DNA of 64,000 nt from Asterochloris sp. CNOR1 (taxonomy: Eukaryota > Chlorophyta > Trebouxiophyceae > Trebouxiales > Trebouxiaceae). The stretch covers positions 310,001 to 374,000 of the forward strand of contig OZ017746.1 in NCBI GenBank assembly GCA_963969365.1, written 5' to 3'. Position 1 is the stretch's first letter. Each line of letters opens with the position of its first letter. Below are positions 1 to 64,000 of the stretch, piece after piece. The notes under the pieces are model-generated. The model saw only the letters and a program-made list of their open reading frames with translations, was not told where the DNA came from and ran no database searches. The position numbers and the translations under genes were made by a program.

Positions 1-92
1 AAACTTCCCATCTGACTGCGCCCGCTTCGCACAAGGACGACACCTTCCGCAGGGCCATGCAGTCTTGCAGGCCAGCAAGCCCCTGGGCCCAC

Positions 93-3000
93 CTGACGGA
101 TCTGCTGGATGTTGCAGCCCTGGCGTCCCAGCACGCTGCCCACCTGCACCCCTGACAGCCCCAGCATGGCTGTCACGCTGCCCGGCTGCAGGCCTGCCAT
201 CTGCAGCTGCCGCAGGCAATGCTAAGGCCATGCATCAAGCATCAGGGCAGCACATAGAGCACAGAATGTCTCAGCAGTTGGACATGACTTGCTCCAAGGC
301 AGCCAGGTCGGAAACACTTGCGCTGCCTCAAAAGCAAGAGTGCAATGCTTGCCTGCCCAGGGAGAGGCTGCACAGGCTGCTGCATGGGCTGCTGCATCTG
401 CAGGTCTGGGCTGCCCGCCAGCATGGGCTGACCCAACATGGCTGCCAGTGGGGTGCTGCCCGTCTGAAGGCCCCACATGGGCAGCAGGCTGGGCTGGAGC
501 TGCAACCCCTGCGCCTCAGGTGCCCCCTCTGTTGCTGCAAGGCGGGTTGCCGCACGCACCTGCAGACGCAAGGCTGGCGTTGCTGGCTGCAGTACAAGGG
601 CGGACACATACATTTCGGCGCTGCAGCATGTTGCAGAAACCTATGTCGGTGTCTGTGAGCAGCTTGAGTGAGCATGGGGACAGGCCAAGCATCCACAGCG
701 CACAACAGGAGTCAGCCATGACTTGTGCACTCTCACAATTATCTGGCGCCCTGGAGAGCAGGCTCCCCACCGGCTCTCCACCTTAACGGCAATGTACCAC
801 CCCAAGCAGTGCTCGGCCCACCTGCCACCCCCGCAGCAGGCTTCCAACCTGGCGCACAGCCATCAGGCACTGCATGTGCGTGCCCTCCATCTGCACGACC
901 TGCTCGGCGTCGGCCGGGGCTAGCATGGGCCCGCGATCGGTGCCCCCGAACACGTGCACCTGGCACCCCGTCAGCGCTCGGACCTGGGCCACCACTGTGC
1001 CTCCGTGGCCCAGCACGCAGCCCACCTGCAGGAGATTGAACGCATGAGTTACCTTCCAACAAAAGGCAAGAGGTGGGGAGACAAAGAAAAGGGCAGGACA
1101 CCACCTGCAGGCGCTGGTGTGTGTTGGGCAAGTTCAGCAGCATGTCCGCGCTCAGTGCTCACAACTCTCAGCACAAATTCCAGCTGCAGCGCAGCGGGGT
1201 GCAGGCAGCCGCATCTGTGGGATGAAGCAGTGGGTAGACTGGCAGGTTGCCAAGAGAAAGAGAGTCAATAAGGCTGGAAGTCCAGCACGCAGATGGGTTG
1301 ACCGGCAGCTTTGCAAAAGAAACAGGGTCAATAAGACTGGAAGGCCAGCACGCAGATTAGTAGACAGGCAGCTTGGCAAGAGAAAGAGGGTCAATACCGC
1401 TGGAACTCCAGCACGCAGCCCATCTGCAATGCACGGTTGTGGTCCCAACAGTGGCGACTGTTGGCGCAGCAGTCGCTGTTTGGCATGTGAAATGGAGCGG
1501 ACGCCTCTCATACTGCCCAGATCTACATGCAAAGCTTGCAGTCCCCCTGGACACATGTGTGACATGATGTGCACAGAGCAGACTGCAGCTGGTGCTGGCT
1601 TGCAGCCTCTCCAAAGCCTTGTCATTGCCACTGTCCACTGGCCCGCACGCCACCCTACCTGGTTGGAGGTGACCAGCAGCCGCAGGACCTGCATTTCGGG
1701 TTTGTCTTCCTCATCTGCTGTGTCCCAGGCCAGGGCGGCTGCGCAGCAGCGCAGCAGGGCCTCCTCTGCAGGACTGTAGGCTGTGGCTGGAGGCTCCAGG
1801 CTGGAGATGGCCACCACACGCTCCTCACTGCCTGCAGTAATCCAACGATAAAGGAGTTGTGAGACGAGGGACTGTAGGCTGTGGCAGGAGGCTCCAGGCT
1901 GGGGATGGCCACCACACGCTCCTCCCTGCCTGCCGTGGCTCGAACAAAATGTTGCAGCTTGGCGCAGCGCAGGTCTGGTGAGTGGACTCACTGCCCAAGC
2001 CAGTTCAAGAAGGACCTTGGACTGCTACTGGGCAGTAGATGGCTGCCACCTGTCCTTTGCCTGCACCATGGAGCGCCCTGGTTGCTCACAGTCCGCAGCT
2101 GCATTGCATGCTTCCAGATAGCAGATACTGATGGCGTCATGCAGAGTCCCATATCACATGAGGTGTGCTGAGGGAGATCAAGCACCTTTCTGCTCTGCTC
2201 ACCAATGTACATCCCCTCGTGCCTCACCTTTAGTGCGCTCATGCATCTGCACGGGTGCATCAATTTGCTGCCTGGTCTGCTAGATGACGTCCCCTGGCCA
2301 GCCCTGTGTGCCTCACCATCAGTGCGCTCATGCATCTGCACGGGTGCATCAGTCTGCTGCCTGGTCCGCTTGATGATCACCCCTGGCCAGCCCTGTGTGC
2401 CTCACCGTCAGTGGGCTCATGCATCTTCACGCGCGCATTAGTCTGCTGCCTGATCTGCTTGATGACCTCCCCTGACCGCCCAATCACGCGCCCAGCGTGC
2501 TCCACAGGGACCAGGAGCCTGAAACTGATCAGTACCCCCCCCTGAAGAGGGCGGGAATGTTGTGAAACCCGGGAGGTTCAAAGGGTAGTGCCTGAAAGTA
2601 GTTGATACGCCCCCCTGAAGAGAGCGGCAATGTTGCGAAACTCTCAGGGTCAGAGGGCAGTGCCTGCACGTCTGCCGCCCTGCCACACACAAGGATGCCT
2701 GAAACTGATCAACACGCCCCCCTGAAGAGAGCGGCAACATTGTCAAAACTCTGGAGGGCGTAGGGTAGTGCTTATACCTCGGCTGCCGTGCCATACACAG
2801 GGAGTTGCAGCCCTTGCTGCGCAGCATCACAAAGCGCACCCCAGCACTCTGGGCTGGTGTGTCTCTTGTACTCCATGTTTGAGCGCTCAGAGACTAATAG
2901 CATGCAGCAGCCCTCCAGTGATCTCATACTGAGCTCCACCAGCGAGACGACAAGTGGCACACATATGGTCAGGGCTCGCCTGCTCCATGCCCATCATGTG

Positions 3001-5483
3001 TGGCGGCGCCTGCCCCCTGTAAGGGCCTGTAAGGGGTGGCTGTGAGCGCTGCCGGTCATCCCTGGAGCTGCCTGGATGGGGCGGCGGCAGAGAGCGCAGT
3101 CTGCCATCCCCAGAGGCTGAGGGCGGAGTGGGTGGCCGCCTTGCTGGCGCAAACACTGGCACAGGTGCTGAGTCAGCAGCGCTGCCGGTGGCTGAGGACG
3201 CGGTGAGGGCGATGGTGCGGGGGTGCTGCAGCACCAGACATGCATCATCGATCAGCTCAAGAGACCTGGGAGCCAAGGCAGCTTTCGCAGACGGAGCCAA
3301 GGCAGCTTTCGTGGAGGCGTGCAGTGCATGTGGTGCAGGTGAGTTACAAGCATTACAACCCACCACATGCAGCAGCAAAAGGCTGGATGGCTGCCAGAGG
3401 TTCAGTACACGGGTCATGCACACGGTGCCAGCGCATGAGGGGGCAGACACTGACCAGGAATGGGTGCCTCAGCTTGACCAGTGCAGACCCTGAGAAGGCA
3501 CAGGCTGCCTGACGCAGTGCTGCACAATGCCTGACCTGCAGCACAGGCAGTCAGCACGGCAAATGCCCCTGCCCTGGCCTGGACTGGCATGCAGCTGCAG
3601 TCGTCCCAGCACTGTGAAGGGCTCACCTGTGAGAAGTGGCGTGGCGGGTTGCTCTTCAGCTGGGCAGAGATGTGCTGCAGGGCCATGCGCACCTTGGCTG
3701 GCTCCCCCGTGATCTGCACAGAAGGGTGAGTTTTGGCTCTGTGCAAGAGCGTGCTGGTGCACAAGCTGCAGAGTGCCTGCCAGGGCAGCAGCGTACTCTG
3801 AAGGCAAACGAGTACATTTTCATGCAGCAGCTGGACTCAAAAGGCAGCAGAGTGGCGCCCAACGCAACCACGTGACTCTCAGGGCAGCAGAGTGTCACTC
3901 AAAGCAGCAGCAGCAGTCACATCTCTCGCTGCTCTGGGGGTGACCACCGCAAATGCTTTTCAATGTTACGCCACAACTCTACATGCAGCACACGTGCCTT
4001 CCTGCCAGTCACAGCTAGTGCCTGCACAAGTTTGTTGCAAAGGCTGGCCTACCGGGGCTTCCTGTTTGCTGCTCAGGATGCATCAGCGCCGTTTCTCAGG
4101 CAGAAGAGCTAGTCACAAAGCCAAACCCCACCTGTACGAGCTTGTTGCAGGGCCTGAGCATGGAGGCTTGTTTGTCACTGCTCAGAAATACATCAGCGCC
4201 GGCTCCCACAGAGTGGAGCCGGCAACTATCTCAGAGCCGATACCCACCTGCACGAGCTCATCGCAGGGGCTGGCACACAGTGGTTTTTCATTGCTGCTGA
4301 GGATGCGGATGGATGCCCCTGTGTCCTGGCGCAGCTGGGTGATGATGGTCCCCCCCTTGCCCAGCACGCAGCCGATCTGGCTGCTGTCCACCAGCAGGCG
4401 GGCTGTGATGACCAGGTCTTTCAGGTTGGTGTCCTCAGAGTCGCCCTCGATGATGCGTGAGTGCACGCGGAACAGGGCTTCCTGTGCGGGAGACCACTGC
4501 GTGCTGGCCCTGCACACGGACACAGAGGTGTGGGAGGCAGGTCTGCTCTCTCACACAATCCTGTCAGGGACAAGGGGCTGCTCTGTTCTGGCCTGGCCTG
4601 GCCTGAACAGGTGGGTGCCTAGCATGTGAGTCCAGCACCGCTGTCGAGCGCTCAGTGTTTGGCTGCGATGATGCAGGACAGAGCGCCATGGGCAGGTTGA
4701 TGGAGCTTCCTGGCCCTGAACACTGGTGCATGCTCAGCAGGGCAGCAGCACTAGCAGCTCAAATGAGGTTGATTAAGCGAGATTAGGTGTCCCCTTCATA
4801 CCAGTCAAGCCCAGCCCTCGCCTTTGAGCAGTGTTGCATGCATGAGGCATGCCATCTCTTAGGCTCCACTGCCCCCTCGCCCCTCAGGGTGTCAGCCAAG
4901 GCCGGGGCACACTCTGTCAGGGCAGCATACCTTTCAGGTGCAGAGATGGCCACGATGCGCTCGTCGCAGCGGTCCACCGCCTCCTCTATCTTGATCCTGG
5001 AGCCAGTCTCAGCTCGGAGCTGGCGGATGATGTCGCCACCCTGCAGCACGATGTGACAAGGGGCAGCTGGCAGGCAGGGGATTGAGGGCTGCAGAGCTTT
5101 GAGAGCCTTGGCATGAGCCCAGCGCATTCCCTCGGCAGACTGTGTCCTGGAGGGGCGCTGCAGTGTGGCATCCCAGGACAGCCACAGGCCGCTCCAGGCA
5201 TGAGCTGGTGGCTCTGCCTTGCTGCAGGCAGGGTGTCTGGCTGCCAGTGCTGCCCTGCCGAACCCTGGCAGTGGCGGTGCAGCCATTGCACAATGGCACT
5301 GGGGACTGCTGGAGGTGTCTGCACCTTGCCAATGATGGACCCTGTCCTTGCGCTGGGGCACAGCAGGCGGAACACGACGAGGGGTGGGCCCTCCTCCTTG
5401 CTCCTCTTTGACGACGCCGCCATGTCGCCAAAGCCCCCCTCAGGGCTGTGCCTCTTGCTGCTGGTGCCGCTACCGCCCTGATG
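93..5483 (-). CDS. Multi-KH-domain RNA-binding protein (HEN4/PCBP-like), partial at 3' end
   Basis: I read nine exon segments on the minus strand: 5483-5325, 5040-4931, 4509-4248, 3713-3627, 3225 to about 2955, 2524-2406, 1831-1659, 1025-849 and 185-93. Except around the linker, their phases fit. Together they give five KH domains. The GxxG loops are SIIGK/GGD (KH1, split by an intron), CVLGKGGT (KH2), RVIGRSGE (KH3), CVLGHGGT (KH4) and SVLGRQGC (KH5). KH1 and KH3 end with the usual DERIVAIS / EERVVAIS strand. A Pro/Ser/Arg-rich linker (about 3225-2955) separates KH2 and KH3. Proteins of this kind (plant HEN4 and relatives, animal PCBPs) bind single-stranded C-rich RNA and act in splicing, 3'-end choice or stability. 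The first Met in the 5' exon is at 5423, but that exon stays open to an acceptor at 5483, so an upstream exon may hold the true start. The 3' end lies beyond base 1. Confidence 0.85.
1230..1430. repeat. Threefold ~68-bp tandem repeat in KH-gene intron
   Basis: Three diverged copies of about 68 bp lie in the intron before the KH4 exon. Each carries a 'ggtcaata..gctggaa..ccagcacgcag' core. The last part resembles the plus-strand image of the KH4 exon start (ccagcacgcagcccacctgcag, about 1007-1029), so this may be an acceptor-side exon-edge echo. Confidence 0.7.
1865..1945. repeat. Near-copy of KH3/4 exon start inside upstream intron
   Basis: About 75 bp here closely match 1775-1840, the first part of the exon at 1831-1659, including its acceptor region. 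Only a few substitutions separate them (for example ctcctcactgcctgcag versus ctcctccctgcctgccg). On the minus strand the copy still reads like the exon start but sits in the intron. Confidence 0.8.
2205..2410. repeat. Two ~100-bp tandem copies of the KH3 exon's donor end
   Basis: The KH3 exon ends at 2406 with a gtgagg donor. Two further copies follow, near 2301-2400 and 2205-2300, each repeating the exon end (catgcatctgcac...) with a cctcac donor image. The encoded sequence is still partly recognisable as the KH3 GxxG-to-helix segment. The copies carry frame-breaking changes and look intronic. Confidence 0.8.
2515..2770. repeat. Two copies of the KH3 acceptor-side edge (~75-105 bp)
   Basis: The block beginning cctgaaactgatcag (about 2517) recurs, diverged, near 2590 and 2698. 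Each copy carries a cccccctgaagag..gcgg core and ends in a ..gggtagtg or ..gggcagtg motif. On the minus strand this is the exon start plus the intron 3' end, so the KH3 exon has echo copies on both sides. Confidence 0.8.
4015..4240. repeat. Two ~113-bp echoes of the KH2 exon's donor end
   Basis: The KH2 exon ends at 4248 before a gtgggt donor. Diverged copies of its last ~70 bp plus donor lie near 4125-4200 and 4018-4095. Both keep a 'cctg[ct]ac[ag]ag[ct]tt/c' donor image and a 'gctgctcaggatg'-like body. Spacing is about 112 bp. Confidence 0.75.
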
Positions 5484-5499
5484 CTGCAGGTCAATGGGC

Positions 5500-6202
5500 G
5501 CGCATGAAAGGCTTACAGCCCATCAGCATGGCCAGCATGGTGATGAGCAACACTGTATGGTGTGCCTGCACAGAAGGCCTCCAATGGGAAGGCAAGGCAT
5601 CGAGCGCCCTCCGAGAGCGGCAGTTAGCCAGCAAGTGCCCACCTTGCTGTGAAGGGGACTGCTAGTGGTTGGGAGCCCCAGGAGACGTCCGCTAGGAAGT
5701 GGCTGATTGTTCATCGCCCAACTTCAGACATGCAAGCAGATTGCCTGCTGAGTAGGTCAAACTTTTGCACCTCGTTTTAGGGGCGCATAAAGGGCTGGGG
5801 CCGTGTTCCCAGCCTGTCAAATGTAAGGCGCAGTTGTCGGGGGCCTTCACACTGCTTACTCAGCTGTTGGGGATCCTGGGACTCCCAGGGCCCGAGGCGT
5901 GTCAGCAGGTCAACACATAGACAACACTAAATGTGCCTCCTGCTGTTTGCTGGCTTCAAAGCCAGGGCTCGTACTCTGAACTGTCAAGTTTCACTGATAC
6001 ATCATTTGGTAACACAGACTGATCAGTTACACACCAGAAGCATGACGACTTAATAGTCTCCAAGGGTGTGTGTGCAGCAGCAATCTGCATGCAGGAAACA
6101 CAGCACTGAAACTTGTTGCACATCAAATGCAATATGATTCAGAAACCACCCTGAATGCTTCATGGGACCAGACTCAGTTCTGGATACGCTGATTGACAAT
6201 GG
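5500..6202. other. Region with no recognised gene
   Basis: This stretch separates the 5' end of the KH gene from the 3' end of the small membrane-protein gene, both on the minus strand. I find no convincing exon, family match or repeat here. It presumably holds the KH promoter, perhaps a first KH exon, and the downstream gene's 3' untranslated region. It is less GC-rich than its surroundings from about 5900 to 6200. Confidence 0.5.
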
Positions 6203-6656
6203 TCAGTCCTTCTTCTTTGTCTTTTTGCCGCCAAAGAGCGACGCGACAGAGGCCATGATCATCAACACCACCAGGCATAGCGTGATGACAACAAAAAAGG
6301 CTAGGATGCCAATCAGCAGCATTAGGATGGGTCCCATGACGCCCTCGTGCAGCTTTTCCTGCCATGTGGTGGGCTCATGCTTGAGAAATTCCTCTGTGTC
6401 AGAGTCCAGCAGAGGTTCCGCCCCGGCAGCTGCCAACCACATGGCCTGCAACACTGAGCCCCTGTAGGCAGCATGGCTGTGATCAGCAAGCGTAGCTGCG
6501 GCAGCCCTTGAGCCTGTGAGCTTGCACCCCTCACAGCAGATTGGTGAAGTTCATCTCTGAAGGCCCTGTCTAAAGCCTTTTTCAAGATGGGCGGTATGAC
6601 TGTGCGCAAAGCAGCGCCATGGGCCCCTTGGTCAGACTTGTAAAGGACAATGAGCT
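6203..6656 (-). CDS. Small C-terminally anchored membrane protein with KKxx tail (5' exon not found)
   Basis: Two minus-strand exons, 6656-6535 and 6445-6203, join in phase. The first follows an unusually good pyrimidine tract (ttccttctccccacag). The predicted piece is about 120 residues: a soluble part (LIVLYKSDQGAHGAALR...), then an acidic stretch, then one long hydrophobic segment rich in Ile, Leu, Val and Met (about residues 80-110), ending SLFGGKKTKKKD. The last four residues, KKKD, have lysines at -3 and -4, which fits the dilysine ER-retrieval signal (KKxx). I do not recognise the family. The first exon starts with two bases of a split codon, so at least one 5' exon is missing from this model. 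Confidence 0.55.
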
Positions 6657-6689
6657 CTGTGGGGAGAAGGAAAGTGCCGTTCATCCAGC

Positions 6690-7144
6690 CAAACGCTGCT
6701 CCGCTGGTCAGCGCGGCACCCTGTTCTGCCGGCAGGGGCCTGGTCGAGACAGCGGGCCTTTCTCACACTGCTGTGAAGTTCCCACCTGCCTGCCTGACCC
6801 TCTCATGGTGTGGAGCAATGTGCCCGGTGCGATGCTGATGTATCTCTACGATGTCCATACAATTTCTTTGGAATTTATTCTATCAGGAAAGCTTTGAGTG
6901 AGCACCATGATGGACATGCAGGTGCCAATGTCAGCAGAAAGGCTGAGGGGGACAACAATGTGGAGAGGATTGCTTTGGCTGGCATCAAGCGCAGCACCTA
7001 TCCCTCAAAGTACACGACAGTCATCCCAGCATTCTGTGCAGCCACGCCTGTCCCTCATGCAGTGGCCGTGCAGACTGCAAGGTGAGGCCACAGCGGGCCT
7101 CCAGGGTGCTCCTTGGGTGACGACCTGAGAAGGCATGCAGATGC
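6690..7144. other. Probable divergent intergenic region
   Basis: No exon could be supported between the membrane-protein exons on the minus strand and the first exon of the plus-strand gene at 7145. It probably contains the missing 5' exon and promoter of the former and the promoter of the latter. Open frames here show no family resemblance. Confidence 0.4.
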
Positions 7145-10100
7145 ATGAACTTCCCCGCGCTGCTGCAGGCAGGGGCCCGTGAATTGCTGCCTCAGCTACA
7201 AGCAGCCAGGCGGCAGCTCTCTGATGGTGAGGGGGGCTTTCCTGGCAGCACAGCAGCCTCACCAAGCAAAGTGTGTGCTGCATGGCGGCATGCCTGCGGT
7301 GCAGGCAAGCTGTTCAGCTGCCACCAGCTCTTCCTGGCGCCATGCAGGGCAAGGCTGGGACTGACCGAGCATCAGTGAACTTCAACAGCCCCTACTGCCC
7401 GGAGCTGGCCCTGACGATGAATCGAGGTGAGGCGTGCCACTAATTCGTGGCTGTCCCTCAGGTCTCAGCCGTGGCGAGCGCTGTCAGGCAGCCACGTGCT
7501 GCTCTTCAAGCTTCTGGCATGATCTGAAGCTTTTGCAAGGCGCTCGGTGCCTGTTCAGCCAGAATGTTGCTGACGATCACGCTGGCTGTCAGCTCAGATG
7601 CACCTGCATGTGGTGCAGGCGCAGCTGTTCCCGACGGCTCAAGGCTGGCAGCCAACTGGCCGGACCTGTTTCCTCGTGAGCTGCCGGCGCCGCTGGATGC
7701 TCTACAGACCTCCTTGCAGGTGGGCGCTGCTCACAAGCAATGACAGGGACAGGGCCCCACATCCCTCCGTGCATTTGGCTGCAGCAGCCGTCTCTAGACA
7801 CTGCCCCCAGGCTGGACAGCAAGACACCCCTTGAACAGCCAGCCAGACGGGTTTCTGCCTCCAGCTGGCTGCAGTATTGCCACATGCACAGCACATGCAG
7901 GGCTCTGCATTGGGGTATGCCAGGCTGTCTCATGGGCAGGGTGCATCAAGCTCACGATAACAGACTTGTGCTGCAGGCCGAGCATCTGCTGAACACAATG
8001 AATCTGGTGCGGCGGGTGGGGCCGTCCGCCCCTCTGTACCCGCAGGGGCAGCGGCGGGTTTGCCCCCCTCGCAGCCCGCAGTACACCTTTGCGCATGCAG
8101 CACCTGGGTGGCACTGCTACGGGGAGAACAAGGTGAGTGCTCTGCTGTGTTGTGGCCCCTAGGCAAGCTGAAGGCGCTGAGAGCTGGGCGCAAATGCTGC
8201 TGTGGCATCCCAACAGACTTGCTGGGAGGCACACCGCACATCTGTTGCGGTGGCACTGCGGGCTCCTGAGCAGACCCCACATGGAGCTGCGCCTCAACAC
8301 AAACGCAGGGCTCAGTGTGCAGGACAGGTGTGGCAGCATGCCTGTCATGACTGCTGCAGTGCTGCTAAACAGCGACTGCTGCTATCCTGTGCAGCCACTC
8401 ATTGGGGGCAGCTGTGCAGAGCTGCATCTTCTGCACAGGGTCTGCCCTTGCTCAAGACTTTGCATTTGTTTTTCTCTCTTTCATGAGCCTGGCGGCTGCT
8501 TGGGGAGCCATCTTCACCTCTGCAGTTTGCAGTGCCATCAGCCTCTGCCCAAGCACTGCATCGGGCTCCTCTGCAGGCATCGACGCCCCCTCCTGGACAC
8601 AAGCACCATCCTTTCTGAATGTTTGGCAGGCCTGTGAGCAAAGCCATTTTTCACCTCTGCAGTCTGCGGCGCATTGCCGAGCTCCTGCGGCTGCATCGTC
8701 CCTTCCATGGGGCTCAGAAGGTGCCCTACAAACCCTAAACCCTAACCTCTACACCATGTGCCTGCAGGGCGTGAACGTGCCAGACGACCTGGCAGGGCAG
8801 TCTGCCCGCCCCAGCACTGCCCCTGGGTGCAGCAGTGCCCCGCCTCCACGCCAGCTCCAGACTCACACCACAGCTGTGCAGACGGAGGCTCCACGGCCGC
8901 GCCAGCGCCCCGCCCGCCGCGCACGGAGCCTGCAGGTGCGTGGTGCAGCACCCCTGAGAGGTGCAGTGCGGTGCGGGGTGTCGCTGCAGCTGCTTCAGTG
9001 TTGGGTCAGAACTCAAATTCAGCAAGCATTGCAGAGAGTTTGCGGTCTGCTGTGCTGAAGCGTGCTGTTAAAAGCCAGCGACTGCTCTGTCAAGCATCAC
9101 TTAATGCCGAAGGCCTGACTGCTGGTGCCTGGCAGCCTATGTGCCAGAATCTTGAATCAACAAGTGCTGGATATAACATTTTCACCTACTTTCTTTGTAC
9201 AGGAATTGCTGCGCACAAGCAAGTGCAAAGCAGGGACCACAGGTGCACTGAGCTTGTGCAGGCTGGCTGCCTTTGCAATGCAGACAGTTGAGACGAATTC
9301 AAGTGCAACAGTGGCCAAGTCAACTGCGCTATGCACCTGTTCACTTCAGGCACTGCGGTGTGGGTGCGCTCTGAGGCTGGCACCTGAAAGCGGCAGCCCT
9401 GCTGCTGAAACCACTGGAGCAGAGCTCACCAGTACTGAGTGCTGCCCCGCACATCGCGCCCAGACTGTGTTATGGCGGGAGAGCTGAACATGCACACTGC
9501 ACCTGCAGACCGGCCTGGCCACTTCTGAAGAGGAGGGTGTCAGCACCTCGGGCCCTGCCGAGAATGGCCAGGTGTCGGAGTGCATGCCGAGCTCAGGGTG
9601 TGAGGAGCCGGTGCAAGGGGACAAGCGCTTCAGGACGTTCAGCATCGCCTGCGGGCCAGGCAGTCCTCGAGCCAGGTTCAACAGCACGGGTCCTGCACAC
9701 CCAGGTACAGACTCTGCTGTGCAGCCCTCTGAAGTGCGCTCAGGCAAACGTGTGCCTGGCACAGCATGAAGCCATGCTCACACCCATATTGTTGAATGAG
9801 CAGCCTGCCTGTAGCACTCCTTGTGCACACTGTGGGCCACGAGCTACCAGAGACTCTCACCGCCAGGTGCAGATGCTTGCTTGGTGCCTCCTCCTTTTGA
9901 GCTTTCTGGCATGGCCATAGGGAGCCTGCAGTCACCCATCTGCTCCAGACCTGCATCTCTCAGCTCACTGACTGGCCCAGCATGAAGCAATGGTTCAAAT
10001 CTATGTTTCCGCTGCAGATGCCCCCTGGGTCCCCCTTGGCTGTCGCTACCTGAACAGGGCAGCTGCAGACAGATGGAGCTGTGACTCTCAGTGACTTCCC

Positions 10101-13100
10101 AAGTGCCGCAGACACTCCCCTTAGGTCGTGGGGTCAAGAGCTTAGGGGGCACCTCCAGGCGTGCTGACCGGCGCGGCATGCAGCATTTCGCTTCCAGCCT
10201 CCCCTCCACTCGCTGCAGATGCCCCCTGGGTGCCCCCTGGTCGCTTCTACCTGGACAAGGCCGCTTCAGACGCCACCAGCCCCCAGCGCAAGCGGGCCCT
10301 GTCCGCAGCCCGCCTGCAGGGGCGCCAGTGGGAGCGCGAGGCTGCTGCGTCACCGCTGCGGAGGGTGCCCAGCCCCTCGCAGGGGCAGGGGGGTGTCAAG
10401 GGCAGCGTGCAGCTGAGGGGCATGGGCTCTGGGTCGCCCCAGCGGCAGTGGGGATTAGACGCCAGCTCCCGGCAGCATCTTGTGTCCAGGTGTGCAGCGC
10501 TACATCTGTCTGATGCTGCCGTCTTGTTACACCAAGCTGCACAGGGTTGGGGGTGCAGGGAAGGCCTGCACAGCTGTTGCTGTTGGCATGCTGCCAGTTT
10601 GTCAAGCTTTGCTGCACAGAGTTGTGGGGGCAAACAACGCTTCCACAGCGGCTGGCTCTGGCTGCAGTTGGCCCGCAGTAGTGTCAGCAGATTCTTGAGC
10701 ACGTGTGCAGCATGCTCTCCTGCCAATGTATGACAGTCAGCCAACAGCATGCACAGCCTGCAGATTGCGTGCACTGCTGTCTGCAGGAGAGGGGTGCGCC
10801 CCAGCAGAGGCACCGGCAGCGCAGACTTCGAGGCCGACTCTGCAGCAGAGCAGGAAGAACCAGAGGCAGCATGGGCCGGCCAGGAGGGGCTGTCGCTGGA
10901 TCAGCGCTTCACGCAGCAGGCAGCTGCCAGCGCAGCAGCAGCCCAGGCAGGCAGGCTGAGGCTGCGCCCGCAGCGCTGGATCCGGCTGCCCCAGGGCGGA
11001 GCGCGTAGTAAAACCCTGGAAGGGTCTGGCATGGAGGGGGTGCGCTGGGCCACTGCCAGGCGGCCTGCCATGCGGCGCAGGCTGGTGGCTGGCTCGCAGG
11101 ACTGGCAGGTGGCCCCCACAAAGGTAGAACCTGCTCAGCATGCTCTTCTCTGCCATCATAGCAGTTTTGTAGCCGATGTCAGGCAGAGCATGGCACGCAC
11201 AATCATGTGCGGTCTGCAGGTTTTGTCGTACATCAGCCAGGTGCTGCAGTGTCGCTCTGCTGCAAGCGCGTAAGTGTCTCTGCAGGGGTCTCCTTCGACT
11301 GTGCGCCCTCAGGCTGGCCAGCGCAGCTCTACCCAAGAGCAGGCACGAGCCACCATGCTTGACGTGCCTGAGCCAGCAGCTCAGCAGGCCGCAAAAGCGC
11401 TTGGCCAGCAAGAGGCTACTGCTGCCTCACCGGCCAGCGATGCTGTAGCTCCGCCTGTCGAGGAGCCGTCATTCAGCTCAGCGCCGCAGGAAGCTGCCCA
11501 ACTTCCAGCCCAGATGGGGCACATGACCCCCAGCGGCAGCCACCCTCACAGGCAAGCAGGCGGCAGCACGATTGTTGTGGACCCTGCTGCCTTTCGCAGG
11601 GGCCAGGTGCAGCAGCATCGCCAGCAGCAGCGCAGCCAGGCGGCCGCCAGGCCCACTGTGGTGCTGGTGCCCCCGAGCCCTGAATCAGATAGGGACTATC
11701 GGGGCAGGTCTCCTTCAAACTCCCCAGAGCTGGCGGATGAGGCAGTTTCAGAGGAGGACCTGTCCTTTGCAGAGCATACTTTGCAGGAGGGTACTGGTGC
11801 GTCCCAGCAGCATTGGCAGGCAGGGGGTACACAGAAGGAGGGTGGTGCTGCAGCCCAGCAGCGCCCGCACCTGCCGCGCGGCGAGGTGCAGCCCTCAGGC
11901 GCCAGCAGTGCAGGACTCAGCAGGCCGGTCAGCCTGCGGGCTTCCCCAGTGCGCCAGCTGTGTCCAGAGTCCCCCAGCATGCAGCACTTTGGGGCCTCCT
12001 CCGCCAGCAGCAGTCCGGCCAGGCTGCCGCCAGCCCACCGCGGCCGGGAGGGTGCTCAGTCGCAGGGGCCTGCTGCCAGCAGCAGGCCTGGCAGGCACCC
12101 AGCGGCACATCGCAGTAGGGGGGCTGCTCGCGGGGGGTCCACGCTGCCACCCAGCCGCAGCCCCCAGCGCCTCACAGCCGAGGACTCCACAGACTCCCTG
12201 GCAGAGCTGGAGCGCCTCATTGAGGAGCAGCACCGCCAGGCAAGCTCCCTTGGGGGCACAGTCCTGCCAGGCATATTATCATGGGGCCATGTGCCTGAGC
12301 AAATATTCTGCCTCTCATCCTGCCCCAGCTCCTTATCAGGGAGCAGCGCTGCCTAGGCTGTCTTGACAGACATGCCATCACTTGTCAGCAGCAAAGGGAC
12401 TTACACACCTGTCATCAGGCAGACAAGAGGCACAGCATGCCATGTGGCGGGCACAGATCTGTTGCAAAGGTGCCATACAGACATCTCCCTTAGGCAGGCG
12501 TCTCATGGGTGAACAAGGCAGGAAGCAAGCATGTGGCTGTGGAAGCCTCTTCAATGCCTCCCTGGTGTCAGTTACCCAGCCCCTGCAATCGGCAGCCACC
12601 CATGTCCCTGAGCTCAACTGTGTTCTCAGTCTCCCTGCCGCTGGTGGCCACTCATGCCTTGAGCCTCACCTGCGTCCCTGTTGACCCTGCAGCTGGTGGC
12701 CAAGGGCGTCTTACCAGCAGAGCCCATACTGCCCACCGACGTGGACCTTTCAGACCTGTCCCTGCGCGAGGTCTCCATGGACAGCAGCCTGGCCCACATC
12801 GAGCACCTGGCGGGGCACCTGCGGGGGGGTCGCCGCCACCCCCGCAGCGTGCGGGCACCTGCTGAGGTCCTTGGGGACGACTTGCTGCGTGAGGTGAGAC
12901 TATGAGGAAGGGTAGTGAGGCTGCTGAGTGCAACTGTGAGGCAGTGCAGTGGAGGAGCTGGGGAGTGACCTGCTGAGCGAGGTGGGACAGTTACTGGTCA
13001 GCTGGGGACGCCCTGCTGCGTGAGGTGATCGTCTGATGTGTGATGCTGGTGGCTTGTTGCAATCCTGAGGCTGTGCAGGGGACTGAGAGGGCTGCCGCTA

Positions 13101-15691
13101 CCTGCACAGCCGCCAAGGTGCCAGGGGACAATCTGATGCGCAAGGTAAAGCTTTGGTGATGTTGCGTGTCTATCTGGTGTAGATGTGAGGCAGGACCAAT
13201 GCAGAGTGGCACCCAATGAAGGGCATCGGCACTTGCTTGCAGTCCTGTGGCAGCGTAGCTCGTTTGTGGGGGATGACGTCGTCTGATCATGAGCCAACCC
13301 TGTTAAGAGGGGGCTGCCTTCCAGACTTCCCTCCTTCTGTGTGCAGGATGGCAACACTACTCTCCTTGCAGCACACGCCCACACTGCACCTGCTCTGCTC
13401 AGTGGCATAGGGTGCTGGCTGCCTAGAACCTCTGACTTGAACTACGGGATGGGCTCAATAAAATTTGCCAGGCCCTCAGAGTAGGAGCCACTCTGCGCCG
13501 GCCTTACTGAGCGGCGTGGCGCAGGGGCTGTATTGAACCCCCTTCGAGGCCAGGAGTTTGTGGTCAAAGGGGGCCTCCAGTCCCGCACTGGCTGTCCCCT
13601 TAGCCACCGGAAGGTATCAAGCAGTAAACGACTATTGAAATATGTCTCCCCGGTCTGTCTGCAGGATATGCCTGACTGGAGCCGCCAGTCCCCTCGCAGT
13701 GCGAGCCCAGGTCCCTGGCAGCCAGCGCCCAGCGGCGCCGCCCGGCGCAAGCGCACCCTGCTGGACGCGCTAAGCTCCGTCCTGGACGCCCAGCTGGTCT
13801 CGGACACCTACTCAGACGGCAGCCTGCCCCTCAGCGGCGGCTCCAGCGCTGCAGAGCTGGATGGTGCCTACCGCAGCCGGAGGCAGGAGCAGGGATGGAG
13901 GCAGGACCAGCATGCAGAGCTGGGCGGTGCCCACCGCTGCGGTCGTCACCACAGGCGGCCGCAGGGGCAGGCCCATGAGCGAGGGCAGGACCAGCATGCA
14001 GAGCTGGAGGGTGGCCACCACTTCTATGATGACAGCCAGCAGGAGCGGCTGGATCAGGACTCAGAGCTGGCTGGGAAGCGCCACCAGGAGCAGCAGCAGG
14101 GGCAGGATCTGGGGCGAAAACAGCATGCACCCCTGGCAGCTGACGCCTCAGGTGCCTCTGACCCTGCTGCTGCCAGGAAGGTGGCAACTGCTCCGTTGCC
14201 GGGCACTGCAGGGTCTGCAGGCGGCCCTGCAGCTGCTGGGGGACTGGATGCTGACCACTCCTTCCCAGGGGACGCGGGCATGGCCAGCCTGGCTGGCGCA
14301 GTCAGCTCTGCTGACTGCAAGGCTGTGCCCGCGGTAGGCGCTGTCCAGGCAGGGCAGAAGCCACGCAAGGCGGCCGACTCTGGGGCAGGCCTGGCAGAGG
14401 CTGGCCCCTCCAGCCAGCAGCAGCCTGCAGAGGCCCTAGTCGCAGGGGAGCTGCCAGAGGGTGAGCCCAGCTGGGAGGCGGCCCCCAGCGAGCGCAGGCA
14501 GGTGAGGGCGGAGGCATCCCTGGGCTTTGGCAGCTGGCACAGCGCGCAGGAGACCGGGCTGAGCAGCGGAGAGGCCTCCACTGGGCAGCTGAGCGATGGC
14601 GGGAGCGGCGACCTGGGGCCCCTGGAGAGGGCAGTCGAGGCAGCCAGGGCGCTAAGGCCGCCCGCCCCTGGCGCTGCCAGGTGCGTCTGCCATTTGTGAT
14701 GGAGGTTAGCAGGTGTGGAGAGCGTGTCAGAGAACGGCGGTGTGTGGACAGGCTGTGCCAAGGCATGCCCAGTCCTGGTAGTTGCAGGACGCGCCTGCTG
14801 CAATGGACCAAGGCTGGTGGAGCAGAGCCAGCACCTTTGATCTATTGGCGCTGAGGACGTCCTTTCCCAGAGTGATCAATTGCCGTCTGTGTGGAAGTCT
14901 GGCTGGGGTGCAAACTAGGTCAGGCAGCAGCTCCTGCTTGAACGGCCTTCAATGACGGTGTGCATGTGCCTGCAGCCCTCTGCTGCAGATGTGTAGCATG
15001 CATGGCAGGTGAGTCAACACTTCACTGCATGTATGCAGTTGCTGCACAGCACGCATGGCAAAGTGCTCAATCAGGTGCAGGTGCTGGGTGGCACATACTC
15101 AAGCTGCTGCAAGTGCTGTGTAGCAGACACAACATTCAGTTTGTGCTGCTGCATGTGCTGTGAGGCAGGCGTTCTAGTGGTGTCTCAAGCTGTGAGTGCT
15201 GTGTAGCACGCCTGGCAGCTGGTTCAGTCAGCAGCAGCTGCTGTGTAACAAGCATCATGGCTGCCTGAAACTGCTGCAGTGCTGTGTAGCAGGCGGAACC
15301 ATGAGGTGGAGCTGCTGCATGATACAGACATGTGTTCCAGCCAGTGTGCAGGCTTGTTTCAACCTTTGCACAGGCCAGGACTGGGCCTCTGCCTCGTGAG
15401 ACTGAGAATGATTACGCAGCTCTGCCGAATCAAGTTAGCTGGATCCTCAAACAACCATGAGCAGTGACCTGCAGGCAGCCACCTCACAAGGCTCGCCCAG
15501 GCAGCAGTGTCATCCACTCAGTGTTCCACCCATCAGGCGCGACATCTTCGGCAGAGGATGACCAAACTGCCAGCAAAGCAGGCCGTCTGGGCGGAGATGG
15601 TGCGAGCGCTGCAGTTGACGACTGGCTGCTTGAGGAGGGCTCAGGTGCGAGCCCAGACAAAATGAGCAGCCTCTGGACGCTCAGCACTTGA
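7145..15691 (+). CDS. Large low-complexity protein of unknown function
   Basis: I read these exons: 7145-7226, 7376-7426, one ending at 7719, 7977-8132, 8768-8935, 9509-9704, 10219-10489, 10787-11123, 11286-12239, 12693-12893 and 13665-14680, possibly with a last exon at 15537-15691. Most phases fit; the junction near 7430-7580 and the last one do not resolve. The protein begins MNFPALLQAGARELLPQ and is then mostly Ser/Ala/Gln/Pro-rich, with short ordered patches: SPQYTFAHAAPGWHCYGENK, an acidic-aromatic DAPWVPPGRFYLDK, a possible helix SLAELERLIEEQHRQ, and repeated DQHAEL units (13900-14010). The 954-bp exon uses a GC donor (CAG|gcaagc at 12240). The motif around PQYTF recalls SHIPPO/STPGR repeats of ciliary proteins, but too weakly to name it. 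The real exon edges are echoed in its introns at 10018 and 12900-13145. Confidence 0.55.
8731..8747 (+). repeat. Interstitial telomere-like tract upstream of an acceptor
   Basis: aaccctaaaccctaac: two plant/algal-type CCCTAAA telomere units, 21-37 nt upstream of the exon beginning at 8768. The CTAAC in it is a good branch-point match. Confidence 0.8.
10005..10080. repeat. Decayed copy of the exon start at 10219
   Basis: ccgctgcagatgccccctgg at about 10010 repeats the acceptor and first bases of the real exon (cgctgcag|atgccccctgg, exon start 10219), 201 bp upstream. Similarity continues for about 60 bp, through the codons for WVP.G..YL, before fading. Confidence 0.8.
12900..13150. repeat. 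Three short echoes of an exon end and donor
   Basis: The exon ending at 12893 (ggggacgacttgctgcgtgag|gtgag) is followed by similar strings at about 12960-12985 (gggagtgacctgctgagcgag|gt), 13004-13028 (ggggacgccctgctgcgtgag|gt) and 13122-13146 (ggggacaatctgatgcgcaag|gt). All keep an AG|GT. Confidence 0.8.
14985..15310. repeat. Degenerate tandem array around gtgctgtgtagcag
   Basis: The motif gtgctgtgtagcag and close variants recur about every 60-100 bp (near 15049, 15114, 15197, 15241, 15280). The array is intronic or 3' flanking in the unknown plus-strand gene. No coding sense is apparent. Confidence 0.55.
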
Positions 15692-16106
15692 CTTGAGATG
15701 CAATATCTCTGCACCGGAGCTCATCAGCTGTACCAGCCTGCAAAGTACCTTGGCCCCTGAGGCGAGCTCTGCTGCCATTGCAGGACCCGGCAGCTTCCAT
15801 GCTGGCACGGACACAGAGGATGGGCATGCCACAGATGCCCCTCAGTCAAGCAGCTGGCACCCAGACGACCACCGCATCGGCACAAGACCAGTGGACATTT
15901 GATCCTCTGAGTAGTGTTGGGTGACGTTTGACTGCTTCAGGCACAGCTCCGTACACACCCTGTTTTGCCCTTCTGCCAGAGACCAAGCATAATGTTCCCC
16001 AAATACAAGTTACATCCAAAGCTACATTCTGTCAATACAGTGGGAGAAATAGGCTCTTTAATAGCGGCAGAGCTTGCTGCAGCCCTGACCATACAAATCT
16101 AATATG
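15692..16106. other. Gene-poor stretch with a possible alternative last exon
   Basis: A frame at 15785-15902 after a ttgcag acceptor would encode GPGSFHAGTDTEDG... and stop at 15902. It could be an alternative last exon of the plus-strand gene, but its phase cannot be settled. The rest shows nothing recognisable. Confidence 0.3.
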
Positions 16107-16345
16107 TCGGCAAAAATTGAGATGTTGGCTGACACCATGCTCAATATCGAGGGTGTGACCTGTAGCGGTTTTGCAAGGTATGGGCTGGTCCACTGGTGCA
16201 TGCTCACCAAGTCTCTTGCTGGTTCATCTTTAGGCATTTGCTGTTCCATATGGGCTCCGTGCATGGGCTGGTTCTCAGGCTAGATTGCTTGATACAGGTC
16301 CTGCTGCAGAGCGAGACTGAATCCTTGCAGTGATATCCACACTGA
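16107..16345 (+). pseudogene. Decayed 5' fragment of the VTC1-like gene (exon 1, intron 1, exon 2)
   Basis: This block aligns with 18030-18244 of the intact VTC1-like gene. An ATG (16107) opens a 25-codon exon-1 counterpart ending at a gcaag|gtatgg donor, against gcaag|gtatga in the gene. The intron copy keeps ctggtcc..ctggtgcatgctcacca and the gctagatt block. The exon-2 copy starts after an ..acag acceptor with GTCCTGCTGCAGAGCGAGAC, where the gene has GTCCCGCTGCGAATTGAGCC, but it reaches TGA within a dozen codons and has lost the RIEPKSFF motif. The rest of the gene is absent. The fragment lies 1.9 kb upstream of its parent on the same strand, with another gene in between. Confidence 0.7.
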
Positions 16346-16515
16346 GATGGCAGGGGGACTGTAGGCACCAGCTGGTGATGGGATGCAACACATAACAACT
16401 GCTGCGAACATGGCGGTATAATCTTGCAAGCTCGAGGACCGGCTCAGCAGGTATTGAACAGCGGGCTCAAGGTTTGGAGGGGGCAACGTGCAAGATGCAC
16501 GGGTATTGTGTTGCT

Positions 16516-17876
16516 TCAGATGCCATGGGTTTTGCGGTACATGTGCATAACAACGGTGGCTACATCCAAAGCAGCCGCATCCAGCTGTCCATTCAGCTGC
16601 CAGCCCCCTTGGGGTGCCTGCTGCTGATCAGCATGTGCACCAGCTGGCTGGTGCTGGGCAGCTGTCTTGGGACGCTTGCTAGCAACTGGGGGCAAGCTGC
16701 TGTGGTCGCCTGATGAGGGCCCAGGCTCAGAGGTGGGGGTCTTAGCCTGCCGCTTGGGACACCTGCCAGCGGCCTCTGCTGGAACAGACACGTTGTGGAG
16801 GGCAGCGGCATGTGATCTGTGCGCTGTCGCATTGGCGTCACCCCCATCTGACACGCCCCTGCGAGCTGGACCTCGGTGGGTGCGCCTTTTGGTAGAGGCC
16901 GTGGGCAAGCCCTGGTCGTCAGTGCTCGCCCGCAAAGCCTGCAGCGCAGCCCGGGGCTGTACAGTGAGATGGTGGTGAGTGTGCGGCTCTCGCATGCTGC
17001 AGTGTCCCACAGTCACCCTCCTGATGGCATTATGGACAAAAGCAATCTTTCAGATGGCTGACCAAAATGAATCAAGAAGCTCTCTTCAGCTTCTGGGCAC
17101 AGCAACAGAGTGCTAGGCAAGCTCTGGATGATGCACTTACCGTCCTCTGGTGTGTGGTGGGGCCGTGCCTGTCGTCACCTTCATCCTCCACAACCTCCTC
17201 TGCGGTTGCCCCGTGCAAATTCTGTAAGGGCTTCTTCAGGTGCTTCCAGTCGAATGGTATGGGGTCACTGCCTGCAGCAGTGGGCCGTAAAGTCTCGCGG
17301 GAGCAAATACATGCTCATTTGTCCAAAATACACAAAACACAAGCAACCGTGTCAGTCATCTTGCAAGGCTGCGCACCATCTATGACTATCTCCTCCTTGC
17401 GCAGGGTGGCGACCCTCATATCTTTCTCACGCAATCTGGGGGGCACCACAGAGAGCTTGATGCTGGTCTTGATCTCCTCAAAGATTACATACAAGGCATC
17501 ATCAGGGTTCCACTTCTTGATGACGGTGCACTCCAGTGCATGGCTCACCACCGCCTGCATACAGTACAATCTGCTAGACCAAGCAGCACGACGCATTGGC
17601 ACAGGCAGCATCACTGCAGCCTGATCCCCTGCCAAAAACCCTCACCCTGAGGAATTTCTCATAGCTGTTGACAGGGTCCTTTAAGCGTGCCATTGCGCTG
17701 CACCCAAAGGGGCAGTGCCTGACTTTGCCCTCACGAAGCAACTCCCGTCCCAACAGCAACCAGCGACACTGTTCATCCATCCAAACTCCTGGCTGCGTGT
17801 ATGGGTGGTCGGCCTCATGACCAGGATTCTCCTCGAACTCCAATTCTGCTGTTGCTGGCTGCTTGTCAGGCCGCAT
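16516..17876 (-). CDS. Unknown 326-residue protein, likely nuclear
   Basis: Four exons join with consistent phase: 17876-17646, 17554-17377, 17271-17141 and 16956-16516. The start is the first ATG downstream of an in-frame TAG. The N-terminal ~180 residues look folded: a patch CPFGCSAMARLKDPVNSYEK, then a segment with KKWNPDDALYVIFEEIK and LREKDMRVATLRKEEIVIDG. An acidic stretch (EEVVEDEGDD) leads to a disordered tail with basic clusters TKRRTHRGPARR and SKRPK that could act as nuclear localisation signals. I recognise no family; a remote link to a transposon-derived or nucleic-acid-binding protein cannot be excluded. The gene lies between the VTC1 fragment and the intact VTC1-like gene and shares a 153-bp head-to-head spacer with the latter. 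Confidence 0.65.
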
Positions 17877-18029
17877 ATCCAGAGACACGCCAAGGTCCAA
17901 ATACGGCTATTGCTGCTTGTCTGTACGATTCACAACTGAGGCCCCTGATCTCCCTAGCCCTAACTGGAAGAAAGAAAGTGTTTGAAGGAGCGGAAGAGGT
18001 TCCTGCACTCACTGCCCTGGAGGTTCATC
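17877..18029. promoter_or_regulatory. Putative bidirectional promoter, 153 bp
   Basis: Only 153 bp separate the start codons of the minus-strand unknown gene and the plus-strand VTC1-like gene, so any promoter and both 5' leaders must fit here. The spacer contains a telomere-like cctagccctaact (about 17955). No TATA box is obvious. Confidence 0.5.
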
Positions 18030-18844
18030 ATGGCGGCAGTCACTGACACTTTGTTTGGCACCCGGTTGCATACAGAGGGTGCTCACCTGCAGCGGCCTCG
18101 CAAGGTATGAGCTGGTCCTCTGGTGCATGCTCACCAGACTCCATTGAGGGTGCATGTCCAGTGATTGCCTTCTGCATGGGCTGATGCCAGGGCTAGATTC
18201 CCTGCTGCAGGTCCCGCTGCGAATTGAGCCAAAGTCCTTTTTTGGTGAGCTCGCAGTGCTCTTAGCAGCATGCTGTGTGATCTGCAGCATGGTTAGGAGC
18301 AGCCTTGTGGTGCGTTGCCACTAAATGGCCCATGCTGGCCTGCAGCAAATGAGCGGACGTTCCTGAGCTGGCTCCATATGGCCATCACCATGGGCGGCAT
18401 CACCACGGCCTTGGCAGGCTACTCTGTGCAGTCAGCCAATGCAGTTGGCGCAGGCACAGGCCCCATATCAAAGCTTACGACAGACCTCATCAGCTGCATA
18501 CTGCTGCCCATCTCCATCCTGATGGTGGCATACGCCCTGTTCACATTCTACTGGCGCAGCAGGTGTATGGAGCGCAAGCAGGTGGGTGCTTGACGGTGTG
18601 CATGGCGCTGTACCTGAGGCAAGCGGCATGCACGTCAGTCAGCTTTCCCCCGAACCTCTACATTCTTCCTGGTGTCTGCTGGCTATGTATGTGGCGCTGC
18701 AAGTGGTTGCTCACACTCAGTTTGACTCTGCTGCAGACCGGGTTCTTCAATGACCAGATTGGCCCTGTGGTTGTTGCTGTGCTCATCGTGAGCTCCCTTA
18801 TCTTCATTGCATCAATGGCCTTTCATGACATGCTCACCAGATAA
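18030..18844 (+). CDS. VTC1: VTC1-like vacuolar transporter chaperone (DUF202), 150 aa
   Basis: Four exons (18030-18104, 18211-18244, 18346-18581, 18737-18844) join in phase to give 150 residues. The basic motif LRIEPKSFF followed by ANERTFLSWLH is the VTC1 signature, and the split Ala codon at the 18244/18346 junction restores it exactly. Three hydrophobic segments follow: about residues 48-66, 81-103 and 121-143, the last after the conserved RIGP-like NDQIGP. In yeast, VTC1 is the small membrane subunit of the VTC complex, which makes polyphosphate and moves it into the vacuole or acidocalcisome. The partner subunit with the polymerase domain (VTC4 type) is not in this window. The first 25 residues have no family match; they were chosen because the phase fits and the ATG-gtatgag exon is also preserved in the upstream fragment. 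Confidence 0.85.
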
Positions 18845-18974
18845 CCAGACCTTCCCCCCAATAAGCCTTTTTTAATGCTTTTCAAAGCACTGAAGAGACC
18901 CTTATGGTTCCTGTTGCACTCACTACTACCTTCCGTTCTCTTTGAAATGAATCAAATCGAAGTCAGTCAGCAGA

Positions 18975-21900
18975 TCACGCTGCAGCCTCAAACAGCTGCC
19001 GGATGTCAGGCTTGGGGTTGAAGAAGGAATTGAAGTCAAGGCGGTCGATCAGGTTCAACAGGCTGTCCAGGTCCTCCCGAGACTCTGTGGGGTCGCCTTG
19101 GGCTTTCCTGTGAACCTCCTGCAGACCTGCACCAGCAGCAGCAGGACGCTTAGCTGTCTTCTCTTTCTGCCACAGCAAGGGCGTGTATCCAGTGTCAAGC
19201 AAGGGTCCTTGTGGCCGGCATGGAGCTGCTGCCACAGTCTGCATCAGCTGGGCTTAAGTAAGCCAGAGCAAATCAGTTCTGTCATGCCAAGCTGGGCAGT
19301 GCACTTGTCAGCTTGCTGGCCAGATTTTGCAAAGTACCTGAGCAGAAGTCCCTGAACTTCTCCGAGAAGTTGGTCTCGCAGTCCGCGACCAGCCACTGGA
19401 AGCGTTCGTCCTGCACGATGCTCTGCAGCAGGTCCGCCGCCCGCTCAGCCTTAGCCGCAGTGATCGCCTGGTGCGTGTTGGCCACACCTGCATGCATAAT
19501 TTTAAGCATCACAGGCCCATGTCCAAAATCCTCAGACCCTTGCTGCACCGCCAATCAGTCTGAAAGCTCATGCTGCAAGCGACTGCAGGCGCTGCCTAGC
19601 CTGGTATGCAGCTCCTGGCAGACGCCAGGAGATCTGATGTGCAGTCTATAGGAGCCTTGTGTCATCAGGTCTTAGGCCAGCTCTGCCATGAGTGCACTGA
19701 CAATCAAGAAGTGCACTACTCACCACTCAGAGGGCTGCTTCAACCTGAGAGCAGGGGGGAGACATACACAAATGCCGTTCTCACACCCCAGCGCGCCAGG
19801 AACACACGCCGGGGCCAGATGCGCTATCGCCCTGGAGTCTACCTGGCTCATGCTGTCACAGGCCACCACCAGACGTGACAGGCAGCACGCACCTCCTGGA
19901 GCAGCCAGCCATCTGGGGCTCAAGTCCACCAGCCTTCTGCACCAAAGCTGGGCCTGTTTCGATGGCTGCCCCATCACGAGGGGCCATTGCCAGGGGGCTC
20001 ATCCCTCAGAAGACGGCAGAACACTCACTGGGGTCCTCCCGAACCTCCTGGTCGATGCTCTCAAAGTCCACCCGTAGCCGCTCGATGCTGCCCTCTGAAA
20101 ACTTGGTGGCCAGCAGCTTGAGCTCCAGCAGCGTGCGCAGCAGGCGCACCTGCCGCGTGAGCAGGCAGCCCTTGAGCACACGGCGCAGGAAGGCACTGTG
20201 GTGCTCAATCACCTGCAGCAAAGGGTTGGCATTCAAGTAAGACAGACAGTGCGGCTAATGGCCCCTTGTGTATGGCTGATGGTGCTCACCCCGTGACCAG
20301 ATATATGTGAATAGATCCCACAATACTATGCATGTGGCAATGCAATGTGCAGAGTCTGAGGCATGCCACAGTGCCTAGGGGGACAGGTACAAAAAAGGAA
20401 GTGTTCAAGTCAAGTGCATGCATAGCTGCTGCCAAAGGCTTGAAGGGCTTGCCTGATCTACAGTGGTGGCCTGCCGGCACTGGGCAAACATGGAGTGCCA
20501 CAGGGGCTCCAGCACCTCGAAGGTCACGTACAGCAGGTACTGGTGGAAGAAGTGCATCAGCTGCTGGCAGACGCTGTAAGCGCGCTGCAGCGTGGGGTGG
20601 GCCCATCTGCAGCGAGACAGAGGACAGATTTTGAGGGGCCGGCACTTGATCATTCAAGAACCCTGGGATGTGTTAGCCGCACAGCATGCACACAGGTTTG
20701 GAGCAGCTGAACTTGCCTGTATAGGCCCCTTGTGGTCTGGTACAGTTGCCAGGCAGCATTGAGCTGGCGCTCCACTTGCTTGAGCTCAAAGAGGTGCCTG
20801 AAGATGAGCTGGTACTGCAGCATGGCCATCTTGCTGACCACAATGCTCATGGGCCATTCCACCTACAGTGAGATCAGTCAGGGTGATCAGCAGAGATTTG
20901 CTTGCTGAGAAGCAGTTGCTTGCGCTGCAGCTCGATCCCCCTCAAAGGCCTGGAGCATCAGGTCAGCTTGTTCAAACAGTCCGGAGGACAGTGCTCTACT
21001 CTCCTGCAGTGTGGAAAGCTCCTGACGCAACAACAGGACGGCACCTGAGCATTTGCATCTTGGCAGCGCCAGCTGCCCCAGGATTCTGGGTTGTACAGCA
21101 GGCGAAGCACTGTGCACCTCTGGAGAGAGGCTTTCTTGCTGGCATGCGATGCTCAGCCCGGCCAGCTGCAGGCACCCACCTTGTACTTGAGGATGAAGGC
21201 GTCCATGCCCTTCTTAGACAGCATGGCTGCCCGTTCCTTTTCTGGCTTGGAGGACGGGGACGACTTCACAGGGGACAGAAAGGCCTGCATGTGCATAAAA
21301 AGGGCTGTGTGGCGGTCATCACCCTCAAGCCGACGCCCACGCCAATGAAGACACATCAAGCAAGCGTTGCATGTGATGGCAGCTCAAAGGGCTGCCCTGC
21401 TCCCTCTCAGTCTTGAAGGACGGCCTAGCACAGGGTTTGGGGTTTGAGCTTGACTGCTTGACTTCGACTGTGACACTCAAGCCACAAGCAGCAGCACAAG
21501 CCATGAGCAGGGGCCCCAGCCACCAGCCAAGCACATGAAACAAGGCCATGGCTGAGCGCGTTAATCGAGGCCAGCTTTTAGGCACAAGAGAAGGCTCACA
21601 AGCAAGAGGCTTGTGGCTACCAGCCCATCTCGCGGCCCACTCTCCCAGCACCAGCCAGCAGCATGGCCTGTTTGCAGCAGAGCAAAATTGCCAGGTCTGG
21701 CTGGCACAGGGGCCAGACAGCAGCAGCATAGGCTTGGCTAGGGCCCAGGAAGCAGGAGGCCTGCTGCATCAGCTGCATTTGGCACCAGGCAGCAATACCA
21801 AAGCCGCCCTGGCACACAAATACAGCCACTCAGGTCAACAGGCCTGGTTTTGCAGGCCAGTCATCCAACCAGAGGGTGCTCACCGTGGGGTTGGCCCCCA

Positions 21901-24900
21901 GCGCTGCGTCGTACTTGGCGTACAGGTCCTTGAGCATGCCCAGAAGGGACAGGGGACTCAGGGAGCACTGCAGGCGCTCGCTGTGAGGGTCACCTGCCAC
22001 GCTGCTGCTGCGCACCGCTGCAGAGCACAGTCATGTGTCAGAAAAGAGGTTGCACGGCTGTTTGCTGTGGGGAGTCGTCCACCACGCTGTGCAGGGCACA
22101 GTGAGGCATTCAAGTGCAAAGCCGCTTGCATGTTGCTATTGGCCATGCTGCGGGTGCGCATCGCTGCAGGGCACAGTGGAAGCTCCTGGACACATGGTGC
22201 AAAGCCGATTGCTGTGAGGTTCTACCCGCCACACTGCAGCTTGAGACAGCTGCAGGGCACAGTTTGAAGTCATGGTAGAGATGTGATGCAAAGCTGCCTG
22301 GGATGGGAGGCCTGCAGCACGGCAGAACTGCAGCTATGCAGGGAATCAGGTTTGAGGGCCTGATTGCTGCAAGTGCTGACGCACGCTCCAGGCACATGAT
22401 CCTGCAATTGATGCCTCAGACCCGCCACACAACAGCTTGCAAAGCATGGATGTGGCAGAGCAACCTGATCGGCCACACTTTGAAGCCCACACATTGTCTC
22501 AGCGGGCCATGTGGCTGCAAAGAATTCCCTGCTTGACATGAAAGCAGTGACCTCAGGCTTTGACAGACCAAGCACGCATTGGCAGCAAGAGCTGCCGTAG
22601 GGTTCTGAGCGCTCAGTACTCACCTCCACATGCAGCAGGGACTGCAGGCAGATCTCTAACACAATCTGCAGCGCTGCTCTGCATCCCAATCTGCAGCAGC
22701 TCTGCACCCCAATCTGGGTACACCCTGCTTGAACTTCAGACAACACCCATGCACAGCCTGTCAGGCCACGACTGCATGAGCCGCAGCCAGAGGCCTCACC
22801 CAGATCCAGCAGGGACTGCAGGCGGATCTCTGACACGTCCACGGCGCTCTTCTGGAGCTCCTCGTCAGCTGAGTCCAGGAACGCGCCCAGCATGTCCCCC
22901 TGGGAGAGCAGCATGTACTGCTTGAGGGCGGTCAGCGCCTGGCGCAGGCCCAGCTCGCGCTGCAGCAGGCCCAGCAGGGAGGCGCTGGCTGCCTGGAAGG
23001 CCGCCTGGATGTGGCGCTCATAGCGGCCCTCCTCGTCAAATTCTGCAGGTGCAGAGGGGCAGCGATGCGGGACTGCTGGCATGCAAGGTTGGGCAGGCAG
23101 GCTGTGACGTTGTCAGCGGCCTTCCAATCCGAGCCTTGCAGAAGGGCCAGGGCAGTGTTGCAAAACCCTTAGCTGCCTGCCCAGAGGGCTGCCTGAAGTG
23201 TGTGGCGCTTCTCATCAAGCTTGCCAGGCAGGGTGGCAGGGCAGATATAGTGTCTGGCACAGCACCTGCTTCAGGTGAACCGTGCGCGCTCACGCCACCA
23301 CAGGCAGGCAACCAGGCACAGGCCGCCTTATTGCGGCCAGAGGCTGCAGCAGGAACCAGCTTGGCTTCCCACCTGCAACAGCAGCACCCTTCTGGCTGCT
23401 ACATCACTGCCATTCATGACCTGACCCATCCCAGCATGGAGCACTGGGCATCACCTAAACGCTGGGTAACGTTGTTGATCGCTGACGCTGCACTCACCTA
23501 GATGTGTCTCAGGGGGAAGCGACCGCTCCACATCCCGCCCGCACTCCCTGATCGCATTCAGGTACTTCCCAGTAGTGAGAATGGTCACGCGACTCCCTGA
23601 CAGGAAGAGGGGCACCTCCGGCACTGGCTGGGGGGCCCCTTTCCTTCCAGCATCGGCAGCTGTCGTCACCGGCGCTCCGTTGGCATCCTTCACGGTGCGC
23701 AGAGCATAGCGGCTGTTCCAGAAAGTTATCCCCACATCCTCATGGGCCCCCTCCCTTGTGACGCCCTGAGGCAGGGCATGACAGGGTGTTGGACACAGAC
23801 GCTGAAGGCGGTGTCAGGTAGACTGCTTTTGCTGCAATTGCAGGCCGCCGGCGCAGGTGGCTGATGGGCACAGACAGGCCTGCTGTGGCTGCTGGGAGGC
23901 TCGCAGGTGCAGTAGAGATGCACTCGGCGCGGTGGAGATGCACTAGGCGCTCCACCAAGTGCAACAAGGAACTTGCGGACCACACCGGCATGAAGAATGT
24001 CACCCTGATGTACACCACATCCTCAGCACCCTACAAGCAGCCATTCTGGATTTCTTGCCAGGCTCTAGAGCTCAGGTCACTGTTGCGTGCGTGTCATGCA
24101 CCAGCTGTTCAGCTGTTCAACAAAGTGACATGTAGACATGGCCGGGAGGGACTTGTTCAGCTGCTAGCACTCACTGGGTGCTCCACAATCATGAACTCTG
24201 CGTGGGGATCATGCACAACCCCCTCACAGAGCCACTGCTCCAGCGACCTGCAGCATGCTAAAGCCAAGTTGAAAGACCACATGCGTGCGTGCTGTATTGC
24301 GGCTCCAGTATGAAGGGACAGCTGGCAGTGAAAACCAGCGACGATGCAGACAGGGTGCTCACAGGAGGGGAGATGGCAAGCTACATGCAGCACCTTTACG
24401 GCGAAGGCCTTCAGCAGGCAGGTCGTGGCACTTGCTGGAGGCAGGGCCAGGACATTGGTTCCAGTACTCTGGCAGTGCGCATAGGCTTCCAGCAGAACAG
24501 GAACAATGGAACCAGGACAGCGGGCTGCATGCAGCTCCTGAGGGTGTCACAGACTTCTGTGCAGGGATCAGTGGTTGCTGTGGCACAGATGGCTCATGAC
24601 ATGCAGCAGTCCTGGGCATGAGTGTACACTCCACACACAGGCGAGGCACTGCGCTCACTGGAAATAGGGCCGGCAAGCTGCCTGCAGCAGCTTCTGCACC
24701 AAGCGCCGCGCCTGGGCATCTCCAGCCACAGCCTGGTTGCGCTGCCACAGCAGATCCAGCAGGGCACACCCCCGCAGCTGCTGCTGCGCAGCCTCGGCAG
24801 CGATGGCAGCCAGCAGCTGCAGGGAGGCCAGCGGCGGCTGGCAGTAGTACCACAGGGCCTGCAACATGGATCAGTTGCTGTCAGCATCAGAAGTGGCCAG

Positions 24901-27900
24901 ATGCCACCATGGTTGCATTGTGGAGGTGCAAGCTGTTGATCTCACACCTTATGCTGGGGTACGCTGTTTGCAGGGAAGCAACAGGGAGTGGGCAGCTGAC
25001 TCAGCCTGCTGCCGCATCAAAGTTGATGGATGCTACTGTGAGCTTGTCAAGCGCACAGGCGCAGGCTAGCAAGTGCCGTCGATCTGGGTGGCAGGCGCAC
25101 CTGTAGTGTCAGCTGGTTGATGTGCAGCTGGTGCTCCAGCTGGGAGACCATGAGCTGCCAGTCCTGCAACACCTGGCGCATTGCCGCAGCCACAGCATGG
25201 CAGACCCGTCTGCAGCCAGCATGATGCAACGTATTGAGCAGTCACATGTGTTCTGCCTGGCGTAAGAGCGCCAGGTTGATGATTAGGGACCAGCAGATGG
25301 AGGACGAGTGCATTCTCTGGAAGGCGCAACACAGCACTGACACACAGCACTGAAAGTGCGGTTGATAGACTTGACACAGTGACAAACAGCAATGGACTGA
25401 GAGAGCTCGAAAGCACGCGCTGCACCTGCAATGGCCTGTTGCGCAGACAAGCAGACCACTTAAGCACATCATATCAAGAACATCACTCACCCCCACTCAA
25501 AGGCCGATCGAGTCTCAACAAAGCGCTGCACGATGACAACATGTTCGCTGCAGCGCACAAGTCACGGGTCAGCAGAAATTTCTGTTGTCACTCATGCAGA
25601 GGAAGCTAATGAGAACTGCTTCATGGCCAGTTGAAGAGCAAGCGCAACCTACAAGCGCTGCAGCAGTACTTTGGCTGGTGTCAAGCTACCACCAACTGCA
25701 GCCGTTGTTGGCATTGCAGCAAAAGGTGATCAGCCTCACCGGTCCAGCAATGCATGCTTTGTCATGTCAGGCACTTACCAGATGGGGAGCATGCGCTTGA
25801 GCAGCTCATGCATGGAGCTGTCAAGCTGCCCCTCCACAGCGAAGCAGCCCCCCGGGCTGGGCGTAGCCACTGCGCCCGTGTGCTGGGCCAGCTTAATGTA
25901 CTTGCCCTCCCAGCCCATGAAGGCATACAGCACATCCTCCAGCACTGCAGGGGAGTGCAGTCTCAGTGTATGCAACAGCCTGGACTAAGGGTGCGGAGGA
26001 GATGTGATGCAGCACGCATGAGAGCTTTGGAAGCATGTTGTCAGAGCTGAAACCTGCTGTCCCAGGATAATCTGGACCTAAAGCCCTACAGCCTTCTGCA
26101 AACAGTCCCTGCAGGAGGGATGGGCCTCTTGAAGGCAAGCCCATGTCATTATGCAAGGGTCATGCCGCTGTGCATGAAACATTCTGAGGCACGCTGCCGT
26201 GCCTGGAACGACTGCAATGGCAGCCTTACCAACGAGCTCCTGCACAGGGCGTGAGAAGGTGCCGAGCTCCTGCGGCGGGCGGGTGCCGCGCTGCTTGAGC
26301 GTCTCAGGGCTGCCCGCTGCCTCGAACAGGTTGGTCCCTGTCAGGAAGGGACGTGAGGCAAACCACTCCGGCATTTTGGGGGTGGGCGGCAGCTGTAAGT
26401 TCTGGGGAAGCTGCGCCTGTGCCTGCAGCAGGTCCCCCACACCTGCAGGGCCACACAGGGTGCAGATTGTGCGGGCTGCTGTGATTGTGTGGACTGCTGT
26501 GGGTGCAGCGTACGCTGCAGGACGCAGGCAAACACTGGCTGCAGGCAGGGGTCTGCATGGCGCAGGCAAACGGCTACCTAGGCAGGTCCTATGCTGACAC
26601 CAGAGCTGTGTGCAGTACAGCAGCAAGATTGCAGCTACCTGCTATGGAAGGAGAGAGGCCATTGGTGGACGACCCCGGCAGCCCCACTGGCACAGCATTG
26701 GTCAGCAGGGGTGCGTAGTTGGTGGTGGGCTTCAGCGGCGAGACGCCATCCATCTGCAGCAGTCACAGCATGTTGCTGCACAGCTGCCACAGCTCTACAG
26801 TGTGCTGCAAGCATACAGGCTGGATGATATTGCAGTGGCCCAGATGCAGGCTCATCAGGCATGCGAGTGCCCTGGCCATGTAGCTGCAGCTCTGCCTGGC
26901 AAAGCTGTGGCAAGCAGGCCTGGTGAGGAGGCAAGCCTGGCGCTGAGCACAGGGAGAAGGTCAGCATGAATTGCACCTGGTTGAACATGGGATTTCTATA
27001 CCCCAGCTGCGTCTGCTGGCGCCCAGGCTCCTCCGGAGTGTTTATAAGGCTGTGTGCCCCGCCATGCGCTCCGTTTGAGGCAGCCACCCCGTTGGCTGCC
27101 CTGGCTGGCCCCAGGCTGCTGCTGCTGCTCCCGCTGTGCTGGCGGCGGTGCCCCGTGAGGAGCGCAGCCCCAGTTAGTGGTGTGGGCATTGGGCGACCCC
27201 CTGGGTCTGCAGAGGAGTGCCGCGAGGGCTGCCAGGCCCGCGCCTGGGAGGGCGGCGCAGCCTGCTGCAGGCTCTGCAGGTCAGCTGGGTGGCTGGGCAT
27301 GGCAGCACTGGGGACCTGCTGCCGGTCAGCCAGGCTGGTGGCAGACAGCTCGCTGGGCGCTCTGTGGCCGCCGTGCTCGCTGTGGGGGGCCTCTGCAGCT
27401 GTGCTGAAGGACCTCTCACTCACGCTGGGCGCTGTGACGGAGGACCGCTCGCTGTGGTCGCTGCGCTCGCTCATGCCGGTGAATGAGCGCTCGAGGCCGT
27501 TGCCCGACTGCTGGGGCAGTCGATTCACAACATTGGAGGGGTTGTGCAGGGCCTGGGCCTCGCTGCGGCTGCGCCCGGGAGTGGGCTGGCCCAGTGCCCT
27601 CAGCAGGTCAGGGTTCCTGCGCAGGTAGCTGAGCAGGACGACCACCTCGTCGGCTCGGGATACTCTGCAGCGGGCAGGGACGTGCGGAGTCGGTCATCTG
27701 AGAGCCCCTGTTCGCAGATGTGGGGCCAGCAACTGCACAGCACAGTGTGCAGCACAGTTCCAAGCAGCTGTGAAGCACCCACCCATCAGCTCTGAACTGC
27801 CTCAAGGTCTCCCTAAAGCGCTGCGGGTCGGGGGCCTGCTGTGACAGCTCCTCTTCCACTCGGTCGGCATCCTGCAGTCAATGTGCTGTCGGGGCCTGAG

Positions 27901-28160
27901 CAATGAGCAATGGCGAGACCTCTGCTGCATGCTGTAGGAGCAGTCACAGGGCCCTCAAGACTTGTTGGGATTGGGCGATGCCACCCCGCACTGCACACCT
28001 TCTGCCAGGACCTGGCCTGCGCAGCATGTCGGCCTGTCAACACCTTCACTGCTGTGTCGCGGAGTTTGTCTGATGCTGAGGTGCCGGGCTTGCTGGTGCG
28101 CGTCTCAGCAATGAGTCTATCCACCAGGCGTATGATGCGGGGGTCGCTCTGTTGCTCCAT
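18975..28160 (-). CDS. GCP2: Gamma-tubulin complex component 2 (GCP2/Spc97), 1120 aa
   Basis: Nineteen exons, all phase-consistent: 28160-28044, 27871-27783, 27664-26977, 26753-26639, 26442-26230, 25944-25779, 25547-25491, 25209-25101, 24858-24659, 24247-24175, 23765-23498, 23042-22800, 22017-21884, 21284-21180, 20862-20717, 20606-20453, 20212-20029, 19487-19338 and 19126-18975. GCP hallmarks appear in order: EDVLYAFMGWEGKYIKL, RMLPICEH...QRFVETRSAFEWG, LWYYCQPPL, GVVHDPHAEFMI, LTTGKYLNAIRECG (GRIP1), then QYMLLSQGDMLGAFLD, WPMSIVV...LFELKQVERQL, LLYVTFEVLEPLWH, FLRRVLKGCLLT and LIDRLDFNSFF (GRIP2). With GCP3, GCP2 forms the gamma-tubulin small complex that nucleates microtubules. GCP2 fits better than GCP3 because of the IRECG and HDPHAEFM segments. 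Two introns have GC donors (20716, 20452). A Ser-rich 229-residue stretch lies near the N-terminus. Confidence 0.93.
22018..22270. repeat. Ladder of acceptor-edge echoes in a GCP2 intron
   Basis: On the plus strand, the image of the exon start at 22017 is gcgcaccgctgcagagcacagt. Copies follow near 22087 (cgctgtgcagggcacagt), 22156 (gcgcatcgctgcagggcacagt) and 22243 (gacagctgcagggcacagt). All have similar ~70-90-bp bodies containing ..tgcaaagcc[ga].ttgc. Confidence 0.75.
22615..22690. repeat. Echo of the GCP2 exon end at 22800
   Basis: agcagggactgcaggcagatctct at 22634 repeats the exon end image agcagggactgcaggcggatctct at 22808. Both are preceded by a cctcac/ctcacc donor image. On the minus strand the copy reads ICLQSLLH against the real IRLQSLLD, each followed by a gtgag donor, about 175 bp apart. 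Confidence 0.8.
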
Positions 28161-28451
28161 GTCTCAAGCGCCATGCATCAAGTTAGCCTCCCGGCATGGC
28201 CTCTGCTTTGATCTGCCTTCCACTCAAGCTCTTCCGTCCAGCATTGGCGCTCTAAGCTCATGCTTGCGCCAGCTGCGTCGGTCAGATGTCTAAGTTGCAA
28301 GTCAAATGCCAGCGGATCTCCACAGCTTTGTGCCTGATGCTGCTGCTGCTTGTTCCTGGCAAGCGGAAAGGTGCTATGGGCAACATGAACCGAGAAGAGG
28401 AGCAGAACTTTTTACAGCTAGAATCCATCCAAAAACATTGCTGTTCCGGGC
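28161..28451. promoter_or_regulatory. Head-to-head spacer, 291 bp
   Basis: This lies between the GCP2 start (minus) and the start of the TSNAXIP1-N gene (plus). Both promoters must lie here or within the leaders. Nothing more specific is visible. Confidence 0.4.
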
Positions 28452-31400
28452 ATGCCCCGCCTCATCACCCTCGATGTGCCTGCCGATGAAAGAGCCACGG
28501 TTCAGGCAGTGCCTCTCGAGATTGCAGCAGAGCTGGTGAGGGTTGCCCGAGCACTCAGCCTGCCTGCCTACACAGGGCCCTGATGCAGTGCCCCCTCTGC
28601 CATCATGCTGCAGGTCCAGAAAGCCATCAAGAGGCATCGCTGGGGCATCTCAGCCCTGCAGCAGTCCAAGGTGGTGCGTGTTCCGGCCCCAAGCGACCTG
28701 CAGGCAGCTGGTGCAGCTGGGGACACAGTACATGCTGACGAGTGGGGAGAGGCTGCTGAAGATGAGTCTGCTGAGGATCAGGGCAGCACTCTGCCCAGCA
28801 GTGCAGAAAATGCAGACGAGCAGGCAGGACCAAGCCCAAGGACGCTTCAACAAGTGAGCTGCCATCACTTTATCTGCTGGCAGTCCTTCTAAGCTGCACA
28901 GCTCCGCTGGTCTGCTGTGGCAGGCACTGTATGCCCGCTCGCAACACCTGAGGTTTGGCTGCGCCTGCCTGCTCACAAACAGCAATCTTTCCAGCCAGAC
29001 TGGATGCCTGCAGCTGCTCTAGCAACTGTGCTGCCATAGTACCAGATGGTGCAGGCCTGACTCCATCACAGCTTGTGACACCAGTCGTGTCATTGGCTGA
29101 TCTGCCGACATGCCCTGCGTAGTCTGCCTGCCCCACCGGCCCCACCCCTCCCTGTGTACACCCTTTCCTGTGCCCTCTGCAGCTGCAGGAAACCAATCTG
29201 CGCGCCGCCGGCCACAGCGCGCTGTCCGGTGAGGGGGAGCCTTTGCGCATAGGCACGGCAGCCGCCAGGCGGCGCCACAGAGCGGCTGCTCTGGACGCCC
29301 CTCTGGGAGCAGCAGGGTCACGCAGCCATCTCAGCCTGGAAGGACCAGGGGCCAGCAGGGGTAGCTTGGAGCCTGGGGGCAGCCCCCGTCGCGCTGGGCG
29401 CGATTTGGGCACCATGCCAAACGACCCGCTGGTGAAGGGCAGGTGGGCATTTGCCAGCATTTGCTTGTTGAGGTTTGCGCGTGCATATGAAGCGAATGTG
29501 AGGCCAGCAGGGAGCTTGAAGCTTGCGGGAAGAGCCCCTGCTGTGCTCTGGGCGCCATTTGGGCACCATGAAAAGCGCCCCATTGGTGAAGGGCAGGTGG
29601 GCACTTGCCAGCACTTGCTTGCTGGGGGTGTTCACGCAAGTAATGATAGCTGGGAGCCTGGCGAGCCCTTGCTGCACTGGGGGCAATTTGAGCACCATGC
29701 AAAGCGACCCCTTCGTGAAGGGCAGGTGTGTACGTGTGGCGCTGCAACATGCGTTGGCCCACCACACGGTTTTGGAGTTTGCAGGCTTCATCACCGCACT
29801 GTACCACTGGCACACACTGCCTCTGTACGCCTCCAACTTCAGCAGATGCGTCATCCCCACAGCTCCCTGCACACCATTCAGATCACGTGTGCATCCCTGC
29901 GGAGCTGCGTTGCCAAGCACAGCGTGGCATGCCGTGTCAGCTGTCCAGCGTAAAGCGCCTAGACAGCGGAAAAGTGCTGCAATACGCCGCTGCCTAGGTG
30001 GCTGCACGTTGCAGTGAAGCTGACAGCCGCTACACGCACTAAAGTGTCATGACCCTGCTCCCTGAGGGGACTCCCACCAGTCTCCTGCACCTGCAGGGCT
30101 GCGCTGCCAGCGCTGTTCAGGCAGAAGGACGCCTTCAAGCTGCTGCAGCCTGAGGGCTTCCTCGACTCAAACGACAGCGCGGCAGACCAGGGGCAGGAGC
30201 AGGATCTGCAGCCCCAGGTGCCCCGACTGCGGGAGAATCTGGAGGCCTTCCTTGCAGACAAGCTGCAGCTCGTAGACAGGTGTGCGGGGGCTGCAGGGAG
30301 TGAGTTGTGTTTGTAGCTGGCGGGGAGACAAATCTGCCTTCACTGGCGGGCAAGCTGCAGCCGGAGGACAGGTGGGCCTGTGTATCGCATGGCAGGCTTC
30401 AGCAGGTGGAGAGGTGGGTGATTGTTTCCTGATTGGCACGGCTTCAGCAGGTGGACAGGTGGATATAGTCTGTCGTGGCTGGCAGACTGCCGCAGGTGGA
30501 TAAGTGGACCTGTGTATGTTGGTTGGCAGAGTGCAGCAGGTGGACAGGAGGGCCTGTCTAAAGTAATTGGCAGGTTACAGCAGGTGAACACGTGGATCTG
30601 TGTGTCCTGGCGGGCGGGCTGCAGCTGATGGATGTGTGGATTTGCCTTGCATGGCTAGCAGGCTCGCAGCAGGTCGACAGGTGCACCCACGCGGGTCCAT
30701 CTTCATGTGTAGGGCGACTTCAGAGGTGCAGCCGGCAATTTTGGGGTGCAATTGGAGCTACATTGTGATACATTGGTTCTGCTACCCGAGCACATGCCCA
30801 GTACACGCTGCATCCTCAATTGGGCTGCAAAGAGCGAGTTGGGTTGCCTCCTCTGAGTGCAATGATGGCTGGATGTGAGACATTGGCTTCCAACAAAGCT
30901 ATCAGCAGATCCACCACAGCAGGCAGCTCCCAGTGTGCCACTTCAGCACAAGCATGGCCCTCAGCAACGCGTCGTGCTGTTGCGAACGCTCCAGGCAGCC
31001 AGCTCGGCTGTCGCCCTGGGGCTGTGCATCTCCTGACTCTCGCCACCCATACTGCGCAGCCTCAATGCCACACATACTTCCTGGCTGCTCACTACAACGC
31101 TGTTGTACCATGCAGGATGTCAGCAGCATACGGCAACTCTGGTGTGGCCTCCCTGAATGCTGCCAATCTCTCTCTGGACGCTCACAGACAGACCTTCGAG
31201 GCTTTCATCCACAGCTTCACGACCTACAGGTATTCACCTCACTGTATTGCAACCTGCTCACGTCAGGGATGCTAGCAGTGACCTAGCTGCTCATATGAGG
31301 GCTGCTGCCCGATGGCCATGCTGCTGGCCACTGCTGCCGTGCACAAGATTGCATGCGGCCTGTGTCTGTGGTTGAGGGTTTGCAAACTGCTGCCGGCCAG

Positions 31401-32942
31401 AGTGGTGTGAATTGCTGCTTTGAAAGGCCAGGAATGCTGCACTGGTCACTGAGATGCATGGCACGCAGAAGAAGCTGGTCACGGCCCCTCGCAGTTCGCC
31501 GCTGCTGCGCCATGGAGAGGGCTGCCCACATCTGCAGGTGCCGCGCAGTGCCCTCTAAGCACCATGCATGGCACTGCAGTACACACTTGCTGCTCTTGAG
31601 CTGCATGCTGCTGCTGCCCACACTCCTGCCTGTGTCTGCAGTGCAGCAAGACCTTCATGATGGCGCCGTCTCATGCTGCAGGCAGCCTGTAGCACGAGCG
31701 TGTCAGCCATGGTAGTGCTGTAGCTGACGGTTGGGCACCACGCATGCGTTGTAAAAATGCTTTCTGCTGTTGGCACCCTGCAGGCCGCTGCTGCTGCGCA
31801 TCAAGAAGGCGTATGACGTCGCCCTGGAGGATGCCCTGCACGTGACCCATGACAACGTCCACATGCAGGCAGAGCTGGCCGCTCAGGAGCAGGTTCAGGT
31901 GAGCCATCTCTTGCCAGGTCTTCAGCTCTGATGGCAGGGCAGGGGGAAGCTTTGCTGAGGGCCTAGGTTCCCCTCAGCAGGCAGCGCAGGGCTCAGCAAG
32001 CGCTGCGCATCCCTCTGTGACCTGCAGGGCAGAGAGTTCAGGTTGCTGGTAGTGCACAGCCCAGCTGTGTCAGTCTGCAGGAGTCTGCAGCCGCTCAGAG
32101 ACTTGCTTGCCCAACATCGCCCACAGCAGGCCCCAGACTCACTCAACCCTGAGCACAATGTAGCCAGGTCCCAGAAGCCCTGCAGGCCCCTGGTCACACA
32201 TGCCTGAGCAGAAGTGCAGCCCCAGCAAAGTCCACAGCAAAGCCCCCAGATTTCACTCACCCTGAGCACAAATGCAGCCTTTATGACAGCCTTCATGACT
32301 TGTATGGACCCACCACCAACACTCCTGCTCGTGCATACCCCAAAAGATTTCATCCTGGACAATGTCTGTTCCTGACAGGATTTCTTGGCCTTTGTGATGG
32401 CTGAACCCTGCCTGACAACAGAATTGACCTCTCAAGTAATTGAATACCACTGGTGAGAGATGTGTGCCACCAGCAGAAGCATGAGGCCCTGCTTATGACC
32501 TGCAATACGTCAGCACCATAGGATCTGTAGATACACCAGACACTGAGAGACAGAGGCATCAGCTGCTGCCAAGAAGCAATTATGAATCTAGGCAAAAGCA
32601 GCCAGGTTCCCCCATTGTACTGCTGCAGGCCCCAAGCGCTCACAGAGCTTCAGGCCTCACACCTGCCTGCCTGCAGTTTGAAGCCCCACCCCTGCCCGCC
32701 TGCAGGCTGCAGCAGTGGACACTGCTAGGGCACAGGCAGCCAAGTCAGCAGCTGCTACCAGAGGGGACCTGTATCAGCGCCTGCTGGATGCCCAGGCTCG
32801 TATCAAGAAGGCCGAGACAAGCTCCACTGCGTCTGAGAGCACCATTGCTGCCTGCACAGTGGAGCTGCGCAACCTGCGGGGGACCACTATCCAGTTGCAG
32901 CAGCAGATCAGGTGCAACTCAGCTGTGGCAGGGTGCCTATGT

Positions 32943-32974
<32 letters not shown>

Positions 32975-33537
32975 CTGTGTGTGTGTGTGTGTGTGTTTGT
33001 ACAGCATGAGTATTTTGGATGCTTCTCACAAGGAATTCTGCAAAACTGCAGGTGAGAGAGCCACTGATGCTGCTGCATGGGAATGATAAGCTAGGGCCAT
33101 GCTGATGACCTGTCCCCATGGTTCAGGAGCGTTGTGCAATGCTTTCTGGCTGCCGCTTTCGCTGTTGCATGGGAATAATAGATGTGAGCCATGCTGGTGA
33201 CTATGCCTGGCGCTGCCTTCAGGGCACTCAGGGCGGAGCTAGTGACAGGCAGTTCTTTCCAGGGCCTGCAGCCTCCATGATCAAGCACAACAGAGCCCTC
33301 ACTGAGACTGTCAGAATGACCCCAGGTAGTGCACGCTGCTCAGGCTCTTCAGACCTTGAATGGCCATGTGTGGTGCTCACACCTACAGTCACCCGCTTAA
33401 TCTTCTGCACATTCAAGTTCTGACCTGAGAAGAGCTGCCTCCCTGTTGCAGTGCATAATGCAGTGTCAGAGGATTCCAAGACTGCAACCTGGCGCACTGC
33501 TTTGTACGATAGTGAGAGGCTATCAACAAAGGATTGA
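28452..33537 (+). CDS. TSNAXIP1-N domain protein (cilium/axoneme-type family), 463 aa
   Basis: Ten exons join in phase: 28452-28535, 28614-28853, 29189-29442, 30097-30279, 31116-31229, 31784-31898, 32706-32911, 33005-33051, 33263-33325 and 33452-33537. After a disordered N-terminal ~220 residues comes a coiled-coil region with HRQTFEAFIHSFTTYRPLLL and IKKAYDVALEDAL. This matches the N-terminal domain of translin-associated factor X-interacting protein 1 (FxxFIxxFxTYKPLLxxIKxxY). A second coiled coil (RGDLYQRLLDAQARIKKAE...) follows. In animals the family is linked to sperm and motile cilia. In an alga this would fit a flagellar role, which is an inference. The end (YDSERLSTKD) is supported by phase at the last three junctions. 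Several of its exon ends are echoed downstream. Confidence 0.7.
29443..29740. repeat. Two echoes of an exon end plus donor (~150 and ~130 bp apart)
   Basis: The exon ending gtgaagggcag|gtgggc at 29442 is copied with its donor at about 29594 (gtgaagggcag|gtgggc) and 29724 (gtgaagggcag|gtgtgt). Upstream similarity covers gggc..catttgggcaccatg and the preceding ~60 bp. The intron positions after the donors also match (acttgccagca.ttgcttg). Confidence 0.85.
30270..30700. repeat. ~62-bp minisatellite starting at a splice donor, about 6-7 units
   Basis: The unit is built around gcagcaggtggacaggtgg..ctgtgt. It begins with the real exon end (gacaagctgcagctcgtagacag|gtgtgc, 30279), which matches the unit itself, and then repeats every 55-65 bp to about 30695. 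Most units keep an AG|GT. This is an extended form of the exon-edge echo. Confidence 0.8.
31985..32280. repeat. Diverged tandem pair in intron
   Basis: cccacagcaggccccaga..tcactcaaccctgagcacaatg.agcc (about 32118-32165) recurs at about 32230-32278. Both lie in the 807-bp intron before the exon at 32706. No relation to an exon edge was noticed. Confidence 0.6.
32938..33000 (+). repeat. (TG)n microsatellite forming most of an intron
   Basis: About 60 bp of alternating TG/GT with two small interruptions make up most of the 93-bp intron between the exons ending at 32911 and starting at 33005. It runs straight into the tttgtacag acceptor. (UG)n is a known binding target of CELF and TDP-43 type splicing factors, but any effect here is conjecture. 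Confidence 0.9.
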
Positions 33538-33871
33538 TGACACAAAATGACAATCCAACATCTCAACAGCCCACTGTTGTTCTTCAAACGCGTTCAAGCC
33601 AAATCAGAGTCGGAAAAATTGGGCTCTGCCAGTCACTTTCTAAAAGCAAGGGGGCAAGTCTGTGAGGGGTTTATGCTTGTGTGGCAGAAGCAGACTGTTT
33701 GAGCAGTATGTACTTGGTCTGATGTACAAGGGTTACGATGCAGTCCTCCCCCAATGAAATCTGCCGCAGACACTGTACATTGCACAGGGTTACGATGCGG
33801 TCCCCCCCCCCCCCCCCATGAAATCCGTCGCAGACATCTGGAGCTGGCCAGTACGCAATGCCACTAGACAT
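33538..33871. other. Tail-to-tail intergenic region with a 56-bp duplication and poly-C run
   Basis: It holds the 3' flanks of two converging genes. The block gggttacgatgc.gtcc...atgaaatc.g.cgcagac occurs twice (about 33730 and 33786). In the second copy the C run has grown to about 16. No gene is seen. Confidence 0.75.
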
Positions 33872-36800
33872 CTAGCTGGTCCACAGTCGGAATTTGAACT
33901 TCTTCCGGTTCTGAGGTGGTGGGGCCACAACAATCTGAGCAGTGTCCTGCCCCTGCTCCAAGGCAGGCCTGTGGCTGGCTTCAGGGATGGGGAACAGCCC
34001 AAACAGCTTGCCACGTTTGGGCTGCTCCACCCTACTGTTCTGCACAGGTAGATGAATAAATTGAGCATCGCTGGTGCCTTGCTGCACCTCGCCGTCCGGT
34101 GGACTCTCTACTGTCTGTTGCCTCTGTTGAGGGTCACTGCTGCTTGGCTTGTCAACTGGTTTCAGGCCCCAGCTGTGCCGGGCCGGCGCCGTCTTGAGCC
34201 TCTCTGCCTTGTCTGGCCCCACGCTGCTGGCATGCACCCTGTAGGCCGGCGCCATCTCTGCATCATGCCCTGAGGCGCGCACACCCTGGGCAGGGCCTGC
34301 CGCCTCGAGCAAGGGCGCTTCGTGGGTGCGCAGCAGGCGGTTGAGCAGGCTGCGGCTCTTGCGCCGCCCTGCAGCCAGGCAGAGCCATTCGTTGTACCAC
34401 TTTTCTCTGGGGTGCATCTGATGGGAACATGAAGCAGAGTGCGTCTCCTGCGCCACCCTGCAGCCAGGCAGAGCTACTTAGGGAGCCATTTATCATATAT
34501 AAACCAAGATAATTACGGGGTGAGTTTGATGGGAACCTGCAAAAGGGTGCGGCTTCTGTGCCAATCAACTCAAACAGTTAGGGCACGTTGCAGAGAGTGC
34601 GGCTCCGCACAGCCCATGCCATGCATCCTGCTGTACATATGACAGCATCTTGACAGCATCAAGCTTGATGCGTGGCAGCAGACAGGCCCACTGTTGGGAC
34701 AGACATGACAGACGTCCGAACAGGCTTGAGAGGTGTTGAGCGTTCGACAGGGTCCGACACCGTCAGCTTGCTGCTCTGACATGACAGCAGCTGTTGCCAT
34801 CAGAGGCTGGCAAGGATGCACTCAGCATTGCAGGTGTCTGCAGAACACGTTTCAAGCCCCTAAACCATCAGTCCCTGCCGAGCCACAGCTCAGGCCTTGT
34901 GTCAGGTTGTCACCTGTGTTCTCGCTGGAGCCACTGGCAGCCTGAAGTGGCTCATTCAGGCTGAGCCGTCTGGCCTCCTGCTCCTGGTTCACGAAGTGTC
35001 CACCCCCAGCAGGCCCCTGCGGAGTCGGGCCCCCGCTGCTAGCAGTGCTGCCCCAGCCGCCAGGCTGGCGCAGGCTGCGCTCCCCTGGGCTCCACGAGCT
35101 ACGTGGCCCCCCCAGCTGGCTGCCGCTGGCCTGCCCGCTGACACTGGTCGCGCTGGCAGCAGCAGCCCCAGGGGCCGGCCCCTCAGCATCCGGCGTGGCC
35201 GGCTGGATCTCGTCCGGCGTCTCCAGCAGGGGGTGCAGGCCCCCAGGGCTGCAACTTGGCCTCCCCCGCTCGGCCGGGCTGCTGCCCGTGCTGTGGCGCA
35301 GCACCGGCGCCCACCCAGGCAGGGCCAAGGGCAGCTTGCCCTTGCCCTCGCCCTGTGCCCCAGAGCCGCTGCCAGCCTCAGGGGCAGCAGCAGCAGTCGC
35401 GTGCTGCGGGCTGGGGGTGCGGCTGCTGCCAGTCAGCACCTCCAGGCCATGCTTGAAGATGCCAGACCTGGGGGTGGTGGCCAGTGTGGGGTTTGGCGAT
35501 CCCTGCATGGCCGGGCTGTGGCTGCCCCGCGAGCTCCTGGCTGGGCTGGCGGCAGGGGTCAGCGTGCTGGCCAGAGTGCTTGGGCTGGACAGCGCTTGCG
35601 AGGTGTGGGTCTCTGCACTGGCACGCCGCTGGTGAGCCCACGTGGCAGCCACACAGGGGGCGTCGGCGGACCACCGATCCCGCGCACCGCTGTGGGACCT
35701 CGACACAGACTCCGCGGCCTCGGGAGCTCCCTCCGAGCTCGGCGAAAGGTGGTCTGAGCGGTGGCAGGCGGCTGCTGGGAGGGGCTCCGTGACCACGTGC
35801 CAGCCCAGCCTGCCCTCCCACGGCGCGCAGTGCGACCCCACTGGGGCCGCCGCCCAGCTCTGCTGGTCCTGGGGGCTCTGCAGCTGCTGCTGCAGCAGGG
35901 TAAGGGGACTGGCAGGGCTGCCTGAGTCAGACTCATGCCCCTGCAGGGGTTGGCCGTGTGGAGTGGCCGGGCTGACCTGCTGCACAGCCAGGGCGGGCGA
36001 CGAAAGCTTGGGGGTTGTGGCGCTGCCCATGTCACGGGCCGTGGTCAGGCCGGAGACGTCCGAGTCCAGCAGCGCGTCCAGCAGGTGGCGCTTCTTGAGG
36101 GTCACGTCCTGCAGCATCAGTACGGAGCGATCACTGTCACATGCTGCAGCCCTCAGAGAGGTGAGGGTCAGGACGGCATTGGCTGGGTCACCACCCATTG
36201 CAGCAGAGGGAGAGGCGTGACGTGAATGCAGCAAGAGGCAGCGCTTCCTGCTGCTCACAAACTCCCTCTGCTGCAAGGGGATGAATTGATTCTGTGGGGG
36301 TAGGGCTGCTGCAGGGCACGACTGCGCCTTCTTGTTGGCAGCAGCAGTGCAGTTTGAGCATGGTACAAAACATATGCCGCGTAGGCTTGCCTGCACTCAT
36401 TGAAAAGACACGTGGCTCGACGATCTGGCTGGCAGTCATGCAGCGCACGTAGCATTGGTTGCTTTGTGAAGCTCCAGCAAGCAGCGCTGGTTGTGCTTCT
36501 CAGCTGCCCATGTTCTGGACGTGACCAGCAGCTGAGCCACTTTAAACAGCGGCACCACGTTCAGAGAAGCTGATGATGAACAGTGGCACTAGGACCAAGA
36601 GTGCTGAACTGGCCAGTGGCGGCAGTGTTGCATATTGACCAAGCGGCGCCCTGGAGCTGCCTGGCCTCTAAATCGTGCCTGGAAGTAAGCCTCAAGCAGG
36701 AGGCGGGCTAACTTCCCGGTCCTGCCCACAAGACACATGCTCTGATGTTGGCCAGCAAGCCACACCAGCTCTCCCAACTCACCTTCAGGCCAGCGCCCTG

Positions 36801-39800
36801 AGACGCCGGTGGCCCCCGCCGGGAGGCGGTTGAGGCGGAACCCTGCGTGCCTGCCGCGCTGACATCTGAGCCGCTGCTGTACTGACCGCGCTCATGCAGG
36901 CCCGCACCTGCAGCAGGAGGGGCAGGCTGAGCACAGAAGGTCTTCGAACAGGCTCCTGCCGACCCGCACCTGCAGCAGCAGGGACAGGGTCTGCACAGAG
37001 GTCTGCACGGAGTTTGACTGTAGCTCTGCGCAGATCTGGTTGACCCCCTGGCAGCAGTCAGCTGGCAATGCACGTGTAGAGTGCAGGCAGGTGTTTGAGC
37101 AAGTGCTGCAGCTCACAGATTGCAGGTCCCTGCTTGCCGGGCAGGACATTTTGGGAGCAGCACCAGCTCAAGGCAAGGCCATTCCAAAGCAGCAGCAAAC
37201 ACTGAGCCACCCCTTGGCTCTGGCCAAGCTGTCCAGGCACAGATGGACTTGTGCAGCATGGATGATACCTCAGCTTGTCCAGCAGGGCCTGTGAGCTCTG
37301 TATTCCAGCCAAGCTGTCCTTTCAGACATGTGCCAAGCAGACAGATGCAGCCCCCCGCCCTCAGACAATTCCGCCAGCAGTCTCTGCGCTCTGGCCAGGC
37401 CGTCCATGCAAACCTAGAAGTGCGTCATGCGTAAAGGGAAGCACACATTCGGCCAGATCCTCTAGCAGGTCCTGTGAGCTGAGCAGGCTGGTGCTGCGTG
37501 AGAGCACCCCCGCAACCCCATCGGCTGCCTCCTCCAGGCTCAGCCCCGCAGACGTGGCCGGCGCGGCGGCCTCATATGCACCGTTGCCGGCCCACCACCC
37601 GCCCTGAGCGGCATTGCATTGAGACGCCGTTCCGCCTGCAGGCAGACGGCATGGTCAGGGTTTAGGGTTTACAGTTCAAGCAGGCTGCATTGTGCGGGAT
37701 CTGTGCAAGGCCCAGCCCACTGCCCGCCATCGGGAGCATCATGCTGGGACGCTGTGCCTGCAAACCGTGTGTGTGAAAGGCAGCGGAGAGGCACCTATGT
37801 CCACCTGCACAGCAGCACCTGCTCCAGCAGACCCCAGCTCATGCTCCGTAAGCTGTGTTGGCCAGGCTCCAAGGAACTGTTTGTGCATACCACATGCTCA
37901 CAGAGCCCTGGTGTGGCCCACCTGTGGAACCCGAGTCCAGGGCATGCGAGTACAGTGTGGCCCACCTGTGGAACCTGAGTCCAGGGCATGCGAGTACAGT
38001 CGGTTTTCCTGCCGTGCAGGGCTGCTGGCAGCGCCGCCCGTCCCCCGGGCAGCCCCAGCTGACGAGGCTGCCGGCGCCCCCATGAGCCCCATGATGCTGG
38101 AGTGGATGCTCGTCAGGTCGCTGGTGTTGCTGGTCAGCAGGTCCTGGTGCAGGTCCAGCACTTCGCCAGTCGGCTGCAGCCAGGCCGCCGCCTCCGCAGC
38201 CCCCACAGCCCCGTCGGCCACTGTCTGGCCCGCCGCAGCATGCACGCCAGCATCCATGGTCAGCTCGGCAGCAAGGTCCGCTGCTGCTTGGCGCTGGACT
38301 AGGCCCTCTTGCGCAGCACCTGCCGCTGCAGCTGCTGTGGGGGGCACCTGGCTGTCCTGTGCTGCCTCACCTGCAGGGCAGCATTGTCATCACGGCATCA
38401 GGCATCGCTGCCCTGGCCCTAGACCCTAGACCAACCCTCTTAGTGTCCACTGCAACAGGTCAGGTGCACCCGCCACTGGTGCTGCTGTGGGGCTCCCGGG
38501 CTGCCTGCATTGGCTTCATGCTGGTCTTGAGCCTGGCCATTGCTCTGTGTCATGCCAAGGTGCACTGGTGGTCGAGTGCAGGCACACGATATATCTCTGC
38601 GCACGGCGGCTGCTTACCAGTGCTGCTGAGTGGGACTGAGCTGCGCGGGGCGGCCCCGTCAAGAGCTGTGGGCGATGGCAGGGACAGCCGCGCACTCAGC
38701 AGGTCCCCATTGTGGTCGTACTGGGGCAGGAAGTTGAGCCCAAACTCCTCCATGCGGGGAGTGGCCGCTGGGGCTGCACCTGCCTGGGCAGCTGCAGCGC
38801 CTCTGGCCAGCGCCTTGCCCCGCAGGGTGGGCAGCGGGGGCAGCTTGCTGAGCTGCGGCCTCTGCAGGCTCCCTGCACAGGGAGGCTGCTCAACCTCAAA
38901 GTCCTCATGCACATGCAGCAGCCTTCTCCACATGGGCAGGCACCTCCGCATGCAGCAGGCACCTCCGCATGCAGCAGGTTCACAATATGTTTCTTGGGCT
39001 GAGGGTGCACGGGACACCTCAGCAGGCAGCAGGCACCTCCGCATGGCAGGCTCACTACATGTTTTCTGGACAGCATTGCCACTGTAAACTTTAGCAGAGG
39101 CAGCCACTGGCAGTCCAGCAGATTGCAGCCATGCAGATGCAGAGGTACCAAGCAGGACTGTCGAGGACAGCTGCAGTGCATGAAATGAGCAGCATGAAGG
39201 CGCCAGGACTTCAGGAGCTTGCAGGTCCAGAACTTGACCTGAACTACCCTTAACAATATATTCAGATATAGCCCGCTCACCTGCAGGGGCCATGGGCGGC
39301 AGCTGCAGAGGCGGCTGTGTATGCAACCCCAGACTCCTGCCAAAGCTGCCTGCAGGGGAGGCTCCTGACGCCCCCACAGTGCGCTGCTGCGGCGAGGCTG
39401 TGTGGTGCATCACACCCTGGTTGCGAGAGTGCGGAGCCAGTGGGCCCCTGCTCTGCTGCCCCAACCCGGCAGTACCCGAGCCATCGTGCAGCTGCTGCTG
39501 CAGAGCGGCGTTGCCGGCGGCGGCAGCCGCCAAGCACTGGGCCCTCATGCGGGACACGCTGGCAGCAGCTGCCGCCATGTGGGGAGAGGTGGGGGGCCCT
39601 GACAGGCTGTGGCGCCGCGGTGCAGTCCCAGTAGCCATGGCGGGCACGGCTCGAGTGGCACCTGGAATGCTGTGCCGTAGCGGGGGCCGCCCTTGGACCG
39701 CGCTGTGGGTGACGGTGCCAGGGTCTGGCAGGCGCGGCAGGTTTTCCTGAGGGTTTGAGCCTGGCTGGAGGTCCAACGGGGCGCCTGCCCAAGCAGCAGC

Positions 39801-42800
39801 GTCTGAGGTGGTGGCTGGCAGCAGCGGTGTAGCAGCCTGCATGCAGATACGCAGCGTGGGTGACACCGCAGGTGCCAATGGTCCCCACCCACGTGTGCAT
39901 GCCTTGGGAGAGGGGCCATGAGCACCTCCCTCCCAGCATGAACAGCCTGCCAAGGGTTCTGTACCTGGTTTGTCTGAGCCAGCTTGTGCAGCTGCTACAT
40001 CAGCTGCTGGAGTGCACCTGCTGCTTTCCATGCTGCTGTCGTGGCAGTGCAACTGTCTTGCACCAGATGCAGTGCAGCTGCAGGTGTGATGCCATGCCAG
40101 TGCAGAGCTCTGCATCTCTGCACTGCGCAACAGCCGCTCACATGAGCGGCGGGCTTGCTGGGCTGCTGCCCGGTGGAGGCGGATGCTGGCTGCACGATCT
40201 CCTGCGCCTGCAGAACGACTTGTATGTACATCGTGAAGGCGCCCTCCTGCTTGCCTGCAGCCAGGAAGAGTGGTTCGAGTTTAGGGTTTAGGGTTGCTGC
40301 TGGTTGGGAAATGAGCAGGGCTGAGCTTGCTGTGAAGTGGTGAGGGCAATGGGAATCGATGGCGTGAAATTGAAGGCGTGCATCAAAGGCAACAGGGCAG
40401 TCTGGAATCGCGAATCAGGACTGCGACGCGCTTGCAGCCTTGAGCGGCGATGTGGCACATGCCAGGCGGCGATGTGCTGCTTTTGCACATATGATGTGAT
40501 GGTTCTCATGCAAACGCCTCTGCTCATCGGTAGGAGGTTGGCAGGAGGTCGTCGAGAGACAAGCGCAATGTGTGAAAAGGGCAATGTGTGAAAAGCGCAA
40601 TGTGCGAGAAGGGCAATAAGGCTGCCCGCATGCAGTGCAGGCTATGACCCTCGGATCGCCCAGACAGTGCCTTCATGACTCAGCCATGATCGCAGCTGCA
40701 CAGCTCATGCGTGCCTGTGCGCTGAATCAGCCTGGTGTTTCTGTTGATGCGCTGAATCAGCCTGGCATCTTTGTTGATGCGCTGAGTCAGGCCTGCCTCC
40801 AACGCAAGGCCTTCCTCATATTCAAGGCAGGCCTGACTCAGCGCATTCATGGAAGTGCCAGGCTGATGCATGGCAGCCCTGCACTTCTTGTCACCACTGC
40901 TGTCCAGCAACCCTCCAATGCTTATGTGAGGTCCCCCTCACCTGCTTCATGCAGCACGCCAGAGTTGACGTTGGTGGCGGTGTAGCCCAGCTGGGCAAAC
41001 TCCTCAGTCTGCTTGTTGGCCAGCAGGGTCAGCTCCATGACCTTGTCCTGCAGGTGTGTTGATGACATTGACGTGAGGCACTGATGACAGGGCCGACCAG
41101 TGTGGCAGGGTGCAGCATAGTCAGCGACATCAACATGAGGGCCATACTTGGGGGCTGCCAGTGGCCTACACTGTTTATATGCAGCTGGGCCAGGGTGCAG
41201 CACATGCAGCAGAAGCTTGGAGCATGGTGCACATGGGCTGTCAGAGCTCTACTACTGCTGACAGCCACATGCGTTGTGAGAGGCGCTGCCTCCCCCGGCA
41301 GGGGTGGCGTGCAGGGCCGTGCCCGATCTCACCTCTGGGAATCTGGGGCTGTGGTGGCTGACGGCGACGTACAGCGTTTCAAACAGGGGCCGTATGCGCC
41401 GATGCCTGCCCTTCCCACTGGTCAGGGGGGCTCGCCCCTGCCTCTCCGCACCTCCGGCAGCCCCATAGCCGTGCTCACTATCTCTGGACGCCTGCGGGGG
41501 CCCGTTCTGCCCATGGCCCCTGCCAGGGGACTCCAGCGCAGCCGCCGCCGTGTCCCTGCTGCATCTGCCTCCACCAGCCTGCAGCTATGAGAGCTGATTG
41601 GGTGCATACCAGCTCAAGGGACACAGTTCTGGCTAGCCCTGCTGTCCCACACCAAGGTCACCACAACAGCATGGGTGTTGCTCTGTCTCTTGAGGTGCAG
41701 CATGGGTACGCAGGAGGCGGGTCTGGCAGACAAGATGGGTCACTGCCAGCACAGTTATGCAGGAGGCGGCTCTGGCAGACAAGATGGGTCACTTCCAACA
41801 CAGCTATGCAGGAGGCAGATCTGGCAGACAAGATGGGTCACTGCCAGCACACCTCAAAAGAACGGTGGCTGCCATGCCCCTGCTCCTGCAGGCTGCTGCG
41901 CCGCTCCTGCTCCTGGCCTCGGCTCCTGCAGCAGAAAGTAATGTACAACCAGCCTCGACCCAGGCAGAGCTTCTGGCTGCCTGACGGTCTGTGCAGCTTG
42001 TATGCGTGTGCCACTAGCAGCAGCATGCATGACAGCATTGGCCGGCCAGCAAGTCCACTCCCCCGCACACCAGTGCTGACTTGGCGGCCCAAGTCCGCAG
42101 AGTGTCATGTCGGCACTGTGCAGCATGCAGCTCTGTGAGGGGCAGCGAGGCTACCTTCAGCAGCCAGCTGCTGCGCTGGCGGCTAGCGTCCCACATTTGG
42201 AATGTCAGCACTAGCTCAGCTGGGTCTGCGGCAGGGTCACTCTCACAAACACACACGTTGTTCTGGCGGTCAGAGCCCAAAGTAGGTCAGGTCAACACTG
42301 TGCAGCTTGCAACAGAGCACGCCCAGACAGCCCACTGTCCAAACACACCTGCTGCCCAGGCGGCCAGGGTCCCATGTATGCCATGTCAGCATTGTACAGC
42401 CTGCAGCGCTGCTGAGGCCAGCTAGGCCACCTTTGACACGCAGCTGCTGGGCTGGCTAGTGGCCAGGGTCCTGAGTGAGGTATGGCAGCACTGTGCTAGC
42501 TGACACACACTTTCGTGCTGGCAATCACAGCCTCAGGGGTGGTCCGTCAGCCCTGTGCAGCTTGCAGCATCACCAACTCAGCTAGGGTTACATCTGAAAA
42601 GCTGGGAGCCTGGGTCCCCAAACGTACTAAGTCAGCACTGTGCTGGCTGATGCAGCAGTGGGACCTCTGTGCTGCAGCGTCCCAGGTGTGGTGTGTCAGC
42701 ACTAGACCCCACATCAGCCCAACTAGTTACAGTTGCAGCACTAACCTGCTGCGCTGGCGACCTGGGTCCTGAGTGCTGCCGTCCTCCACCTCATGGCTGC

Positions 42801-44312
42801 CAGTCTGCGGCCGGGTGCTGCTTAGGTCCAGAGAGGTGCTCGCGGGGCGGTTGTCCCGGCCTGCTTGCAGGCGGTGCAGGTTCCGCTTGACGAGCCGTGC
42901 CAAGCCTGCAGGGCCATGCAGGGCCTAACTTGACAGGCTGCATTGGCATCAGGCTGTCTGCAGACCTACTGCTGCCTACCAGCCAACATTAACGCTGTAA
43001 GCCTTATGCCAGCAGGTGCATAGTGCCTTGCTGCATGCCAAACGGGTTGCACTGTGGCATGGTCTGGGACACCTTTTGTGGGCTATCGAAAACTTGCAGC
43101 TAAAAACCGCCCTCAACTTCTGCCAGCCCAAACAAGGTGAATGCTTCAATGCCTGGCCGCTGTTGTCGGCAGGGGGTGTTGTATGAATTGCTGCGTAGAG
43201 CTGGGGTCCTAGCACCACGCCATGTGCCCGGCAGCATGCTGCTGGCTTATGCAGCCACCACAGACGCAACCACAGCCCGCCAGGTGTGGCCAGGTGGGCT
43301 GGCACCACAGGTCATCCAGCCAGAGCTGGCTGGGGCGGGATTGGAGCCCAGAATGCAAGCAGAACATTCCAGGGACACGCCCAGCTCTCCTCCGTCCATG
43401 CACTGGATCTGAAGCTGGGCAGCTCCGACGGGTCTTTAGGCAGGTGAGGGTTCACCCACCTGGCAGCTGGAAGTGCTCAGCCTCCCGCAGCAGGGACTTC
43501 AGCAGGGGCACATCATCTCTGGGAAGGTGCAGGTGCTGGTCTCCGCCACTGACAGCCCTCAGGTACTCCAAGATCCAATGGAACAGCTGCAGGCAAAGTA
43601 CCAGAGCCTCCTAGAGGACGACAGACAACTTTCGCTGCAGTCAGAGTGTGGTTGCAATGCAAGGGTCTGGGTGACTCAGCGTTGGTTGAAGCAGTGGGCT
43701 GCAGCCCTGCAATGCACCAGGGAGCCTGGCCAGCTGGCAGTGCCACATGCCATGACTACAGGGGCAGGGGCTCCCATGTCGCGCAGGGGTGAGGGGACTT
43801 CACATGACCCCGGGGCCAAGGGGCACTGTCAGAGGCCTTATGGTAGCCGACTGCAGCCTGAAGTCTGTGGACGTGCCGCAAGCAGGCCAGGCTGTCAGCA
43901 TGTCGGACGCTATGGATGTTGAGCAAAGCATCTGCAATGCAGCGGTGTGCAACACAGGGCTCAGAGGTCAAGGGCGGCCTCACCTGGCCATCCCTGTCGA
44001 TGAAAATTTCCCTCTCAGCACCTCCTACGGCTAAGCTTTGCAAGACTCTGCTGCCACTCAGCGTCTGCCATGTGGACTTGTAGACCTCCCCACCCACGTC
44101 CAGCAGCACAGGCCTGCCCTGCGAAGTTGGCTGCCTGCGTGGGAAGCGGCCGCTGGCCCGTATTCAAATTCGGCACTTGTGATACAGCAGAGGAGGTGCT
44201 CACAGCCCTTCGCCTACCTGTTGGACTGCCTGTCGGTAGGGAACTCGGGGCCCAGCCTGTGTTTGACTCGAAGCGCCCTGAGGAGATCTCCATCTGGGTC
44301 AGCTTCAAACAT
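33872..44312 (-). CDS. BTB/T1 (KCTD-type) domain protein with long disordered C-terminus
   Basis: The first exons join in phase: 44312-44218, 44134-43984, 43586-43460 and 42905-42746. They encode VLLDVGGEVYKSTWQTL, EIFIDRDGQLFHWILEYLRA and LLKSLLREAEHFQLPGLA, the complete T1/BTB fold of KCTD and potassium-channel tetramerisation domains. KCTD proteins usually oligomerise and recruit Cullin-3 ligases. Later exons (41578 to about 41332, 41047-40942, 40254-40142, 39836-39281, 38872-38618, 38370 to about 38010, 37635 to about 37440, 36905-36782, about 36180-34912, and 34411-33872) give a very long tail. It is largely Ser/Pro/Ala-rich, with ordered patches such as PLFETLYVAVSHHSPRFPE, KVMELTLLANKQTEEFAQLG and REKWYNEWLCLAAGRRKS. 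Most junctions fit, but those near 41578, 38010 and 36900-37440 are unresolved, so the tail could include a second gene. No membrane segments were seen, which argues against a channel. Confidence 0.7.
34440..34580. repeat. Acceptor-edge echo of the last BTB-gene exon
   Basis: The exon-start image at 34365-34430 (ccctgcagccaggcagagcca...ctctggggtgcatctgatgggaac) is repeated at about 34458-34540, starting ccctgcagccaggcagagc and ending gagtttgatgggaac. The middle has diverged and expanded. A third, weaker partial copy follows. Confidence 0.8.
36895..37005. repeat. Short acceptor-edge echo, 66-bp period
   Basis: cccgcacctgcagcag.aggg.cag...gcacagaggtc occurs at about 36901 and 36966, beside the exon starting at 36905 on the minus strand. 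The second copy lies in the upstream intron. Confidence 0.7.
37657..37671 (-). repeat. Telomere-like tract upstream of an acceptor
   Basis: agggtttagggttta on the plus strand reads taaaccctaaaccct in the sense of the minus-strand gene, 22-36 nt before the exon starting at 37635. Confidence 0.8.
37914..38003. repeat. Perfect or near-perfect 44-bp tandem pair
   Basis: gtggcccacctgtggaacc[cg]gagtccagggcatgcgagtacagt occurs twice in a row. Only one or two differences are visible, which implies a recent duplication at the end of a BTB-gene exon. Confidence 0.85.
40279..40295 (-). repeat. Telomere-like tract upstream of an acceptor
   Basis: gtttagggtttagggtt reads aaccctaaaccctaaac in gene sense, 25-41 nt before the exon starting at 40254. 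Confidence 0.8.
40562..40618. repeat. 16-bp tandem repeat, about four units
   Basis: gcgcaatgtgtgaaaa, gggcaatgtgtgaaaa, gcgcaatgtgcgagaa and gggcaata follow in line within a BTB-gene intron. Confidence 0.85.
40720..40850. repeat. Tandem 33-bp repeat ending in a perfect 22-bp inverted repeat
   Basis: Three units of tgatgcgctga.tcagcctgg... are followed by an inverted copy. Arms 40777-40798 and 40825-40846 are exact reverse complements over 22 bp with a 26-nt loop. It is intronic in the BTB gene, and its transcript would form a strong hairpin on either strand. Confidence 0.9.
41704..41860. repeat. 51-bp tandem repeat, three units
   Basis: tatgcaggaggc.g.tctggcagacaagatgggtcact.ccaacacag occurs three times with about 90% identity, just upstream (in minus-strand sense) of the exon starting at 41578. 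Confidence 0.9.
42160..42745. repeat. About five ~90-180-bp echoes of a BTB-gene exon end
   Basis: The exon end at 42746 has the plus-strand image ctgctgcgctggcgacctgggtcctg. Related strings occur at about 42168 (ctgctgcgctggcggctagcg), 42349 (ctgctgcccaggcggccag), 42443 (ctgctgggctggctagtgg) and 42601 (gctgggagcctgggtcc). They lie in repeats that also share 'gtcagcactgtgcagctt'. Confidence 0.75.
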
Positions 44313-44934
44313 GCAGCCCAAGCCTATGTTTGCTCCTTGAAGGCATGCAGCCCAGCCACACCAGTTTGTAAGCCAGAAGTGCAAGATTTGCCTAGAAGAG
44401 AAGTGAACATGACACAACCATGTTTGGACAGCCATCTGGCATTGCTGCACTTGGCGTGCGGCAAGCCGCTTGCCAGAATGAGACAAGCCGCGGGACTCTT
44501 AGACATGCTCACAAGCAGCCAGCATAACTGCCTGCATGTGCTGCATGGAAAGAGCAAGACCCACCCTGCCCCTGATCAAGTGGGCCTCTTGCAACCGTTT
44601 TGTCATCCTTGAAAGGACGCTCGATGCACTCGCATCTGAAGCTGCAACATATCATTCCAAAGGCAATCCCAATGGACATCTTGCAGCATATTCTGCAGCT
44701 GGCCTTCTCACTTGCATTGTCATATGCTTTGTTGTAATGCAAATAGAGCGCGGACCTCAGATGTGGATGTCTGCACGTAGAACCTGGGTGGTTGTGGTGA
44801 CGCTGGTAGGTTAAGTGCCAGTCAAAGTGAGCCATTTACAGCTGGCCTTCGGGTTGAAGGATGACATCAGCCAGCAAGCTAGCACAAATTGACGCCAACA
44901 TGTCAGAAGTCAAGTCACGGCGAGCAATCTACAG
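44313..44934. other. Intergenic region with an echo of the neighbouring gene's 3' end
   Basis: It lies between two minus-strand genes. At 44836-44925 is a diverged copy of the last coding bases, stop codon and flank of the coiled-coil gene (cagctggccttcgggttgaagg against cagctagccttcaggaagg at 44932). Plus- and minus-strand frames at 44536-44835 show no family match. Confidence 0.5.
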
Positions 44935-47540
44935 CTAGCCTTCAGGAAGGACAATCGCATCAGGCAGGCGGCAGGCTGATGTGAGGGACAGCATGGGATC
45001 GCAGGACGACACTCGGATGGTGTCACAGTCCTCTAGTTCCTTTGGGTCTGGCACAGCCTGAGCAGCGTCCGCATGCTGCAGACGAGATGGCCCCTCGACT
45101 TGGTCATGCGCTTGCCGCAGGCTGGTCTCAGCGTCTGAGCTGCTGGATGCCTCTGGCTTTGCTGGCTTAGTCTCAGAACTGCAGGAGCATGAGTGCTCTT
45201 AGCTCCAGTAAGTTAGGGGTGGCGTTTTGACCAACTCGAAGACTTCAAGACGCTATTCCTTCTGAAGGGACGCAGGCAGCAACAAGACCATGTTCAGAGA
45301 ACACTTGGTCATGCGCTTGCCGCAGGCTGGTCTCAGCGTCTGAGCTGCTGGATGCCTCTGGCTTTGCTGGCTTAGTCTCAGAACTGCAGGAGCATGAGTG
45401 CTCTTAGCTCCAGTAAGTTAGGGGTGGCGTTTTGACCAACTCGAAGACTTCAAGACGCTATTCCTTCTGAAGGGACGCAGGCAGCAACAAGACCATGTTC
45501 AGAGAACACAAGCCAGAGAGTGTGACAGCGGCAGCATAGCTCTGTTGAGCATCACAAGCCCATTTCTTGACATTGTTTCTGATTGCAGTGAGCAGGGCAC
45601 ACGGCCAACCCACCTGGCTGCAGCATCTGAGTCTCCACCATCCAGCAATGCGCTGTCAGGTACTGCAGTCTCCCTGGGCACACTCTGCAGCATCACCAGC
45701 TGGGCAAAGTAGCTCGTCGCGCCACTCACTGCAGGGCTGGCTGGGGTGCTGCGCCACTCGGTCTGCGTCTCAGCCCCTGCAGCACCCCAAAACAAGCTGC
45801 TGCAGGGGTCACAGACAGTGGGGCGCTCCCTATGCTGCATGGCACACAGGTCACGATAGCCTCAAGCTAGCTGTCGAAGCTGATGTGACGGCCTTGCAGG
45901 CACACAATCATGACTGCAAAGAATGCACCCAAGTTGGCTTATGCAGATTTTCACCTGTTGCCACGAAGTCCCTTCCAGTCTGCTGAGCAGCCTGCCCACT
46001 CACAGCAGCAGGCTGTGAGTCAGCCCTCTCGGCAGCAGCACTCTCGGGGCCCCCCTTTCCGCCCCGCCACTCCTGCACGGCTGCCAGGAAGGCTGCATGG
46101 CTGCTGGCCTCTGAGAAGTCCCCCTGCAGCAGGGCCCCTCCGCCCTGGCTGCTGGCCCCTGCCTGGCTGCCAGCCTGCGCACCCACGGCTGCTGCCTGCC
46201 TGGACTCAGCTGCCTGCAGTGCGCCTGCTGCAGCCGGGCCTGCAAAGCTGCGCCTGCCTGGGAGCCCTGTGGTGTCAGATAGGGGGGGCGTGACGGCTGT
46301 AGCCCGCTGTTGGGCCAGGGACTGATCAGTTGGGGCCCCTGCCTGCATGTCTACTGGAGCAGCCCCCGCCTCTGACCACCGAGCCTGTACACAGCAGAAG
46401 GCTTGTATGTCTGCAGCCCAGCATTGTTTGGCGCAATCTGGCAGTCTGCAAGGCACTTTCTGGACGTTCTGGTGGCAGCAGGGAGGCAAATGGCCTCGCA
46501 GCAGCACTTCAGAGGGTGCAGCAATAAATCCTGAGAACCTTGCACATTCTCATCATCAGCCATTGCCTGTGCCGACCAAACCTGTAGGGGCCATATCCAG
46601 TGCATAAAAGCACAGGGGTGCCTGAACTTTGTCGCAGGCCGGGAATGGTGAAAGTTGCAGGCTGAGGGGCTGAGTGGCTGCGGGCACAGCCGACAGCTGC
46701 ACAGGAGGCTGCAGAAGAGCACCTCTTGCCTCTGGTGCAGTCCAGATTGCTGAGGATATGCAGTGCCATTGCAGGGCAGGCGGCATAGCCCTACAGGACT
46801 CGGCCTCTGCACAGGAGCTCTGCCGACCTGTGCATTCCCTAGCGGCCATCAAGGGCGCTGTGTTGTGGCAGTTCAAATGCATCCCTTATGCCCCCAACTT
46901 GTGGCAGGCATCATTCTTGAGCGCATGTGCTGACCTTTATGCCTGCCAGCGGTCGCGCAGGGCGCTGCACTGGCCGGGGCGCCTCAGGGGGCACTGGCAC
47001 AGGCCTGCCAGCAGCACCACTGCTGCTGCGTTGGGCACGTTGCAGAAGACGCTCTGCCTGGCTGCTAGCTGGGCTGGGCTTGCTGTTGGGCCGGCTATTG
47101 GCCTGGGCCCTGAGTGCGCTCGAGCTGTGCCATAGCGTGCCAGAGCCTCCCTGAGCGGCCTGTCTCCTGCAGCCGGGGAGTGCAAAGTCGTCTTCCAACA
47201 GGAGACACTCCCCACTGCCCAAGAAAGTACCGTGACCATGCTCACTTCAAAGCTTCACGCTTCTGCCTCTCCTCCACCATCGCCTTCCTGAGCTCTGCCA
47301 GCCTGGTCTGCAGAGGAAGCAAAATCAGCATGTCAATACATGCAGGCATTCCAGCAGAGGACAAGCGTCAGGGTCACCTCCATCTGTGACGCCTCCTGCT
47401 CTAGGCTGCTGGTGCTTTTGATCCTGTAGTATTAGCGGGCAGGCTTCCCTCAGGCATAGGCAGATTGCTTCGACTGAGCAGGTAGACACTGACCTTGATG
47501 AAGGTTTGCTTCGCTGGCTGGAGGCCATGTTAGATGGCAT
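44935..47540 (-). CDS. Coiled-coil protein, possibly ZBBX-like, 407 aa
   Basis: Seven phase-consistent exons: 47540-47494, 47423-47378, 47307-47246, 47166-46935, 46384-45955, 45776-45614 and 45178-44935. After MPSNMASSQRSKPSSR comes a helix (SLEQEASQMETRLAELRKAMVEER...). Next is Ala/Gln/Ser-rich sequence with SSHAAFLAAVQEWRGG, then SGATSYFAQLVMLQ and an acidic end. The heptad helix, the HAAFLxAVQEWR motif and the SYFxQL segment recall the animal zinc-finger B-box-domain protein ZBBX, a cilium-associated protein. However, no B-box cysteines are visible, so the name is only a suggestion. The start is the first in-frame ATG that gives a matching phase; an ATG at 47639 is an alternative. The acceptor of the last exon has been duplicated exactly (45098-45507). 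Confidence 0.6.
45098..45507. repeat. Apparently identical 205-bp tandem duplication across an acceptor
   Basis: The two units 45098-45302 and 45303-45507 look identical throughout by eye. In minus-strand sense each contains the last ~125 bp of an intron (with a cctaac branch-like site and ctcctgcag acceptor) plus the first ~80 bp of the last exon. The gene therefore has two equal acceptors, at 45383 and 45178. Confidence 0.95.
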
Positions 47541-47968
47541 GTGTCCAAGACTTAGACGTTGACTTGTGCATGCCCGGCCACTTGACCCAAACGACCTCTG
47601 AGCAATCAGTGTGAACGCTTCTCTTCTTACTGTAGCCAAACGGCTGGCAGGGGCCGGGCAGAGCTCAGTGAGCCCATGATGATAGGGATGTTGTCAGCAA
47701 AGCAGAGGCTTTAGCAAGGCTTGCCACAGCTGCACTCCAGCAGAGAAGAATGAGCAGGACCTCTAGTCGACAGGCCAATCTTGGGGCCAGGCAGGCCATG
47801 CCTTTCAATGCAGCCCAGCACATGGTGAGCCCTGCAGTGCCTGCCCTCAAGAGCAGTAGGTCAGACGCTGTGAGGAGCCACCTAAGTTGCTTCGCTGCAC
47901 TATAATGCCTGGTGCTGCAACAGCCAGCCTGCTTGTCTTGAGCGCAGCTCTGGGGCCGCGGCTTGGCC
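47541..47968. promoter_or_regulatory. Head-to-head spacer before the kinesin gene
   Basis: 428 bp separate the start of the coiled-coil gene (minus) and the first kinesin ATG (plus). No motif was identified. Confidence 0.35.
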
Positions 47969-50900
47969 ATGGAGTCTGGCACTGACACTGCCTGGTGCGC
48001 TACAGAGTGCTGTTCTGTGCTGCAGTTGCCGCCCCACTTGCAAGTCCAGACTTCGTCGCACTCAGCCCCGCTGATGGGTATGGCGCCAGGAATGTACCCT
48101 GCAGGCCTGGCGCCGCTGCCTCCCATGATGGACCCCCGGATGCTGCAGCAGGGCATGCAGCAGGGCATGCAGCAGGCGCATCCCGATGCAATGAGCAGGA
48201 ATGCGCACAGCTCAGGCAAGCCTCTAGCCTGTTGCCAGGCACTGGTCGCCTGGAGCTGTGCCCAGCAGTGGCCCACTGGGCGTCTGACAGCTGGGCTGCC
48301 AGGAAAGAGCAGCAGCGCACATCGGGCTGTCTTTGTCAAGCACATGCTGCCCTGACGCTCACTTGTGCTGCCTTGCCCAGCTAGCAGCTGCAGGGTGCAA
48401 CCACAGCAGCATGTTGCCCTGAGCAGCCACACTACACATGGGTACTAGTCCTCCTCTTGCCCGTTGCCCAAGCATTTGCTCATCTGCCACGCCTGGGCTG
48501 ACTTGTTGCTGAAGAGGCGCCCAGCCCGAAAGTGCTGACCTGAGCTGCCCTGGTGCTCGTCGTGATGTCTGCAGACCCTTCTCCTGCAGGACGCTTCCTC
48601 ACTTGCTGCTTTGTAGGCACATGCACTGTCGCAGCCAGATGCATCTATCAGGGCAAACTTTGGCTTCAGACTGCTGGCCTGGGCTGGACTGCTGGCACCA
48701 GTGCAGCTTGTTGCAGGCGTCAGTGATGATCCCTGCGGCCCCTGCCGCCACAGATTGGCTTTCTGACTTGCTGCTGGGGAGGCACATGCACCCTTGCGGC
48801 AGAATGCAAGCACAGCCCAGCTTGGCAGCGCTGGTCTGGAATGCCCCTGCTGGCACCAGTGCAGCATATTGCAGCCGTCCATTGGAGTCCCGTGTACCCT
48901 GCTGCCACAGGTTGCCTCTTGAATGGCTGCTGCTTGGGCACATGCACTGTCACAGCAGAGTGCAGTCAGCGGGGCACAGCTCAGCTTGACAGCGCTGGCC
49001 TGGACTGCCCTGCTGGCCGCAGAGGGCCAGCTTGCCTCAAAGGCAGCATGCTGCAGGTGTCCACTCAACCCCAAGGGCCATGCTGCTGCAGGACGATTGC
49101 TATCTGCGGGGAGTCAGATGTCCCCCATGAGCTACTCGCCAGGACCGGCCTCACCCACCAGGAACGTCAACACAGCGAGTGTGCCTGGAGGTGAACCCCT
49201 CTGCATCTGGCGCTTCGCAGCACAGTCTCGGCTACACTGCATGCTGCCAGGGCGCGCTGGCAGAGACCTGCCTTAAGGTGCACAGCCAACTTGGTCATGC
49301 AGCATGCTGTTGGCAAGGAACTGCTGAGCTGCCTGCCCCCAGCCCAGGCCTAGCATTGCATGAGACACCAGGTGCCATTTTTATGCTGCTGTCCAATGCA
49401 TTATTGAAGCTCCTCAGCAAGCACGACATATGAGCAGCCCAGCTCAATGCGCATGCCACACCCAAGCCCAGCACACGACAGACACCAAGCCCTGCTGTGT
49501 TTAATTGCAGGCTCCGGCATTGCCCATAAGGTCAATTGCCAGGCCTGCACTGCACACGGAAACCCAGAACTGCAGCAAGTACAAATGTCAAAGAATCCCT
49601 AAAAGCCCAGCACTACACCCAAAAATACATCTGCTGACCGGGCCTTCCTGCGGCAGGGGCTGCCCTACAGCCCATGATGCAGTACCAGCAAGCTCAACAG
49701 GCCTCCCCTGCTGCAGGATCTGCCTTGAAGCCCATGAGGCGGTCCCTAGACCGCCAGGCAGAACGGACTGACTAGCCTGCCCTGTTGCCAGATGCCACAC
49801 CTCAGCTCAGCACTGCCATTGGACGGCAGCTGCTTGACCTGCCCTGCTGCAGGGCCCATGCTGAAGCTTATGAGGCAGTGCCTTAACAGCAGCCCAGTAG
49901 GCTGCCCTGCTGCAGATGCCTTCCCTCAGCCCAGCGCTGCCGTTGAACAGCAGCTGCCTGGCCTCCCTGCTGCAGGGTCTGCTTTAAAGCCCATGAGACA
50001 GTCCCTGGACAAGATCCCTCAGGCAGACAGGAACGCTGTGACCACTGCGTCTCGGCGTCCTGCCAGCAACACGCGGCCTCTGCCGCCGATCTCTGCTGGG
50101 AGCCACCCCGGGACGCCCAGTCAGGGACGCACCACCCTGAATGAGAACGACAACATCAAGGTGAGCGCCGCAATGTCAGGCGTGCCCATCAGAATGTTGA
50201 CTGCACTTGACAGGGTGACGCAGCCAATGCTTCAATTGTATAGAACACGACGGAGGGCTAAGTGCAGCTGTACTGGTGTCATGGTGTCTGCTTTGAGACT
50301 GTGGCTGGGCTCAGATGCCTTCCAAGGTTTACTTTAGGCTAGCCTGCAATCAGGACATGCTGTGCAATTGCAAGGCTGGCACGCAGGTTGTGCAGCATTT
50401 GGCTGCCATTGTTGAGCACTGCCGGTCATCGCTGAGCTGTGATGTGATGCTTGCTGCAGGTGGTAGTGAGAATCAGGCCCATGAACCAGAGGGAGCTGGA
50501 GGCTGGGGACTCATATGGGGCGCAGGTGGACGAGCAGGATCCCAAACAGATGCAGGTGGGGAGGCTCACAGCTCTGGGGACCAAGAAACACAGGGGCAGG
50601 CAGCAGACCTCAGGCAGAATCCAGCTGCCCTGGGTTGTCCAACAACTGCTGGCGGTGCTGTCTGGCTCCAGCAGCAGAAGGTCATGCTGCCGCGGCCTGC
50701 AGACAACCTGTCGCCTGAAGCTCATGCCCTTCTTAATTACTGTGTCCTGCACCAAGGCTGCCGCCATCAGCTGTTCCAACCCAAAGCAAATGTCAACGTA
50801 GCTCGTTCAGGCTGCCTTGTTGCAATACTCACCTCTGCCTTGGGCCTGCAATAGAGGGCCCCCCAGGCCCCCTACCAGCCACAGTGTACGCCTTCAATTG

Positions 50901-53900
50901 CCCCAGATAGCATACACACACTGCAGCCCTTTACCTGCTACCTCCCCCTGCAGGTGACATTTGCAAGCCCAAAGGGCTGCCTGATACCTACAAATCATGG
51001 CTCCTTACCCTAAGTGCGCTGCACAGCCCTCTCTGCCCTGCCCAGCACTTTCACGCATGCGTGCCACCCCTGCAGGTGATGGTGCCGGGCCCCAAGGGGT
51101 CCCTGATGACCCGACAGTTCACCTTCCACGGCTGCCTGGCCCCCTCCTCCCGCCAGTCCGACGTCCTCAAGATCTGCGGCATCACCCAGCTGCTGGATGC
51201 AGCCATGAGGGGATACCACGCCACGATCTTTGCCTACGGGCAGACGGGATCGGGGAAGACCTACACCATGAGCGGGCGGGAGGAGGCCATCGACTCTGAT
51301 GACTACGCAGGTTGGGCTCCGCAGGGGGCCCTTGGTGCAGCCTTTGTGTTAGTCAAGCGGCTGTGCTGCCTGAAAAGCTGCTTTGCACAGGTGGTTTCAG
51401 ACCAGCAAGCCTGCATGCGGCCTCTGCAGGTGGCAGTCCTCTCGGCTCTCTGAGTGATTTGTCGTGGTCCATCAGAGGCAGCAAGGTTGCACTCCAGCTG
51501 GCATGCCTGTGTCCTGCTACAAGGCCTGTGATCCACCTCAAAGGCAGCTAGATCGCAGTTCAGCCGGCATCAATGTGTCCTGCTGCATGGCACACCCATG
51601 CCAGCCCCTGGACTGGGCGCCGTAGTCCCCAGAGACCACAACAGATACGTGCTGGACTGCAAGCTCTGTCCACATACAACTGAGCATGGCTAAGGCGGCA
51701 AGCAAGCAGTGAGGGATGGCCACGCCTGCAGGTGACACTGACGACGGTATCGTGACGCGGGCAGTCATGTACCTGTATGAGCAGATGCAGCGGCAGAGCT
51801 CAGAGTGCCAATACACCTTCAGGTAAAAGCTGCAGCAGGGCAGAGCGCGCTCTGGCAACGCTTGCTTGCAATTGAACCATGTCTCTGTGACCTGCAAACA
51901 TGTGCAGCTGTCAGGCACTTTGCCAATGCTCCCTGCGCAACAGTCTGCAGGCATTGACTGCTCTACGATCCCCTGAAGTTGCATATTCACCGGCTTCCTG
52001 TTGCGCTGCAGGGCCTCATACTGTGAGATCTACAATGAGGCATTGTACGACCTGCTCAAGTTCACAAAGCAGCAGCTGCAGGTGAGCTGGACCTTCCCTC
52101 ATGCTCTGCAATGAACCTGGCAACCATCCAGAACCAGGAGCTGCCTGTGGCCTGCTGGAGTTTTAGAACCCTGCTAGTGCAGCATGTGTCAAGACCTGCA
52201 ACCTCACAGACGTAGGCTCAGCTTGACCTTGTGGCACCCCTCGAGCAGACAGCCACTCCTGCAACCTCAGACTGTCCCTTTCTGCATCTCAGTGTCCTGT
52301 ACTTTTGGGGTCGCTTCGCTTTGCCCTTCCAGCATCTGGCTGCAGTTGCCTAAGCTGCTGTTGACCCTCCACTATGGAACCCCTGCATAAATGCCTGTCC
52401 AGTATGAGCGGGACTAAGGGTGCTAGCCCATGCTGGGGAGCTCTTGCACAAAACTTGCGCTGCAGGGGCTGCTGGAAGTGCTTTGCAGAGGGGTGGACTC
52501 TCGCTGCAGCTACGATGCTATCAAGGCTGGTTGCCCAGATAGTAGCAACAGCCGGCACGCTGGGCTGTGTGATGCTTCTGGATGCTTTGGAGCAGCCTGC
52601 TGAACACTGCCGCTGGCTCTGCAGGTCAGATGGGACTCCAACAAGGGATTCCACGTGCCAGAGCTGTCGGTGCGGGAGTGCGTAAACGTGAACGACATGC
52701 TCCAGGTGAATGAGTTGCACGGCAGCTGCCACCATTCAGTCCTGTCAGCAGAGGCAGCCAGGTCAGCTGTGCTGGGCTGCTGCGTCTGGCACTTATCAAG
52801 ACATTCAGCAGACATGGTGACATCAAACAAATATGACATGGTCTTAGTGAGCAACCCCAGCAGCCTGTATTCTTACAGGTGGTCATCAGGGGCATGAACA
52901 GCAGCAAGCCTGTCGGGACTCTGAAAAATCACCGCATCACTGCTGTGCACCTGCTGCCAGGGTATCAGCCGCAGCATGTGCCACTGCTGCACCTGCAGTG
53001 TGTGCAAGCCAGCTCGCTCATGTCAGCCTGATTCAAATGCCAAGTTCTGGCTCGCCCCGCCTGCCTGCCAGGGGATCAACCGCGGCAGTGACGCACAATG
53101 CTGGCGAGCTGTGCTGCCCTTCTCTGACATCTCTTGTCAAGCCCCTCAACTTTCTGCTTGCCAGGTGATCAGCCGCGGCATGCGCCACCGCCGCATGGGC
53201 AGCCACGAGCTCAATCTGGAGTCCTCGCGCTCCCACAGCATTATGACCATCTACATAGATGCGGTGCACAACAGACCCGAGGACTCTGAATACGGAATGC
53301 CCAAGTATGGGAAGGTCAGCTTCGTGGACCTGGCGGGGAGTGAGCGGCTGAAGGAGACCAAGTCGGCGGGAGAGATGCTGAAGGAGACTGCCAACATCAA
53401 CAAGTCGCTGTTCACGCTGGGCAAGGTGGGCGGCTGAAGCTGTCTGGACGGCTAGTCCAGCAGCTGAGATGAAGTGTTGGGGAGGCGTGCTGCATGTTGG
53501 ACTGGCTCACCCAGCTTCAGTCAGGTTGCTGCCTCTGTGTTTACGCTGGTCAGAGGAGTAGGAGCCACCTCACAGACTCAGCCAATGCAGCAGCGCAAAG
53601 TGGACTTGTGGCCCAGCCCTTTGTACAAATAGACATCTCCTTAAGGTACCCAGGCCTGGCCCACCACTCAGCTTTCAGGGCCTCCCATTGAACAGGCTCT
53701 GTGTGTCACCACACAAGGCTCAGCTCCCTATGCCTGACCCCTCAGGCTCAGCAGACCATCCCTGCATGCAGCGCACTGCAGCGCTGGCGCACACGTCGAA
53801 GGCGGGACCTGAACAGTGCGCACAGCCTGTCAACCACAGCTTGGCACAAAGTTTGCTCTGAGACCCTGCCTGCCTCAACCCCTGCAGGTCAATGCGGTGC

Positions 53901-56900
53901 TGGCGCCAGGCAAGAATCAAGCCTGAGCAACCTCCAGAGTCTCAGCCGGTCATCAGATCTACAGCTTGGCAAACATCTCATTGAGACCCTACCTGCCCCT
54001 CCGCCTGCAGGTCATTGCGGCGCTAGCAGACAACCAGGGCCCAGGCTTGAACAACCTGCACATACCATACCGCGACAGCAAGCTGACCAAGCTGCTCATG
54101 GACTCCCTGGGGGGCAATGCCCTGGCGCTCATGATCGCCTGCTGCTCGCCCTCCTCCCAGGCTGTGGAGGAGACGCTGTCAACTGTGTCTTATGCGACGA
54201 GGGCTAAAAACATCCGCAACAAGCCCATGGTGGCGGTGAGTGGCTGCAACTTGACCCCAGCGCACAGTGAGGTAGAGGGGGTCAACTTCTGCTGAGAGGA
54301 AGTCAATGTAGAAAGGTGGTGGCTGATTTTGCTGCATGTGGGGTTATCAGCGCACTTCGCACTGTTTTGAGGGCAATTGTAGGGGTGACAGCGAGCTGTA
54401 TACTACTGTCCGCTGTGTTCCAGGCAATGAGGGCAGAATGCACTTCATTAGAAGCAAATTGAGCGACAAGGCCCCCTGTGCCTGTGCCTGTGCTGAAGAG
54501 GCTGTCAAACCTAGCCTCTGCCTCATCCTGGGATCATCTGCTGATGGTGCGGTGCCGGTGCAGGAGATGCAGCTGAGCTGGGTGTGCGCAGGTCGCCTCG
54601 TGTCTTGCCAACGCACCTGCTCTGAAATGCTGCACATATTGGCAGATCTGCCCTGCGGCCACAGATGCAGTGCATGCGCTGTAAGGACATATAGACAAGC
54701 ACCAGCGCCGATCTGCACAGCAGCGCACCTGCCACAGAGCCAGCTGCACATGTGAGCTTCACAGGCCACTCCTGCTACCCTTGCAGATGGACCCACAGGA
54801 GGCGCAGATTGCAGCGCTGAAAAGGGAGGTCTTCCTGTTGCGGCAGGAGAACTCCTACCTCAGGGATCAGGTGGGGGCCCCTGCCTTATGCCAATTGGTT
54901 AGCCTCACCTCAATCTTGCTGTCGAGCAGGGATGAGGCCCTCACGACAGCGTCTCTGCCCGGGCAGCTTTGCCATGTATGGCAAGTCGTCCTGCTGTCCA
55001 TGCTGTGGCAGGCAGCGCACCACACAGTCTTGCAGAGTGCCACTGCTCCCCAGAGCTTGACAAGGGCTGCAGCTGAGCTGACGCGCCTGCATGTGCTGAG
55101 GGGCTTTCAGGCTGATTGCCCTCTGCTGTGAGGGCACAAGCACACGTCTACCTTCTGCTGCAGATGATGCCCTGTGAGGCCACAAGCTCCCCTCTCCCTT
55201 CTGCTGCAGATGATGCCAGGAGCCCAGCTACCCAGCGGCATGACGACGCCCCTGCACAGCCGCTTGAGTCGGCCGGCGTCGTCAGACCTGGCCTCTGGTG
55301 GCAGCGCCGGGGCACCGGGTGGGCACCAGCCTGCCCCGCTCATCCCCTGTGCACTCTGCTGTGTGGACACCACCTTGACGGCATGCAGTTGGCTGCCAAA
55401 GTTCTGCCGTTAGCCATGTCCTGCTGCCTGCCATGTGTAGCTGCTGCTGCTGTTGTAGCTGCATGTGTGGCTGCCGTCGCCCATTCAGCCCCCTCAAGAG
55501 ATGAGCATGCGCTCAAGAGTGCAGGCCGAAACCGCGCCTTTCGGCAGACACAGCTGTTTGGCATGGCATAACCAGCACTCGAAGCAGAAGCTCTGATTTG
55601 CAGCAGGATGCCCTGCAGGGGGGCATGGGCGGCCAGACTTCCATGCCATGCTAGGCAGCAAGGGGGGACACGGGGAGGGCACGCCTGGGTCGCCAGGCTC
55701 GCCCTCTGGCAGCGGCACAACCAATACACTTGTTGTGTCCAGGTGGGGCCTGCAGCACTTGATACAGCATCATGGGCGGGTATCTGCTGGGTGCCATGAT
55801 GAGATAGAATAAGTCTGGGTGCTTTGACACAGCAGTGTTTTCATGCAACTGACTAAGGTGGGGCCTCTGCAGCCCAGGTCATGCCTGCATGCCTTGTGTG
55901 CTCTGAACTCCCAGCAGGCTTGCCTTCTGGCAGAAACACAACCAACACGCCCATTGTTTCAGGTTGGCACAAGCCGTGCCTGCCATGTGAGGTGCCAGCA
56001 CATTTGCTGACCACAGAACGCCTTGTGAGTTGGGCAAGTCAACTCCCCTCTCAAAGGGCACCTGAGACCATGGTTGCCAGGAATGGGCCTTGAGGCTTGA
56101 AGACAAGGAGTGGAGCCTGGCTAGCCTTCAGGCTGCGCTGCCATGATCATGACGGCACTGCCCAGCACTGGCTGCACTGAGTGTGAGGGTCTGACTTGTG
56201 TCTTCCCGCAGCAGCTGTCTCAACGCTTGCTGCAAGAGCTCACGACCGTGCTTGGGCCAGCCCCTGTGCTGTCTGCCCACCAGCAGCTCATGTGCGCTCA
56301 ATACAGCTTGCAGGTAGCAGAGAAAGCAATGCTGGCACGGCAGCCGATGCTGCCCCAGAGCCTGACGCGGCTGCCTGCCTGTTGCATTGCTTGCTTCTGT
56401 CGTTGTGAGTGGCTCACTTGTGATGCCACTTCTGAGGCTGATGCTCAAGGCACACTCTACAAGTGCTTGACGTGTATTGGCGCTGAGCCTGATAACATGG
56501 AGTGGCGTGCAGAGCATCTCTGCTTGCCACTGGCTGCTCTCTGTCAGAGAGCCAGAGTTCTTGACCTGGACTCAACAGCATCCTCACCCCTCTGAGGCAG
56601 CAGCGTGCGCCAGACCAGACCCTAGGCTCCCTTGTGTTCCTTGAACAGAGAGTCTCCTTCTGCCCCTGTCCTGCAGGTCAAGTCGTGATCTGGAGGCATC
56701 AGTCTCCTCCCCCGCAGATGCTGCATCTCCATCAGGCTCCCAGTCCTCCCCGGGGCAGGCGCCTGTGCCTGTCAGCACAGCAGAGCTGCAGGGCCTGCCG
56801 CCCGCCGAGCTGGCGCGGCGGCTGAATGAGAGCCAGCAGATGGTGGCACGCTTTAGCCGTGAGAATGAGCGCCTGGCCCAGCATGCGGAGCAGCTGCGAG

Positions 56901-58105
56901 GGTCCAAGCAGGTGGTAGCGAACGACTACAAGGGTAAGCAGCAGGCCAAGAGCATGTGGGCATGCTTTGCCATGCAAGGTCAGCTGCGGGCCATCAAGCA
57001 GGTGGTTGCCAATTATTTTGACAGTGAGGAGCGGGTTAAGGGAGCATGGGCATGCTGTGCATGCCCAATCCGCTGCAAGAGTTAAGCAGCTGATGTCCAG
57101 CAACTATGGTGAGACTGAAGATGTGTTGGGCTCAAGCCCTGCCCGGCATGCATCAGATGTTGCCATTCAGATTGCTGGTGGCAAATTATTGAACAGTGAG
57201 GCGCAAGTGTGGTGGTGCCCTGGTGAGGGTAACGAAGCTGGTCCTGATAGAGATGAATGTCAATGCTGCACTGCAAGCACAAGAGGAGATAAATGTGCGC
57301 CATGGCTGCCTGCTGCACAATCGCCTGTTGTCCTGGCAGTGTGCTGCTGGTCCTCTTGATTGCAGCATGTCTGCGCTCAAGGCTGCTGACATCTGTTGCT
57401 GCCTTTCAAAAGCGTGACTTGAAGCATTGGCTTTGAAGATTGAAGGAAGTCCTGGAGCTCTGCGGAGATGCTTCCAATGCTGGAGGGCTCTGCAGCTTTT
57501 TGAGGCATGCAGCAGCTCACTACAAAAAGCTTTTTTGTCTCCAGGGGCTTTGGATGAAGTGGACTGGCTGCGCACCAAGCTGGAGTCCTTGGAAACCAGC
57601 ATTGCAGTCATGGCGAAGAATGCGGGCAGCCCTGCACCTGCAGAGCGCCAGCCTGAGGGGCCTGACAGGGGGCAGAGGTATGCCTGCCATGCTCTGCTTG
57701 CTGCCAGCTTGCCTGCAGCAGTGCCTCCCTGCCTGGCTGCTGCCCCGCTCGCCTGCAGGGTCTGCTTGCCTGCTGCTGAGATTGCCAGCAGATTCCTGCA
57801 GGTCTGCCTGAGACTTACATGTACACATCCATTTTACTGCAGCACCACTTGATGTCTCACTGCGCTCGGCAAGGCATACCGACAGAGTGAGCCCCTGGTG
57901 CTGCAGTGACATCAAGAGCGCGCTTCACAAGCTACTTAGGACAATGAGTGATGAGGATGAGCCAGCTGGCAAGGATCAGCTCATTGCTGCCAGCCTTGCA
58001 CAAGGCCAACAAGACTGGGACACCCAGCCAGAGGCGCCTGCAGCAGTGCAGCCCAGACAAGCCAGCCGTCAATCTGTAAGACCAGAGAGTCAGGAGGCAT
58101 TCTGA
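47969..58105 (+). CDS. Kinesin motor protein, KIF12/kinesin-12-like
   Basis: Exons: 47969-48215, 49092-49190, 49976-50160, 50460-50555, 51076-51310, 51732-51822, 52012-52081, 52625-52705, 53165-53425, 54011-54235, 54787-54870, 55210 to about 55318, about 56682-56933, 57545-57677 and 57907-58105. All phases fit except 55318/56682, where an exon is probably missing. A Met/Gln/Pro-rich N-terminal extension precedes the motor: [11 protein letters not shown]-loop [23 protein letters not shown], switch I LESSRSH, switch [34 protein letters not shown]. The neck [20 protein letters not shown] is a coiled coil. The VRW...GFHVPEL insert and the neck resemble KIF12. Further coiled coils ([16 protein letters not shown]..., [14 protein letters not shown]) make it a dimeric microtubule motor. 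The first intron has a GC donor (CAG|gcaagc, 48216). The introns are the richest in echoes in the window. Confidence 0.9.
48590..49090. repeat. ~160-bp tandem array ending at a kinesin acceptor, three-plus units
   Basis: ggcacatgcact recurs at about 48616, 48781 and 48938. Each unit carries ..ctggcaccagtgcag..ttgcag..gtc, and the last grades into the ctgctgcag acceptor of the exon at 49092. Confidence 0.8.
49650..49975. repeat. Three acceptor-edge echoes before a kinesin exon
   Basis: The real exon starts ctgctgcag|ggtctgctttaaagccc (49976). Copies begin at 49717 (ctgcag|gatctgccttgaagccc), 49853 (ctgcag|ggcccatgctgaagctt) and 49916 (ctgcag|atgccttccctcagccc). The 49717 copy stays in frame for 18 codons, then hits TAG. 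Confidence 0.85.
50940..51000. repeat. Acceptor-edge echo before the P-loop exon
   Basis: ctgcag|gtgacatttgcaagccc (50954) mimics ctgcag|gtgatggtgccgggccc (51076). Both continue with aa[ag]gggc/gtccctgat, 122 bp apart. Confidence 0.75.
52870..53164. repeat. Three echoes of the switch-I exon start
   Basis: Copies of cag|gtgatcagccgcggcatg (real start 53165) begin at 52879 (cag|gtggtcatcaggggcatg), 52961 (cag|ggtatcagccgcagcatg) and 53072 (cag|gggatcaaccgcggcagt). Spacing is 82, 111 and 93 bp. Confidence 0.9.
53770..54005. repeat. Two echoes of the exon start at 54011
   Basis: cctgcag|gtcaatgcggtgctggc (53888) mirrors cctgcag|gtcattgcggcgctagc (54011). A weaker copy begins near 53782. Each is followed at a similar distance by a cttgaacaacctgcaca-like string. 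Confidence 0.8.
55150..55209. repeat. 46-bp acceptor echo
   Basis: ccttctgctgcagatgatgcc occurs at 55151 and again at 55197 (the real exon starts at 55210). Either AG could be used, and the downstream one keeps the open frame. Confidence 0.85.
56934..57200. repeat. Three-step ladder of donor-edge echoes, 85-90-bp spacing
   Basis: After the exon end at 56933 (agcaggtggtagcgaacgac...|gtaagc), copies of its last ~45 bp end at donors 57023, 57108 and 57195 (gtgagg, gtgaga, gtgagg). Between the first two, 'agcatggg[ca]atgc' spacers are shared as well. Confidence 0.9.
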
Positions 58106-58369
58106 GCAACTGGGAAGCATTTTGTCAGATGGCATTCTGAGCGTTGCTGCCATACACACATCAGCATGATGTCAGCAGTAATCACTGTCCCATCTGTGCA
58201 GCGGGACTTGCTTTACAGTCAGTCATGTGCTGACGTGAGCTCAGCCACTAGAGAGCTGCAAAACATGACAAGGCCACAGCAAGCATGGACATTATGAGTT
58301 GGCAGACGGGGCCAACCTGGGCCAACAAACTGCTGGCTTCTGACTGCATCACCTACTTCATTGTTGAGC

Positions 58370-60551
58370 TTATCTCGAGAGCGCACACCGGCCAGGTGCC
58401 CCCTCGGAGCCCACAATCTTCAGAGGCATACAGTAAACAGTGTAAAGCCCTGGCCCCACATGTCGTAGGTCTAGGCCCTCCACTGGAATCACGCCCTGTG
58501 GCTGGCAATTTTGAGGCTCTGCCCGGGGCGCTATAGTCAGAGTTGCAGCAATGGAGAGTCCTCTGACCATGCAAACTCACCTTACGAAACAGTGCTCGGT
58601 GACCTGGACCCAGTGCCTCATAGTGCGCAATGCTGCAGGCGGCACAGCTCCCATGTCATGATGTCTGTTGCAGTGTTTAGCCTGGTGCCAGTGTAGTCAT
58701 ACACCATGATGATGTCACGGGTCAGTTGCTCACAGCAGTGCGCTTGCACAGCATGCATTCCATTGTCCTCATAGATTGGCTACAGGCGGGTGTGCGACGG
58801 CCTCGCTGTGCACAGCTGTCTCGCACCAGGCTTCAGGGATGCCTTCTGCAGCTGGTCAGACCACAGGAGCCCACCTGGCATAGTCGATGCCCACAAACTT
58901 GATGCTGCTGGCTGCCACCCACTCAGCCCCATCCTCTGTCAGGGCAGTGTAGTCGGTCTGGAAGGCCGTCTGGTACATCAAGTTCCTGCAAGGGGGCAGT
59001 TGAAATTGTCTGGTATCCTGCTGCAGGGAGCCCAACACTGTATGCAGCCAGGCCCCGCAGCACTTTGCAGGCAGAGGCCAAGATGCTGCTCAAGCATCTG
59101 GTGGGCCTTTGCCCAAGCATAGTGACAGACAGAAAGTGAAGAAGTGCAGGAGACACTCAGCAGGAGACTTGGATGGGTGATCAGCACTGCCCTTGTGAGG
59201 GGCAGCAGCCCCATCTTTCTCTGGTCAACGCCCCTGCATGACGATGGGCTCCCGCCAACCGACACTCCCCACCTTGCGGTGTTAAGCGTCTTGAACAGCA
59301 CACGCTCGGTGCCTGGAGGGATGTTGAGAGACTCCAACACAGCAGCTGCAGCAGAAAGTAGAGCACTATTGCAGCACAGCATACTTCCCAGGTGTACTCT
59401 CGCACCAGCCACTCAAGGGTCAACTGCATGCACCAGTCTGTGGCTGCCCTTTGCCAAGAGGGCTGCCCTGCTGGTGCAAAGCAGGGCGGCGTCAGGCACA
59501 CCTCACCTGTGATGTTGCTGTCATGTGGTGTCTCAACAACAAGGGCTGGCCCTGCAGCAGAGTGTCCTTGTAAGCAAGGACAGACATCCAGGGCTGAAGC
59601 CAGGCAGCAGTGGCAGTGTGTCCAGGCAGCAGACAGCGTTCGTCAAACAGCATGGGCCAGTTAGCATAGGCACTGCATTCCAGGCAGCAGACAGACATGT
59701 TGAGCGAGTCAGCATAGGCGCTGCATCCCAGGCAGTAGACAGACCTGTACAGCCAGTGACAAACAACTACTTTGGGTTTGCTTGGCCCTCTCGCGTGGCT
59801 GCCTCAGGCTGCAGCCTCTAGCAGGTGCCGCAGCTGGTGCTGCTTGACAGCCTGCCTGCCGCCTTCCTCAACCCAGAGACCCACCTGGCACCAGACCCAT
59901 GCCCATGGCATGCATGGTCAGCCTGATCTGCCAATGCACCGCCGCTCACCTATCAGAATGTTCAGGTCGATGCTTTCAATGGCCTTGCCGCCCTCAAAAG
60001 CTTCTTGAAGGTAGTGCGAGGGTGCATCGAAGTGTGTGGCAGTGTGAACCTGCAGAAGGGCATGCAGGTTATGGGATGTATGCAGTGCACTTGCAATCAA
60101 TGAGGTGCAATGCCCACATTCAGTAGTTGTTCCTCTGTCAGAGGGAGCTACTCACTGGCATATGTATCTTGGATAGGTAGGCTTCTGAACCTTCATCTAT
60201 CCTGCATATCACGAACAGTCTGATCTGGAGTTCTGATGCTAAGTTGATGGCTGTTCTGTGCACGCTTGCCTGCCGACATGGTAGCGGTGATCCTCGCCAA
60301 GACCCTTCTCCTCTGCAGCAATCGCAGCAGTGTGATGAGCATGGAAGCTGACTTTCTCAGCATGTATCACAGGAACGTGTATTACCATCCCAGGAGACTA
60401 CATCCCCACTGATGCCCACACTGATGTCTAAAATTTCTCTAGGGTGCACTGCAGATCTATCCAGGTCCTCAGGGATCATGTGAGTATACCAGCCACATTG
60501 CTTGTCGGCAGCATGTGCCACTGCAATTAACAGAGTCCACACATGCAGCAT
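58370..60551 (-). CDS. Cyclase/kynurenine-formamidase family protein, secreted
   Basis: Exons: 60551-60386, 60312 to about 60270, about 60190-60156, 60049-59950, 59545-59507, 59345-59273, 58985-58875, 58632-58581 and 58495-58370. All phases fit except around the second and third exons. The protein (about 245 aa) begins [18 protein letters not shown], a clear signal peptide, so it enters the secretory pathway. Family motifs follow: [33 protein letters not shown] (the metal-binding HxxxHxD motif, with Ala where most members have Gly), [56 protein letters not shown] and [21 protein letters not shown]. The family hydrolyses N-formylkynurenine in some members, while plant members act in stress or growth control. 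The substrate cannot be told from sequence. Confidence 0.88.
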
Positions 60552-60646
60552 GATGCCAGGCCAGGTGATATGCGATTCCCCTTCTGTCTTCCCACCAGAC
60601 TGGTCAACAGATTGGATTTCTCTACACAGTGCTCGCGAGGGTGAAA
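60552..60646. promoter_or_regulatory. Putative 95-bp bidirectional promoter
   Basis: Only 95 bp separate the ATG of the cyclase gene (minus) and the ATG of the CDCA7-like gene (plus). Both leaders and any shared promoter must fit in this space or overlap the coding starts. Confidence 0.55.
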
Positions 60647-63600
60647 ATGGCATCCTCCCAGCTGCCCGACATGCAGGCCGAAGCTGCAACAGTGAAGACT
60701 GCGCCAGGTGCGGTTTCCTGCCAGGGATTGTTCAGATCTATGATCCCTCAGTGCAATCAAGGCTCAGATCACATGCCTGTGCAGCTCAGTTGCCCTTGAT
60801 CCAGCATGCAAGCTCTTATCAGCCTGCTGCAGCCAAGGAGACAGAGGCAGCCAAGGAGAGGAAGAGGCGCAACAACAACCCTGGCGTGCGAGTGCAGGGC
60901 GGCCGTATCTACTGCAGCGAGACAGGGACGACCTGCCATCAGGTGGCCCACTCCATTCCAGCGAAGCAGTGCAGGTTGCTCAAGTGATGTCTCAAGCTTC
61001 CACAGAGTTCACTGCAGTCTACAGTGCTTTGCGAAATTCATTGCAATTGAGTCACAGCCTGGGTGTGATTCCTGAGAGACTATACTTTCACTGTTGCAGT
61101 GCCGCCAGAAGACGGTGGAGACCAAGCACAAATGCACCAAGTGCACTGTGCAGTATTGTCTCAAGTGCCTCGCCAACCGCTACGGAGCAGAGGAGGAGAA
61201 GAAGGTCAGCTGTCTGGCACAAAATCCAGTCCAGCTTCACATCTTGATGCTTGTACAGATGTCTTGGCGCCCCCTCGCGCTGCTCAGACCATGCCCTTAA
61301 ACTGGAGCATGGCCATATCGGCAGCAAAGCTCAACAGACTCCCCACTTGCCCTGAGGTGCATTCTGGGACTGGAGAGCAGTGCTGCTGCCAGTGGGGTAC
61401 CCCTATCTGTGCAGTGCTGACGTGCAGGCGGCAGAGGAGGGCTGGAAGTGCCCCAAGTGTCAGGGCACCTGCAGCTGCAGCTACTGCCGAAAGGTGAGCA
61501 CCTGCAGTGCTGCGAGGCCGCCTGCAGTCCTGAATTGTGCAGGGAGCATGGCGGCCTCCGCTAGCACCAGATTAGCAACCTGATTTGGTGTAGCCCTGCA
61601 TGGATAATTGACTGGCCCCCGCAAAGCAGCTTGCCTGTGCTGCAGGGTCAGGCACTGGCGCTGCAGGCGGCCCATTGCAGCTGTCTCTGAAAGGGCGATC
61701 GAACCCAGATTGCATGCCAGGTGCAGCTCGCCTTGCATGAGCCCAAGCGCTGCCTGAGCTGGCTGCAGAGAGCTGGCCTGGCCCCCACCGGCATCCTCAC
61801 ACATTCAGCTAAGACACTGGGATATGCCTCCGTGGCAAACCTGCTGGCAGTCAACCCTGACGCGGTGCACCATGCCCAGAAGGAGCAGGAGCATGCACAG
61901 TTGGACGGCACCACTGGGCCAGCCAAGAAGAAGCGCAAGCCAAAAGCCAAGAAGGAGGAGGGAGATGCTGCCACCAGCGGGGCTGAGGCAGGCACTGTCG
62001 ACCAAGTCATCCTCGCAGGTCAGCTTGCAAGGGGCAGGACTTGGGCTGGGGGTGCGCGTAGGCAGGCCGAGTCAAAGCAGGGGAAGCGGTGCTAGCCAGA
62101 CCAAGCCTGCCATAGGTGGCACTGAGCCTGCGGGTGAACCTCTGAAGGATCAGGAACCCATTCAGAAGACTTGCATCAGCCACTGGGCGTGGCCTCTCTG
62201 ATCTGGTAGCTCAACTGGAATGGTACATCTGCATGAGGCATGATTGTTCACAGAGCACTGCTGAATGGTCGCCCAAATGGAGGTTTTGGAAGGTGTCGCC
62301 TCACTGCCACAGGGGAGGCAGACAGAGCTCAGGCTGGGGAGCAGGACGGCGCTGACAATGAGGGGGAGCAGGAGCTGTTTGATGTGGAGACGCTACCCAG
62401 ACCACGGCCGCTGCCAGTGAGTTGCACCAGGCAGCTCTGAGGCTGGTGGTCGCCAATGGTGACGGACCTGCTGCACTCAAGGCAGCAAGATGCAGTGAGA
62501 GCTGACAGAGGGCGACGGCAGCGCCAAAGAGGATGTCTTCAGTAAGGACTGTATGGCTTGATTGTAGGAGCTATTGAAAGTGAAGACCCTGCCCACGCCG
62601 TCCAAGTGATTGTACAGGACAGTGCTGAGGTTGGTGCGGGCCGATTGCGTCTAGTCTGCAGATTTCAGCAGACTACAACTTGCTGCATGCAGCACGTGTA
62701 AAGGGAAGCTACCAGCCATGCGTCCAACATCTGTGCCACAGATTGTGCTTTGTCTGGCAGATCGACTAAGCAGACCATCAAGGTCATTGCTGCTGTTTCT
62801 TCCTTCAGGATTTGCACCGAACAGACACCTTTTCCAGCTGCAGGCAGCCAAGACAGGCTTGAAGCTTTACAACCACGCAGCCGCATAGGTTCTGAGTCTG
62901 TGGGTGCAGGGGTCTATGCGGCTAAGCACCAACCTTTGGTCCAAATATGGGCCGGTCCATGCACACGTGATGTTTAGCCCTGCTTGAACTGTGCTGCTGA
63001 ACCCTTGTGCTGCAGGGCAGCCGAGGCTGAGCTGAAAATGTGCATGCTCACAGGCATCCTGACACGCCTTGCTGAGAAAGCTGCGGGCCTACCAGCCTGG
63101 CCACCCTGCTTACTGTTTGTTGCTGGGCTTCTCTGCTGCAGGTAGCAAAGACGGAGCTGAAGCTGTGCAAGCCCTCGGGCATTTTAAAGCGCCTGGCTGG
63201 GGCAACATGGCCCACCAGCATGGGCAGCGAGCTGGCCGTGCCCCGCGACTGCCCTGTCGGGGAGCTGCTGGAGGTGTTAGAGTTCACGCAGGTAACGGTC
63301 GTGCAATGACCTGGTCAAAGGGTGGCTGAACGCAAAGATGTCTGCTCGTGCCTGTGAGAACCCTCTCTGAGCCATCTCCTGCTTCAGCTTTGGCTCCAGG
63401 GGTCAGTATCAAGGGTGGCACCACATGTTTGACAGCCAGGGAGAGGATGATTCTGCTTAGCACCTAAACCCACTACAGTGATTGGAGGGGCTCCTGAAAA
63501 TGGCAGCACAAGATGGCCTGCATAATTGTCCGCCACCAGCTCTCGCGCACCAGGGCCAAGTGCTCAGTGGCCCTGGTAGTACTGATAGGTCTGCCTCAAG

Positions 63601-63791
63601 AGCCTGTGCCTAACCCTAACCCTGAACCCATGCAGGAGTTTGGGGAGCTGCTAGACCTGGGGCCCATGCATGTCCGCACGCTGGCGGCCGAGCTGATGCA
63701 GCCCCCAGCCGCCCGCCTGAGGAGCGCCTTTGGCAGCTCGGGCCCCGTCGTGCAGCTGCACACCGCCCTGATGGACCTGGTGGGCCCATAG
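60647..63791 (+). CDS. CDCA7-like zinc-finger protein (zf-4CXXC_R1) with DDT-like C-terminus, 333 aa
   Basis: Eight exons join in phase: 60647-60707, 60833-60942, 61100-61204, 61428-61493, 61769-62018, 62313-62416, 63142-63291 and 63636-63791. A basic stretch and GVRVQGGRIYC lead into the signature cysteine-rich domain: TCHQCRQKT, HKCTKCTVQYCLKCLANRYG, WKCPKCQGTCSCSYCRK, then GLAPTGILTHSAKTLGYASVANLL. This is the zf-4CXXC_R1 domain of CDCA7, which in vertebrates binds hemimethylated DNA and recruits the remodeller HELLS (DDM1 in plants) to maintain DNA methylation; human mutations cause ICF syndrome. A KKKRKPKAKK nuclear signal and an acidic linker follow. The C-terminal ~100 residues (VGELLEVLEFTQEFGELLDL...VVQLHTALMDLV) resemble the DDT-like region of plant CDCA7-type proteins. 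So this is probably a full-length plant-type CDCA7. Confidence 0.9.
62835..63141. repeat. Two acceptor-edge echoes in the CDCA7-like gene
   Basis: The exon starting at 63142 (ctgcag|gtagcaaagacggagctgaa) is mimicked at 62844 (ctgcag|gcagccaagacaggcttgaa) and 63016 (ctgcag|ggcagccgaggctgagctga). Spacing is 172 and 126 bp. Confidence 0.85.
63611..63629 (+). repeat. Telomere-like tract just upstream of the last CDCA7 acceptor
   Basis: taaccctaaccctgaaccc lies 7-25 nt before the exon start at 63636 and supplies two CTAAC branch-like sites. Here the unit is the 6-nt CCCTAA form. Confidence 0.8.
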
Positions 63792-64000
63792 CAGAAGCAG
63801 GACTCCCGCACCTTCAGCCCATATGGCAGCTTGCCTCCACCACATGTCCACTTTTGAGTCTCCCTGACACGGTATCGTGCGGCTGTGGATATACCTGCTG
63901 GACCTGGAAGGGCTGCAATAGCCTGCACACCTACGACTTTGAGCTCACTATATACCACTTACACCAGGGGGACTCAAGCAGCTGATCACAACATAATGTG
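63792..64000. other. 3' flank of the CDCA7-like gene
   Basis: No exon or gene start could be supported between the stop codon at 63789-63791 and the end of the window. Confidence 0.5.

Follow-up and report, generated by a model that had tools for sequence, protein, structure and literature searches.

Copies of exon edges in the introns of an Asterochloris genome, and small local duplication as their probable source

Do the introns of this genome hold copies of the exon edges that flank them, and if so, what made the copies and what becomes of them? The question arises from a stretch of 64,000 nucleotides of the genome of Asterochloris, a green alga of lichens (positions 310001–374000 of one contig; here called the window), in which a sequence-only reading had picked out 19 exon edges that appeared to recur within the neighbouring intron. 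It took them for recurrent tandem duplications across exon-intron junctions, which lengthen introns and leave unused decoy splice sites. The assembly totals 56.38 Mb in 21 contigs, 18 of which are about 2 to 4.5 Mb each. The retrieved text of the Asterochloris genome paper gives a genome of 56 Mb, a GC content mostly of 56–62% and 9 introns per gene, and the size and GC content found here agree with its figures (PMC6652019).

Exon edges and their copies

Exon edges were taken from a purpose-built ab initio gene finder, trained on 244 kb (the window and 18 sampled 10-kb stretches), on which it returned 67 genes, 485 exons and 418 introns. The splice consensus that it learned is strong at both sites, CAG/GTGAG at donors and CTGCAG/G at acceptors (the slash marks the junction). 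Five further stretches were excluded from training and form a held-out set, with which the total is 294 kb.

The gene models contain errors. A 19-exon model at 18975–28160 (minus strand) encodes a protein that matched gamma-tubulin complex component 2 (GCP2) in a search of solved structures. It has one relative at E ≤ 0.001 (eukprot, jgi/Astpho2), which is nearly identical across the shared exons. We take Astpho2 to be the portal of Asterochloris sp. Cgr/DA1pho (A. glomerata). Compared with this relative, the model has one surplus 26-residue exon and lacks 47 residues near 20740–20862, and it includes 148 residues within a long exon that are absent from the Astpho2 model, where they are skipped. 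The kinesin gene was split into two models, which are the halves of one gene; its edge 53165 was missed, and donor 56978 was taken instead of 56933. Two tiny model exons inside the ladder of copies at 30279 (30361–30371 and 30662–30680) are probably false. Gene model G0 is KH-domain-like by eye, without a family search. Rfam and tRNA scans of the 64-kb window gave no matches.

The 19 edges are listed in Table 1. As a control, the same query was placed 200 times at more than 5 kb away, and all 19 edges scored above the maximum of these placements, the weakest being 30279 (15.5 against 13.0). They are spread over eight genes, represented by nine models since the kinesin gene is in two halves; at least seven genes had been claimed. 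For 15 of the 19, the coordinate equals a gene-finder edge. The remaining four are 34411 (model edge 34368), 45178, 53165 and 56933, for which the search target was a fixed 600-bp stretch. Edges 53165 and 56933 are backed by orthologue models against the gene finder, and 45178 is one of two identical copies of an acceptor edge. The alternative edge 34368 also passed the distant-placement test (30.0 against 18.5). The alternative edge 45383 fell below its control (10.0 against 16.0), which is expected because its identical partner sits on its other side.

Table 1. Exon edges with copies in the window. Positions are those of the window; the last line is an array without an exon edge, given for contrast.
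Edge	Region	Strand	Copies
Acceptor 1831 (gene model G0; edge 1771–1838)	1771–1936	-	1869–1936, 94% identical, after a 30-bp unrelated spacer
Donor 2406	2210–2477	-	head-to-tail array, 89-bp unit, 3 copies
Donor 4248	4021–4295	-	decayed copy, offset 110 bp, 67%
Acceptor 10219	9953–10271	+	about 196 bp upstream
Donor 12893	12872–13082	+	131 bp downstream
Acceptor 22017 (GCP2)	21972–22263	-	two copies, 22142–22236 and 22203–22263
Donor 22800 (GCP2; same intron as 22017)	22626–22854	-	22626–22681
Donor 29442	29350–29736	+	multi-copy array, offset 152 bp
Donor 30279	30245–30687	+	ladder of decayed copies, offsets 42–220
Acceptor 34368 (model) or 34411 (sequence-only reading)	34344–34474	-	34433–34474, 88%
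Donor 42746	42437–42746	-	42437–42477
Acceptor 45178 or 45383	45098–45509	-	exact 205-bp tandem duplication including the edge
Acceptor 49976 (kinesin)	49627–50018	+	several upstream copies
Acceptor 51076 (kinesin)	50945–51107	+	50945–50997
Acceptor 53165 (kinesin)	52951–53202	+	52951–52998
Acceptor 54011 (kinesin)	53836–54060	+	125 bp upstream
Acceptor 55210 (kinesin)	55126–55217	+	tandem unit of 46 bp
Donor 56933 (kinesin)	56856–57099	+	decayed copies; look-alike donor 56978
Acceptor 63142	62978–63233	+	about 126 bp upstream
None (intron only)	1231–1418	-	tandem array, 63-bp unit, 3 copies

Across the 294 kb, a recognisable copy of the intron's own edge (here called an echo; score at least 18) is found in 70 of 284 eligible introns, compared with 1 of 2830 swapped-intron controls. 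Eligible introns are those of at least 150 bp with flanking exons of at least 50 bp and exon scores above 8. The echo-bearing introns number 19/71 in the window, 40/176 in the training stretches and 11/37 in the held-out set, and 34 of the 56 genes that have an eligible intron carry at least one echo. Introns with echoes are longer (median 496.5 bp against 344.5 bp), in agreement with the proposed lengthening.

Exon ends were also aligned directly with introns. In the window and the 18 sampled stretches, 50-mers from exon ends matched their own intron at a score of at least 18 for 25/296 donors and 24/299 acceptors. Shuffled introns, a control that the sequence-only reading had named, gave far fewer matches (1/2960 and 2/2990), as did 50-mers from 60–110 bp inside the exon (2/205 and 1/218). 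At the same score there were no matches to introns of other genes (0/2950 donors, 0/2980 acceptors), to a sample of the gene's other, non-adjacent introns (0/262 and 0/265) or with reverse-complement 50-mers (0/296 and 0/299). Among the introns tested, the copies are confined to the adjacent one.

One might suspect that chance, low-complexity sequence or erroneous exon calls lie behind the matches, given ab initio models that contain errors. Such an artefact is extremely improbable. All four kinds of control (shuffled, swapped, reverse-complement, distant) came out near zero, which rules out chance and composition, and exons with echoes have above-average scores (median 28.6 against 19.4). In the exon copy, divergence is greater at third codon positions (identity 0.740) than at first (0.790) or second ones (0.796), and it is therefore a real coding copy. 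The observation of exon-edge copies in adjacent introns is confirmed.

Kind and placement of the duplications

The 244 kb contain 202 direct pairs at offsets of 25–500 bp (score at least 20), compared with 8 over all offsets of 2000–6000, and local dinucleotide shuffles of the same 244 kb gave no direct pairs at 25–500 bp at that score. The five further stretches add 36 direct pairs in this range. Inverted pairs at 25–500 bp number 1 in 294 kb. The duplications are local, almost all direct and spread over the sampled genome; to this extent the proposal of recurrent duplication across exon-intron junctions is supported.

Two other features of that proposal were not confirmed. Firstly, the repeats do not belong to splice sites alone: local duplicate pairs account for 10.1% of the bases in introns, 8.1% of those in exons and 6.3% of those between genes, and they lie mostly, not all, within gene models, some being wholly intronic or intergenic. 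Secondly, a tandem arrangement could be confirmed for a minority. Head-to-tail order was seen at 48 of the 153 loci, the rest being spaced by unrelated sequence. In spaced loci of at least 80% identity, the copies are about 29–65 bp and the spacers about 30–285 bp long (10th to 90th percentile).

A simple tandem model, in which the intron part of the repeat has decayed, is disfavoured. For spaced pairs with one exonic copy, similarity left over beyond the copies exceeded the 95% level of the null in 3 of 71 cases; beside other spaced pairs it is weakly present (5/30). Where exon and intron columns both align they are equally diverged (0.780 and 0.776, 48 pairs). The intron part is recognisable in 25 of 86 echoes and is not commoner in the less diverged ones (8/23, 5/21, 1/14 and 4/9, starting with the most diverged class and ending with the least). 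The data therefore do not show a simple slower decay of the exon part.

Direct repeats spaced around an unrelated insert resemble target-site duplications, as would result if mobile introner-like elements had duplicated the exon edge on insertion. Genome-wide searches (which skip common words) argue against this. Three spacers, among them the 118-bp spacer at the GCP2 donor edge 22800, each matched one place, themselves, and a piece of the array at 2219–2481 matched only itself and the neighbouring copy. Among the four intronic queries searched genome-wide, none pointed to near-identical introns dispersed over many genes. The duplicated stretches are also long, 26–93 bp in a set of example pairs, against 3–9 bp for some introners according to the available part of one report (PMC9860276). 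We regard introner-like elements as a most improbable source.

Do the duplications prefer junctions? For the null, pairs were re-placed at random within genes and only the tolerated arrangements were retained; 50 of the 153 loci stand outside this ratio (22 extending beyond multi-exon genes, 17 exon-exon, 11 in other arrangements). Of the 103 loci within it, 68 cross or touch a single junction, where 33.3 would be expected. Nearly all of the excess comes from the spaced loci, 54 of 70 of which include an exon edge (20.3 expected), or 18 of 21 at an identity of at least 80% (4.4 expected). Head-to-tail loci have no preference (14/33, 12.8 expected). Taking all loci of the held-out stretches, 13 of 17 are at junctions (4.8 expected). 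When 129 loci were re-placed in a simple way, 53 lay at a single junction against 33.5 expected, and a stricter earlier run on 244 kb gave 53/84 against a null of 0.31, or 20/32 against 0.40 at a score of at least 35. Our estimates rely on the random re-placement (68/103) and on a test with matched 50-bp windows.

In the window test, which does not depend on the calling of pairs, 57 of 436 junction-centred windows are duplicated, compared with 31 of 436 mid-intron windows, a 1.8-fold excess (bootstrap 95% interval 1.25–2.95), with a mid-intron rate that shifts with sampling (29/654; 31/436 in matched introns; 471/7661 when tiled and summed). By our reasoning, the ratio without targeting should be about 1, because each intron pair contributes two matching windows but an exon pair a single one, and freezing of the exon copy can at most double its survival. 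By this test the junction excess is therefore modest. The intron-ward ends of exon-bearing copies cluster 0–14 bp past the junction (34 against 11.0 at donors, 31 against 11.2 at acceptors), in a count that took in all 238 pairs, whether spaced or head-to-tail, and in which an array could contribute several times. The copies centre on junctions only in part.

These results bear on the possibility that the duplication process is aimed at junctions, the edge and its splice site being copied nearby through some link to splicing, transcription or chromatin. The excess among spaced loci, its presence in the held-out set and in the earlier 244-kb run, and the clustering of copy ends all argue for it; the small factor in the window test and the indifference of head-to-tail pairs argue against it. 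The same is true of look-alike splice motifs in introns. Those outside echoes are duplicated at rates of 0.052 (acceptor-like) and 0.050 (donor-like), about the rate of other windows (0.049 for weak and 0.034 for intermediate ones), and on this ground the splice motif is not supported as a hotspot of breakage. Overall, we consider a process aimed at junctions unlikely. It is likewise doubtful that junctions in Trebouxiales are hotspots, at which a process linked to splicing or transcription recopies 30–90 bp around the splice site about 65–370 bp into the adjacent intron. If they were, a good part of each intron would consist of worn copies of the exon edges that flank it.

Fate of the copies

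When echoes were sought from exon sequence alone, 663 junctions gave 89 matches at a score of at least 16, 57 of which reach the junction. Among the latter, GT is kept at the predicted position in 7 of 31 donor decoys, which thus mostly lack it, and AG in 15 of 26 acceptor decoys. At an exon-part identity of 0.78, the expectation for two kept bases is about 0.6. The decoys decay: judged from these sites, acceptor decoys appear to do so about like an unselected copy, and donor decoys no more slowly. Small gaps may have put some of the donor decoys out of register, or the copy may stop before the site.

The copies could alternatively be functional decoys or alternative exons that selection maintains. 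When pairs had to span the junction, the columns of the splice consensus were indeed more alike (0.894) than the rest (0.78). However, this figure stemmed from the requirement itself and vanished in the exon-only search, where consensus identity is 0.58 at donors and 0.74 at acceptors against 0.78 in the exon part. The loss of GT from most donor decoys points the same way, and the offsets have no bias to multiples of three (27, 30 and 29 for remainders 0, 1 and 2). Maintenance by selection is thus very unlikely.

Protein models of two genes indicate which edges are used. In the Astpho2 GCP2 protein, the exons at 22800 and 22017 are joined directly. For kinesin, models of five orthologues were compared (three Trebouxia strains, Myrmecia and Apatococcus). 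They are gapless across edge 51076 in 3/5, 53165 in 4/5, 54011 in 4/5 and 55210 in 3/5, and the 15 residues that the gene finder added through donor 56978 are absent from all five. At edge 49976 all five are gapped, the divergence there being too high to test the edge. In both genes the original edges are apparently those used, and the decoys, which had been proposed to be unused, do look so as far as these models go. The one gapped model at 53165 is that of Trebouxia C0004, in which the inserted stretch repeats the exon end (14 of 17 residues). It looks like a translated echo, and hints that the same process operates in Trebouxia.

The sequence-only reading had also pointed to intron gain, and its interpretation is only partly supported. 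As footprints of gain, the copies would derive from a tandem duplication or a staggered-break insertion that repeats the exon end at the far end of a new intron. The sequence CAG/G is common to the donor and acceptor consensus, and new introns of Daphnia, in the part of that study available, have exon-end repeats at the opposite end (PMC4202315). Here, only 1 of 69 copies adjoins the opposite splice site, and the copies stay close to their own edge, the median position being 0.24 of the intron. The footprint of intron gain is not borne out, and we think this origin highly improbable.

Origin and meaning

On the basis of these observations, we hypothesise that the echoes are the product of recurrent small local duplication, with break repair as the probable source, which lengthens existing introns and is filtered by selection. 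We consider this explanation probable. Genes would frequently undergo duplications that measure from tens to a few hundred bp and are nearly always direct, most likely when a staggered-end break is filled in and rejoined, and filler DNA would sometimes be placed between the two copies, giving spaced pairs. Selection would usually remove a duplication inside an exon. One within an intron or over a single junction would be tolerated, since the original edge would still be used for splicing. A junction-spanning event would thus leave a longer intron and a decoy copy of the exon edge and its splice site, which would then decay. The apparent centring on splice sites may partly reflect the exon copy, which, being frozen by selection, would stay recognisable for longer.

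Small local duplication does not, as far as we can see, account for the whole junction excess. By our reasoning, the excess among spaced loci (54/70 against 20.3) is larger than the at most twofold survival of a frozen copy would give. The minority of head-to-tail loci (48/153), the absence of leftover similarity beside spaced exonic copies, and the equal divergence of exon and intron columns, also stand against it.

Similar events are known. Gao and Lynch reportedly found in 2009 that internal gene duplication affects 8–17% of genes and often includes intron/exon borders. The Asterochloris duplications are alike in that the segments are close together (202 pairs at 25–500 bp against 8 at 2000–6000) and mostly in gene models, and in that exon-intron borders are included (68/103 loci span or touch one junction). 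They differ in frequency, exon-edge copies occurring in 34/56 genes, a rough comparison only since detection differs, and in that the result is longer introns, not new ones. Vaughn and Bennetzen in 2014 and Schiml in 2016 are said to have dealt with small tandem duplications at breaks. According to the accessible text of a further paper, small tandem duplications at staggered breaks with 3' overhangs are direct and require no starting repeat (PMC8355091). The copies described here are likewise small and direct and need no starting repeat, but about two thirds of the loci are spaced.

Intron gain by tandem genomic duplication at AGGT, as described in the available part of PMC3443670, shares with Asterochloris the tandem duplication and splice sites built on AG/G. 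It differs in that the Asterochloris copies lie near their own edge inside existing introns, and reach the opposite site in 1/69 cases. In Daphnia, by the test used in the retrieved portion of PMC4202315, 55 of 90 new and 100 of 617 established introns have direct repeats; repeats from staggered breaks are proposed there to lengthen new introns, with a passive trend to longer introns. Direct repeats in introns, exon-end repeats and lengthening are thus common to both, and repeat-bearing introns as such are not new. The Daphnia repeats are of 4–12 bp, at the opposite end and in young introns, whereas those of Asterochloris are of tens of bp near their own edge. The main text, as retrieved, of the Asterochloris genome paper (PMC6652019) nowhere uses the term "tandem". 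In titles and abstracts of the open-licence literature, no description of such exon-edge copies turned up. As far as that literature shows, what would be new is the density of exon-edge copies and the concentration of spaced copies at exon edges; the event itself is apparently of a known kind, at high density.

The debris of many small local duplications would make introns longer and leave look-alike splice sites that are apparently unused. The share of intronic windows that are echoes is 0.118 on strong pseudo-acceptors and 0.116 on strong pseudo-donors, compared with 0.038 on weak and 0.044 on intermediate ones, a roughly threefold difference, and the debris is in this way a supply of strong look-alike splice sites. 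Echoes can mislead gene finders, as in the choice of decoy donor 56978 and, seemingly, in the predicted Trebouxia kinesin with its apparent translated echo. The coding copy provides a reference for dating each duplication event and for giving its direction. As to the origin of intron sequence, a quarter of the eligible introns (70/284) still show one of its sources, the neighbouring exon edge.

Splice consensus and contig C20

In the sampled genome, the acceptor consensus CTGCAG/G (the slash marks the junction) is very strong, with T, G and C at positions -5, -4 and -3 each present at 95–98%, and its hexamer CTGCAG is palindromic. The donor consensus is CAG/GTGAG. As a separate observation on the assembly (56.38 Mb, 21 contigs), contig C20 is 110,056 bp long, near the size of the algal mitochondrial genome given in PMC6652019, 110,932 bp.

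Duplications in the window

The tandem duplication that includes an acceptor edge is exact, and is either a very recent event or an assembly artefact. The intergenic array is local duplication of the same kind as the exon-edge echoes (worn direct copies of an exon edge inside the adjacent intron), here without exons. The related segment pair falls outside the pattern of local pairs, which are direct repeats 25–500 bp apart.

Repeated segments in the window
Coordinates	Feature	Unit or spacing	Identity
16063-16326 and 17989-18239	Related segment pair	1.9 kb separation	67.7 and 73.1%
32940-33000	Simple TG repeat, adjoining a predicted exon of ab initio gene model G9	30.5 units	
45098-45509 (-)	Tandem duplication with acceptor edge	205-bp unit	100% over 207 bp
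48563-49035	Intergenic repeat array	~164 bp	69%

A doubled exon end in a Trebouxia kinesin

In P0004, the predicted kinesin of Trebouxia sp. C0004, one exon end is present twice, at residues 357 and 396 (14 of 17 residues alike), and it is single in the other four kinesin models compared. The second copy is probably an echo lying in an intron that the gene prediction took for coding sequence.
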